DNA from: Ulota crispa
Lineage: Eukaryota; Streptophyta; Bryopsida; Orthotrichales; Orthotrichaceae
Reading direction: 5' to 3'
Assembly: GCA_963920765.1 (NCBI GenBank)
Contig: OY987246.1
Coordinates: 14,814,868-14,878,867, forward strand
DNA: 64,000 nt
Both the position numbers and the translations under genes were made by a program. How positions within the stretch are numbered: position 1 is the first letter of the stretch; each line of letters starts with the position of its first letter. Shown piece by piece: positions 1 through 64,000 of the stretch. The notes beneath the pieces were generated by a model. That model was not told the DNA's origin, ran no database searches, and worked only from the letters and a program-made list of their open reading frames with translations.

Positions 1-33
1 GAGTCAAGGTCATGAAAACTTGAGGCTATTGAA

Positions 34-906
34 CTCCTAAGCATTCAAGCCCTTTTTTCCAAAAAAATTCAAAAGCATTATTTTTATACATCTGATTCCA
101 ATATTATATTTTTTGTACATACCTAACCATAGGATCTTACATTAAACTTATGCAAGAAACCATAGTGAGTATTTCATGACGCTTGATTTTATAAAGATAT
201 GATCATTTGAAATTAATTTATAATATTTTTTGACATATGCCAAAAAATTAAAGCCTCTTTGATTGCATGTTATGAACATTATTTGCAACATGAGTGTTGT
301 AGATAGTTGTCCAACATGCTTCAAATTGATTTAGGCATATTTTCACAAATTTTCAAGGCCAACAAAGACATGAAACGCACCCTACATGACCCTCCATAGT
401 AAACATGTGCTTGAAATACACACTACATTGAGGTTTTTAGCAAACTAAATTTTTGAGGGTTTGTTTTGAATTATAGAAATCCAGTTGATAAATTGAAAGA
501 CATTACCTTTGTTGGCAACCACCAAAAAGTTGAAAAAGAAACCAAATCTCCAGTAGTCATTGCATTTCAAACGCTATTGTACTAATCACAAATAATAATG
601 TATTTACTTAGTACACTATTTCTTTGGATGTACTCCAACAAAGGGTCATGCCTTCATTGGTTGATTTTGGGAGAAGTCAATGAAAAATGGTGTGCTTGAA
701 GTGCCCCTTGAACAAAATAACCCACAAAACACCAATAGTTTTTGAACTTGTGAACCCCATTTCAATAAAATTTGTATCCATGCGTAGCCTTAGCGGAACT
801 TAATTCTAAAATTAAAAAAATGCAAAGAAATGATCAAATAACTTAATAAAAATAAGCCTACCCAAAATCTATTTTGTCCCTTGTAGGTATAATGGACTTT
901 TAGGAG
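34..906 (+). mobile_element. TTAA-type non-autonomous element, family A, copy 1
   Basis: AT-rich non-coding element of about 873 bp. Its right end reads CTTTTAGGAG followed by TTAA (907-910). Its left end reads CTCCTAAGC after TTGAA. Large parts align in reverse complement with 28127-29025, including the segment around AAGATATGATCATTTGAAAT and the terminal CCCAAAATCTATTTTGTCCC block. The terminal part also aligns with 24820-25185. The similar lengths of the two full copies (873 and 899 bp) support the boundaries. No transposase frame is visible. The TTAA target and CCC/CTCCT terminus recall piggyBac-type elements, but that assignment is inference. Confidence 0.6.
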
Positions 907-1399
907 TTAACCAAAATTTTAACCCAAAATGACCTCAACAACAATTTCAAGCACCTATAATAACATGAGCACAACAAGGGCCAATTCCCTTGTGTGTAAA
1001 GACCTCAACCAAAAGTTGAGGCCGTTGGTACAAACCTTGAAAATTTCAGGACAAAAGGGGTATAAAAAAAAGATTGAGTAGAGATGTTGGCATTTATATT
1101 CCATCATATAGGTTGTGAATCTCAAATAAATAAATAAACTCAAATGATCACACTTCAGCAATATTCTCACCTTATCCCGTTATGGGAAAAGGGTTATTAA
1201 CCAGATTTCAACTTTCAGTAACAGTCAAACAACAAATATTCGCCACCATGACCTCGCCTTTCCATGAGGAAGTTTGAGAGTTTTACGGCAACAGACACCC
1301 TCCACCGCTTGCCATTGACTTAAAAAACAAGAGCTTGACAAATTTGCAGCCTTCAATAGCGTTCTGGCAACTGGTGAGATTTTGTGACCACCCAGGCGC

Positions 1400-1490
1400 C
1401 CTACGCTAAATATTGCATTTAGGTTGGCCCACACTAATTTCTTAACATTTTTCACTATATTAATACTTTTCGATACTACAGTAATTCAAT
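1400..1490. repeat. Fragment of the 50.9-51.6 kb inverted-repeat element
   Basis: The stretch containing CACACTAATTTCTTAACATT and then GATACTACAGTA resembles the left end of the element at 50925-51568, which has CATACTAATTTCTTGACATT and a matching downstream run. Only one end was recognised here, so this may be a fragment. Confidence 0.4.
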
Positions 1491-1939
1491 AGTTGCTGCA
1501 ATAAAAAATATCAAGGGTTTTTGCAACAATCACAAAGTTGTGGAAAAATAAACTAGCAAACAAATTAGCAGCGTTAAATTTGTTAACCGTATAAAATCAT
1601 AATATTTATGTAAAGTTGCATGCACCTGCAAGTGGCTAAGCAATGAATCATGTGGTAACTTTTCAAAGTAATGCAACGTAATTGCAATATGTAGTGTAGA
1701 AACAATACAAATGTAACTTTTTAGTAAACAAAGGGCCTACTTCCATCATTGTAATTTTGTTTATTTCTTTCTTCCATTAAATCTCAAGGTGCCAACTTGT
1801 GTTGGATTTAGAGACCCTCAATAAGTCTATTGTAAATAAGTTGGATACAAATGAACAACTAAAAAATAGGGGCAGATTTTTACCATTTTTTGTTGTTTAT
1901 AAAAAAATAAAAGTGTTTCCACTCTAAAGAATGCCCAAA

Positions 1940-2193
1940 AACACAATATTTGTTATTTGGGAAAAACTTTTTCCCAAAATGGGTTTTGAGGATGTTGAAT
2001 TTTGTATTTGTGAGAATTTCAATGAATTTAAGTGAGTTTCTTTTGATGATTCCTTTTAATTATTTCATCATTGATATAGGGCCTTGAAGAAACCATCATA
2101 AAATTCCCTTAAAACTACCAAAAATATCTTAAAGAAAAATAATCCAAAAGTCCCAAAATTGTAATTTTTTCCCAAATTAACAAATACACCGTT
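1940..2193. mobile_element. MITE with 4-bp target duplication (CAAA), copy 1
   Basis: Inverted-repeat element of 254 bp. The left arm starts AACACAATATTTGTTATTTG. The right arm ends with the reverse complement of AACGGTGTATTTGTTAATTT. It is flanked by CAAA at 1936-1939 and CAAA at 2194-2197. The ends match those of 55243-55508 and 58811-59067, which are also flanked by exact 4-bp direct repeats. It has no coding capacity. The superfamily is not known from the sequence; 4-bp duplications are known for Sola-type and piggyBac-type transposons. Confidence 0.75.
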
Positions 2194-2309
2194 CAAAAGA
2201 AGAAGAAAAGGGGATTCAGAGAAAAGCAAAAGAAAGCTCTACATTTACTTTAAAAAAATACATACTTGAAATTTTTTTTAGTATGTGAGTGCGCACTATT
2301 CTCCTTTTA

Positions 2310-3250
2310 CCCCTAATGGACCAAGCGCTTATTTTTTGTCAAAATCATTAAAAATTGTCACTTCTAGGGGATAAGTAAGAAGGTAGGTTTTTTTTTTTTT
2401 TAACTTTTTTGGGAAATTCAACCGTAGGATCTTGCCTTAAACTAGAATAGGTACTTGTGGGAAAAAAATAGGTCATTATAGATGGAGAGGAGGGAGATAA
2501 TTACATCTGAAGTGAAAAAAAAAGTTTTTTTGGTGTTGTTCAAAAAGTCTAGAAGCCTTTGACCACTCTTACATGAAAAAATTGCTCTACACAAAGTTGA
2601 GGTTTATTTTTTCCTCATAGAAGACCAAGTTAGGCATGTGTGGGAGAACTTTCAAATTAATTGGAGCTATACAACACATGGGAAAAAAATAGTAAGTAAG
2701 AAGAAGTAGAGAATGATCCAAATCACTAAATTGTTAAGAATTTAATTATTTAAATGAAAAATGCAAATAATCCCAACAGTTGTAATGTTGTAATAAACAA
2801 TCTACTTCCTTAGGTTTAATTTTTTTTCCAAAATATTGAAAACTGTGGAAAATAAAGGACTTCAAAGTTTATTTTAGAGTAGAGGATCTATAAATGTCCA
2901 CAAGTTAAAACATCTCATAACTTTCATCTCCTTGATTGAAATGGAATGATTCAAAGCTTTCCACATATTAAAAAAATCTAAAGAACCAAATTCAAATTTT
3001 TATTTCCAGAAAATACAAATTTTTAAGAAGTCTTTGGGCTGCCCGGATTGCCCTCCCTCCCTTGGGCAATAAAAATTCTTGCATAACTTCTTTGTTGGAT
3101 GTCAGAATGAGGAAAAAAATAGATGCCCACATAGATCTTTGAATTCCAAATCTTCCATAAAAGTCTCAAAGAATTACACAAAGTAGTTTGGCCATAAGTA
3201 CATGCCCAAAATCCCAATTGTCTTCCAAAGGGACAACAGTCCTTTAGGGG
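2310..3250 (+). mobile_element. TTAA-type non-autonomous element, family X, copy 1
   Basis: Element of about 941 bp. It begins CCCCTAATGGACCAAGC after TTTA (2306-2309) and ends GTCCTTTAGGGG before TTAA (3251-3254). The interior aligns in reverse complement with 46226-47135: the run GTAGAGAATGATCCAAATCA, the ACAGTTGTAATGTTGTAATA run, and the TCTCATAACTTTCATCTCCT run each have a clear partner there. The two copies give matching ends and lengths (941 and 910 bp). No open frame of note. The element directly abuts the next one at a shared TTAA. Confidence 0.7.
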
Positions 3251-3254
3251 TTAA

Positions 3255-3902
3255 CCCCTCACCGCCCAAGGGGACCAAAATTGTCCATCTTGCATTTTAA
3301 TTTGGAAATTTTTTATTTTTCTTGAAGATTAATTTTAGTGGTTATTTTTTTCAATTATTCTTATTGAAGTCTTGGTTTAGTATCAAATATTTGATTTTGA
3401 ACATGAATGACTATAATTTGTCTATCCAAGATTTTGTGCAAGGGGGGTCCATTGCAAATCTTCACTTTCTAGTGTTGAGAGCTCTTGGAAATGAGCCTCA
3501 AGTACACTAGAACTTGGAGAAACAATCACATTAGAAACTTAATTTAAAAAGTTGTAGAGTAGATATTTAAAAGCGGTAAATTGATTAGGGTTACACATGT
3601 TGTACTTTACATACTCATATTTTTTTTGATATTCTCAATTTTAAGTTTGAGATGTGAAAAGAGGATTGAAAGACTTCAAATCACTTTCACATTTTAACAC
3701 CCTCTTGATTAAATGTTATAATCTTTCAATCCATAAGAGATATTGCTGTGTTTTCTTTTCCTATATGATCTCTAACATACCTAGTTTGAATTTATACGGT
3801 TGCAATTTAAAAACAATTGATGCAACTTATCAAAATATTGATATTTTGTTTATCCAAGAACAGATTCTCAGAGACTCTGGATCGTCCGTGGGCGGTGAGG
3901 GG
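3255..3902. mobile_element. TTAA-flanked element with perfect 14-bp terminal inverted repeat
   Basis: Element of 648 bp bounded by TTAA at 3251-3254 and TTAA at 3903-3906. The left terminus is CCCCTCACCGCCCA. The right terminus is its exact reverse complement, giving a perfect 14-bp inverted repeat. The interior is AT-rich with no recognisable protein. The same termini, diverged, occur at 26179 and 27920. Exact TTAA duplication plus a CCC-starting inverted repeat is the known signature of piggyBac-type transposons. Family membership is inferred, since no transposase is present. Confidence 0.8.
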
Positions 3903-4156
3903 TTAAGATTGACAACTCATTGCGTTCGATGGTAAGGCTAACTTGCACACGATACCAGATCTCCCACATTTGTAACCTGTTTGATCATATGTGAAAGCTC
4001 CTGAGGTCCTTGCATCCAATATGATCAATCTCAATTGTGGGTTTCAAAATAATCCTGAAAGTTTTTACCTATCTAAAACAAAATCATCATAATGTCATAG
4101 TCAAATAAATTTTGTTTGTAAAAGTTTTTGAAAACAAATCATTTTTCAATATCTAT

Positions 4157-4177
4157 ATCATATATCATATATCATAT

Positions 4178-4230
<53 letters not shown>
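4157..4230. repeat. AT microsatellite
   Basis: Several CATATAT units lead into an uninterrupted (AT) run of about 25 repeats at 4181-4230. Confidence 0.95.
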
Positions 4231-4231
<1 letters not shown>

Positions 4232-4233
<2 letters not shown>

Positions 4234-6266
4234 AAATTACATATTAGAAAATGAATATAATTATGGCTTTTAAACCAAAAAACAAACATCACACCTTGTT
4301 AATCATATCCATGCTGTTGTATCAACTATTGTATTCACCAATATTTATTAACAAACCAAACTCTATGTAAAGTTTTTTTTGAATTTAAAAACGCAATTCT
4401 ATGATCTATAAGTTGGAAACTCGAAAGAGAAAGATGTTAATGATATTCAGTTATTTAAGTTTTTGCAAGTAATGCATCCTAAAAAATTAGAAGTTTGAGA
4501 TGGAACATGCAAGCACTTTCAAAACTATAGAATGCTTGAAGATTTTTTTAATAGAAAATTGTAGTATATTAATATGAAAGAATGATCACAAAGAAATACT
4601 ACGTATTTTGATGAACGCACATAACCATTTTCTTGTAACCGAGAGACATGTTCCAATAAATCTATTATCTATATCTGAATGCTGAAACAGTCACAAGCTT
4701 AAAATTTGATTAACTAATGTTTGATGCGTAACATTTGACATACAAAAAAATATCCATTTCGCTTTTAAATAAGTGTTCAATGAAACATGATTTGAATATT
4801 TTAGTTATGTAATCACCAAAATATAAAATAATGGTATGGTTCATCGAAATTCTCTCAAAATGAATCGAACTCTTTATTCTAAGTGCTCAAAAGAACCAAG
4901 ATTTCTACAATCAAGAGGTGATGAAATTATGTAAATTTTGAGGTTATTACCATTAAAATCAAAGAGTCATTAATTATAAATCCCATAGCTAATAAAAATT
5001 GACAATAGATTACAATAATTTGGATTATGGTATAGACGTTTCACAATATTGCATGTCTTTGTTGTTTGATTTAAGTGAAACATGAGTGTCAATTTGAATG
5101 TTAATAACTACCCAATTTAGTTGCTGACTCCATAGTTACTAATAGGGTTTGATACTAGTGTGATTATCAACAAGGTAATTATATGTTTTGCTATTGACTA
5201 GAGTTTGGATTAACCCACATGCTAATGACTTAAATGTCAAATCCTATACTATAAAGAAATCTATCAAAAATAGTAATCTCTTTTCTTTTTATCATATTTT
5301 GAGAACAGCTAAAGTAGTTGTGAACTCCCTTGAAGGTATTATGTACACTACAAGTTCCTCTTGTTGATAATTTTTGTATGAACGATTGTGCACTATTATA
5401 GAGTTGAGAATTTTTGGTATTACTTATTACATCCTTCTCATCCAACTCCATAAAATACCAAGTGTGATTGACCTAGATGAGGCATTCCAATTGATTAAGG
5501 TACCATTACCAAGTGAATTGCAAAATTCATATTATTAATTTAATAATAATAATATTAAATTAATACTAACTTTTGTTGATTATGTAATTTGAGTTAACCA
5601 ACATTTCATTGACCAATAAAGAAAACAAGGTCTTGTTTTTGTACATGAAATACAATAACAACAACACATATGTCAAATGTTCGAATAATCTAAGATTTTG
5701 ACTTATAAAGTAATATGCTTGGCTTTCATTTGTTTATATCGATTCTTTTGCAGCTTCAAAGTCCAAAGAGCATGAAAGGAGAAATGAGTTTCTGTCTATA
5801 ACAATTGGCAAACTAAAAGAAGCTTAAAAGAGTTGCTCTCGATGATTGTATGACCATGGACATTGTCAATAAATCTTCAATAATAAGTTGTAACACTAAT
5901 TTTATAAAAATTGTACATTTTAAGAAGGTCAAATACATGTTATAAAATTCTACAGAAAGAATTAGTAAAAAAATTGGATTTAAAAAAAAATCAAATAGAA
6001 ACAAAACTTGCAAACTGATTTTACAAGTATTTTTAAATATTTGAAAGCTATATGTTTGGAAGCTATTTCCTTTTATGCAGCCTTTCAATTGATTGCATTT
6101 TTTATTGATTTTTAGTTACTCAAAGTTTGATTCATGTTTGCATTGATATAATTTTGAATTTTTTCTAACAAAACAGCATACAATCAAATAAATCATCTGA
6201 TTCTTTTTTAATAAATTTTTAACTTTTTGAAGTTGGTATTTACTTGGCTTTTTTGATCATTTATCA
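4232..6266. other. AT-rich intergenic stretch, no gene seen
   Basis: No recognisable coding, RNA or clear transposon signal. Frames here are short and show no family resemblance. A small palindrome of AATATTATTAATTT type sits near 5530-5565. Confidence 0.6.
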
Positions 6267-6275
6267 TTGAAACAT

Positions 6276-6719
6276 GGGGAAATTATAAATAGGGGCACAA
6301 AAATGAAAAATATTACAAATAGGGGCGCAATTTTAAAATAATTTGTAATTTTTTGTAATTTTTTTGGTTTGAATATTGGCTAATTTAGATATATCACATC
6401 AAATGTTAGCTAACTTCCACAAAACTTAAAGGCCTCTCCAAATCAAGCCTAGATAAAGAAATTTTAGCAAAGGGGATGGTAATTTTTAGAAAGACCTCTA
6501 AATTTTTGAAAATTAGCTAACATTTGATGTGATATACCTAAATCAACCAATGTTCAAACCAAAAAAAGTTACAAAAAATTACAAATTATTTTAAAATTGC
6601 GCCCTTATTTGTAATTATTCTAAAAATGTGCCCCTATTTGTAATTTTTTTCATTTTTGTGCCCCTATAATTATAATTTGTAATATTTTTCATTTTTGTGC
6701 CCCTATTTGTAATTTCCCC
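6276..6719. mobile_element. MULE-like MITE with 9-bp target duplication
   Basis: A 444-bp near-palindrome. The left end starts GGGGAAATTATAAATAGGGG and the right end finishes with the matching CCCCTATTTGTAATTTCCCC. The arms extend far into the element, including the mirrored ACATTTGATGTGATATA blocks. It is flanked by exact 9-bp direct repeats TTGAAACAT at 6267-6275 and 6720-6728. Long terminal inverted repeats with a 9-bp duplication are typical of Mutator-like elements. It is non-coding and would depend on a transposase elsewhere. Confidence 0.88.
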
Positions 6720-7201
6720 TTGAAACATGGAGTACTCTCTGGTACTCACTCAACCAAATAAAATGCAGGCACCATGCCATGATTGATGAGACACCTAAGA
6801 ATCAAAGTTGAGATTTTAAAAGAATCTTCATAACTTTGACACAAAAAAAGGCTAATATGTTTCTAATCAAATTGATTTCTTGGCTGACACTACATTCATT
6901 TAGATTCTATACAAGACCGTTTATTAACAAAAATATTTTACTTATTTTTTGTGCAAAACATATTAATGTTAATCACAAATTGCATGTTACCAAAGTTAAA
7001 ATGGCAAAAAAAAAAAATTGTTATCTTGTGTTTCAAAGTCCTACAGCCAAAACATTCTATAAAATGAATATCCATTCATTACTAGAAAAATTTAAAAAAC
7101 TATCTTTGAAAACTTCATCCTATTAAGTTATTCCACCTTATATTTGATACTATCTTACATCACACTTTGTTGTTAAAATTAATATACAACAAACTTTGAT
7201 A

Positions 7202-7780
7202 TAGTGGTGCTTGGTTAGTGTCAACACTTTGGGCTAGTAAAAAGTGTTGATCTTATCCAAGCATTGATTATAAACAAACCCTCCATTTGAGTTACTTTCC
7301 CTAATTATGAGGGTTGCAACTTTGAAGGTGCTTTCTCACCCATGTTTTTGGTACACTAACCAAACGCTCTAACTAAGAAGTCAAAATGGGAATTGATGGA
7401 AAGAAAACATTGACCATATGCAAGCACTTGACCTTAACCCATGAGCGCCCAAGGGGCCAAAATATGGCCGCTTGGTTTTGAAAATTTTCCTTGTTTGACC
7501 GTTGTAATCTTTTCAATAGTACGGTGAAAGGACATGTCTTTTTCCTTGGAGCTTCGGGCCTATGTTCACTACCAATTGGTACGGTCAATTTTTGTGAATC
7601 TCTTTTAGGTGATAGTTTGATTGGAATGAGTTCCAAAGGGTTTGAATTTGAGTGAACTTGTGTTGGGCGTTAAGGGATTAACCAAGCTCATAATACATGC
7701 TTTTGAGCAAAAGGGGAGCGGGGCTGTAATCTTATCCAATTATTGCTCTTACAAAGGTTGACACTAACCAAGCACCACTA
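7202..7780. mobile_element. TA-flanked inverted-repeat element carrying a nested insertion
   Basis: The ends form an inverted repeat of about 24 bp: TAGTGGTGCTTGGTTAGTGT at the left and its reverse complement at the right (7757-7780), each flanked by TA. This fits a TA-targeting MITE, though the superfamily is uncertain. Positions 7434-7681 inside it are a separate TTAA-flanked insertion. Without that, the element would be about 335 bp. Confidence 0.7.
7438..7677. mobile_element. TTAA-flanked element nested in a TA MITE
   Basis: A 240-bp insert between TTAA (7434-7437) and TTAA (7678-7681). The left end is CCCATGAGCGCCCAAGG and the right end, in reverse complement, is TCCCTTAACGCCCAACA. The imperfect inverted repeat shares the GCGCCCAA/ACGCCCAA core seen at other TTAA elements in the window. 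A reading frame crosses it but resembles no family. Confidence 0.65.
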
Positions 7781-7951
7781 TACATATCACGCACGTTCTT
7801 CTATGCCTTCCAAATACACCTCCAAACTCAAATTTGTACAATGAAGAGTGTCCAAAACAACAAGTCAAAAAGGCAAAGTCTTCCCCTTGCACATTCACCC
7901 ATCAGGAGGCCATCCATCGGTGGAGCCAACCATCCAAGGTGGTGGTGGGGC

Positions 7952-8019
7952 CATCCATACATTGGGGTCATCCATACATTGGGGTCATCCATACATTGGG
8001 GCCATCCATCCATTGACCC
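7952..8019. repeat. 17-bp minisatellite (about four units)
   Basis: Three near-identical copies of CATCCATACATTGGGGT run from 7952 to 8002, followed by a degenerate fourth copy. CATCCA motifs continue to about 8060. The array makes artificial overlapping open frames on both strands, none of which looks like a gene. It lies just upstream of the GC-rich leader of the NT-C2 gene. Confidence 0.85.
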
Positions 8020-8149
8020 ATCCATGCAAGGGACCATTCATCCAACAATAGGACCATCCATTACAGAACCATATGTCATCCGGCACATGGCCATGGCTCC
8101 AACTCTGGAAAGTGAAGTATGACTAAGGGTTTTTACTGCACCATAGCCA

Positions 8150-10057
8150 GTTGCAGCAAGGATGCGGGGCATCGGAAGAGGCGTGGAACAAGTGGAAGAA
8201 ATCGGATTGAATCCTAGCCGGAGATTTATCTGCTACCACGGGAGGGTCCCACAGGCACAGGCGCTGCGATGGAGGGAACAGCCAGCTTGAAGGGCGGGGG
8301 GGTCTGGCACAACGACAGTCGGTGACATATAGCTCTGCTTCGTGTGGGCATCGTCTGGCATTCGAAGCTGGTGGGTTGGAGATGACCGACGCGCCCTTGA
8401 GAACGTGATCGTGGTGAGCGAAAGCGACAACACAAAGAACCGAAGAACGAACGAACGAACGAAGCGAAAGAAAGAAAGCACCACGCCACGCCCCCGAGAC
8501 TTGCTCACTTGCCTCGCTTTTCCTCGCTACAACTCCTCCCTCGTCCCTCGTGGTCGTGGTGGTAGTTGGCCCGAGGTGCAGTGGTCCGTTCTTCTTCGTC
8601 CTTGCCAGGACGTGTATTCCTATAGCGGCGGAGTGTCTGCTTTACGCTCCTTGGACTTAACTTAGGACGCGCGGAGGAGTCAATAATGGGAGCGGGTTGA
8701 GGTCAAGCGCCGTGTTTCTTGCGGGTTTGCGAGGCGTGATGTTAGTGATGCCGCGGCGTGGGCGGATCGATTGAGGACGTTGTGAACGGCTACTTGTGCG
8801 TTTGAGGTGGTGGTTGTTGTTGTGTCGTACGACGGAGGTGGTGGTAGTAGTTTGAGAGGCGGGGGTTTGTTTGTCGTAGCGGGGACGAGCGTTAGGTAGG
8901 AGCGATTTGAGAAATTAGGAGGAAAGGAATAGGGCTCTTGTGTGTGTTAGTGTTATCTTAGCTGCAAGTGCCGTTGAGTGGTTGACGATTGGCGTTGGCC
9001 TTTGAGTTCGGGGCTGGACTTTTATGGCGGTGTTGCGGCTGGTTGAGAGCAAGAAGAACACTCGTCCTAGCATTGGCTCTTTGAGGTTCTTGTAGAGAAA
9101 GACGTTCTCGATTAGTGGCTATTTGGCGGAGGGAGAAGCAAGCTTAAGGATAAGAGCGCAAGAGCTACGGTGGCGTTTTTTCAGCCGCGGTCCAGGGGTT
9201 TAATTGCGCATTGTGTTGGAGGAGGTTTTCGGCTGCACTTCATATCAAGTAAGTTTGCAATGGAACATGCAAAGGGATGGCGAGGTTAAAAGAGAGACAA
9301 AATATAAGAACGGCGCAGTATTGCGTGCTAAGTCGACTATTTTGGTGCAACCGAGGTGCTCGGACTCTATGCGTGAGGGTCTTCAATCGCTCAAGGGAGT
9401 TGTCTTTGTTCGATGGAGCATATAGAATGGAGTGTTTATAAATTTCGGAGGACGAACCACCAGGGTTAGAGTTCGAGGGACCTGTCCTTTTATTAGCTTT
9501 TGTTGTTAGACATCGCATGCAAGTGTTGACCGAATAGAATAGAATATACTTGTGATTCTTTACTTACTATCACACAACAAGCAATGGTAAGGCAAGGATA
9601 CATGGTCAAGCCTGAGCTTGCATGGCGTAATCGCTTTGTGACGGGTCGGGATTGAGTGCTATTTTTCTCTTGGAAAGGAGGAGGTGTTCTTTTGCAACGT
9701 AGAGGGTTTGCTAGTACTTTCTGGAGAATGGATCATTTGTTGTAGTAACTTCGGTGATTAGGAAAGGAAAATCCGTCACTTTGGTTTCTTCGCTAGGCAA
9801 AACCCTTCATCAGCCCGGTAAAGTGGAGGATGGCCACTCGCTGGGTGCATGGTAGCATGCACCGCACATGGCAAACTGCACTTGTTTATTACCGTTTGCC
9901 GTGTTTCCCTCGTTTTGGAATTTGTCCTTACAGAAAACGACAAAAAAAGGCTTGTAGATTGTTACAACGGTGGCAAAGCAGATAGTGAAGGTTATCATCG
10001 ATAGTGTTATAATCAGGGAGAACGCCCTTTTATTAACAAGCTTTTGATTTATTGCAG
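8150..10057 (+). promoter_or_regulatory. GC-rich promoter/leader region and probable 5'UTR intron of the NT-C2 gene
   Basis: GC content and CpG frequency rise sharply from about 8150 compared with the AT-rich sequence before it. A GAAC/GAAA-rich stretch lies at about 8445-8482. No convincing protein is encoded. A good donor (CAA|GTAAGT at 9249) and an acceptor (TTGCAG ending 10057) would remove about 809 nt and join the leader to the exon holding the start codon. The transcription start cannot be placed. Splicing here is inferred from site quality only. Confidence 0.5.
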
Positions 10058-10094
10058 GCGATCGGTAGTAGTTTTTCTCGTAGAGACAGTCGCG

Positions 10095-13000
10095 ATGGTC
10101 ATCAAGGTGATGAAATGGCCGCTCCGCCAGTTCTTATCCAAGAAATATCAAGTCAACCTGGTTTTGAACAGACTTGACGGGCTCTCGGCTGCCGAATTTG
10201 AGAAGGAGCAACTGTACGTCGACTTGAAATGGAAAGGGCCAAAGAGTGCCCTTGGATCCCGATTTCGAAGCGTGAAACGAGATAAGACAAATGCTCTGCC
10301 GGTGGAGAGCAATGGATGTATTTCATGGGAGAAAGAGTTCGAGAATGTGTGTGTGCTTACAAATGACAAAATTGGTGTTTTCCAGCCATGGCACGTGTAT
10401 TTTGTCCTCTGCAAGGTAACTAGTCAGATGTTCACGACTTCTTCGTCTTCAGTATGGAAAATTAGAAGTTCTTTAATTTTAACCTGTCGTGGTTAATTGA
10501 ATTTTGCTCATTATACTTCTTCACAATTTTATTTGTTTGACATATGATAGTTTTCTTGCTGTTTATCTCTTTATAGCGTTTACTAATTGACGTATTCGAC
10601 GGGTGTTGCTTGTGTAGGCTTTGCCAGAAAGCACCAAAGGCAAGGTCTCTGTGTTGGGAACTGCCATTCTGGACATCGGACTTTTGGCTTCATCCGGAAA
10701 CGCCTCTAATTATGTCACAACTCTACCTGTGATGTATAATAGTGGAAGCTCTGATGTGGAAGCCGTTTTTGGGGTATTATATTTAACCTTTCAGATTGTG
10801 ATTGTATTTATAAATTGGTCTTGTTTTATTATTGTAGGATTTTTTTTAGAAGTGTTAATCGAGTTTACTTGTGTTTATTGTTCCCGTATGTTTTCTTTTT
10901 CTGCGCCTTTACACCTGGTTATTGCGAATGAGATTGTCATAGATTTCTGATGTTCATAGGTGAACATTGCTTGTAATTTGCAGATTACCTTCAGCTTCTT
11001 AGAGTTACGGACTATGTACGAGGCAGGCTTTGAGAGTGTGCACAGGCTGATGGCACCTGCGATGGCATGTATTGGCGGGGATCCCTACATCTGGGACCCG
11101 GAGGACGATGATGTTGTGAAGGTTCATCCGGATGTAGAGAAGAAGAAGAAGGTTTCTAAAGAGTTGTCAAAAGAGCAAGTTTTAGGTCTGAAGGGTAAGA
11201 AGAACCTTCAGCTCGAGGATGTTGACCCAAACGATGGTGGAAAATTTTCCCCTCGCAGTGATGGAAGCGTTCAAGATGCTCTGGATCTCTTTGACTCTGA
11301 CTGGGTTGACGATTCTGATTACGAGTATGGTGAAGAAGTTGAAGAAGCCAACATAGGGCAGTTTGTCAGTTATGGAACTTTAGCTGGTGTGAACCTTGTT
11401 GTGGAGGGTGCGTTGCCTCACCATGCGGACGAAGCAGCTGCTGGCTCTGCGGCTGCCGATGAAATTGAAGTTCGTGATAACATCCACAGTCGGGCTTTGG
11501 ACATGGCAATCCCGAAGGCGGATGCGGCTCCGGAGGAGGTTTCTACATCTGAGAACGGGGAGCTTGTTACGCAGGGCTCTTTGAAGAATATGCTCGCTTG
11601 GCGGAAGAGGAAGTTGAGTTTCAGGTCACCTCGATCTCGTGGGGAGCCATTACTGAATAAAGCCTATGGGGAGGAAGGTGGTGATGAAATTGACTGGCAT
11701 CGACGGCAGGCGGAGTCTTCCATAGAGTTTCCAGATCTGACAGTAAGTGCTAGTTTTTTTTGGCTGAGAAATTCTATCATGGTAGAATTTGGAAAGTTCT
11801 ACATTGGACGTGCTTCATATGAATTACACAATCAATTAGCAATTTGTGTTATGACATACTGAATGCATAAAGTACAATCAATGTGGGCAAACAACTTCCT
11901 TGCAACTCTACCGTGTGAAGATACGAATATTGTTCTGATGCCTACCATTTGTTTCCTCTTTTCAGCGTCGGAAAAGCGAGGAGAATAGTGCACTTGTTGC
12001 TGGAGCATTGGACTTCGGGGCGACGCTTTTTGCTGTTGGAACTTGGGAGCAAAAGGACATAATGAGCAGGGATGGACGGACACAGCTCTCTACAAAGGTA
12101 TTCTTCGCCTCTTTCGATCAGCGCAGTGAGAGCGCAGCAGGAGAGAGCGCTTGTACTGCTCTTGTGGCAGTTATAGCCGACTGGTTACACAAGCACCCCA
12201 CCCTTGTGCCTGGCAAAGCTGAATTCGACATGCTCATTCAGGAAGGTTCTACTGAGTGGAGAAACTTATGCACGGTGGAGGCATTCAAGGATCGGTTTGC
12301 AGACAAGCACTTTGACTTGGACACTGTCCTCGAAGCAGCAGTGCGACCACTCAGTGTCGTGCCTGAGAAATCTTTTGTTGGCTTCTTTGTTCCCGAAGGT
12401 GTGAGCGAGTCCTTGGACTTCCTGCAAGATGCCATGTCATTTGATGGCATCTGGAAGGAGATAGAGAGGGCAGGGCCAGCTGTCTACATTGTAAGCTGGA
12501 ATGACCACTTTTTCGTCCTGAAATTGGAAGAGGATAGATGCTACATAATTGACACACTTGGTGAGAGACTACAAGAAGGTGGAGAGCAGGCATACATTCT
12601 CCAGTTTGATGCACAGACTAGCCTTGGTCTAGCGCCAACTGTGAAGCCTGACGACTCTAAGATTGCCAGTCAACCGGAAGCCGCAGCTGTGGAGGTGTCT
12701 GATTCATTGGCAGCAGTGAAAGTGGGAACTGGTAGTGACCCTACTCCTCCAGCTTCTGATGCTGTTGCATCACCTAGTCAAACTCCTATGGAGTTTTTCC
12801 ATTCGACTGAGGAGGCATACAACGGAGGGAAAGCTTCATGCTGTCAGTTCATCAAAGAGTTCTTCGCTGCTCTGCCTCTACGGGAGCTCCAGAGTGACAT
12901 CAAGAAGGGTTTACTTGGGAAGGTCCCTCTGCACCAGCGGCTGCAGATCGAGTTTCACTACACGACTTCAAGGCCTTGCACGGAACTAGTGCCTGTGTAA
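10095..13000 (+). CDS. NT-type C2 domain protein (EEIG1/EHBP1 N-terminal family, plant)
   Basis: Coding exons: 10095-10415, 10618-10773, 10984-11742, 11966-13000. All introns are phase 0 and the product is 756 aa. Start ATG 10095 (MVIKVMKWPL...) is the first ATG in a frame that matches the conserved N terminus. Residues 1 to about 160 form the NT-C2 fold, with KYQVNLVLNRLDGL at the front and GTAILDIGLLA in the second exon. The middle (residues 160-410) is acidic and variable. The C-terminal block (from about 413) is the conserved plant-specific part: VFFASFDQRSESAAGESACT, VVPEKSFVGFF, FDGIWKEI, and the closing HQRLQIEFHYT. This architecture matches an uncharacterised Arabidopsis family typified, from memory, by At5g04860 and At2g25460. 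NT-C2 domains elsewhere help membrane or cytoskeletal attachment. The role here is unknown. Confidence 0.9.
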
Positions 13001-13640
13001 AGTAGGGGTGGAAAGTTGTTCCAAGTTTGGTTAGTGGGGCTAGACTTGGAACAGCGCATGAGAGTTATCTCTCGCTTTCGTTGCAGGATTTGACGATTCT
13101 GTCCAGGCACGAACAATTTTGGAATTTGAGACTGGCTTCAGGATGAGATATGGAGGGTGAAATCGGGGGCTATTTCACGAAGAATGGTTCATTCGAAGGC
13201 TGATACTTGCGTTACTTAACTACTTACCGAGGTCTCCAAACCTCTTCTAATTATCAGGGACTCTTTCATCTGACCGTCTTTAGCTATCTTTTGGTAGTTT
13301 TTGCTAATAATGAAGGATGCCGAGAGATTGAAGATGAGGGCATTTGATTTTACGAATGTTTACAAAGCGAGTGATAATCTTGCAGACGATAGACAGTAGT
13401 AGAAATGAAGGAAACTCCCTAGGCATCAAGTGGTGGGGGCGTGTGCACTTCAATTTGCTTTACAGTTGTATACTACCAGCAGATTCTAGCGTTTGCAGGG
13501 GTGGTTCGTCTAGTTCCATCACCCCTTTGACGAAGATGAAAGTTGTACTTTGGGACCTCGTGGTCTTGGAAGTCAATGTGAGTGTACAACGCTTTACTTT
13601 TCACTCACATAAATAAATGCTGGAATTTGATCCATTGCCT
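13001..13640 (+). other. Probable 3'UTR of the NT-C2 gene
   Basis: Moderately GC-rich sequence continues past the stop codon before composition falls to the intergenic level. A candidate poly(A) signal AATAAA lies at 13612-13617. An open frame at 13344-13616 shows no family resemblance and is best read as UTR. The exact 3' end is unknown. Confidence 0.4.
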
Positions 13641-15240
13641 GAGTTGGCTATTGTTCCATTTTTTTTTACTCTTGTATAGAATCTTATAGTGACTAAAATT
13701 GCAGAGGGTATTCTTTGGCGTATCTTAAATATGTTCACAATGTTCATAATGTTCCTTGTGTTTATACCTCCTTATGACACTCGCAAGGTAAGCCTACTAG
13801 TGTTGATGTACATCTAATAGCCTTGTTTTATTATCATTATCAAAATCTTGGTGCCAATGCCACAATTAAGTGTTCTTGCTTTATCCGCTCTGCACCAATA
13901 GGTCTCGGATTTATTTGTATGTGCATAACATGAGTCATATTTGTACAGCATTGTCCACAAATTGATAGTTTAGTAGTTGATAATGTTGAGGAGTAATTTA
14001 TGTTACAACTAGAACAAAGGACCGTCTAAGTTATTCAAGTTGTGTTTGGCCCTTTGCTTATCCAATAGTATACAATTTACGCTACAATTTACGTTGTTGA
14101 ATTCCAAATAAGTAAATACGGCCTTGTGATGTAGTCTTTCTTGGATTTACACATGAATATTGAAGATACCATTACACTCTTTTGTCTTGAAATTTTGCCT
14201 TTACGGTCTCTCTCAACAAAATGGGGTACCACTAAGATTGAATGCTCATTGTGCTTTCATTTGGTTTTGATGTAAACCACCCTTGTGTTTCATTGATATT
14301 ATAGAAGTTAAAAACATTAGGATCTAAGGAATTGCATTTTTTTTCAACATGTGATAAGTGACATGTTGTCACATATGGTTGAGAGAATATGTAATCTAGA
14401 GTATTAATGTCAGCAAAAACATGTTGTCTCCAAAAAATTAATACAAACACTTTACCAACAAGTTATATACTAGAATTGAACTTATTATTGAGCAACAAGT
14501 ACTACATAGGAGTGTTTTTTTTCACCTACTAGACGCCAAGGGTGCCCTCCCAGGAATGGAGTATTATGAGAGGGAAAGAGGCGCATTGGTTCAAATTTTG
14601 ACAAGGTGGCCTCATGAGGCCAAAAAAAAACACTAATTCATAGAAAAGAACTTATCACTTCTAAATGGAATTGGGATTGTCTCATGTCACTTATAGCACT
14701 CTGTACCCTTCCAATTCAAAAATATCATAAGACTTTTTGAATAACATCCTCAAAACTAGATTCAAAATAGTAGTTGCTTTCAAGATCAACTTGTTTTCAA
14801 ATGACATTTGCTTAATTGCTAAAACATTTTATATAATTGTATAGTAACATCCAACACCAAGAAACTCCAAAAAAAAGAAGCAATTCTACATAAAACCTTT
14901 ATAGAACCAACTAATGCACATTACATGCTTGGTTTTTTTAATAATTCAAGTATTAGAAAATGTACAAAAATGAGAATAGTTTTGCTAATTAATTGATTCC
15001 ATATCGATTTTGAACAATGCACTCCAATAGATTATTGAGTTCTTTGAAACTCAACTAAACAACAATCACTAGTGAAAAACAACAATTAAACATTTCAAAA
15101 TCAATAAAATCTCACTCAAGGTAGTATGGTAGCAATCTCAAGTCACATATGTACAGATTGTATTAATGGAAAAATATTAGCAAGACTATGGGACTTGTTA
15201 TTGTTTGACAAGGTTGAAATAATGATTAGCTAAATCTCAA
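13641..15240. other. Intergenic stretch, no gene seen
   Basis: AT-rich sequence between the NT-C2 gene and the cyclase gene. I see no gene, RNA or clear transposon ends. The last few hundred bases before 15772, more GC-balanced from about 15330, probably hold the promoter and leader of the cyclase gene. Confidence 0.5.
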
Positions 15241-15771
15241 AAAACTCAAAAACTTGTTGGTATACTGTAGTATTGTCTTTCTCAGAGTTTCCTGGTGTAC
15301 TGGTATGTTTGTGTTCTTTGCTCAAACTCTTGGCGACGATTGCAGAGATGCCTCGTCGCAGCCTAGATGAGCTGCACTTGCAATGATTTTCAGAAGCTAT
15401 GGCGAATCGTGGCAAGAGCACTTTGCAGGCACATCATGTGGTGGACTGGTTGTCCTTAGCTGGTGCGTCAGACTTAATACTTAGGGTTTGCGAGAGCTCA
15501 TGTAGATCCTGAATCTTTGTATGGTCACCCTAACTCGAGGGAGTAGAAAAAAGCAAAGCATGATTGATGGCACGATTGCCGAATCGATCTGCTCAAGACC
15601 TTGCGGTTCGGTTTGAGAGAGCGCATTGCGGAACTCGACATGAATTTGACTGAAGAAAGCATAAGTTATCCTAGAAGAACATCGTCTTTGATCACATGCG
15701 ATTGTTTTTGGTTTAAACGAGCCGTGCAGATTGGCTACAGCGAGTAAGGGAGTCCGAAGAATCTAATATCT

Positions 15772-18700
15772 ATGGGATCGGAACATCGGAACAGCAGGAA
15801 GAGAAATTTAGCTCGTCAAACCGAAGCGATGGTTAAGCCGAAGCAGCGTCCCTTGCGTGCCGACGGTCGGAATGGTTTGGTGTGGCGTTATTCCGTCTTA
15901 ATATCGCTCCTCCTGTTGGTTACAGCTCTTGCTCTTCTTGGTTACAACTGGAACAGTGCTAGCGCGCTTCCACAAGAGGCTGTCGACAAGGATTTTCGTG
16001 TGTTTGGTTACAAGATTGTTAAGGAGTATCCTCATGATCCAGACGCATTCACTCAGGTTCGTAGGCATTTTTTTCCTAAAACTTGTGTCAACAATACGGT
16101 GAAATGTTTTATACATGTGCAATTCTCTTTGTGTGCGACTCACAAGAAAATAGGTTAAGCGCTTTGTGAAATAGCTAAGGCGCACATTAGGTTGATAGAA
16201 GAAGATTCTTGTAAATCTTTTGTTCTGTTCAAAGTGTCTCTGCCTACAAAATACCAGGATGTAATAATCCGTTGAAAATTTGTTGTTCTGGTGAACTCGA
16301 TTGTCGGAAAAAGCAGAACCTAAACAAAGTACTGATGCTTTGACAAGCTGTGAATGCTCGTTTTTTTACGAAGATTGTAACGGTTGTGTGGCAGGGGCTG
16401 TTTTATGATGGAAACGACACATTTTATGAGTCAACTGGTCTCAATGGCAAGGTAATTTTATGATTATGATTATTAATTTCCTTCAACTATGAGTGTCTGA
16501 ACTTCATTTAATTTAGTAGTAAAGGTGTTGGCTGCATTGCCGTATGCAAAGAGCTAGCTTTGTTGAAGGAAGTTATTTTAACATTGTCACTTGTAAAGGA
16601 AAGAAACTATGGGAGCTTTTGACTTTGATCTCGAGTCTCTTGATGCGATTTTTTGTTCCGTCTAATGGATTTCCTCTGTGGATTCTAATTTTCATTTCCT
16701 GCATAATGGACGTGAATTGTTGTGTTATGGCAGTCCTCTGTACGCAAAGTTGACGTCAAGACCGGCAAGGTAACCAAGACTTCGGCTCGTGCAATGTAGT
16801 ACCTTTCCCTAGCACACGCTGAAGTAAATAGTGCAGCAATTTCGCTGTTCAATCAAAGTTCGTTGAATGGTGAATTTCAGCACTAGTGATTTGATTGTGG
16901 ATGTGAAAATAGGTGCTGCGAAAAACAAGATTGGACAAGTCTCTCTTCGGGGAGGGCTTAACCCTCTGGGGTTCAAGGTGTGGGAGTCACGTCTCTTTCC
17001 TTATTATGTTTCAAATTCTTAAGTTTATTTTCAATCTTACCGTGCATCACGTCGGGGCTTTTGCGGTAAGCTTGTGCACTTTTACTATGTAGCAATGAAA
17101 TGATCTTATTCTGGAAATGATTAAAGTTCCGACACCAAAGAACGCAAATTTGTACCAGATTTGTTTTTTCCACCTTCAATGTATGTAGAGGTGGATGTAT
17201 CAGGGCCTTGAATTGTGCTCCTACGTAGGTTGCGTTCCGGCCAAATTGTCGGCAACCAACAACGTTTTTTTGGACTGTTTCTGAATTGACTTTACACATT
17301 GATTACTGTCATCGATTAGAAGATTCCACCGGTGGTTTGTTTCATATGATACTATCAAACTAGCTCGATATTTTCCTTGCCGTACTTCAGCAACCTGCAA
17401 CAATGTCTTGTCAGTTGGATATGTCAACATTGAAAGTCTAGGTTGATGTCGTTTGAATTAACAAGTTTTTGCTGTGCAGGTTGTTGCAAGTGACATGGCT
17501 ATCGAAAAAGGGATACATCTATGACAAGAGAACTCTCAAACTGGTGGTTTTTTCCCCCACAATCTCACAATGCACAGTTTCTATAATGTCCTTCGTCGGT
17601 CCATGGCAAGAGGCTTTTGTGACACATTCTACTTCATTCAGACGAATATTATGCTTCAATTAGGTAGTATGCACGACATATGTTCGTGCACACTCTGAGT
17701 GCAGGTTTGTTTACGTATCAGGTAGACAGTTTCAAACATCCCATGCAGGATGGGTGGGGCCTCACGTCAGGGAAGGATCATATAGTCGGGAGTGACGGTA
17801 CTGCTAACATTTACTTCATGGATCCCTCGACTTTCAAAGGTAATTCCCCTTGAGAATGACGACATACCATTAAATACTGAAGCGAGTTATTGATTGGAGT
17901 GCTCGGCGACATGCTTTGTGCTGAACGTTCATGTGTTGGATGTTCAGAGATAAGGAAGGTAGTAGTTACAGATAATGGCCAGCTAGTTCCAAACTTAAAC
18001 GAGTTAGAATACATCAAGGGCGATATTTGGGCGAATGTCTATCTGGTAATTTCCTAACACCCTGCTTCTGAACGATGTCGTATCATGCTGGATTGATTTT
18101 CTGGGAGAATTCAGGTGGTTACTTTTGCATGTAGTGAACGTCTCCTGGAGGTTCCTAATTTCGTCTTTGATTCCACAGACAGAGTGTATTGCCAGAATTG
18201 CACCAGAGAATGGGAAAGTATCTGGCTGGCTTCTCATGCATGGCTTAAGGTAATCCGGACTCACAATTTATCCGGCGCAAAGTATGTTCGATAGTTTTTT
18301 GTTTTTCTCATTACTTTTTCAGGGGTCTGATCTTTGCTAGAGGCTTCTGGTGTTGCTCATTTGCTATGGAAAAAGTTCATCTCGTGTTGGATAAGTCTAA
18401 TGCACCTTCTTTGTCTTGAAAACAACTCATTCTCTCTCAAAAATTGCAGGAGTGCTCTAATTGCTCAAGGAGTGAGGGTAAGTGATTGCCCGTCCTAGTT
18501 TTTTGTTATCCACGAACTTTCTTGTCTTCTGCATCTACGATGATATCATTGCGTATGCACGGGCTAGGCGTTTGGACACATAGCGATGCCATTGTGGCTT
18601 CCTAAAAGTCGCCTTTGTCCACCTCCCTGGGCCTCCATTAATCACGAATCCCTCAATTTTGAAACTAGATGCAAGTGGTTCCTGTGGACATGCACAGATG

Positions 18701-19183
18701 TTAAAAATGTATACAATCTCTTTGGTTACCAGGACTTTAAAATTTGGTCACTTCTGCACGAATATAAGTTTTCTGGATTTTCCGTTCGTTGTTGAATGAT
18801 ACTTGTTATATCTTTACTCATGGTTCACTTCATCACCAGGGAATGGATGTGCTGAACGGAATTGCTTGGGATAGTGAGCGTGACCGGCTCTTTGGTGAGT
18901 GCTCGTGATTCTTACATTTCTGATGCGAGTAGAAATGCAGCACTAATTGTCTTATTTACGGGCTGTTTTACCGATGGCTGTGTAACATTTCATTAACCAG
19001 TATTGTAGCTTGGATTGCAACTCCTGAGTAGAGTTTGGTATGCGCTCGTGTGCAGTTACTGGGAAACTATGGCCAAAGGTTTATGAAATCGAATTGGTTG
19101 ATCAAACTGACCATCATCAAGACCTCCGGGCTGTCCGGAAATTGTGCATAGGAGAGCAGATTGTGTGGCCTGGTACAGTCTGA
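15772..19183 (+). CDS. QCT: Glutaminyl-peptide cyclotransferase (plant-type glutaminyl cyclase)
   Basis: Eleven exons: 15772-16056, 16395-16451, 16734-16769, 16913-16977, 17480-17543, 17722-17839, 17948-18045, 18179-18249, 18450-18477, 18840-18894, 19056-19183. The product is 334 aa, close to the roughly 320 aa of the Arabidopsis membrane-anchored homologue (At4g25720, from memory). Residues 1-40 are basic and cytosolic, and 41-58 (SVLISLLLLVTALALLGY) are a type II signal anchor. The catalytic beta-propeller starts near residue 75. Family motifs include FRVFGYKIVKEYPHDP, GLFYDG, LFGEGLT (about 137-143), DGWGLTSG, NELEYIKGDIWANVY and NGIAWDSERDRLFVTGKLWP. The enzyme converts N-terminal glutamine to pyroglutamate on secretory-pathway peptides and proteins. 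All exon joins keep frame. The donor after exon 5 (GTGGTT) is weak but is fixed by the conserved KLVDSFKHP join. Confidence 0.93.
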
Positions 19184-21243
19184 CCTGTATCATATGAAGC
19201 TAAAGTAGCAAGGTTTTCAAGTATCCTCGTCATTCAGTTCATTGTTTGTGACTTCTGAATGGCATGGATCTTGCTGTAGACAAGGTACACTAGCCTAGAA
19301 TCCTACTAGAGTAGTCCCATCCCAAGGTGAACGAGATCAATTGGCTCTAGAGAGGCATGTTGTGATCATAAAATTCCCTTCAAGCCTGTGATCAATCAAT
19401 GAGGCCAACGGCCTTGTAATTTATTCATTATGTGGCTCTGGTTTTGAACTTGGTTGAGCCAAGAACGAGCTCAAAACATTTTTTATTGAGGAGTCTCGTG
19501 AAGCTTGTCAAGCATTGAAAAATAGTCAGCGACGGGCTTAATTTGTGACATGATATTGTCGTGTCTCTGCAGTTCTCTATGCTACTCCGATTTTCCAGGT
19601 TAACTTAGAGCTCGATAGTTTGAGGCCACTGTAAACGCTACTGTTATGGCTGAGGTATGGATAATGTTCGACTGATATTTTGCGTGAAACTGCTTCTCCT
19701 TACTAGTGTATGCTGCGTAAATATTCGAAGTTAGAAATTATCTTTGGCCTGGTGCAATCAGCAAACGGTGAAGACCTGTAAGGTGTAAGCTTACAGGTAA
19801 TCTTTACTGACTTTGATTAACAATGGTCATAATAAGTTACCTCCGTCTGAAGGCAATAGTTTCTAGTTGGAAAAATGCCTCTGCACGTGTAAAATTTATT
19901 GGATTCTGTTTATAATTCTTCTTTTATCTCCTGTATAAAGGTAAGAAGGTTTATTAAGTTAACATTGACGGAGAATTGTCTAGTCCTGGCTTTGACTAAC
20001 TTAGCTGTGGGCTGTGGGCTGTGCATTAATCAAAATATAGCAGCTGGCTAATGCTGAAACTCTTCTGAGCTCGCTTTCCGAAGGCAATTACAAGAGACTG
20101 CTCCAGTAATTGAATCTCTCCCTCTAAGTGCACTGTAAGGTAAACAATTTGTTTCCTTTTCCCAAGATGAAACGCTTCAGAAGCACTAACCTGTTGCGAG
20201 TTTATTGACAAAGCAGGTAAATCCTTAAATTATTAATTACAGCGGGTTAAAGGTGCCATAGAGGTTTGGTGCATGACGTATGCTTACATGCTGCAATATT
20301 TCCCATACATGCCTATTTCGCCCAGGATTCATACTTTGGATTCCCAAGAAATAGATTCTGAATGATCTATAACACGTGAGTATCCATCTAATGGTACAGT
20401 GCTCACAGTGTTCTTGGGGAATGAGTACCTGTTGGCATTGAAGGCAATAAACAAGGAGTGTTTCCTTCTGGGTACGTGGCAACCGAGTGAAATTATCGTT
20501 TACCCAACTGAGTTTGTGAACCTTAGAACTTCCTTGATATGGGCACAACTGGATGAAGGCGGCTTTGCATTGCAGCCCTCAATCCTGAAGTAACAAGTGA
20601 GGAGTCGTGCAAATGAAACCTAAACCTACTTTCAGGGCACATTATGGGAGCTGTGGAAGGTGATTGGGGTTAGGATTCCATTGGAGGAAATGCATAGGCA
20701 GTTTGATGGCTCAAAACATGTAATTATAAAGCTCTAAGGTCTGGTTCTCATGTGCAGTAGTGGCGTGGACTATGCTAGTTCTTTCAGCGGCGAATCTGGC
20801 TCATGCTCAGGAAAGTTTACATGGACAAAGTTTGGTTCGATCGATCAGCCTAACAATGATCATGGCTGGTTAAGGCCTGCTGGAGATACAAGCAAGGCCG
20901 GGCGGCTTGACATGGGGGCAACAGTAGAATATTCAAGACTTTTTTGTTTGGAAATCTGTAAGGGACGGTTCAAAATATGTCTCAAATCCCACTGAATTCT
21001 CAAATTGGTTGAGAGAATTTCAAGTTTTGACTTTTTGTGTCGCACTATATTATGGGTCCCAATTCTTTTACAATTGCTTACATGGCAGTCTTTTGTGGGG
21101 ATTCTGGTGCCTAGCAAGTGAAACTTTTGGTTTTGCAGAAATGAAAACCATCCAAGTTGGAACCAAGTCCCAACAATTTTGATTTTTGTGTACAAAACAT
21201 TTGGACCTTTTCTTCTTTTTTTTCCCCAGCTAGGGGCCAGCGT
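19184..21243. other. 3' flank of the cyclase gene; unassigned low-AT stretch
   Basis: The first few hundred bases are probably 3'UTR. Composition stays balanced to about 20990, and a frame at 20750-20995 is rich in Ser/Gly and looks protein-like (KFGSIDQPNNDHGWLRPAGD). I cannot match it to any family or connect it by splicing to the cyclase. It could be an extended UTR, a non-coding transcript or a gene remnant. Confidence 0.35.
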
Positions 21244-21247
21244 TTAA

Positions 21248-22089
21248 CCCGGCTAAAGTTCTTTGACTGTGTTACACCGAAAAACTCTCAACATGAGTCT
21301 TTTTGATGGCAAAGGTAAAACAAAAATGAAAAATAAAATCTTGGTGCAACTTACTGTAGGATATAGTAATAGAGTACTTCATTATGCTATTGTAAAAAGA
21401 TGAAAGATTTATGCAGCACACACCAATTACTTTCACTTTTTTGCTTGAACTCTTTTAGATTGATTTTCATAATAGAGTCGGTCATATGCATAAAAGTTTC
21501 ACAACATTTTGAATTGGAGAACATATACTAAAAAATTGGAATAGGAAACTAGCTTCAAGAAAATTCTCATACAAAGTTGTGAATTCAACTATTTTCAGCT
21601 TCTACATACAATGATTTTTTCAAAATGTGAACAATAGAGTTTTAGATTTTAGCTAGCTTCATATAAAGGAAAAAAAAATTGGCCAAAAATTGTTGCTTTG
21701 ACAAACTTGATTAACATCTAGCCAATTCTAACAAAGGTGAAGTAAAGAGCAGTAAGCAAAAACAATTGCCTTCGTGGAATGAGCTTGGGTTAGATTTGAC
21801 AAGAAAATAACTTTGCCCCTCAACGTTAGAGCAAGATCCCAAAATTTCACGTAAACAAATGTGCATGTGTTGCCTTACAAGCAAACAAAACTACATATTG
21901 CATCATAACTTTTTACTACAAATCAAAATGGCTTGAGAATTGTTGCATTGAAAAGCTACTCCTAGAGCACACATTCTCTAATTTTTAGTGTGAAAATATA
22001 TTTATTATTCTATAATTACTAGCTTGCCCAAAATTGCTATGTTGCAAAAAAAAAAAAAAAAAAAAAAAAAGTACTTGGTCCTTTAGGGG
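21248..22089. mobile_element. TTAA-type element related to family X (diverged)
   Basis: The right end, TTGGTCCTTTAGGGG before CTAA (22090-22093), and the subterminal GCCCAAAATTGCTATGTTGC match the end of the element at 46226-47135 in reverse complement. A 26-nt poly(A) run (about 22046-22071) replaces the short A run found there. A candidate left end is CCCGGCTAAAG after TTAA (21244-21247), giving about 842 bp, close to family X length. The left boundary is tentative. Confidence 0.45.
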
Positions 22090-22144
22090 CTAAATGGAAC
22101 TTGAGCAATTTGGATGAGGGACATGGTGTGAACCGCCCACTTAA

Positions 22145-22371
22145 CCCCTAAAAAATGTTGCTGTATTGTATATGCTCTCTTGTGTTGTATACGGATGGGA
22201 TATTTGGGTAGCACATGAATCCTATTAGAGTTGTAAATTTTTAACCAAGTCAGAGACATGCTACCCCTCAACTAGGATATTCTGAGAAATTTTTGACATT
22301 TGTCACAAGCCATTACTTTAAGTACTAAATGGTCCATGTACAAATGCAGCCAACACTTTTGGGTCCTTTGG
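22145..22371. repeat. Dispersed repeat Z, copy 1
   Basis: Starts CCCCTAAAAAATG after TTAA (22141-22144) and ends near GGGTCCTTTGGGGG. The interior, including TATGCTCTCTTGTGTTGTAT and GACATTTGTCA, is clearly repeated in direct orientation at 23603-23823. It is non-coding. The boundary motif again resembles the TTAA element ends. Confidence 0.55.
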
Positions 22372-23329
22372 GGGTTCCTAGAACTCTTGGGAAGACGTTT
22401 TCTGTCTTTGAATAAATGCAAGGAGGACTCACGAATGGGAAAGAACATTCTTCATTCTTTTTTTTTGTATGAAGGAGTTGCCTGGATTCGTTTACAATGA
22501 CTGGTGCTGGATATACCTTCCTAGTGATATTTTTGACTATCTACATGAGAAATCAGCAAATCCATGGATCAATGTGTAGTGTACTTTGGCATTTTTTTTT
22601 CCCTCTTTCTAATTTTTACCTACCTGTTTTTAACCACAATAGATACAATTTTGAGATTGAGTACAAATGAAGAAATGAAATTTAGAGAGTATAATTTCTA
22701 CTCCAATTTGAAATTTTTCAAAATTTCCTAAAAGTAAGTATTTTATTGCAATTTGAACTTTTGGGCCTATTACCATGAAGTGCTCATTTTCTTATTTTGA
22801 AATGACATGGTAAGGTTTTTCAGCACCATGTTATTTTACACTAATAACATACACGAATGAAGAAGTGTTCACATTTTGTCATTTAAATTTTTTACATTAA
22901 TTTTTATTAAAAAATTCGTCATATTTTCGTTTTTTTACAATTTTTAAGAAAGAAATTACTGTTTGCATGTACGAGAAAAGAAATAAAAAAGAATCATTCA
23001 TGTTTAATTGTAAAACGGGAGGAGAGAGAGAGAGGAACTTTGAAATTTCAAAAAGTGGCCATACACTTGTACAGTAAGACTTACAGTACTGTACCTTTGA
23101 GGGTTCAATCAAGCATGTTTGACAATACAGTCAGTCTTCTTTCACTCGTTTCTGATCCTTCATGTAAATTAAGAATTATTTTGTGATAACAAGTTACTCA
23201 GTCGCCCAGCCAAAAAATGTGCTTCAGTGCACGCCTTTAGGACCACCAACCTTAGCGTTACCGTTGCCAGAAATAACGGCAACCTTGGGCACACCGTTGG
23301 CATTCTGGTGGTGCATATGAATCCAGTAC

Positions 23330-23535
23330 ACCATGAAGAACCGGCTATCCAAGTATCCACACAAGGAACCGGTTGAATGACAAAAAAAAACCTGGTTGAC
23401 ATTTTGAAGCTACTGCAAAAAAAAAACCCGAACTTTTTCCATTTTTTAAAAAGTATAGCATGTTGTACTATATTATAGGAAATATCCGGTGTGTGCCAGA
23501 GAAAAACCGGTTGACAATGAAAAATAGTAACCAAT
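23330..23535. repeat. Repeat with AACCGGTTGA motifs, diverged copy
   Basis: Contains AAATATCCGGTGTGTG and AAACCGGTTGACAATGA, matching 57405-57560 in the same orientation and 27567-27720 in the opposite one. The low-complexity A runs obscure the boundaries. Confidence 0.5.
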
Positions 23536-23602
23536 GAAACTCAACAATCTTCTTGAACATTGCTTGGGAACATGTTTGCTAATAAGCATTTGTTAGAGCT
23601 AA

Positions 23603-23823
23603 TAAGGATGTTGCTGCTTTGTATATGCTCTCTTGTGTTGTATATCATAGGGCACCTGGGTAGCAAATGGATCTTATTGGAGTTGTAAATATACAAGTAA
23701 AGTCATAAACATACTATTGATCAACTAGAATTTTGGGGGGAATTTTTGACATTTGTCATAAAGCCATTTTAAGTACTATATGGTCCTTGTATGAATACAT
23801 CCAACACTTTTGGTAGCAACATC
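23603..23823. mobile_element. Dispersed repeat Z, copy 2 (inverted-repeat ends)
   Basis: Direct repeat of 22145-22371 over most of its length. In this copy the ends form an inverted repeat: GGATGTTGCT at the left and AGCAACATCC at the right, next to TTAA. This suggests a MITE of about 220 bp. No clean target duplication was found. Confidence 0.5.
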
Positions 23824-24819
23824 CTTAATCCCTCATTGGTGGCAAGCCTCACAGATCTCAAAATACACAAGAAATTGGGACAATTCTATATGCTCACAAG
23901 ATGAGGGGTTAAAAGGGTTAATGATGTTTGGAGAGATTCTGTGTGTGGAGAGTCAATGGCCAATTGGTCATGCTTCCTTCCATAAGGGACTTAAGGTAGC
24001 AACACCTATAACCATCACTATACCCATAACTATCACTTCTAAAATCTTGAAAAATTTGTGGAAGTGAGTAGATGTAATTACAAGGATATACAACATGTGA
24101 ACATGAAACCTTAATGTTGATATTAGGTGCAATTAGATTCTACTTTATAAAAATTCACAAATTATTCTCACAATATCCAAATAATACGTTCAAAAATGCA
24201 AACTCATCATTTTTCTCTTGCTAATAGGATCCTATAATTTACTAGACGTTTATTAATAATCATCATCTTCAAAACCCTTAATTTCACTATTATGGGTGCA
24301 TACTACCTTATGCATAATATTTGGAGAATTTTTTAGCTTTACCAATTTGGCATTTCTCAATCGCAACCGGTATTTCGTGAGCCTGCATCAAATCTAAATC
24401 TAGAAAAGTACTGGGTATCTTTTTGCAGCAAAGTCAAAGCTTTTCAGGTGCCACACATTTTTTTACGGGAACAATGTTTATCAGTGAAGCAAAGGCTTGC
24501 ATGTGAAGTGAGCTTTGTTTGTATGGGAAAAATGTTTGGTTTGTGAAGACAAAGGTTTTCATGTGCCTCATCAAAAAGAGTTGAAATCATACAACCTCTA
24601 TCAGAGCATGATTATTTTAGCTGAAATATAAACTTTCATGTGCCACATCAAAAGATTTGATTTGGTCTTCTCCATGCAAAGCAAATGATTTAAACCAATA
24701 GTATTCTCTACGATTGTAGTCTAATTTGACTATACTTCCTTTTAAAATCTAACCATTTTTTTGTAATTTCAAAACTTAATCAATTTTTTTGCATTTTAAT
24801 CAACTATCGGTTCTCCTTA

Positions 24820-25185
24820 CACATTGCGTTTACAAAAAATCTAATCCCTATTTTGTACCTACTGCAATTCAAAAGCTAAAGTATTGATCAAATATAATAA
24901 TGTGTACATCTAATATACTATTGCTTTGGATATACTCTATTGAAAGGTCATGATTTCATTGGTTACCCTTCAAAGAAATTAAATGAAAAATGACATGCCC
25001 AAATTGCCCCTAGTTAAAAAAACCATAAGACACCCATAGATTTTCAATAAAAATTGTATCTCCACATAGACCTTGAAAAATTTTATTTCTAAAATAAACT
25101 TCAAATTTTTTGATCAAATATCCCAATAGAACAAGCTTGCCCAAAATCTATTTTGTTCCTTGTAGGAACAATGGGCTTTTAGGGG
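24820..25185 (+). mobile_element. TTAA-type element, family A, partial or diverged copy
   Basis: The right end CTTTTAGGGG precedes TTAA (25186-25189). The last 360 bp align with positions 530-906: the shared run around CTAATATACTATTGCTTTGG, the ATTTCATTGGTT run, and the terminal CCCAAAATCTATTTTGT block. Upstream of about 24820 I cannot follow the homology, so this may be truncated. Confidence 0.55.
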
Positions 25186-26178
25186 TTAAAATGGCCCTTA
25201 AAAATGCATCATTGTTTTGTAATTATTGAATTTTGTTACTATTACAACCAAAAAGAAAGTTTGAGATGTTGAGTAAAAATGCATGAATTTAATAAGTTTT
25301 ATGTTTAATCCTTGAATATCATTTAAGGTCTTGGCAAGGTAGCTCCAAGAATCACATAAAGAATAAGAAGCAAATATAGAAGCTAGACATGGAGGCATTA
25401 CATCATAAAAATCAAACAAGCTTATATAGAGTAAATGTGAAACTTGGGCATGAATAAAAACACTCTTCAAGCATTTTACCCACACATTTCAAGCAAGCAT
25501 GAAATAATTTGATATTGCAAATAAGCGCAATAGATGAACCACATTTAGATATATTGGAAGACTAGTGCCTTAGCAATCACAACTAAGTGGCACTCTTGCA
25601 AAAACAAATATTTTGTGGAAACCGACAATCCCTTGGTTGTGCCTAATGTCTAAAGATGATGAGACAAAAGATCTATAATTAATAAAATCTAATTCTTCAA
25701 TAAGTGCCTAAAAGAAGTTTTCTATCTTGTGAGATATTAGAGAATGATTGAATTGAAAATTTAGGTGGATTTCCAAGTCTTATAAGTTAGAGTAAACAAC
25801 AACTAAATTATTTATTATATTCCTTTTTAAAATTTTAAAAAACAAAAGTGGACTTATCTAATGTTTTGAGACATTTTACCTGAAAGAATTAAGGACTAAA
25901 TACCCCCCATCTCTTTGATCCTTTAAGGACCAAGGGATGTTGTTGATCAATATGCAACTAGAACCGGCAATTAATGTATTGTTATCCACTTCAAATGCAA
26001 AAAAAAACCTCAAAGTTTAAAGTTGCAAGATATATTAGCCAAATTTTCATAAGAATGTAATCATTGTATAAATAAAGATATTATTAGGGGTGTACTTAGT
26101 GTGAAAAATCAATTGAAAATGGGGAAGGCAAAATGTTAGCTAATAAAATTTTAAAAACTCTCAAAACACTACTTTTAA

Positions 26179-27920
26179 CCCCTCAACACCTAAGGTGACC
26201 AATACTATCCACTTAAAATTGAAAAGCAGCTCTGTGCATGGCCATAAGGGTTTGAATTGCCTGATTGAATTTGGATTTAGGTTGTTGTAGGGGTTCGGTT
26301 CACTTCTGTGCGGTTGGATTGAGTACAAAGAGCCAAATGCGTGAAAAATCCTGCGCAAATTGTTGAGAGGTCAAACTTAGGACATGGCAATTTGTTCTTT
26401 TCTTTTGGAATGTGATTGGCAGTAGGCTGTTGGAGGCCGTTGGGCATTGGATTCGTCTTGGGGAGAGGGAGAAAGGTACTTTGTGGACAAGCTGCTCGCT
26501 CTACACCGCAATCTGAGTGGAGCTGTGTTGTGGCCACAGAGGGCATAGGACGACAGGCGCAAGGATGGCAAATTGTTCCAAAAATCCCCTCTCAGACCAG
26601 GTACGCATTCATCATAGGAAGGTAGTGGGGGCATTTGTTGTAGGCTAATTATGTTTGGGAGTTCTAGGGTTTTGCAAGTGCACTTTATGAGAGGTTTTTG
26701 CCGCCCCACCTTCTCTAATCACGATCACACAACAAAATTCCGGCGCACTTGTAGGATGTTGAGCACCTTGCGCAATGGGAAAGCGAGGACGCAGGAGGTA
26801 CAAGAAATCCAAACTCTTCTCCATGAATGGGCTTTCCGCTAGTTGCAGCGGACACTATACAATGGAGACGGGTGCAGTCAAAGCTCAGGCGCTTCAAAGA
26901 CCGCGCGTCGGGATTTTGTTGCGTTGACATTTTTGTTTTTGCTGAAGCCAAAGTGCAAGAGAGGATGAGAAGCGGGTAGTACGTACGTGTTGTTAGATTC
27001 TCAATTTTGGGTGTGCCGTGATTTGAAAGTAGGTGTGTTTTCCTTGTAGTCCCATGCAGGTAGTGTAGCTCATGTGGGATAATTTTGAGGACCGAGTAGT
27101 TTCAAGCAGACCATTGTGGCACAAGCAAAATTTTGTGAATGGAATGGGTTTCATGAAGTAAGGCGTGTTGCTTTTGATTTTGTTGCGCAGTCGTTCCTTT
27201 GTGCATAAACCGCTGCCACCTTTGCATTGTCACGGTGACTTAGCAAGCCGGTCATAGTAGCAGGTCATTGCCGGTTCCTTCCAAATGGACCTCTTCCCCT
27301 CCGCCAAATTACAAGGCAGGTATTGGTCGATGCAGAAGTTTGTTTGTTTTACAAATTTCACCAGTTCTTTGTCGTCCCAATGCAAAGAGACCCTCCAATT
27401 TTGGAATCAAACCAGCTATCACACTGACCTTTGCAAATTCCAAAGGAATGCAAAGTGCTTTTGAAGTCCAAAGATTCCTATCTGAACCTTGAGATGAGGG
27501 CCAAATTATAGAAAATCTAAAGTGTAGAAATCAAATAAAGAAAGTTAGTCGACATTGCCACAACCAATGTGCGGGGAGATTTTGAGCTCTTTTGACAAAA
27601 ATCCTACATTTTTCATTTTCAACCGGTTTTTTTGGTGCATACATTGGTTATTGCCAGTATACTTACACTAAAATTAGAAAAATTTCCAAAAACAAGTCGA
27701 TTTTTAGCCGTTTTCTGTAAATTTTAATTGATTTTTCCCCCATTTCATTCAACTGACTTTCTATTGTTTTTGGCTCTCCCTATACATTGGCCACAATTGC
27801 ATTCCCTAATTTGTGCGGTGAAAACCGCTAATTCCACTCTGATCAACTCTTACCATAAAATCTTTGACTAAATCCTGTAAAGTCTCCCTCCAAGCGAGTC
27901 CGACCATGGGCGGTGAGGGG
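26179..27920. mobile_element. Large TTAA-type element or paired ends enclosing a GC-rich island
   Basis: The left end, CCCCTCAACACCTAAGGTGACC after TTAA, resembles the left end of 3255-3902. The right end, CATGGGCGGTGAGGGG before TTCA, matches the right end of that element. If the two ends belong together, the element is about 1.74 kb. Its interior from about 26400 to 27330 is GC-balanced, CpG-containing sequence unlike its surroundings, possibly captured host sequence. No intact gene is readable in it. A repeat copy lies at 27567-27720. The pairing of the ends is inference. Confidence 0.45.
27567..27720 (-). repeat. Repeat with AACCGGTT motifs, copy 2
   Basis: GTGCGGGGAGATTTTGAGCT, then AAAAATCCT, TTTTCAACCGGTT and AGTATACTTACACT. 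The same series occurs in reverse complement at 57405-57560. Boundaries are approximate. Confidence 0.65.
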
Positions 27921-28126
27921 TTCATTCTAAAAATACAAATAAATGAGTTACAAAGTGTAATACAAAAGCATACAAAAAAAATACCCTTCAAATCAAGATT
28001 TTAGATAATGATCAATAAAATATATCTGTACAATTGAATCTCCCATAGCACAAAGCATATATATCCAATGATCTTGAAACAAATAAAGTGATTTTTTTCT
28101 AAAGTTGATTATGAGTTAAAGATTAA

Positions 28127-29025
28127 CCCTCTAAAGGACCAAAGTCCACGCAAGGGACAAAATACATTTTGGGCAAGCTTATATTATTGGGATTTTTGAC
28201 TAATTTCTAAAATGTTCTTTTTAAGATAGAGTTTTGCAAGGGCTGTATGGGAATACAATTTTCATTGAAGTTGGATTTACAATTCAAAGTTATGGGGGTT
28301 TCATGGGAATCTTAGTTGGAAGGGTAAGTTGGTTGTGCCATTTATTGACTTCTCCCAAGGATAACCAATGGAAGCATGACTCTTCACCAGAGTAGGTCCA
28401 AAGCAATAGTGAACTAGATAAATACATTACTATATTAGCTAAATTCACCAATACTTGAATTGCAATAGTGGTTAGAGATTTGGTTTTCTTTTCTTTCTTT
28501 TGTATATGTCAATTAAAGAAAAAGTCCAATCTATTATTTGGATTTTCATTTTTTTTAAACACTCTTTAAAGTTTTGGTTTGCAAAGAACCTCAATGAAGT
28601 ATAAATTCAAACACATGTTGAGACACATGTTTGCAATGCAAGCCCATACAAGGTGTGTTTTGATGCCTCCAATGGTCATGACAACTTGTGGGAATATGTC
28701 TAACTCAATTCAGAGTATGTTGTACAAATCTCCTTAGCACCCATAGTACAAAAATTATCCACAATATGTGGTTCAAGGGACTTGAAGATTCTAGGTGTCA
28801 AAAAACTTTTACACTAATTTCAAATGACCATATCTTTCAATCCAAACGGTCAAACCTCACAAAATCTTCACAAGAACCTTTGTCATATCTTTTTGCATAA
28901 ATCTAGTGCAAAACTCTATAGTGATATGTATACAAAATAGAATAAAATAATTCTTGGGATGTCATGACTAGAAATGACAATTTCAAGTGTTTTTTGAAAA
29001 AATAATGGGCTTGTTCCTTCAAGGG
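28127..29025 (-). mobile_element. TTAA-type non-autonomous element, family A, copy 2
   Basis: Reverse-oriented full copy of 34-906. It starts CCCTCTAAAGGACCAAAG after TTAA (28123-28126) and ends TTCCTTCAAGGG before TTAT. Matching internal blocks include CTTCTCCCAAGGATAACCAATG and ATTTCAAATGACCATATCTT. Length is 899 bp. No transposase is encoded. Confidence 0.62.
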
Positions 29026-29500
29026 TTATTGGTTTTCATACCATGTATTTTTTCTTCCATGCTTGTAGTAATAACTACTATACTTCTAAGTATGTTTATC
29101 AATAAAATTGATAATTTATTATTAATTATTTTTGGATTAATTTTCAAAAGATCATCTTATGAATTGGAAAAGTTGGCCTTCATAAACTTGTGATTTTTGA
29201 ATTTAAAAACAATTGCACAAAATCTTTTGGAAATCTATATTAAACAAGCCCATGGAGATACTATCACAAGAACATGGTAACATGTGGATGGGTGCATGAA
29301 ATTTGGTTACATTTATTGATTGTTCAAAATTTGTATACATTTTCTTCAAGGGGGTAAAGGTCTTTGTACAACATGCCCAAGAGTTAGTCAAGTTAGTTCT
29401 CTTGGTCATGTCTCTTGGTCAAGAGCAAGGATTAGAGCCAATATTGTTAGTCATTAGTTACCTCCAATAGTGTGAAGTGAACTTAGACAAGTCCCTTGGG

Positions 29501-29502
<2 letters not shown>

Positions 29503-29535
<33 letters not shown>
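29503..29535. repeat. AT microsatellite
   Basis: An uninterrupted TA run of about 16 repeats. Confidence 0.95.
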
Positions 29536-29540
<5 letters not shown>

Positions 29541-29933
29541 GATCATTTGTTTCTAGTCTTTTATGCACTTTAATTTCTCTCCTTTCCCCTCTGTCTTTTC
29601 TTCGCACCTCCAATAAAATTTCAAAAACTTGAAAGCTTGTAAATAGATGGGAAAATTGTAACCAAGAAGGACATAATATATATTTTAAAAGATTTAGTCA
29701 ATAGTACAAAGTGGAAAATATTATGTAAATACTCATGCCATGACTTTAGGGTGTACTTATAATGAAAAAAAATTATGATAATATATGATATTAAAAAGAA
29801 AAATTAATTTATTACAATAAGCACTTAAATAAATTCTACACTCCTAACAATAAACTAGCAACAATACATCATTTCCAATAGCAAAAAATTGTAAAACAAC
29901 ATTCTAAATAGTAAACTCACTATAAGGGAGCAG

Positions 29934-30050
29934 TGTCAATTTGGACATTTTTTGTCAATTAGGTCACCTTGATTTAGACACTTTTATGTCAATTTGGACA
30001 TGTTTTTGTCAAGTATTTATTTGTTTGGACATTTTAGTCAATTTGGACAT
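29934..30050. repeat. Irregular tandem of TCAATTTGGACAT
   Basis: The motif TCAATTTGGACAT and close variants recur about five times with irregular spacers. The frames it opens are not coding in character. Confidence 0.6.
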
Positions 30051-31239
30051 GCCATTGCACACATTTTTTCTTGTAGTGATTACATTGAAGATGGACAAAA
30101 ACAAATTGATTAGCTTTTTTGGGATAGCTTGGCTACCCAAAAAATTCAGTAAGAAAACCTCTTGAAGTTGCTTTGTTACAAAATCCAAGAGATCATACAT
30201 TTTAAGACATGTAGGATTCCGTGTCATTTTAGCATTCATTTAAAACCTTGATCATTCTTCATTTATAAGAGCCAACATAAAGTGAACTTGGACAAGCCTT
30301 GTCTTCTCTTCAAATCACAATAAGGTAGAGGGTTTGTTCTCTGAGTGTCTCCCAATTCCAATCCCTACTTTTTGCGGCTTCTCCACTCATTGTTGAACCT
30401 AAAGTGGAGCAATGAATGCCTTTTGCACAAGCAAATTCTCCCACATATCAAATGCTAAGCTACTTTGAGAGAGGGTTAGGATTGAGATTGTTGAGTACAT
30501 GTATAGGAACACATCCAAACAAATTCAAGGATAATCTAAGGTTGCTAATAGAGACCCTATGAGCTGCAACTTTGCCATTTTATATAAAATAATCTAGAAT
30601 GTTTTTTTCCACAAAAAATGCTTTTCAAGACAGCTTGTTGAGAAGCTAACCGTACTAATTTATTTCTTGAATTTTTTGAAACCTTGAGATACCCCAAACC
30701 CTTAAGCTTACTCCAAAGTCCAAATGCTTTGATCATAGTCCTTGGTCACTACTGTAAATAGGCCTAACGATATTGTAATTGTCCTCCCTTAGTGCTCACA
30801 TGTTGCATCCAGTTTTTGGATATTGTTGACTTGATTGCACTGCAACTGCACTCTAGTCAGGGACCACAATAAAATGGCCATCTCCCAAGAAGCAAACTAG
30901 CAAATGGAGAGTGAAGGATACGAAATAGGTGCACATGTTGGAAGAAACGGAAATCAATTGGTAAATTAGAAAAAAATGTTAATATTTAAGCACCCATGAG
31001 TTAAATCTATTTGGCTCTTCAATAATTGAGTTGGATATTTGTAGGTTACAATACTGAAGTTTTCATGGGAAGTTCCCAAAGTTTGTTTGAGGTTTGGAAC
31101 ATGAATCAAACAATGGGCTCAAGTTGTCATCTTAGATACTTATTTTCAACTAGATGTTACACTTGACATCATACATTGATTATTATATTAAACAAGGTGT
31201 TGAGCTTTTGTCCTAAAAACACCATCTATACTATTGTTA

Positions 31240-31830
31240 TTCTAATTGCACCCTTTTCTAGAATTTTCTAGAAATTTTGCCATATAAGTTGAAGCAACAA
31301 AGGATGCCGTAGATATAGAACACCAAACAACCTCTAATCATGTCTTTGTCCAAATTTTTCTAAAACTTTTTGGTGGAACTTGAAACAATAAATAGCACTC
31401 CAAGCACCAAACAACCCTCATTATGACAGTTGTTAAAACATAGCATTTTTCAATTGGAGCTTAAATATTTATCACAAATGTTTATAATGCAGTGAAAACT
31501 TGGAACTATTGATAAAAACATTTGCTCCACCTTCCCAAAGCCCCTGAGAGTTTGAGTTATTTGCTACAGTTACCCATTCTAGAAAGTTAGAAAAGAAGCA
31601 CTTTGTGTCATTTTTGTGGTTTGTGAAAATTCATGTGGCAATGCATTAAAATGATGGTACTTATGCATAGCATCGGCTCCATTGCAGATCTATAGCAGCA
31701 CTACAATTGGAATTAGGAAGATTGTAACCTTCTAAACCAATTGATTTGTGAGATGTTATTTTATTGTAAAATTGAATGTCACATTACTCATACATGTCCT
31801 ACTCACGCAAAGCATGTGCGTGTATACTAG
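31240..31830 (+). repeat. Dispersed repeat W with internal ~85-bp tandem, copy 1
   Basis: Two tandem units share TTCTA(A/G)AACTTTTTGGTGG-like cores followed by GAAGCAA(C/T)AAAGGATG and CACCAAACAACC. Then comes a unique part with ACCAATTGATTTGTGAGATG. The whole order recurs in direct orientation at 48390-48845, inside an ABCG intron. It is probably a transposon of unknown class. No ends were identified. Confidence 0.6.
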
Positions 31831-31832
31831 TA

Positions 31833-32205
31833 TTCATTAAAATGAGAGTTTCCAATGAAATGAGAGAACATAGAAGCACCATTGTAGTGCATTTTCATTA
31901 TTTTGAGAGACTTCCATGAATTTGAGAGGAAATTTGATTGAAATTTATAGGAAGACCACCTTTTTTTAGGTTAGTTTGATTTAAATTGTTACAATGTTGT
32001 TTGTCTTTTTGATATATTTAGAGCTAAATTGTTTCAATTTTATTTGTCTTTTCAATCTATTTAGGTCAATACAACCTAAAACTTTTTAATTTTAGGTCAA
32101 TACAAATTAAAACATTTCAACTTTAGGTTGGTACAACCTAAATTGAAACATTTTAGGTTGTGTCTACCTAAATAGTCAAATTCATTCTCTCATTTTAATG
32201 AAAAT
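31833..32205. mobile_element. Inverted-repeat element with TTCATTAAAATGAGAG ends
   Basis: The left end ATTCATTAAAATGAGAG is mirrored at the right by CTCTCATTTTAATGAAAA. The interior has several imperfect palindromes built on TTTAGGT and ACCTAAA. It directly follows repeat W, whose other copy lacks it, consistent with insertion at that point. No clear target duplication. Confidence 0.5.
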
Positions 32206-32548
32206 TGACGCTATTAGTTGAGCTTCTAGTCACATGACCTAAATCAATATGGTTATTTTGAGAGGTCTGGAATCTTTCAATTTAATGAATATGGGGTTTA
32301 AACCTTAAGCTTCATATCACAAATATTGAATCTGTGTTCTCTTGAACACAATTACATTGTCATTTGAAAAAATGCATGTATCTTGAAAAATGCCACAAGG
32401 TAGCTATTTTGCATCTAAATGCTTAAAATCTATTACGTGGACTAATTTTTGTGGATGTCAAACATGTCCTTGACTAGATAGAAGATAGTAGGCAAAGAGT
32501 CTACTAAGTGCATTTGACATCATGTTCAACAACTTGTTATGCCTTTAA

Positions 32549-33456
32549 CCCTTTAACAACCACATCCGTTTTCACAAAATCCATTGAAAACAGGGGCTGT
32601 AAGCTTAGATTTGAAATTGACTCAAATATGGATCCATTTTCAATAATCCAACTGTACAAATGAAAAGTACACCTTGTTTATTGTAAAGCACCAAAATTTC
32701 AACTAGATCTACTATTGGAGGTGAAATATTATAATGATTGAGTGAGCTGTATGCGGAAAATCTCTTGTGTTTCATTCTTGTTTAGTTTTGAATGTTAACC
32801 TTTCATGCAAGCTTCGATTGAGAAGAGCCTTACATTTCTACAAAGTAGGATTTCCCACCTTTCCAACAAGACTAGTTTCACACAAAATAGACAAAAATAG
32901 CAATCACAAGGTGTAGCTAAGTGGACAAAGAGGGTCAAAAAACCCACTTTCTTTGCTACCCTAAAACAATTCTACAAGAAATTTGATAATTATTTTGGAA
33001 AATCCAATTGGTGAAAACAATAAAGAATTGGCCTTAAATGTAGGATGACAAATTTTAAAGCCAAAATGACAACAACATTTCAGCAGATCTTCAAATACTA
33101 CAATTATACTACTACCATATATGAAAACAATATAAGCGTATTTCTTAAGCAATTTGATTTTTTTTTAGAATTGTGCAATTGAAATTTGACATTCTTCTTG
33201 CATACTGGATGTAGTGTGTTGTTGCTTTGATCCATCTTTGACAAAAATTGGATACGTATTTTGAAGCCATGCTGTATAATCATCATTATTTATCAACTCA
33301 CATATCCAATTGCATTGTTATCTTTTTAGATGGATGCAAAATTCTTGTGATCCCATGCATACTTCAAGACCAAATTCCAAATTATTGAGCGATTTCAACC
33401 TACAAGCCAAAAACCACTCCCAACAACCAAAATATGGTCGCGTAGTCCTTAAAGGG
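32549..33456. mobile_element. TTAA-flanked element with CCCTTTAA ends
   Basis: Bounded by TTAA at 32545-32548 and TTAA at 33457-33460. Left end CCCTTTAACAACC. Right end in reverse complement CCCTTTAAGGACTACGCGACC. Length is 908 bp, like families A and X. The AAGGAC segment is shared with other TTAA ends in the window. No coding content was recognised. Confidence 0.6.
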
Positions 33457-33968
33457 TTAAAGATAAACATACATGCATTTATGAGTTGAGCCGAATGTAT
33501 TGAGCCGAATGTATTGGTCCTTGCGTCAAAAATAAACTTTGAATTCTAATGTCTAAATTTGTGCACATTTTTCATCATGAATTTCAATTCAATTGTGGAC
33601 AACTTGGAGAGGTCTTTTGTTTTTGTGTGGTTAAGATTCAAAGGACTATCCTAAGTTTGACGTTTATTGAGGGCAATTTTTTTTAGTACTTATGGTTCCT
33701 TAAACCAACAATTTTACTAGATTACAGGATTCAAATTGGTGCACACACTAGTACAGAAGCAATGAGCTTATATAAAGGAATCCCAATTTAAAAATTGGAA
33801 GATACTGGAACTAAGAGGGTGAAGACATGAAGCATGTGGCTGTTGAGAGAAAACTAATGCGATTTTGTGAAGAGAGGAAAAGGATTGGAAGAACTTAAAT
33901 AACGGTACAAAATATCATTCAGCCTGGAATTTGCTAAAAAATTAGCCAATTTCATGAAAGTCGGAGTA

Positions 33969-34110
33969 TAGTTATTTGTTCTTTGATTAGTCTAGTTATT
34001 TGTTCTTTGATTAGTCTAGTTATTTGTTCTTTGATTAGTCTAGTTATTTGTTCTTTGATTAGTCTAGTTATTTGTTCTTTGATTAGTCTAGTTATTTGTT
34101 CTTTGATTAG
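33969..34110. repeat. 24-bp tandem repeat, 5.9 units
   Basis: The unit TAGTTATTTGTTCTTTGATT plus AGTC is repeated without a mismatch from 33969. The sixth copy breaks off after ATTAG. The perfect identity implies recent expansion. Confidence 0.97.
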
Positions 34111-35897
34111 AACTACCCATGTTTTGTAATATACACCTCAATCTTAAACAACAATGTAAAGAAAAAATTAATATTTGATACATATAAATAAAGACTCTAT
34201 TTTTTCATCAACAAAAATTTGGACTCCATTTTTCATGGAATGTTCCAATCTGTTTTAGCAGATTTTGAGTTATTTGCGTGGTGCCACCTCCATAACAAAT
34301 TAGACTAGTGTCTCAAGCCAGTCACATTAGTGAGTTACGAATTTGTACTTGATTGTGAATTGATAACTTGGTGCCAAACTACTCAAGTGGAATCAAGATA
34401 TTTAGCCTTTGGAGCGACTTTGGACACTTTGAGGAGTGACTCTGTCATGCCTCTCAGGATTTTCAGGGGTGTACTTCCTGAGGAGACAAGTTGGTAGAAG
34501 ACACCATAATAACAAGTTTTAGGAAAAATATGAAAAACTTCCCTGAATTTTTCTGCAATATAAAACATTCCTGTATGTTTCAAAAACATGAAAATACCTC
34601 AAACATTGCACAAGTGTCAAACTTGGTCACTACTAGTTTGTGATTCAAGTTTGGGTTTTATAACATGGAATGGATGTGACATGCAAAGTCCTATGCTTTG
34701 CAAACCACAAAGTAATGTAATTTGTTTAATCACACAATCTTAGTTTCATAGTTGTGATTTGTGAGATAAAAGCAACAACTATGGAAAGGAGACTACAAGC
34801 ACCATTAGAAAATGAGACCCAAATTAACATTATTTTGTTGATTTTGATGTTTTGATTAGGACATTTAGAAAATAGTTGTCTTGATTGATACGTGTTTGTG
34901 TTGATTAGGATTACTTGTTTAGTCCTTGTTTTCTACTAGTGAATGAGAAGCTGCAAAGGAGGTTGCAAAAAAAATGGTTTGCAAACTAAAGGATGATGCT
35001 TGAATGACACGTTAATGCTTTGAACTTGAATCACCAATAATCAAAGTCAACACTATATGGGAAAAAACTAAGTCTCACTCTAAAGTTCATGAACTTGATA
35101 CCTTGTTTGTAGGAACAGGGTGAAAAAACTCTGATAATTTATTTACAAGGTTAGAAGTAAGAATCTATCCCTATTTTGGGGTTGGTCATTTTTGTTTCTT
35201 TCTAGCGTTCTCTAACTAAATTGGATTTTTCAATCAAAACATGAATTAAAATTTCTCATATTCAATCCTGTGGTGGTAAAATTTTAAAATCTTATATCTA
35301 TTGACATGTAAAAAGCAGAGCTTTCTCATCCTAACCCACAAACAAAACAAGGTGTTAGAGTCATTACGTCCAACTTGAGATTTAATGTTCTCCCACCGTT
35401 AGCAGTGCCTTGGAATGTTCCAGATATTTAAAAAATATAGAGGTACTATCTTTGTATTGTGAAAGATCTCAAGGTATTTTTTTTTAATCTTTTCAGTATC
35501 TTTTAAAAATTCAAAAGGAGAACTGAAACAAGGAAACAAGGGAGACTATACCTCTGTTTAGTTAGGTTTAGCAGACATAATCCGAATTTTCAATGCAATA
35601 TTATAGATTGTTCTCAATACAGGTATTACGGTTTTCCAAATCAAATTTGTTTTCAGATGTTACATAATTCAAAACATGACACGTTAAGGTTTTCTGATAC
35701 TTTGAGATCCCCTGTGATAAGCTTTCTTCAAATGCTGCTAAAATACCATTGCTAAAGACCTAACGTCAGTTTTGTAAAATAACACCATCTTCAAAAGATT
35801 GGGACAATGTTCACATTTTGGGACTATTGGAGAGCAATTCCAATTGAATGCAAACATTACACAATTTCTAAATATAGTATTATGTATGGTTTTTTTT
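34111..35897. other. AT-rich intergenic stretch, no gene seen
   Basis: Nothing recognisable beyond short frames of no family resemblance. Confidence 0.55.
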
Positions 35898-36320
35898 GGA
35901 ATGACTAGGGAGACCCCCAGTTCTTACGTGGACACCCCATATAGCCCAACTTATTAAATTTGAGATTATTATTATGTTGAAATATGAAATAAAATCAAAA
36001 TAATATTTTAGCGCACATTTTTGTTTATAGATGTTACAAACATACAACAAATGTGTCTCATTTGTGACATGATCAAGAGTGAAATTAGTCGCTCCCTTCA
36101 TTTATGAGTTTAATTCTTGACCATGTCACAAATGAGACATATTTGTTGTATGATTGCAATGCTTGTAGATGCAAATGTGTGCTAAAACATTATTTTGATT
36201 TTATATCATATTTCAGCTTAATAATAATCTCAAATGTAAAAGGTTGGGCTATAGGGGGTGTCTACATAGCACCTTGAGGTGTCTACATAGCACCTCCAGG
36301 TGTCTCCCTAGTCATTCTCC
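35898..36320. mobile_element. MITE-like palindrome inserted in a T-run
   Basis: Left end GGAATGACTAGGGAGAC and right end GTCTCCCTAGTCATTCTCC are mirrored. Long arms follow (ATGTGTCTCATTTGTGACAT on the left and its mirror on the right), meeting near 36100. The element is flanked by eight T at 35890-35897 and seven T at 36321-36327, a possible target duplication. The right arm also carries a duplicated GGTGTCTACATAGCACCT. Confidence 0.72.
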
Positions 36321-36522
36321 TTTTTTTGTGTATAAGGTAGGATGCTCATGAATGGAACATTGAAGGGTTGAAACTAAATTTTGGATAGGTGAAACTTCTT
36401 GAAGTATTCTTTGGTAAATTTTCCTTGAAAGATAAGAAGAATTGGCATTTGATCCAAGTTGTTTCATATTTTTTGGAACTTTAAAGAATTAATTATGAAA
36501 TTTTGAAGTGGAAAGGCCATAG

Positions 36523-36636
36523 GGCTCTAAAATGGAGCACCTCTTGAAATGTACATCACATCTACATTGTTGAAGGGTTATAAAAATCAACATGTACAAA
36601 CAAAGTACATTTGAGGAGGTGCTCCGTTTTAGAGCC
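36523..36636. mobile_element. Short MITE with TAG flanks and 32-bp inverted repeats
   Basis: A 114-bp element. The left end GGCTCTAAAATGGAGCACCT and the mirrored right end are flanked by TAG at 36520-36522 and TAG at 36637-36639. The arms match at 29 of 32 positions. A 3-bp target duplication fits the PIF/Harbinger or CACTA superfamilies. Confidence 0.75.
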
Positions 36637-36639
36637 TAG

Positions 36640-39300
36640 TCCAAATTAGAGCCTCCTACCTTATGTGCATATGTAAGTGAAATCACATTCAACAAATTAA
36701 TGAAACCCAAAACAATGATAATAGTAAATCTTGAAGTCAAGTAGCGGAATTGAGAATATATTAGGGGCTTGGATTTTTTCCACTATGTTGAATATGGTGA
36801 CAAATTGGCAAAAAACCACTCCCTTTGTTATATTCAAGAGTTCCACCTAAAATATACACTATTAATTTTAATAAAAAAATATTAAAATGTTGCAAGGGAC
36901 TTGCAAAAGTTATTTGAAGATTCTAGGAGGTGGGAAGGATTGTAGGAGTGGAAATTGTATGTTTTAACCACAACCTCAATGCATGTTTACTAAAATTGCA
37001 TATGTCTTGCATTTCAATCATTGCACAACCTCTCTTTTTGGTATTCTCTTCTCACCCCTTTGCAATTGCCAAAATTGTAGTGGAATGTTATCAATTGTCC
37101 TTTCATTAATTAGAGCTATGTGAACTTTGTGTAGTTGAATGTCTCAATTTGACTTTGACCAAGGCATACATGTCATGCTCCAATATCTAGAATGGAACTA
37201 TGGAAGCTAGTTATAAGTTATAACTAATTTGTCTTAAACTTAAGAAAAACAAAATTTAAGTTGGAATGTAGTTTTGCTTAGTGAGTAAAGGATTTTTCAA
37301 ACATTTTAAAATGATGCCTATTTGTGTATCAAAGAGTACATAATGCAAAAAAAATAAGTTCCATAATTTATCTTGAATTTCTAGCTTAGAACAAGCACCT
37401 ATAATTTGGAAGTTTGGATCATTTACTGTTATTGTTGCAAGCACCAATTCCTACCAAGATTGCTATTCTAGCAATTCCTTATTCCTATTACAACTAGAGA
37501 GAATGTAACTATGTAAAATAAGTTGATTTGCAACTAAGCAAATTTCCTTGACCACCAAGATTGAATATAAGTGGGTTCTAGTTGTTTAATCACATGTGAT
37601 TTAAAAAAAAGTGAAATAAACTTAAGACTAAAATTTCAGCATTGTATGCAAAAATTACTAAACGTCAAAATGTGCATTTTCTTTTTCAAAAAAACATTGC
37701 CAGATTGTACTAGTTGAATTAAATTAGGCCATGAAGGAGCCAAATTATTACAATTATATCAATTGATGAACTCCTATATTTGATACCGTATTGAATGAAA
37801 TGGCAAAATTGAGTTGAAGGTAATACAATTGTACAAAATAACCAATAACTTCTATTCAAAGAACATGTAAATGAACAAATATGTCCTTCATCGTAACATT
37901 AATTTTAGCTATTCTAGCACTTTTTGAAAATTTTAAAAAATTGTGTTTGGTCAAAGTTTAATTTGGGAAATTTTCTAAGCAAAAATCTTGATCTAAACGC
38001 TCTAAAATTGATGATTCTAAAATTTATGTTACTAATCTATTTAGTAAATTGAAAAGATATTCCCAACATGAAACTTTTTGTGATCAAGTTCAAGTTCAAT
38101 GCAAATGATTATATAGATTCTAAAATTTTAAACATAACCCACAATCATTATCTATAATTTCTTGCATATACATGAATTTGTAAACCACTTTGAACTACAC
38201 AAAATGCTAACAATGATGATAACAAGAAATGCCATTAAGCAATAGACCAATTGTGCACTTGAACTTCATATTTGAGATTTAGATCTTGGAATGTTTTCAA
38301 TGATATATTGAATATGATAGTTACTAAACATTCTATATCTCCAATTCAATATCATTTTTCAATAAGTATATATATTAAGTACTTAGAGCATGCCCTTAGG
38401 AGTTAGGAACATGTTGGGTTTTAGCCTTTTAGGTCCATCTTACCTTTCATGCACTTCATCACTTCAAACTTTGTAACCTTTTTGTGTCTAAAGAGTCATT
38501 TGAATCCTATGCACATGAGTATCTAAGCATTGTCAATGCAACCTTGTATGTTTCATCTTAAAAATTAAACTAATAATAAAAAAAATTGCCACAAATTGTG
38601 CATAAAATGTCCACCATAGATTTGATATTCATAGTATCTCCAACATGTAAACTTAGTTGTATACTTGTATTCACTATTGAGGATACTCTTAAAGTATTAT
38701 TCCAAAAACATAGTTAGAGCATATACAAAAGTTGCCCTCCTTAGGTTTAACACATTTCAGCATGCATGGCAATTGACAAGTGCTCCAAGCCCCTCAAAAT
38801 ATTATCATGGCACTCCATTGTGTGTCAAGAAATGGCCCTTTCAAGCATTGTTCATCTTAAGTTTAGTGAGTTTTATCCTATATTCTCCATGGTGAATGAT
38901 AAAATGACTATTTGTGGGACACGCTCAAACTGCAAGGAGTCAAGGACCACATTCAAAGTGTAAGGGTAGAGAACAAGAATTTTGAGGGTTTTCAAAACTA
39001 AATGTAGTCTCTTGAAATGTCAAGTTTGAAGTACATGTACAATGCTAGAAATGCTCTTAGTTGAAGTGGCTAAATACATTACTTAAGATGTGTTCACACT
39101 TAATGATAGCCTAAGGAATAAGGATGGATATTAGCAATAAGAATACAATCTAAAGGTGTCTCCAAATGTATGTAATTTTCCTTTATTACTACCCCTCTTA
39201 ACTGTGAACATACCCTAAGCTTGCTAAACATTTCAAATGCTAAAATATTCAAAATTTAACAAATGAAAATTCACATTCATTAAATTTTATGAAGGAAAAA
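36640..39300. other. AT-rich intergenic stretch, no gene seen
   Basis: No coding, RNA or clear transposon signal was recognised. Composition is uniformly AT-rich until the shift near 39350. Confidence 0.55.
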
Positions 39301-39339
39301 ATGGCAGATATTGTGGTGAAATCGGCTACAATTGAACAC

Positions 39340-39888
39340 AATGAAGAAGAGCATGAGAAACGACAGCAAGAGTGAAGGAGAGAGACGGAGACGGCGTCTG
39401 ACAGCAGGGCACGGAGACTGAGCACGTACAGATATCATGGCCCAGGAGGAGCCGCACTGCAGCAGCAGCAGCTGCCGCCACTGCAGTCTACCCCATCAAG
39501 TCTCGCAAATCTTCTCCTCCCTCCTTCAAATCTCTGCACACACGCACAAGTGCACAACTGCTAAAGTTCCAAGTTAACAACTGTAGTTTGCTCTGGTAAC
39601 TTTGTTATTTCAACCCCTCTCAGTCTGCTGCAACAGCCAAGTGAGCCAACAGCACCTGCACTGCTCTCTGTCCTTCCAAGCTGCATGAGCTGTCTTCCAA
39701 GACGTTTTCCGGTGCCATTGCAACGGTTAGCAGCTGCTGCAGCTCAGTAGATAACCTTTGCTGCCCCAGCGTCGCTTGTGCACGTATCTCGTGAGGAGCG
39801 TTTGGTGTGTCACGTTGTCTAGACAATGTCATTGTAGTTCGCTACGAGCAGGTTGTGTTTGTGCAAAAATCAGCTGGAGACGGCGACG
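39340..39888 (+). promoter_or_regulatory. Promoter/5' leader region of the GH17 glucanase gene
   Basis: GC content rises from about 39350 and stays high to the start codon. CAGCAGCAG and CTGCAGC motifs occur near 39460-39490 and 39720-39760. No protein is encoded in this strand's leader. The transcription start and any TATA element cannot be placed with confidence. Confidence 0.4.
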
Positions 39889-42866
39889 ATGGCGGCAATG
39901 CAAGGAGTCAGCCGCCGCTTCGCACTTGTACTCGTTCTCTTGGCCTGCTTCCGCCTCGCAGGTATAACTATTCTCCCTCCAATCTCTGTTCTCATCCTGG
40001 TTTTGAGAGCTCCTTTGCATATAGTACAAGTACTTGCACTGATCCTGGCGGTTTTTCTGTTGTTACGACTACTACACCAGCACTGCATGCGAGAATTGCA
40101 GTGTCGTAAGTTGAAATGGAGCTTGATGCTTAAAAATTCTGCTTTGTGCTTGTTAATTTTTACGTACAGCCCCGCTTGATGCGGTTTTGCGAGGACAAAG
40201 ACCTAACCTTGTATCTGCACGGATCAATCCATAGCCAATGGAGTAAAGGCTTACGTCTCAATTTCAAATTTTCATCTATTGGTGCTTATCAAACACGCGC
40301 TTTCGCGTACTTGGCAATGCTAAACCCTAGAGTTTGTCCAAATGCGCGTGAGTGCTAATCAGTAATCTCTTCCTGAAATGAGCCCTTTTGAAGTAATTGG
40401 TCCGTAAAACCTACGCTGGGTTAATTACGCCTGTGAGACATGGTGCCTTGCTGATACGAGTCAAGGAAAGCTCGAGTGCTGGCTGGCTATTTTTGAGTCT
40501 CGGTGTGTTGATCCTTGCATTGGAGGCTTTTGTATGGGGAAGATTAACGTACGTACTGTTTGAAAATCCTGCGTGGAACAGAGGGCGGCACTGTGGGGGT
40601 GAACTATGGAACGCTCGGCAATAATCTGCCCACTGCGACCCAAGCAGCGCAGCTGCTGCTCTCAACCTCGCTCCGCAACGTGAAGATCTACAACGCCGAC
40701 CCGTCCATCATGCAATCGTTCGCCAACACGAACATGAAGCTGGTGGTCGGCATCGGAACGGAATCCATCCCGCTGCTCGCCAGCAGCTCCGCGGCTGCGC
40801 AGTCGTGGGTCCAAACTAACATCGCCGCGTACATGCCTGCTACGCAAGTGACTCACCTCGCGGTGGGCAACGAGGTGCTCACCACGGCACCGCAAATGTC
40901 GTCGCAGCTCGTTCCTGCAATGTTGAATATTCACACCGCTCTTGTGAATCTGAAACTCGACGGGCAAGTGAAAGTCGGCACGCCGCACAACCTGCAGGTC
41001 AGTGACCACGATTCCTTACAAGTCCTCAACTTGTTTTTTTAAACGCCCCTTTCAGATTTCACGCCATGTCAGCCCACGTTATCGGCTTGTTTTTCTACAC
41101 TTTCAATTGGTTCACGTGATCACATTTTGCATTCCCTCTATCGGAGGCTGGACAGTGTTTTTGCAAAGTGGTTTTGTGGATTTCTTCAACATTGTTGTCC
41201 TTGGAATGTATCTACCTAGATGTAAGTACAAAACGATGCAAATACGTTCGAATCGATGCTGAGCAAGGAAGCATAAACTAACCTTCTCGAAAGCCGCTCT
41301 TCGTAACAACGCATCAGATATGTCGTGTTTTATGTACTGATTTTTCTGCATCACAGGTTTTGTAAGAGCCATGGTTTTGCATGTGTTAACCAACAACTGG
41401 GATGTCACGTGGGGGTTTTTGATCGTGCAGGTGCTAGGGAAATCCTTCCCTCCCTCGTCGGGCGCTTTCCGGGCGGACATCACCAACGAAATGAAGGCTT
41501 TACTAGCTTTTCTATTCTCCACGGGGAGCCCAATCATGGTGAACTTGTACCCATACTTCGCATACCGAGACGATCCGAAAAACGTGTCCATCAACTACGC
41601 GCTCTTCCAGCCGGATAAGGGCGTCACGGACGTCAACACGGGCTTGCACTACAACAGCATGATGGACGCGCAGCTGGACGCCGTCTACTCGGCTATGGAG
41701 CGAATGGGGTACCGCGACATCCCCATCCTCATCTCCGAGACGGGATGGCCCTCGGGTGGTGACACCAATGAGCTTGCAGTCAACCCTACGAACGCTCAGA
41801 TTTACAATCAGAACTTGCTCAAGTACGTGGCGGCGACCAAAGGCACGCCGCTGCGACCTGGAAAATCTGTCGACGCGTACATTTTTGCGCTTTTTAATGA
41901 GAACATGAAACCCGGCCCCGGAAGCGAGCGATTCTTCGGCTTGTTCCACCCGAATAAATCCGAGGTGTACAACCTCGGGATCGTCACCACGGCTGTTCCT
42001 GCTACTCCCCCGTTCACGGCGCCCGCAACGTACCCTCCTGCCACGCCCGTGTACCCCCCTCCTCTGCCTCCAGTAGCTTTCTATCCACCTCCAGTGGTTT
42101 CGTATCCTCCGGCAGTGGTGAACCCCCCTCCGGCGGTTGTGCTTCCGCCTCCGGCTCTTGTGATCCCGCCTCCCTCGGCTGTTCCGGCGCCCGTGCAGTC
42201 TGGCAACCCGGGCAAGACCTGGTGCGTAGCGAAGCCCGGCTCCCCGGATCACGACGTGACGGACGCCTTAAACTTCGCCTGCGGGGAAGGGGGTGCCGAC
42301 TGCGGTGCCATTCAGGCTGGCGGCGCTTGCTATAACCCCAATACCATGACCTCACATGCGTCGGTTGCGTACAACACTTACTATCAGAAGATGGGCCGGA
42401 ATTACTGGAACTGTTACTTCGGCGGAACTGGCGTCATCACCATCACGGATCCAAGTACGTCATTCTCCCCCATCTCTCTAAGCCTCCTCCCGTCACCATC
42501 AATGCGTTCATGCATGCGTGCAAATCTCGTCGCCATGCACGACTATTCAAACTCTAATCTTACGACCGAGTTCAGATCGATGCTATGCGAGTATTCTCTC
42601 AATCAGCAGTGTTTTCGTCAATTTAGCAAAGCTCTAGAAAACTGTCAATTTCGCCATGTTAACTAACTCATTATTCAATGTATGCTCAGTTTAAAGAAAG
42701 AACCACTTTGGCATCTTACTTCGACAATTTAGAACCTACCAGTTTCTTGAGTACCGTAGAGACTAGAGACGACTTGGTAGAGGTCAGATTGAGCGATTAC
42801 TTTCGTGAGTTTGACGATTGTTGGGTTACTGGATGTGCAGGTTACTCAGGATGCAGCTTTCATTGA
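39889..42866 (+). CDS. Secreted GH17 endo-beta-1,3-glucanase with C-terminal X8/CBM43 domain
   Basis: Exons 39889-39961, 40582-40997, 41431-42454 and 42841-42866; 512 aa. Residues 1-24 are a signal peptide split from the enzyme by the first intron. The GH17 TIM barrel (about 26-350) starts GGTVGVNYGTLGNNLP. VGNEV gives the acid/base Glu at about 122, and ISETGWPSGG gives the nucleophile Glu at about 266. Residues about 353-423 are a Pro-rich linker of YPPP and VNPPP type, as in cell-wall proteins. The X8 carbohydrate-binding domain follows (TWCVAKPG, then ACGEGGADC, ACYNPNT, NYWNCYFGG). Its sixth Cys comes from the last exon, which encodes only the final eight residues. The enzyme would hydrolyse callose-type beta-1,3-glucan in the wall. 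No hydrophobic tail follows X8, so a GPI anchor is not expected. The sense strand is GC-rich compared with flanking DNA. Confidence 0.95.
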
Positions 42867-45118
42867 AAATGTTTAGAATGGAGAGGAAATTTTTGAATGA
42901 GTTTGTTGAGACCGGAGCTGGTGGTAAAAGTTCGCAATTGGCGGCGAGTGAGGAAAAGTAATACAGCCCTGGAATCAGAGTTGGTAAGCGATTATAGCAG
43001 ATCTGGGAGGGAGTGATAACTTCGGGAGGGTAGTACCTATATGTGCCTAGATTACTCCAAGTTTCGTAGAGATGGAAAGTAGTTTTCGGTTAATGTTGGG
43101 AGTTTCAGGCGACACAAGTTGTGCCGCAGTTGCTGAACTAGATTGCCAAGAAGGATTTTGAAATGACTCTAGTTTTTTGACAACAAGAACGTAGGCTTTT
43201 GTTTACAAAAAATGTGTTCTTGATTTGGTAGCTGTTGCTGGTTTGTGAGCTTCATGGCTTAGTGACAACTTTCTTCCTGCTATATGTCGAGGACTCGAAG
43301 TGATAGTTGAGCACTGTCGCTTGATGATGTTTGTTCTTCTTTTGCTTGAACACGCCTTGTGTATGGTAATTATAACTCAATAGCAAGGGTGTAGTAGGTT
43401 TTTTTCTTGTACTGTGCATGAACAGTGAGGAGAACTTTTGGAGGCACGAAAGTGCATTGGCTAGTATCGAATCCCAGAAATTGGAATTTGGCGTTTAAAC
43501 GCCATAAAAAAGACACCCGGCGTACCAAAACAGCCAAAATCTAGCCCTAATAAACTCGCTTGAACAAGTGTAACCACTTAATAATGTGTACCAAAGAGCA
43601 AGCCCTCAAAAATTGATTTTAAGTCTTGAGACAAGTGAATGTGTGTTTTGTCAAAACCTTGGGGAGATCACTCCTTGGCCTATTTATCTAAAAGTCCATT
43701 TTTATATAAAAAGTTATGTGGGTCATATTTCTAGTATCCTCTATTTTTTTTTATAAATTTTATTCATTTGGTTTTTTAAATGGGGCTAAGGTACAAACAC
43801 TCATAATTGTGAGTGTACCTTGGGTTGTGACCTATGCTGTCAGTCATTTGAAATTAATAAAAAGAACTTAAGTGATGGTTATGGGTGACAAAGTGATGGT
43901 TGTAGGTGACTTGCATGACGGTTTAGAGAACCCCATCATGTTGTTTTTAGCATCTCCTACTCACGGCCATGGATTTTCAATGATTTTGGACTTTGAAAAA
44001 TCTTTGTGCACAAATGCTTGTAATTGGGACTTTAAAATTGATCCCTTTTTTTTTCATTCCTTCTTGCTAATCTAGCAATATTATTTTCAAGCTTGTATGA
44101 TCAGGGTATATATCCTATAATGCTTAAACTCACGCTTATGGGTGTTCCTACCTTATTTTATGCATAAATTTTGTTTGTCCAAATTTTTCCTATCTTCATT
44201 ATTCATCAAAAAAAATCTTACTTTCTATTACATATACATATATGGTATTCACCATGAAACCAATAACAAGCATATGAATTAAATGGCTATTATCCAAGTG
44301 AAATTTTTTCTTACCAAATTTTAAATGTTTCTAGATTCCATGCTATGTATATAAAATAGTTTAACATGGATAGCAACAAGCAACACCAAAACTTTTCACA
44401 ACCTCTATTCTTCAAGGCTAATTTATTAATAAAAAATCCTACTACCTAATGTTTTTACATATCCTAATTTATATATACTAAAATATATAATATTTCATGA
44501 ACTCTGTAGTAGCTCTACATATTATATAAATTTTTGAATCAAATGGACCCTATCTTTTAACTCACGTGGTTCCCAAAACATAGGCTACTGATCTCCCCAA
44601 GTTGTGGAATTTGTTGTTGAGTGAATGCTTATTGTTACTTGGGAGAAGGTACAAAACGTATTCCATTGCTTTGCATGTATAGTAGAGACATGTGTGTAGT
44701 CCCTTTAGCTATGAGGGACTACTTGTAAGGTAGGTGACCCTTTTACAACCATGTTCTCAATTCCAACCCCTATGTATTGAGAGAGGTCATTTCAATTCTG
44801 AAATGACAATCCTGGGTTCACAAATGTCAAAATTGAGAATATGGCCCAAAATGAGTCACTTACCTTAATTCATACACCATTACCAATTGAAACTACTCAT
44901 ATTTTGAATGTCAGAGAAAATTCCATCAAGATTGTTTTTAAGTACAAAAATTCATGAAAACTTTATGTTGGAAGAGGATTTAAATAATTGGCTATATTTA
45001 CACTTGCAAATAAAGTGCTTTTCATTTTTGAAGTGTCTCAAACCATTCTACAATTTGTGTCAGTAAATCAATTGCAAGTATATTATTCTACCCCATATTG
45101 CAAGTTCTTCAATCTTCT
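42867..45118. other. 3' flank of the glucanase gene, then repeat-like intergenic DNA
   Basis: About 500 bp of balanced composition after the stop probably holds the 3'UTR. A GGCGTTTAAACGCC palindrome sits near 43488-43502. TTGGGGAGATCA at 43659-43670 and its mirror TGATCTCCCCAA at 44589-44600 may be ends of an inverted-repeat element of about 0.95 kb; only short ends match. No gene was seen. Confidence 0.4.
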
Positions 45119-45360
45119 AGGTGCATTGCCAATGCAATTGGTAAACATGCCCAATATAACAAACTTGATTTTTTAATTAATAATTGATCATAATATAAAA
45201 TTATATGATTTGAATGACATGACTTTTTTATTATATATATATATAAAATTAAAAAATCATGCCTTTCAAATCATATAATTTTATATTATGATCAATTATT
45301 AATTAAAAAACCAAGTTTGTTACACTGGGCATGCTTACTGATTGCTTTGGCAAAGCCCTA
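45119..45360. repeat. Long near-perfect hairpin
   Basis: Two arms of roughly 100 bp meet at a short AT-rich loop near 45235. The ATAATTGATCATAATATAAA block is mirrored exactly, and outward CAAACTTG and CATGCCC blocks are also mirrored. It is probably a MITE whose outer ends have decayed. No target duplication was found. Confidence 0.75.
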
Positions 45361-45438
45361 AGACATGGAAAATAGGGCATGGACAAGAAAATCAAATACA
45401 AAATTTTACCAATTGATTATGACTTGTTATGACATTAA

Positions 45439-46221
45439 CCCTTAAGCACCCCACCTCCCCAAAACCAGCCTCTCAAAATGTTATTTTTGGGTCTCTTGCC
45501 AAAGATCCGTCATTTTCTTAGGTTTTCCCCATACCACATACTTTCTTTGCTAGAGGGTGTTTATGGGGGGTGGAGCGATATACTGCCTACTAGTCAGATT
45601 TAGTGTGGGAGGGTTTTGAAATTTCAGCTTTTCATTGAAAATCAACTTTCTAGATCTAGGCCCAGATTTGGTGACCGGTGCAACTGCCAATTAGTGGTTC
45701 CATACTGTTGAGCAAGGTTTTGCGTGCAATACAACTTGTCTTCTTGGCAGTGCCACAACTCAGCAGGTGGGGCTGTTGATGTGTCAGTTGACTCTAAGCC
45801 TCTTGTCAGATCTCCTTGCAGAGCCCAATTTTTGAACTCATACTTCGGGCCCTAAAATACCCTACTTCCATGGGTCAAAATCACCCAAAAATTGGTAGGC
45901 ACACCCTCATCCTTACCCCCCACTTACTATATGAATTTTGGGTATAGGCTTTGCCACATCCTCAAAGCACCGCCCCAAACTTCAAAAACAACCCAAATTC
46001 ATGCAAAATCTCAACAATCAACGCATCTTTGACCACTAAAAAAACAACCATCTAACCGATAACTTTCACGCAAAAAAGCAATAAATCTGCATCTAGTAGT
46101 TACAAACCACATTCAACGGCTAGCAATATTGGTTTTGAAAAACAAGTTAGCAAAGGATCATTTTTTGCGCAGGGGTCAAAAAAGTTGGTGTTCTAGAGAA
46201 CATGGCTTGGGCGCTCAGGGG
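45439..46221. mobile_element. TTAA-type element adjacent to family X copy 2
   Basis: Starts CCCTTAAGCACCCCACC after TTAA (45435-45438). Ends GGCTTGGGCGCTCAGGGG before TAAA (46222-46225). The ends form an imperfect inverted repeat with the GCGCCCAAG core seen at 3255 and 7438. Length is 783 bp. It directly abuts the next element, as 2310-3250 and 3255-3902 do. Confidence 0.6.
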
Positions 46222-46225
46222 TAAA

Positions 46226-47135
46226 CCCCTAAAGGACCAAGCCCCCTTTTTTAGCAACATAGCAATTTTAGGCAAGTACTTGTGATTGGAGATTTTCATA
46301 TTTTAGGCTAAAATTTTAATAGAATGTGGGAACAAAGTTTATCTTTTGTATGCATTAAATTTCATGACATTTTGAAGTACAAATAAGAAGATATGGCATA
46401 ATATGTTGTTTTTTTTCCTTTGACATGTAGCCCAAGTAGAATTTGGATTATTGCTTTTTTCAAAAAATAAAATTCAAAATTAGTTGAGGATATTTATATG
46501 AATGTGGAAAGCTTTGAATCATTATGTTTTGATCAATGAGATGAAAGTTATGAGGAGTTTTGTTTGCAGGTAGTTATGGATTCTCTACTCTAAAATAAAC
46601 TTTGAAGTCCCTTATTTTACTCACTATTCATTATTTTGGAGAAAAAACAAAACCAAAGGAGGTAGATTGTTTATTACAACATTACAACCATTGGGATTGG
46701 CACTTTTTGTTTCCTCAATTAAATTCTTAATAATTTGGTGTTTTGAATCATTCTCTACTTCTTCTTACTTACTATTTTTATCCCATATGTTGTACAATTC
46801 CAAATGATTTGAAACTTTTTTGACATGTATCCTACTTAGGTGGAAGGAATCTAGAGAAGCACCACCTACAACGCCTTTTTTCTTTAGGAATTTCACCTTC
46901 TGAAAGCTAGCTCCCCAGTTCTTGACAAGATGTTTTTGAATATTCAAACCATTCTATCTTCCAATCCATGTAGTGAGAAATTCTGAATTTTTTCCCAAAT
47001 CTTCTAAAATTATCCTACTACAAGATCCTATGGTTACATATGCATAGAAATGTTTATATTTCAATATTGGTTGATGCTCTAAAAATGACAATTTTGGAGA
47101 GTTTCTAGTGAAAACGCTACTTTGTCCTTTAGGAG
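46226..47135 (-). mobile_element. TTAA-type non-autonomous element, family X, copy 2
   Basis: Starts CCCCTAAAGGACCAAGCC after TAAA and ends TTTGTCCTTTAGGAG before TTAA (47136-47139). Reverse-complement homologue of 2310-3250 along most of its length, 910 bp. A short frame at 46765-46947 is not conserved in the other copy and is not a gene. Confidence 0.7.
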
Positions 47136-47139
47136 TTAA

Positions 47140-48001
47140 ATTGCCACTCTTGGAATTTTACCTAGAAGTATAGTTACTTCAAATTTACAAGGGAAGAAAC
47201 AGTTACATTTGACCATTTTTCGTGAAAGATAAGTAAAACATGCAACTCCTTTTTTATTCATATTTGGAACTCTTATCAAATTTACAAAGTTGGAATGAGA
47301 GAACTGTTAATGCAACCTCAATATGTGAGTGGTACTGGTCATAGAGCATTACTTCTTGAGCTTTTTGCAACCCACATTAGCTAATTAGGTGACTATTCAA
47401 AGAAACTGATGAGGATTGGAGCTAAAATTACCTCAAAGAATACAGGGGCTTCTATTTTGCACCACTTAAGTTTCAAATTGCATAGTTTGATTGCCTTGCA
47501 ATTAAACAATCCAAGCTAAGATTGAGCCCTTATCAATGGATCTGCCAAAGTTATACTATAGTAACTCTGTATTGGTTAAACATTCTAGTTTCTCTTTGCC
47601 TTTTGGCATGGTATTTTTTGGGACTCTAAACATGAAACTGTGAAGGCTGGTCTTTAGCCGCTTCGGAGTCCAAATGAAATATCAAGCCTCAAATAGAAGA
47701 AAAAAAATCACTGCAAATCTCATATGACTGAAAAGATGCCACTATCTACAAACCTAATTTCGGTCCACCATTCAGCTCCAAATCCACTTCAAAATCGAAT
47801 ATCTTTTGAGATGCATTGTTAAGCGCAACTTGAGTCGCATATATTCTTTATGAAATGACGGATGTCAATGGAATTGGTGCAACACAAATGCCCAAAAAAA
47901 ACCTCAAATCTAGAGAATAGAGCTCTCAACGGCCTCAATATAGGCGCTGCTTTTGGAAACATGGCTTTTTTAACAAATGTGACCAAAAGACTAATAAAAA
48001 G
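47140..48001. other. 3' flank of the ABCG gene, no other gene seen
   Basis: AT-rich sequence holding, presumably, the 3'UTR of the minus-strand ABCG gene next to 48001. No obvious canonical poly(A) signal was picked out. Confidence 0.4.
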
Positions 48002-51000
48002 TTAGTCTTTGTGCTCCTCGCAATAAGGGAAAATGTACTCCCTTGCTAGCACTCGGAGACGAGGCCCTAGATTCTCACTCAACTTGATGGATACAAAGAA
48101 GACCACTCTATAAGCAAAAATCATGGCAAAGATGATCCCCAAATCTCCCCACTTTCCTCGTTTGCTATCTACCCCGTAGAAATGTTCGAGCACGAAACTC
48201 CCAGACAAATCCGGACCGATGGGTTTGTTGTCCCGCCCTATAAGGTTTTTGAACGTGAGTCCTAGAAGGTCATTTTTGAATAGCCCCTAGGTAGCCACAG
48301 CAACAAAAAAAAATTATACATCAAAAAACTCCTTGAAATCCATCTACACTGCTAAGTGGGAGCCTAACCCTCTCCAACTCCATGCCCTTTTCCAAAATCT
48401 TCTAGAACTTTTTGGTGTAGGTTGAAGCAATAAAGGATGTCCTAGATTTAAAACACCAAGCACCCTTGAACTATATCTTTCTTCAAAACTTTCTAAAACT
48501 TTTTGGTGGAAATTGAAATAGTAAAGGATGTCTCAAATACAAATCACCAAACACCCTCCAATCATGTGCCAAAAAATCAATAATAAGCCAAGTGCCCCCT
48601 AGCAAAGTATTAAAGAGTAACATTGTGATGAAAGCCAATTACTATTTTTGGTTTCAAAAAAGAGCCAAAATGGTAATGCATCAAGGTTAGATTTTGAACC
48701 CATTATGAGATATTGATTTTTTATGAAGTACATCAAGATCAGATTCTAGACCAATTGATTTATGAGATGAATGTTTTGTAAAATTGAACGTTGTATTACC
48801 CATATATGTCCAACTCACACAAAGCTTGTGTCTGAATACTAGTTTTAGCAAATCTTGAGAAAAACAAGATGTTCTTTGTAGAATGTTCAATGGAAAGTTT
48901 GATGTTGGTGTATTGAAAGTAGGGCGCAAATGTGAAGAATCCATAAATCAGTATGATGTGCTCTTTGAATACTATGCCCAATTGCCACTCTTAGATTTCA
49001 CCTAATGCTTGTTGTCCTTTCACGAATGTGTGACTATAAACAAAAAAAATCAATTAGTAGTGGTTGTCGATGACATTTGCATAGCAATAGTTTAGCTTGG
49101 TAATGTATGGTGAGGTGCCCTAAGAGTGTCCTTGTACTTCAAATTGCGTTTAAAAACAATGTTGAGATAATTATTATGGATATCAAGCTTTAAGTGATAA
49201 CTTTCTAAAATGAGAACATAATTGAATACATTGAAGAACTATGTTAGGTGAATAGTAGAGTGGAAGAAGGGATACTAGCTAATGTTCTTTTTTCTTGTAA
49301 GTTTGTTTTTGCATTTTTGTTGTTGAACATAAAAGGTTTGGCTATCTAGCCAAAACTTAAAATTTAAGAAAAAAAAAATAGCATTAGGAAAACATCATTA
49401 TCCACTTTTAAGTTTCTTAATATAAGCTTTTGAGTATACCAATGCTTCACTAAAAGGAAGGTGGTTGTTGTTTCACTCTAAGAACACAAATTGCTACTGG
49501 ATTGTTGAATTTAAAATTTCAAAACCAAATCCACTAAAGTCCATATCTTAAGGACATCTTGACTTGGATGTGACCTCTTCTTGTTTCAAAATTTACTCAG
49601 AACTTCTTCAAGGGACATCACCTTTAAATATTAATACAAATATGGACCAAGTGACCCATACTTGGTCTAACTTGTCATGAAATAACAAGTTAGACCAAAT
49701 GTGGGTATTAGAAAGCTTAGTATATGCAAATCATATTTCTACTAATAAGAAGTGCTTTTTAGGCACCTCACCTTGCAAACAAAATGTACACTAACCTAGG
49801 ATTTAAGTTGAGTTGCTGACTCACCTGAACTGCATAGGCATGTAAAGAAAGATACGATCCCGGGTACCTCCACACAGGCTTGGGCAAGTCCTTGGCTAAA
49901 CGGAAATAACCTGATAACATTATGGAGACTCCCTATTTGCCATTCACACAAGCTTTAAGTTAATTACCCCCAAGTTACAATTTTATGACCAAATTAGTTA
50001 CATATTTAAGATGCTTGTTCATATCAATTTTGAAACCTTGACAACATTGTATTTTGTGTCTCAATTAGGTACACATATCTCAGCTTTATGACAACACCAT
50101 AATTCACTATGACAAATTCCATTGATCTATTGTTTATGTTACTAATGCACTAACATTAAAAACTTTTAAAAAAATGCACATTTAATACTAACGTTTTTTT
50201 GGGAAGTGAAAGAAGGTTAGCATTTAATAAAGAAAGAATTATAATCAATCCAGATACCACCATTTGATACCAAAATTCATGAAACAAAACTTCACTTTTG
50301 TTAAGAACTGGCAAAGAAGTCACGTTATTCATGTATGTGGGAATTCCACATTACGTCCCACGTCCCACTCCCATTAAAGGTCTCAATTTGTGATTGATGA
50401 AAAGTTAGAAATAAAAGACTTTTACTTACTCGCACTATGTCCCAAGTTCTAGTTCAATTAGAATTGCCTATGCAACAACACTTTTAAAAACAAAGTTGAA
50501 ATTTTGTACAAAATTTGGATGCAGCAAAAATGTGGGAGCCAAACCCCAACACTTTTCCTTCTGTATATCCTTTACAGAGCAAGCGGCATTGAGTTGGGAC
50601 GTGCACAGTTGAGACGTCGGTTTGTGAAGTGCCCTAGTTAAAATGGCAGATTTCAGTGTAGTGTTGTATTTTCTTACATGCTAAAAGTCTAAAACCTCAA
50701 ATCTACACGACATATATTTTTTTTTTTCATGAGCTATGGAAACTTGAAAGCTTCTTTTATGTTTTCTACACTCAGTATTGCATTTAGTTTGCCTTAAAAA
50801 GTAGGTTGCCTTACCCTAAAATGTTACCTCATAACTCATTGCTTCGCCACATGAAAGACACATGCAACACTCAAGATATCAAGACTTCACATGCTTTATA
50901 ACCTACACTATATGGCGCATTCAAGTTGTCCCATACTAATTTCTTGACATTTCATACTATTTAAATATTTATTAAAACTATAGTAACTTTTGTCAATAAT

Positions 51001-54000
51001 GTTTGTTATAAACAATGGAGGAAGCAAGTAGAGGTTGGGTACAACAATGAGCATCAAAACCAAAAAGCACAAAAGTTGGAACTTTAGATAGAATAAGGAA
51101 TTTGTGTTGCATATGCAACAAGAGAAACAGAGATAAACAACTACCACAAATTGCCACGACTAGGTCACAATAATAACCTTACAAGTTACAATTGCATAAC
51201 ATTTGCACAACTACAATCTAGTTGTGCAATTGTTGTGCAATTGTTGTGCAATTGTTGTGATGTTGTTTGTGCACTTGTAAGGCAGTTATTGTGACCTAGT
51301 CGTGTCAATTTGTGGCAATTGTTCATGACATGTTTTTCTTTTAGTGCATGTGCCTCTAGGTGGCCCAAGGGTAAGTCCTAAGATAACTTTGCAAAGATAA
51401 AACAACCTAAGGCAACCTAAATGCACTATTTGGTGAAGACAATGCTAGTATATTTTTCAGCAGCTTTGTTGATGTTGCCAGATCCTTAATTGGCTATTGA
51501 TGAAGACTACTGTAGTATCAACAAGTATTCCTACAGTGTAAAAAGTCAAGAAACTAGTATGGGACAACCGAAACGCAAATTTGAGTGTAGAAATAATTTT
51601 TTTTGAGATCTATGGGCACTTAAAAATCTCTTTTATTGTATTCTAGAGTATAAGGGGCCGGGGAGGAAGGGTGACAAATTACCTGGAGGCCGGCACCGAT
51701 GACGAGGCCGGAGAGGAAGTTGTGGCCCACAGCGCTGGCGACAGCCATCATCAGGCTCTCCACGCACGTCAGCGACGCGAACAGCGTGAGCACGAAGTAG
51801 GCGTAGTGCTCGAATCCCGGGTGCAGCTTGGCCATCGAGTACACCAGCGTCCCCGACGAGAGTCCGATCAGGAACAGAAACGGAATGGACGACAGCGTGT
51901 TGCCCACCACGAACGCCCCCACGCCGTAGTGCCCGCTCAGCCTCTCGTGGTAGAACACCCTCATGTCCTCCACGAACGCCGGGAACCCCCCGATCGACAT
52001 GAACGTCAAAAACCCCGACACAAACAGCACTATCGCCGCCCGCCCCTGCCCATCCCCAAACCAGCAATCTCCGTTACCTCACAAACTTGTTCAACTTCCA
52101 TCCCAGAGATTCTCAAGCTATTCAAAGATCACATCAGTGTGCGCGTCAGGACCAGCGATCTTTACACTGGCTAAATTTGGCAGGATTGCTGCCAAAGAAC
52201 TTATGCAGCTAAAAAAACTTATGAACTTTACAATGTTACTTGAAAATTATAGCTTTTTAGCAGTGAGCCATTTGAGCCAAAAGTGAAAATCATATATGGG
52301 ATCGCTACTCAGGACTAGAACTCCAGGGCTAGAATTTCAGGGCTAGAAGGCTGGAGCTTCAGGGCTAGAAGCCTAGAGCTTTTGTTAGATAATAGAAATC
52401 TTGCGTGACACACTTGTTGAGTCTAGAGAGAAAACCAGATTGTTTTGACGGCCCTCTTGTACCTACATGTAAGTTTGTCTTTTTTTTTTTTAGTGACAAG
52501 GGAAGGGGAGATGCTCAACAAAAAAAATTAACATCCAACCCGTGCCACTGATTTTTTAGAGTAGCTAGAGGAAAGAATCTTCACTGACTCGACTGATTTT
52601 TCTAGACTTCTTAAGTATATTTTTGAAAACCAGGTTTTTTCAATCATCCAGGAGAAGTTCCTGTATTGACGCTCCCGATTGAGAATGTTCCATAAAACTC
52701 ACGACACTGGCACTTATGAGACTGTTGCCGTGCAACATCGATCAATATTCAATACCAGACAGTTCAGTTTCTAGAATGTTATAATGACTGTAAATTGGCA
52801 AAGCAATCGATGATATTCTTTTTTTAGACTTAGTTGTGAAGAGTTGGATATGGAAGAGTTTGCTGACCACGATGGAGCTGTAATAGAGACCGATGTGCCA
52901 GAAGATGGAGCCAAGGCAAATTCCCACGATGACGTACATCATCACTCGGAACCAGTAGTATCCCAAATCTCGTGTCATGTTCACGAAGGAGCGCCGGGTA
53001 AGGGTTTTGCATTGCTGCAGGAAACTCGCGCCTCCTCTGCGCTTGCTTTTTGCTGTTAGTCCCACTTCGCCACGCTGCACAAACATCGACACCAACAAGC
53101 AGGCATTCCTTACCAATTTTCAGCATAAAAACCAACAGTTAAATAAGCACACGAGTAATTGTATTCACTGTAGGTACTATCAAAATAGGAAGTTAGAATA
53201 TATCTCATGTGTTCTAATCAGGAGAAAGTGCAACATTTGGTGAGATACAGATGTGAAGCAGATTGGTAGAGTTTACATGGGATGAACTGTGGAGTTTGGT
53301 ATTTCCTGTGTGCTTGAGAATAGAGAGACCACTTACAGTATATGACAGGATTTTAGTTATTTTGGCTCGTGCTACTGTAGAATACACACTGTGTTGGTAA
53401 GCCTTCGAGAGGGCTTTCACCACTTGCTCTGTGTTTTTCCTAGATTTCAACTGCAATGGATCCCCCAATTCTTCATCGTCCACCTGCACATGCCAGTTTG
53501 TGTCAACCCAAACGAAAACAACAAATCAAAGTTGCGTCTGAGTAACAAGAAGTACGTAAAAAACAGCTCAAAACCAAACTACAGAATTTTAATAAAAAAC
53601 TGGCAATCTTACATCGGCGTGGAGGTCTTTGAGGTTGGATTTGACAGTGTCGAAGTCGGCATTGATGATTTGCAAGTAATGATCTGACGCATTCCGCATC
53701 GGAGGGCACGGGTAGTTTGCTGCTGCAAAGAACTATTTCATCCCAAAAATTGACATATCAGCATGCGTGGAGGTTCGCCCAAATTTTTCATTATTTCTGA
53801 AGACAAACGACATTTCTAGGTACGTTATTATTGGTTTGCATAATCAACGAGTAGGAGATGAATGTGGATACACTGCAAACCAAGGTACTGTCTGTTATAT
53901 GATTAAGAGTCTAAGGCAAGCTCACTCGTTACCAAACACGTTCCAAAAACATGCCCTGATGCCCTAATACAAACCTGATAAATTCTCATCGTATCATGAT

Positions 54001-57000
54001 TACAACTAGGACGTTAATTTCATTCCTGAAAGGTTTCAATAAACAAAAAAACTTTAGCATGTAACAACTCTTGTGTTTAACATTCAAATCTTGTTTTTCT
54101 AGGCTTCACGTATGTTTAGAATGTTTCAATCTAATTACATGACTAACAGGTGCACGATTCCAAGTGCCAAAACGTTCATCACACACTCTGTAGTTGAGGA
54201 ACGTGCTTAAGAAATTTCTTCAAAACTTCGATCACACTTTGGCCACTTGAGTTATAAGTTATAACATTTAAGATAAGATCAAAATATAGCAACCCGCATC
54301 ATACTAAATTTACCTAGATTATTGTAAATTACCTATTAGTGCTCCTTGCAAATATTCTTATTTCTTAGATTACTGCAAGCTAGTGTAATCAGATTATAAG
54401 TGCAAGGCGCAGCATTTGAAATCATTAGAGAACCAATTAAATGTTTTGCTTTACAAATGTTGACCACAAGTAGTAATGTTTTCGCCAATTGAGCTACCAA
54501 CGAAAGTTGCATTAGGGATCCCTGGTAGGGTGAGAAGGGGGTTATTCACCTGAGAGGCACTGGCAGCTTCTCCAAAGAAAATGGTTTGCCCACTGGAGAG
54601 GAGAGTGAGGTGGTCAAAGAGTGCAAACACCTCGCTGCTGGGCTGGTGAAGGGCTGAAATCACAGTTCGTCCGTCCTTGGCCAGATTCCTCAACGTCCGC
54701 ACCACAAAGTACGCTGAAGCACTACACCCCAATCCAATCCTCAGGGTATCAACTCTCAAGTTCATTAGAACTTAGACAGGCACACACACACCCACCTAGA
54801 AACTTAGACTGAGCTCAGTATGAGTACATACATGCACTTCAATGTACACATAACCTGACATTCAAGTGCAAGGGCGTTTTTTCTAGATTCTACGTGCTCA
54901 TAGGGTCCACATTGAAAAATCCACCGCCTATTTTCATGGTCCATGGCAAAAATACCAGATCTAAAAGCGCCTAGGTAGTACACTCTTAAAAAGGGTCACC
55001 CCTGTAGCAGCCTCATTGAGAGTCTACAAACATTCATTATCCCTCTTGAGATACTTGAATGTACTGCAAGATGTAAACCGTTTTGTTTTAAAGGGGAATA
55101 TTGATGAAAAAGGTGAACTCAGGTGGGACTATGCCACTGATGGAGGCATGCTCAAAGTTCCGGAGCAGTGCTGGGACTTTGAACTCAACAGGGGTTACAG
55201 AACCTTTAAGCTTGTGCCACGTTGGTTATGTTTAGCGCAATTAACACCATATTAGGTAAAATTGGGAAAAACAATACATTTTGTGACTTTCACTATATCT
55301 ACCAAGACTACCATTATGTGTATATTAGCATATCACAAAAAGAGGAGCGTGCATTTTTTTGTACAACAGTGAATTCTCAGTGATTGCCTTCGAGAACTTC
55401 AATAATTGCAACTTTTGAGCAATAGCTATGCCTACATTTACTGATGTGGGATTAAGGCGAAGTACAAAATAGTCCCTCCGTTTTTCCCAATTTACCTCAT
55501 ATGATGTTAATTTTTTTAACTGATACATTCCAACAGGGCTGTCAACTAGTACCCGGACTTCCGAAGCAGTTCGAGAGGGTCATCAAGGAATTCCAAAAAG
55601 TCCTTACTCTTTGTACGAGAGGCTAGAGTTCTGCAAACCCGTCGGAGCACTTCGAAGTCCTACCTCTCGAATATCATAATTTGCTAACATATCGAAAAAA
55701 GTGTGTATTTTTGCATTGTCACCTGTCGAGGCCACTGGTAGGTTCATCGAGGAAGAGCAAGCACGGCCGAGTGAGAATCCCCAAGGCAATGCTGAGGCGC
55801 CGTTTCTCGCCTCCACTCAACCCACGCACGAAATAGTTCCCCACGTAAGTATTCTGGCAGGCAGAGAGCCCCATTTCCAGTATGGTGCTGTCCACGATGG
55901 CCCTCTTCTCTTCCGCGGTGGTCGTATCAGGCAATTGCAAGCTCGCCGAATACGTGATGCTCTCACGCACCGTCAGAGTGCCGATTAAAAAATCCTCTTG
56001 CGTCACATACGCCTGCCATGGATATCCACACAATGAACCTCTCATCAATCAACTACCAAAGGTACTCCTTCACATCTCTGCAACAACAGCGAGAACGACC
56101 TTCACAAAACATCATAAAAACCTAGTTCATTGGTGAATAGCCAAATACCGCGGTGCCATAAGAAAGCGTGGGCTTCTTCTCTCCATTCAGCACTATGTTT
56201 CCGGTCTGCATTACGTTAGGAGCCAGCCGCCCTGCATCACGGACATAATAGAACAGTCAGTTTCTACCTCAGCACTTTTCTCCAAATTTTTCTCAAAATA
56301 CTACTAGAACGTTACACCTCCAGCATTTTCATAGAACTCGAACTTCGAATGCTCGATCGTATCAGAAACTGAACAGGTTTCCAACTGTGCAAACTTCGAT
56401 GAGCACTGTTCTGAAAAGGAAAGGAAAAACACTATGACTGCTGATCTTTTTGAATCACTTGGAATTAACAGAATGGATATAGAAAAGTAACGCAAACGAC
56501 AATGTACCCGCCAAAGCATCAAGCAATGCCGTCTTCCCCGACCCGCTGGGTCCCATAATGGCCATAAGCGTCCCCGGCTCCGCATACCCTGCACACCACA
56601 CTCCATAATCAGCGATGTTTGCACTCGACAAGTCCAAACCGGAACAGTAAGGCCTGTCAAAGACTTGTTCTCGTCCATTGGCTTGTAAGCAAAGATCAGG
56701 CCTGCAACTATTTTTTCTGCAACTTGAGCAGAAAATCCAGATGAATTTTTTTTTATGTATCTTGACACAATGTTTTACTATACTCACATGGAGGTACCTG
56801 TGGCACCAATGAGGATGGGGCGGCCCGATTTATGCCTCTTCACACTGACCACGTGCAAGCACAGATCGGTCCACACAATGTACGCAGCACCACCAGCGCC
56901 TTCCAGTCTTCGACAAAGGCTGTCACTACGCATGTTGCGGCGGTCCATGTCTAGTATCACAGCCGCATCGTGCTCTATCTCGGCGTCCAGTTGTAAAGCG

Positions 57001-57005
57001 CTCAT
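48002..57005 (-). CDS. ABCG-subfamily half-size ABC transporter (WBC type)
   Basis: Coding exons, 5' to 3' on the minus strand: 57005-56798, 56588-56508, 56231-56149, 56012-55723, 54721-54550, 53732-53613, 53483-53337, 53074-52868, 52045-51683, 49932-49825, 48286-48002. Product 687 aa, typical for half-size ABCG. The ATP-binding domain comes first: Walker A GPSGSGKT (about 82-89), signature LSGGE (about 189-193), Walker [13 protein letters not shown] (from about 209), switch His in SALHQPS (about 246). The membrane domain (from about 390) has [63 protein letters not shown] and [13 protein letters not shown]. These resemble the Arabidopsis ABCG11/12/13/15 cuticle-lipid exporters, but the substrate is inferred. 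Such proteins dimerise in the plasma membrane. The exon 8 donor is the weakest join: GTCAGC at 52867 gives the family length, and GTGGTC three bases earlier is possible. Confidence 0.93.
48390..48845 (+). repeat. Dispersed repeat W, copy 2, in the last ABCG intron
   Basis: Aligns in direct orientation with 31240-31830: two ~85-bp tandem units with CTAAAACTTTTTGGTGGAAA cores, then ACCAATTGATTTATGAGATG and the CATATATGTCCAACTCACAC run. It lies within the 1538-bp intron between the last two coding exons of the ABCG gene. Confidence 0.6.
50925..51568. mobile_element. Inverted-repeat element in an ABCG intron
   Basis: The left end GTTGTCCCATACTAATTTCT and the mirrored right end match at 23 of 24 positions. 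Weaker inverted similarity continues inward past ACTATAGTA/ACTACAGTA. It encloses a second hairpin at 51144-51316. It sits in the 1750-bp intron between the exons ending 51683 and starting 49932. Confidence 0.65.
51144..51316. mobile_element. Small hairpin element nested in the ABCG intron element
   Basis: The arms CCACAAATTGCCACGACTAG (left) and CTAGTCGTGTCAATTTGTGG (right) are mirrored, followed by GTCACAATAA and TTATTGTGAC. The loop holds about three tandem copies of the 11-bp unit TTGTGCAATTG at 51222-51256. Confidence 0.65.
52318..52380. repeat. Short tandem of CAGGGCTAGAA in an ABCG intron
   Basis: The motif CAGGGCTAGAA and degenerate variants occur about four times in the intron between 52046 and 52867. 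Confidence 0.65.
55243..55508. mobile_element. MITE with 4-bp target duplication (AATT), copy 2
   Basis: Left end AACACCATATTAGGTAAAAT. The mirrored right end is TTTACCTCATATGATGTT. It is flanked by AATT at 55239-55242 and 55509-55512. The subterminal CCCTCCGTTTTTCCCAATTT also occurs, with changes, in the copy at 58811-59067. Length is 266 bp. It lies in the 1001-bp ABCG intron between 54722 and 55722. Confidence 0.8.
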
Positions 57006-57108
57006 CGTGTGTTTCTTCTTGCTAGCCTGCAAAATGCAAGCAAGCAAGCAAACGGCGCCTCCCACTTGATCCTTGGGTCCGGACTCACAACTGAATCTGC
57101 GTATCCAT
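57006..57108 (-). promoter_or_regulatory. ABCG 5' leader with short intron and upstream ORF
   Basis: A donor GTGAGT (57088-57083) and an acceptor TTGCAG ending 57027 would remove a 62-nt intron just before the start codon. An upstream ATG at 57108-57106 would then open a 14-codon frame whose TGA overlaps the main ATG as ATGA. If the intron is kept, the same uORF stops after seven codons. No in-frame ATG upstream of 57005 gives a longer protein across the intron. This suggests possible translational control; splicing is inferred. Confidence 0.4.
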
Positions 57109-57404
57109 CTGCTCCGGCACGTCTGCCCTGTTAATGTACTTATGGGAGCTTGACTTGCGCAGCTGCGTCCAGCGGAGTTACTGAATATCCTTAATTGCGC
57201 TTAACTTAAACCTCCACATGCGGCACGCTCCATATTACACAATGCATCCCGTCGTAACGTCAACTGCTTCTTACTTAATGTGGTCCATTAATGAGAGTGC
57301 CACGTAGACTGTCACGGGAGAATTAGTGATAACTGAAACACTCCTAGACAATCTAAGCTTACGGGGAGAGCCGAAAAACTATAGAAAGTCAGCCGAATGA
57401 AATG

Positions 57405-57560
57405 TGAAAAAAAACCGATTTAAATTTACACCAACCGGCTATACGCCGACTAAATTTTCGGTGTAAGTATACAGGCAATATCCGGTGTTTGTAATAAAAT
57501 AACCGGTTGAAAACGATAAATGGAGGATTTTTGCAAAAGTAGCTCAAAATCTCCCCGCAC
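57405..57560 (+). repeat. Repeat with AACCGGTTGA motifs, copy 3, upstream of the ABCG gene
   Basis: Reverse complement of the series at 27567-27720: TGTAAGTATACAGGCAATAT, AACCGGTTGAAAACGAT, AGCTCAAAATCTCCCCGCAC. It lies about 0.4-0.55 kb upstream of the ABCG start codon, so it may form part of the promoter region. Confidence 0.65.
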
Positions 57561-57914
57561 GGAGCACACTGCTTCTATATTACCCTCCCACGCATGGTCG
57601 TCATATTGGGCGGATTACTCTTCATCAGACCATCCCATAATGTACACGAGTACATCTATGAACACCACAATCAATGCCTTAAATGCAAATGTAAGCCTCC
57701 GACGTCTAGTAAATAGTACAGTAATCCACCTGAATTCAGGGTCCGGGACATATTTGAGATTTTTCGGTTGATTTACTCTCCAATTCCCGTATTGAACCCG
57801 TTTATCAAGGAACGGTTTCGGTTGTTTTCTCTATTTCATACTATAAATTATCTTTCTAAATATTTTTAGTTGGATTTTAGCCAATGTTTATAACTTGCAA
57901 ATGGTTTTTTCTCA

Positions 57915-58552
57915 GGTGGATGCATGGTCGGTTGACCCTAAATGCATTTCCCATTCAATTTTCAAGAACATGTTTTGATGCAAGGCTTATTTCTTATAGA
58001 AGAAAGAGTTTGGAAGCATCCTAAATTAGTGAATATGTTCTATATTTGTTCATAAAATAAAATATGTAATTAGTGTTTGTTAAAACTAATAATATTAGAA
58101 ACAAGGGACTTTTCAATGCATATATCTGGATGGTCACGTTCATAGCATCCTATGAGAATGATAGACATAATGTATCAATTTAGCTATAATGCATATATAG
58201 GGATTACATATGTGATTTAGCATTTTTTAAGTATTTCAAAAACGTGCTATAAGTTTAGATAAGAGGCATACAATAATAGCCATGGACTTTTTAGTGCCCA
58301 AATTAAGGCTGAATGTTTAAGCGGCAATATCTTAATGATTTTAACATTTTTTTGGTTTTCTTCTTTTTTCTTTTGCAAAAGCCTTCTTGATGGTTACATG
58401 GGCTTGGTCTTTTTTTGTAGAATGCACGTATTTGTATAAAGGAAAACAAACAATCTGTGATCCATAGTTCCATACTCACATAAACCTCAAAATTTTGGAC
58501 TTTTTATGAAGTCTTATCCGCCGTTTTTGGGTCAACCGACCATGCATCCACC
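57915..58552. mobile_element. Element with perfect 24-bp terminal inverted repeats
   Basis: GGTGGATGCATGGTCGGTTG plus ACCC at 57915-57938 is mirrored exactly at 58529-58552. The 638-bp interior is AT-rich and non-coding. No matching target duplication is evident beside the repeats, so the true ends may lie slightly outside or inside them. Confidence 0.72.
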
Positions 58553-58627
58553 CTTGGACTAGCGGTAAGTTCTTACCGTATTAGGAGACCTAATATGACA
58601 ATCAAGCTTCCAATACTTAACATTTAA

Positions 58628-58660
58628 CCCCTAAGCGCTTAAGTTATTTTCACCAAAATT
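58628..58660 (+). mobile_element. Single TTAA-type terminus
   Basis: CCCCTAAGCGCTTAAG follows TTAA (58624-58627), as at the other TTAA ends. I found no convincing partner end. The MITE at 58811-59067 would lie inside such an element. Confidence 0.4.
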
Positions 58661-58810
58661 GGGGTATTTGGAGTTTTTGGAGACCTACAAGTTTGTTGCT
58701 TTGTATCTCACATAATGGGATGGTCCACAAAAAGTGATCTTTGCAAATAGTGGAACACCTACTTAGAAAACAGCCTCCAAACATTGAAAATAATTAATTG
58801 TAGGAGATAG

Positions 58811-59067
58811 AACACCATATTTGTTAATTTGGGAAAAATAGTACATTTTGGGACTTTCAAGAAGTTTGAGGTGATCACCTTAAACCAAGATTAGGGTTTT
58901 TTTTTGTACACGTACCCTCACTTGAGAGGAGGGATCTGCAAGGGAAAAAAATTTAGTGGCTCAGACTGAATCTAATACCTTTGAATATGGTTTAAAGTAA
59001 TTTTTTGGGTTTGAAGTGTAGTACAAAATGGTACCTCCGTTTTTCTCAAATTAACGAATATGGTGTT
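58811..59067. mobile_element. MITE with 4-bp target duplication (ATAG), copy 3
   Basis: Left end AACACCATATTTGTTAATTT. The right end is mirrored (AAATTAACGAATATGGTGTT). Flanks are ATAG at 58807-58810 and 59068-59071. Length is 257 bp. Same family as 1940-2193 and 55243-55508. Confidence 0.82.
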
Positions 59068-59071
59068 ATAG

Positions 59072-59995
59072 GAGATTATAACATTTGATCAAACAACATG
59101 TTATGGCAATATCTCAATCATTGGCAAGTAATTGCTTTTTTAAATTTCTACAAAATTCTATAAACCTTTAATTCATCTAAAATTGTGAGTAGCAAGATTA
59201 GACATGAATGCACACACTTGCAAATCATTGAAGATTTTTTTTTGTATGTTAAGTTCAAGGCTTCAAAGTTCAAACTGCCATTGTGTGTAAAATGATGATT
59301 GACACAATCGGTGAGGGTAGTCACAACAAGGATTTAGAACGTGTGTGAACCCTTGTTGGCAAGTTTCTGGCTACCACAAAGGCCATGCAAAGAAGCTTCC
59401 AAGGGATATTGACATGTTGCAACTTGTAAGACATTGCTTACCACCTTATCTCATATGGTATTCCATCCAATGAAGGCTCTTGAGACACTTCTACAACATT
59501 TGGCTTGCCTTACTATTACTCTACTTGCATGGTCCTCTTGAATGCTTTGATATTTGTACTTTATAGCAAGGCCAAAAAATTAGATATAGTGCCTCAAACA
59601 AGCATTTGAAATCATGCAAGGACACTCATTATCAAATTTTTGATCCCTCCAAAAAGCCCTTAAGAAATCTCAAAAAGGATCAAAACGGATCCCAAGGCCA
59701 AAAAAATCACTTATCCCCAAATTCCGCCCACCCTTTGAATTCAATGCAATCATGAAAAATGTATTGATGTGCCATCTCAATAAGACAAAGATGTGGGTAC
59801 AAGAGAACCATGTATTATATTTGATTCTATTTGTATACATGACTGAAGTACTTGGATAATGACTAGTGAGTTCATCTACATATTTTATCAGGCAATAATT
59901 TTTTATGTTGTTTTAGATTGTGCATGTGGATAAGGTCCTTCATACAAGGACTAGATTACCATTTTATATTCATGGTTTTTGTGATGTACAATCAA
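59072..59995. other. AT-rich intergenic stretch, no gene seen
   Basis: No coding, RNA or clear repeat-end signal was recognised. Confidence 0.5.
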
Positions 59996-59998
59996 GTA

Positions 59999-60850
59999 CA
60001 ACAAGCTTACCAATTGCCTATTTCAGCCATTCAGTTTTTTGGTGAAACATGGAGTATAATTGGAATATTTTCTTGAAAAAATTACCATTGCATCTTTGTG
60101 CAATGCCAAGCAAGTGTTCCAAATTTTAATTCCCAAAAACCAAAACTCCATTTTTGGTGAATTGTTTTGTAAGAAATTCATGGTTTTACATGATAATTTA
60201 TTGAAAAACATTGGTGATGAATTTTTGAGTTTTGATTCCATGGATATGTAGGAAACATCCATACGCACATCTTCCATGCTAAAAATATCCCCATTAAGTA
60301 ACAATAAAAAAATTTATCTACAAAAGATTCAATAAGACTTGTGATAGGCCCAAATTTTATAATATTTATTTTTTTGTTTTTTAACTAGCTTTCTCATCAA
60401 GTAAACAAAATATTATTCTTAGGGATATCAATTTAGTTAAATATTTGAGTCCAACCAAAAAATTGGTTTTCATAGAAAAATATAAATTTTACAATATTTG
60501 GGCCTATCACAAGTTTCATTGAATCTTTCGTAGATAAAGTTTTTGTTACTTACGCAGGTTCTTTTTAGCATGGAAGATGTGTGTATGGATGTTTCCTACA
60601 TATCCATGGAACCAAATCTCAAAAATTCATCACCAATGTTTTTTAATAAATTATCATGTAACACCATGAATTTCTTACAAAACAATTCACCAAAAATGGA
60701 GTTTTGGTTTTTGGGAATCAAAATTTGGTATACTTGCTTGGCATTGCAAAAGGATGCAATGGTCATTTTTGTAACAAAAGCATTCTAATTATAGTCCATG
60801 TTTCATCAACAAAACCAAATGGCTGAAATAGGCAATTGGTAAGGTTGTTG
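59999..60850. mobile_element. Large foldback element with TA flanks
   Basis: Nearly the whole 852 bp folds into two arms of about 400 bp. The ends are CAACAAGCTTACCAATTGCC and its near mirror, flanked by TA (59997-59998 and 60851-60852). Because the arms are mirrored, each strand shows the same open frame (minus 60023-60304 and plus 60543-60788, sharing NSPKMEFWFLGIKIW). These frames look like by-products of the inverted repeat and match no family I know. Confidence 0.75.
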
Positions 60851-60853
60851 TAC

Positions 60854-63366
60854 CCTACTATACAATAGGAAAGTTGTACGAGGTAGAGTCACTTCATACA
60901 CTTTCTAATGTACCCAACCTATGCTCAATAAATGTTAAGAGTGTCAAATCTTAAGGACCTTGTGGAGGGTTCATAATTTTGCCAAACTTTGGTCCTTTGG
61001 GGTATTCAAATATTAAAGAGTTCATCTTGTTGGATTTCTCAATATTGCTATTTCACATCTTTATACTAAGTGTGATATTTATTAATTTGGAAAAAAACTT
61101 ACTTTCTGGACTTTTGGATTTTATGTTCTTGAAGGAATGTTCAATAAATATTCTTTAAAGGATCTAAAACTCAAAAATCCCAAAATTTGGTTTTTCCCAA
61201 GTAGGCTACTTGTATTTGGAAACATTGGAAGTGGTTGCCATAGTTCGGGGAGCTTTTTAAGTTTAACCAGCCAATATCCTACATATTCTTGGGCCAACCG
61301 GTTGTCTAAAGTATACTCCTGACAAGGGTGTTTTTTTTTGGCGTTTAAATGCCAAATTTGCTATTGTCAAATTTGATATTAACTAATGCACTGCTATCCT
61401 TAGTAAAATGCTCCTCACCTAAGATGGCACGTAGCAATGCTACAATACAAAAAAAAAATCTTGCTCCCAAAAATGTTATCATTTTTTTCCTCTTAAATGG
61501 TCAATTTTTTTCCTATACTTTTGAATTCAATTCAACAATTCTCAAAATCAACTGGCTAGCTAATAACTAAATGCCGATACTGCCCGTACATTGGTGGTTG
61601 CACCTCTTTTTACGCGCAAAAATTGGTTGCAACTTTTTTTTAGCCAAAAACCCTTGAAGCTCGTTTTCAATTGTAATTGTTGGATGTCGTTTTTACATGC
61701 TCTTTTCAAATAACATTTTTCAATTCGGATTGTATCCATACTACTTAGCGGGAGGATTTCTCTCCCTTTGTGCCCTTTGCCAAACTCTTTCAAAACTCTG
61801 GAACAAGTTGTAAGAATAAAAGGACCCCTCCTAGGCCCTAGCCCCTAGGCATAGCAATGCCCTTCTTTGCAACAATCACATATGTTTAGCTGGAGCAAAG
61901 CGCTTGCTCATGTACTAATATTTGACTAAATTTAGAATATTCAACATTTATTTATAATGATCCATAATTTCATATGCAAAACATTGGTAAACTTTGGAAT
62001 GTTTTGCATATAGTGTATGCAAAATAAATAGTAAACCTTTGTAGAATGTTGAGATATGTATGCAAAATATAATTAGAGGGTCTATGTCCCCCAACGTTGA
62101 AAAATCTCCTTATGTTTTGAAAACAGAGTCCAAAATTACACAAATAATCAAAATTTAGTTAAATATGACTGATTTGAGGAGAATTTTGTCTTCATATCAA
62201 ATGTCCAGTGACACCAAAGATGAGCCCTTTTTCAAGCTTGGAAGGATTCAAAAACATTTTTTAAATATGTGTTTACAGTTACAAAATTCCCTTGCACTAT
62301 AGCATCATAGCAACAATAGAACTAACGGAAGGATGTTTTTCCTTCAAAGAGATTTTATAAAATGATAAGTGAGATGATGTCAAGATAAATAAAATCCAAA
62401 TCTTGGATTTTAACGATTTTGAATAGGCATTTATTCATAAAATCAGCATCATAGCCTTCAAGTATATGGCATTATGCTTCTTTTTTTTGAAATTGGTATA
62501 ATTGGTAATAAGTTATAAATTCTCAAGGCATTCAATAAGCTCTTGAAAATTATTGCACATGGCATGGGGCTTTGTATTTGTGGGTTTTTAGTACATAAAG
62601 TTAAATGAATAAAAAACTAATTTTTAGTTAAATGGTTTTATTGTGAATATCGAGGTTTGAAGTTTTTCTAATAAAATATTGTTTCAAAACAAACAAAAAT
62701 CAGATCTTTCCAATGTGAAGGATAAAAAAAAACACATTCCTAGCAAAATTTTCGTTTCTTCTCAATCTTTTCTTTGACAATAGATGCTAATAGAAACCCG
62801 TTAGACATTATTGTAAGTTGCCTTGGAATCCTAGTTTGTCTCTTTTCATAAATATTAAAATTTATTTATTTCTCAATGTATCTAAATGCTAGATAGGTCA
62901 TAATAATATGGCAAGTAGAGAAGAACAAACATCATCTATGATCTTTTTTTTTTTATAAAAGTAGACAATTCAACTTCAAAACCAAGATAACAATTAATTT
63001 ACGTGTCATTCTAATACAATGGAGTATGATCAAAAATATATTAATAAGTCTTTTGAAGATTTAAGGTTAGTTGGCCGCTTGGCCAAAGTTACCCAATTCA
63101 TGAAGGAATTAATTTCACGTTGAAGTAACAGCAATGGTAATTTTTGGGTTTGGAGTTCATGCATGTGCTTAATGAGCAGTGCTACTGCTATGGCAATTTG
63201 ACACAACAATAATCTCATTCTGAAATTTGAAAAAATTTATTTTGAAAATTTTGAAAATATATTTCCAAAATTCTAGAGGTTCTTCTTATATTCCTTAAAA
63301 CCTTTTCCTTGAGACTTCAAAGATAAAAGTGAAACTTTATTGTTTGAGGTATCCTAGATTTTTAAA
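60854..63366. other. AT-rich intergenic stretch with one TTAA-family end remnant
   Basis: TTTGGTCCTTTGGGG near 61000 resembles a family X right end but has no TTAA next to it. Near 61347 a TTTGGCGTTTAAATGCCAAA palindrome resembles the GGCGTTTAAACGCC at 43490. No gene was seen. Confidence 0.4.
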
Positions 63367-63771
63367 GGGAATTGGTATATGCACACATGGGGTTGATATT
63401 TGCAACCCCTGGGGTAAGATTTAGATTTCTACCATCATAAAGCTGAATTTGAGAATTTTGAATTCAAATTTGGACTTAGAGACCATGATTTAGTGTAGAA
63501 CCTTTAAAAATGTTGCAATTCAACAACACCCAATAAAAAAATTTAGCTAGGGAGAAAAGTGTTACTTTTACTTTTGTTTGTAAAAAAGATAAGCTTTTTC
63601 ATTGGGTGTTGTTGAATTGCAACTTTTTTGCAATATCAGACTAAAGTCATGGTCTCTAAGTTCAAATCTGAATTCAAATTTCTCAAATTCAAGTTTATGA
63701 TGGTAGAAGTTTAAAACTTATCCCAAGGGGGGTGTGCTAATATCAACCCTAGTGTGTATATATCAATTCCC
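63367..63771. mobile_element. hAT-like MITE with imperfect 8-bp flanks
   Basis: A 405-bp foldback element starting GGGAATTGGTATATGCACAC and ending with the near mirror (GTGTGTATATATCAATTCCC). The arms continue through TTCTACCATCATAAA and GTTGCAATTCAACAACACCC and their mirrors. Flanks TTTTTAAA (63359-63366) and TTATTAAA (63772-63779) match at 7 of 8 positions, which would suit an aged hAT-type duplication. Confidence 0.7.
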
Positions 63772-64000
63772 TTATTAAAATGCAATATATCATTCAAAGA
63801 TATTGGCTTGTTTTATATAGAATAAACTACTTCATTGAGTGTCTATGCCAATTTATGTGAGGATATGTGAGGAGATGTGAGGATATAAGATCCAATCTTA
63901 GTTTTCTATCTTTGCAATTACACAATTACAATAATTTGTATAGTGGATTTTCTCTAAAGGTATTTCAAAGCATTAGAAAGAGATTGACATAGTAAAATTT

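What the first reader, a model, noticed from the sequence alone, without database searches (positions are those of the whole stretch)
2310..47135. A population of TTAA-targeted, CCC(C)T-ended non-autonomous elements
At least eight intervals or ends (34-906, 2310-3250, 3255-3902, 7438-7677, 24820-25185, 28127-29025, 32549-33456, 45439-46221, 46226-47135) start or stop at TTAA, or one base from it, followed by CCC(C)T or CTCCT. Several share an AAGGACCAA or GCGCCCAAG subterminal core. TTAA duplication plus CCY-starting ends is the textbook piggyBac signature. piggyBac-type elements are not among the transposons usually described from land plants, as far as I know. Several distinct interiors sharing one kind of end suggests a single active transposase mobilising many derivatives. 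No transposase is in this window.
Basis: partly seen in the sequence, partly recalled or inferred. Interest (0 to 1): 0.8.

Follow-up and report, generated by a model that had tools for sequence, protein, structure and literature searches.

The report
Moss genome crowded with piggyBac transposons
The short repeats in this stretch are passengers of piggyBac, a cut-and-paste mobile element known mainly from animals, and the moss genome they lie in carries tens of thousands of such ends and over a hundred remains of the enzyme that moves them.

Summary
A 248-bp one has an exact empty site: its host repeat occurs uninterrupted elsewhere with a single TTAA (8 of 8 copies read uninterrupted; 6 with TTAA intact). 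Homology of two other families stops at TTAA in most of 39 + 39 copies scored. The genome (275 Mb; chromosome lengths point to the moss Ulota crispa) has 24,605 exact matches to an 18-base end pattern against 6 for its reversed control, and 257 sites where two ends share one TTAA. It has 116 scored piggyBac transposase (PF13843) loci, a lower bound. Nine of 20 loci examined have ends I accept; one (5.7 kb) has two exact empty sites. Their 5' ends carry a palindrome centred on base 25, where the Trichoplusia piggyBac cysteine-rich domain dimer binds. So the piggyBac reading is right. 'One active transposase' is not: three clades, most copies with stops, MITE copies 85-93% alike. New, as far as my searches saw: dense piggyBac in a moss, plus a conserved extra upstream ORF in 14 of 20 loci.

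The parts
2306..3254 (-). E1: 949-bp non-autonomous TTAA element (TTTA/TTAA); weak palindrome on the right end (4/7 at centre 25 and at 24)
   Evidence: of 39 non-self copies scored 32 start and 37 end near TTAA
3251..3906 (+). E2: 656-bp non-autonomous element, TTAA/TTAA, 14/14 TIR, palindrome 5/7 at base 25 of left end; shares TTAA 3251-3254 with E1
   Evidence: (of 39 non-self copies 36 start and 39 end near TTAA); left 37 bp 84% identical to transposase-bearing L021
7434..7681 (+). 248-bp TTAA element inserted in a high-copy TIR repeat
   Evidence: empty sites with a single TTAA; left palindrome 5/7 at base 25
7200..7785 (.). host repeat of that insertion (about 340 bp without it, 925 first-look candidates), interrupted by 7434-7681
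26175..27924 (+).
28123..29029 (+). 907-bp element, TTAA/TTAT, related to 30-910 and 24800-25189; 4/7 at base 25 of left end
32545..33460 (-). 916-bp element, TTAA/TTAA, CCCTTTAA-type ends, palindrome 5/7 at base 25 of the right end
45435..46225 (.). 791-bp element, ends CCCTTAAGCACCC / CCCCTGAGCGCCC, TTAA/TAAA
46222..47139 (+). 918-bp E1-family element (inverted relative to 2306-3254), back to back with 45435-46225
   Evidence: (inverted repeats I4, I6, I14)
30..910 (.). decayed element, right end at TTAA 907-910; palindrome 5/7 at centre 24 (2/7 at 25)
24800..25189 (.). truncated or decayed element, right end at TTAA 25186-25189; palindrome 7/7 at centre 24 (1/7 at 25)

Best explanation
These are non-autonomous piggyBac elements (MITEs). 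Shown: a window element and its relatives sit in TTAA with a TTAA duplication; the genome holds transposase-bearing elements of about 5.0-5.7 kb in TTAA with the same kind of ends and a DDD transposase with a C-terminal cysteine-rich motif. Inferred, from the known piggyBac mechanism: the transposase dimer binds the terminal repeat and, through its cysteine-rich domain dimer, a palindrome centred on base 25 of the 5' end; it excises through 4-nt TTAA hairpins and inserts into TTAA. Several transposase lineages drove separate MITE families; the families tested from the window are old and most transposase copies are now broken.
For: PF13843 in own genome: 528 candidates, 116 scored, 120 matches, best E 1.3e-73. 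Sequence match to solved piggyBac 6x67 (E 4.1e-20) and piggyBat 9c0f (5.8e-17). Fold of a relative (P0001, 62% identical over 1-591 to L039) best matches 6x67 (E 8.3e-26, TM 0.56/0.69). Cys-rich motif downstream in 13 of 20 loci. End pattern 24,605 against 6 reversed. Back-to-back ends sharing one TTAA: 257 sites, control 0. Empty sites: 8 of 8 read for window 7434-7681; 2 exact for the 5.7-kb element L024. Homology boundaries near TTAA. 5' palindrome at base 25: 46 of 63 pairs, maximum of 2000 shuffles 32; the piggyBac CRD dimer binds bp 17-33, minor groove centred near bp 25 (PMC7351741 passages).
Against: Only 9 of 20 transposase loci have ends I accept, and the TIR score alone beat all three control anchors in only four of these (L021, L024, L026, L038); L025 and L033 tied, L028 and L040 were lower, and L037 was scored with a wrong 3' end. 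Those five rest on CC-starting ends in TTAA; L033's 3' end starts TACT. E1, a large MITE family, was not tied to a specific transposase: its apparent partner L039 and the L037 3' end proved to be E1-type MITEs. Three of 8 two-ended window elements have at most 3/7 at centre 25. The MITE-wide palindrome test is weak: 5 of 11 pairs with 5 or more against 0-4 at other centres, but the mean at one other centre (4.09) exceeds that at base 25 (4.0). L025's empty site reads CCAA, and L033's neighbouring repeat units fit loosely. No fixed palindrome in eight 3' ends (at most 21 of 56).
Confidence: 0.95

Rival explanations
1. The elements belong to another TTAA-targeting superfamily (Kolobok or Sola3; Sola3's TTAA preference is recalled) and the piggyBac transposases are coincidental neighbours.
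For: A Kolobok paper uses TTAA 23 times (PMC6004289, search listing only; that Kolobok duplicates TTAA is recalled). E1 has no proven autonomous partner.
Against: Transposase-bearing elements themselves have TTAA-CC ends and one has exact empty sites. E2 shares 37 terminal bases with L021 (84%, E 1.8e-5; no hit to the reversed elements). The base-25 palindrome matches the piggyBac CRD site.
Confidence: 0.03
2. A single active transposase family is mobilising all derivatives now.
For: Many ends share one consensus, CCCYTNANNGNCCA. Ten of 120 DDE rows have no internal stop.
Against: Three transposase clades among 20 loci, with distinct ends. The best scored copies of E1 are 88% and of E2 93% alike. 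L035, without stops, has GVN where the relatives' consensus has GVD; that this is the third catalytic D is recalled.
Confidence: 0.05
3. Chance TTAA/CCCCT words in AT-rich DNA.
For: TTAACCY alone is at chance in the window (26 against 24.0).
Against: Longer pattern 24,605 against 6; empty sites; homology boundaries.
Confidence: 0.005

Closest known systems
piggyBac (Trichoplusia ni), structures 6X67/6X68
   Same: TTAA site, DDD transposase with C-terminal cysteine-rich domain, palindrome at bp 17-33 of the left end (PMC7351741 passages); CCC-starting ends (that of T. ni itself is recalled; CCCT-type motifs are in PMC12732532 and PMC10813416 passages)
   Different: Moss elements are about 5.0-5.7 kb, have a further conserved upstream ORF in 14 of 20 loci, show no fixed 3' palindrome, and occur in a moss in very high copy number. 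The pB paper describes a single ORF of 594 aa.
piggyBat (9C0F)
   Same: Transposase homology (E 5.8e-17; fold E 2.1e-24)
   Different: Bat host (recalled); only sequence and fold were compared here
PiggyBac fragments listed in the fern Ceratopteris (PMC6890710)
   Same: Land plant
   Different: 1,230 fragments, 122 kb, one table line; no ends, transposase or empty sites in the one passage seen

Membership tests
piggyBac superfamily | TTAA target and TTAA duplication | tested here: met
   8 of 8 empty copies uninterrupted; 6 TTAA, 1 TTAT, 1 TTAG; 2 exact for L024; L025 and L033 inexact
piggyBac superfamily | CCY-starting short TIRs | tested here: met
   exceptions L033 3' end (TACT) and window 7681 (TCCC)
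piggyBac superfamily | DDD transposase domain PF13843 | tested here: met
   no listed match lies in the window itself
piggyBac superfamily | C-terminal cysteine-rich domain | tested here: met
   motif found in 13 of 20 loci
piggyBac superfamily | left-end palindrome, bp 17-33, bound by the CRD dimer | tested here: met
   8 of 9 elements score at least 5/7 at base 25 (L026 2/7), pooled 46/63, shuffles at most 32. Binding itself not tested.
piggyBac superfamily | internal repeat in the right end | tested here: inconclusive
   no fixed-position palindrome in eight 3' ends
piggyBac superfamily | seamless excision via TTAA hairpins | not testable with these tools
   needs biochemistry or excision alleles
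Kolobok / Sola3 | own transposase between TTAA ends | not tested
   no search for these transposases was run

The most novel reading that the evidence does not exclude
Mosses are a major, unrecognised home of piggyBac. Several ancient moss lineages carry a two-part coding region (a small, probably helical upstream protein plus the transposase) and have filled something like a tenth or more of this genome with TTAA MITEs. The CRD palindrome stays at base 25 while its sequence diverges, so transposase and end co-evolve. One intron-bearing, stop-free copy (L036) may be a host gene.
Probability: 0.5. Interest if true: 0.85.

Novelty: new variant of a known kind. Interest (0 to 1): 0.7.

Why it matters
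piggyBac is a workhorse of animal genome engineering (recalled), and its presence in land plants is barely documented in what I could search: one review omits it, one names it in passing, one fern table lists fragments. A moss with more than 24,000 perfect ends gives a natural library of end sequences and transposases. It offers a direct way to ask how CRD and palindrome co-evolve, and suggests that plant TE annotation may overlook a whole superfamily.

Tried and rejected
L039 and the 7315 end of L037 were first taken as ends of transposase-bearing elements. One search showed that L039 2155-2597 is a fold-back E1-type MITE and that an E1-type MITE lies at the L037 3' end. L039 was dropped from the end statistics; L037 was kept for its 5' end only. 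Its 3' end, re-read, is at TCAA 6347-6350 (11 of 18 TIR bases by eye). I used 6353, three bases too far, so the L037 join is out of register and is not used. The earlier pooled palindrome value with L039 was 53/70; without it 46/63. The strong W2307_3 to L039_5 match is MITE to MITE. End pairs of L022, L023 and L035 were judged too weak. No pair was accepted for the remaining loci L027, L029, L030, L031, L032, L034, L036. One search scored two window ends out of register (2304 left, 46226 right); one search repeats this correctly and no count changed.

L036 was examined as a host gene. One intron has canonical GT/AG sites (3941/4219); the other, between about 2490 and 3460, is presumed. No TIR pair was found. 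Relatives at 26-66% identity (57 proteins), six of eight read starting close to the same exon boundary, show a wider family; domestication is unproven.

Upstream ORF: fold of P0018 had mean pLDDT 50, too low for a fold search. Pfam gave only below-cut-off matches (NDUF_B4 to P0017, E 0.0012, 19.1 bits against 21; BSP to P0018, E 0.26). No other plant genomes were available to search. On checking, interest was lowered from 0.72 to 0.7 because one review names PiggyBac among plant superfamilies.

Full report
Where it lies. The window is C5:14814868-14878867 of a 274.8-Mb genome in 157 contigs. Nine contig lengths seen agree with Table 3 of the Ulota crispa genome note (PMC11803377, passages): seven to two decimals, C3 and C7 within 0.01 Mb. 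The total and scaffold number differ (275.00 Mb, 408 scaffolds), so the species is an inference, a strong one. Plant-like genes in the window (domain names recalled, from the ORFs) agree.

The observation. Ten elements or remains, 248-1750 bp, 8.4 kb or 13% of the window. The TTAACCCYT word is 12 against 1.9 expected.

Insertion into TTAA. The element 7434-7681 interrupts a repeat. Joining its flanks over one TTAA and searching the genome gave 40 near-full-length uninterrupted copies (of 925 first-look candidates, 40 scored), 89-92% alike, plus one weaker match of 81%. In the eight fetched, the junction reads CTTGACC-TTAA-CCAAGC or a near variant (6 TTAA, 1 TTAT, 1 TTAG). For E2 with 100-bp flanks, 39 non-self copies were scored of 7,223 candidates, 86-93% alike: 36 start at query 96-101 and all 39 end at 751-762, where TTAA lies at 101-104 and 753-756; two start at 89 and one at 1, probably because it too has an E1 end next door. 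For E1, 39 non-self copies were scored of 10,285 candidates, 85-88% alike: 32 start at 95-104 and 37 end at 1041-1055, TTAA lying at 1045-1048. Candidate numbers are loose first-look counts, not copy numbers. Genome-wide, TTAACCCYTNANNGNCCA has 24,605 exact matches against 6 for the reversed pattern, and 257 places have two outward ends sharing one TTAA against 0, which points to repeated insertion into the TTAA of an earlier element.

The transposase. PF13843 gave 120 matches in 116 scored of 528 candidates, best E 1.3e-73. Ten of the 120 rows have no internal stop. A 476-aa open frame in L035 matches solved piggyBac and piggyBat. The collection of 5.8 billion proteins holds 16 relatives at E 0.001 or better, the top one 53% identical over 91% of the query, all unnamed. 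P0001, one of these, aligns over its whole 591 aa to L039 at 62%, and its predicted structure (mean pLDDT 69) is closest to 6x67 and 9c0f. A CxxC-CxxC-C-H segment follows the catalytic domain in 13 of 20 loci. A tree of 20 moss segments and 9 relatives has three supported groups (bootstrap/SH-aLRT 99/98, 98/98, 100/100); the third mixes five moss loci with seven of the relatives.

Their ends. I examined 20 loci of about 8 kb. All TTAA-TTAA pairs around the transposase were scored, with AATT, ATAT and TATA pairs as controls, and the best were curated for nested MITEs. Nine elements were accepted: L021, L024, L025, L026, L028, L033, L037, L038, L040 (5.0-5.7 kb). Score alone beat every control anchor only for L021, L024, L026 and L038; control pairs reached up to 24, as high as the best accepted pair. 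The others were accepted for CC-starting ends at TTAA. Joined flanks of the nine gave genome matches across the junction for three: L024 (two places), L025 and L033 (L037's join was out of register). The two L024 sites read GGGAGC-TTAA-GGCTG, an exact empty site; L025's is diverged (CCAA) and L033's are neighbouring repeat units with a loose fit.

A geometric match. In the nine 5' ends, complementarity around base 25 after TTAA is 46 of 63 pairs; the mean over centres is 0.257, the next best centre 28, and the highest value in 2000 shuffles 32. Eight of nine score at least 5 of 7; L026 scores 2. The position was not used to choose the ends. Most of the palindromes differ (for example GGACG/CGTCC, CGCCAT/ATGGCG, GACCA/TGGTC), though those of L038 and L040 are alike. 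Chen et al. 2020 (passages) report that the cysteine-rich domain dimer of T. ni piggyBac binds a palindrome at bp 17-33 of the left end, minor groove centred near bp 25. Eight 3' ends show no such fixed palindrome. Among 36 mixed non-redundant ends, centre 25 is the best centre (8 with 5 or more, 2.1% elsewhere), but three of the 8 are ends already counted above. On 11 MITE-sized pairs, some doubtful, it is weak (5 of 11 against 0-4; one other centre has a higher mean). In the window 3251-3906, 7434-7681 and 32545-33460 have 5/7 at base 25 on one end; the right ends at 25189 and 910 have 7/7 and 5/7 at centre 24 instead, seen after the fact.

Linking MITEs to transposases. E2 shares its first 37 bp with L021 (84%, E 1.8e-5) and 22 bp with L026 (E 0.009); 7434-7681 shares 22 bp with L026 (E 0.003). 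The reversed control gave nothing, but three internal matches at E 0.004-0.009 show the noise level. E1's partner was not found among the loci held.

An extra ORF. Segments starting about 1.6-2.5 kb upstream of the catalytic domain are alike between elements. A profile of seven found seven more loci, all on the transposase strand at 1050-1872 (weakest E 7e-4), none in the window or in the reversed loci: 14 of 20, not found in L023, L024, L032, L034, L036, L039. Six unnamed relatives of 78-192 aa exist. Pfam gave no match over its cut-off. Whether it is a separate gene or a 5' exon is open.

Literature. By titles, counts and abstract beginnings, no listed paper describes piggyBac in a moss; only open-licence PMC papers are held and most long lists were cut. 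Passages seen: a land-plant TE review with no mention of piggyBac; a plant TE review that names PiggyBac among plant class II superfamilies; a fern table line; a moss paper where the word is only 'piggybacking'; a beetle paper saying occasional in plants, for example red algae; an animal paper saying isolated from insects, fungi and plants. The Ulota genome note does not hold the word 'repeat'.

Noticed in passing
L036 1891-5138 (C1, about 1179090-1182340): Stop-free piggyBac-like gene in pieces, one intron with GT/AG sites and a second presumed, catalytic residues apparently kept and no TIR pair found; possible domesticated gene, or an intron-bearing transposon family with relatives elsewhere.
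   Followed up: partly
L021-L040, about 1.6-2.5 kb upstream of the DDE domain: Conserved ORF of unknown family (roughly LNCL.E..L..LP...WRYLF.RQIAK.LGW) in 14 of 20 piggyBac loci.
   Followed up: partly
window 26175-27924: 1.75-kb TTAA element with GC-richer interior, part of which (27569-27673) is an inverted repeat of 57456-57560; may have captured other sequence.
   Followed up: no
window 7200-7785: High-copy (925 candidates) TIR repeat TATAGTGGTGCTTGG..., about 340 bp, a different transposon kind.
   Followed up: partly
window 60068-60779: Long inverted repeat, 240-nt arms 91% complementary with nested second arms.
   Followed up: no
window 33965-34108: 24-bp tandem repeat, about six near-identical units.
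   Followed up: no
window 23825-23912: Two facing TTAA-CCCTCAT-type ends 88 bp apart; a possible very small element.
   Followed up: no
L039 2155-2597 (transposase orientation): Fold-back derivative of an E1-type MITE with two like ends.
   Followed up: partly
L033 700-985: Transposase-bearing element sits beside diverged repeat units that also occur uninterrupted next to it.
   Followed up: partly
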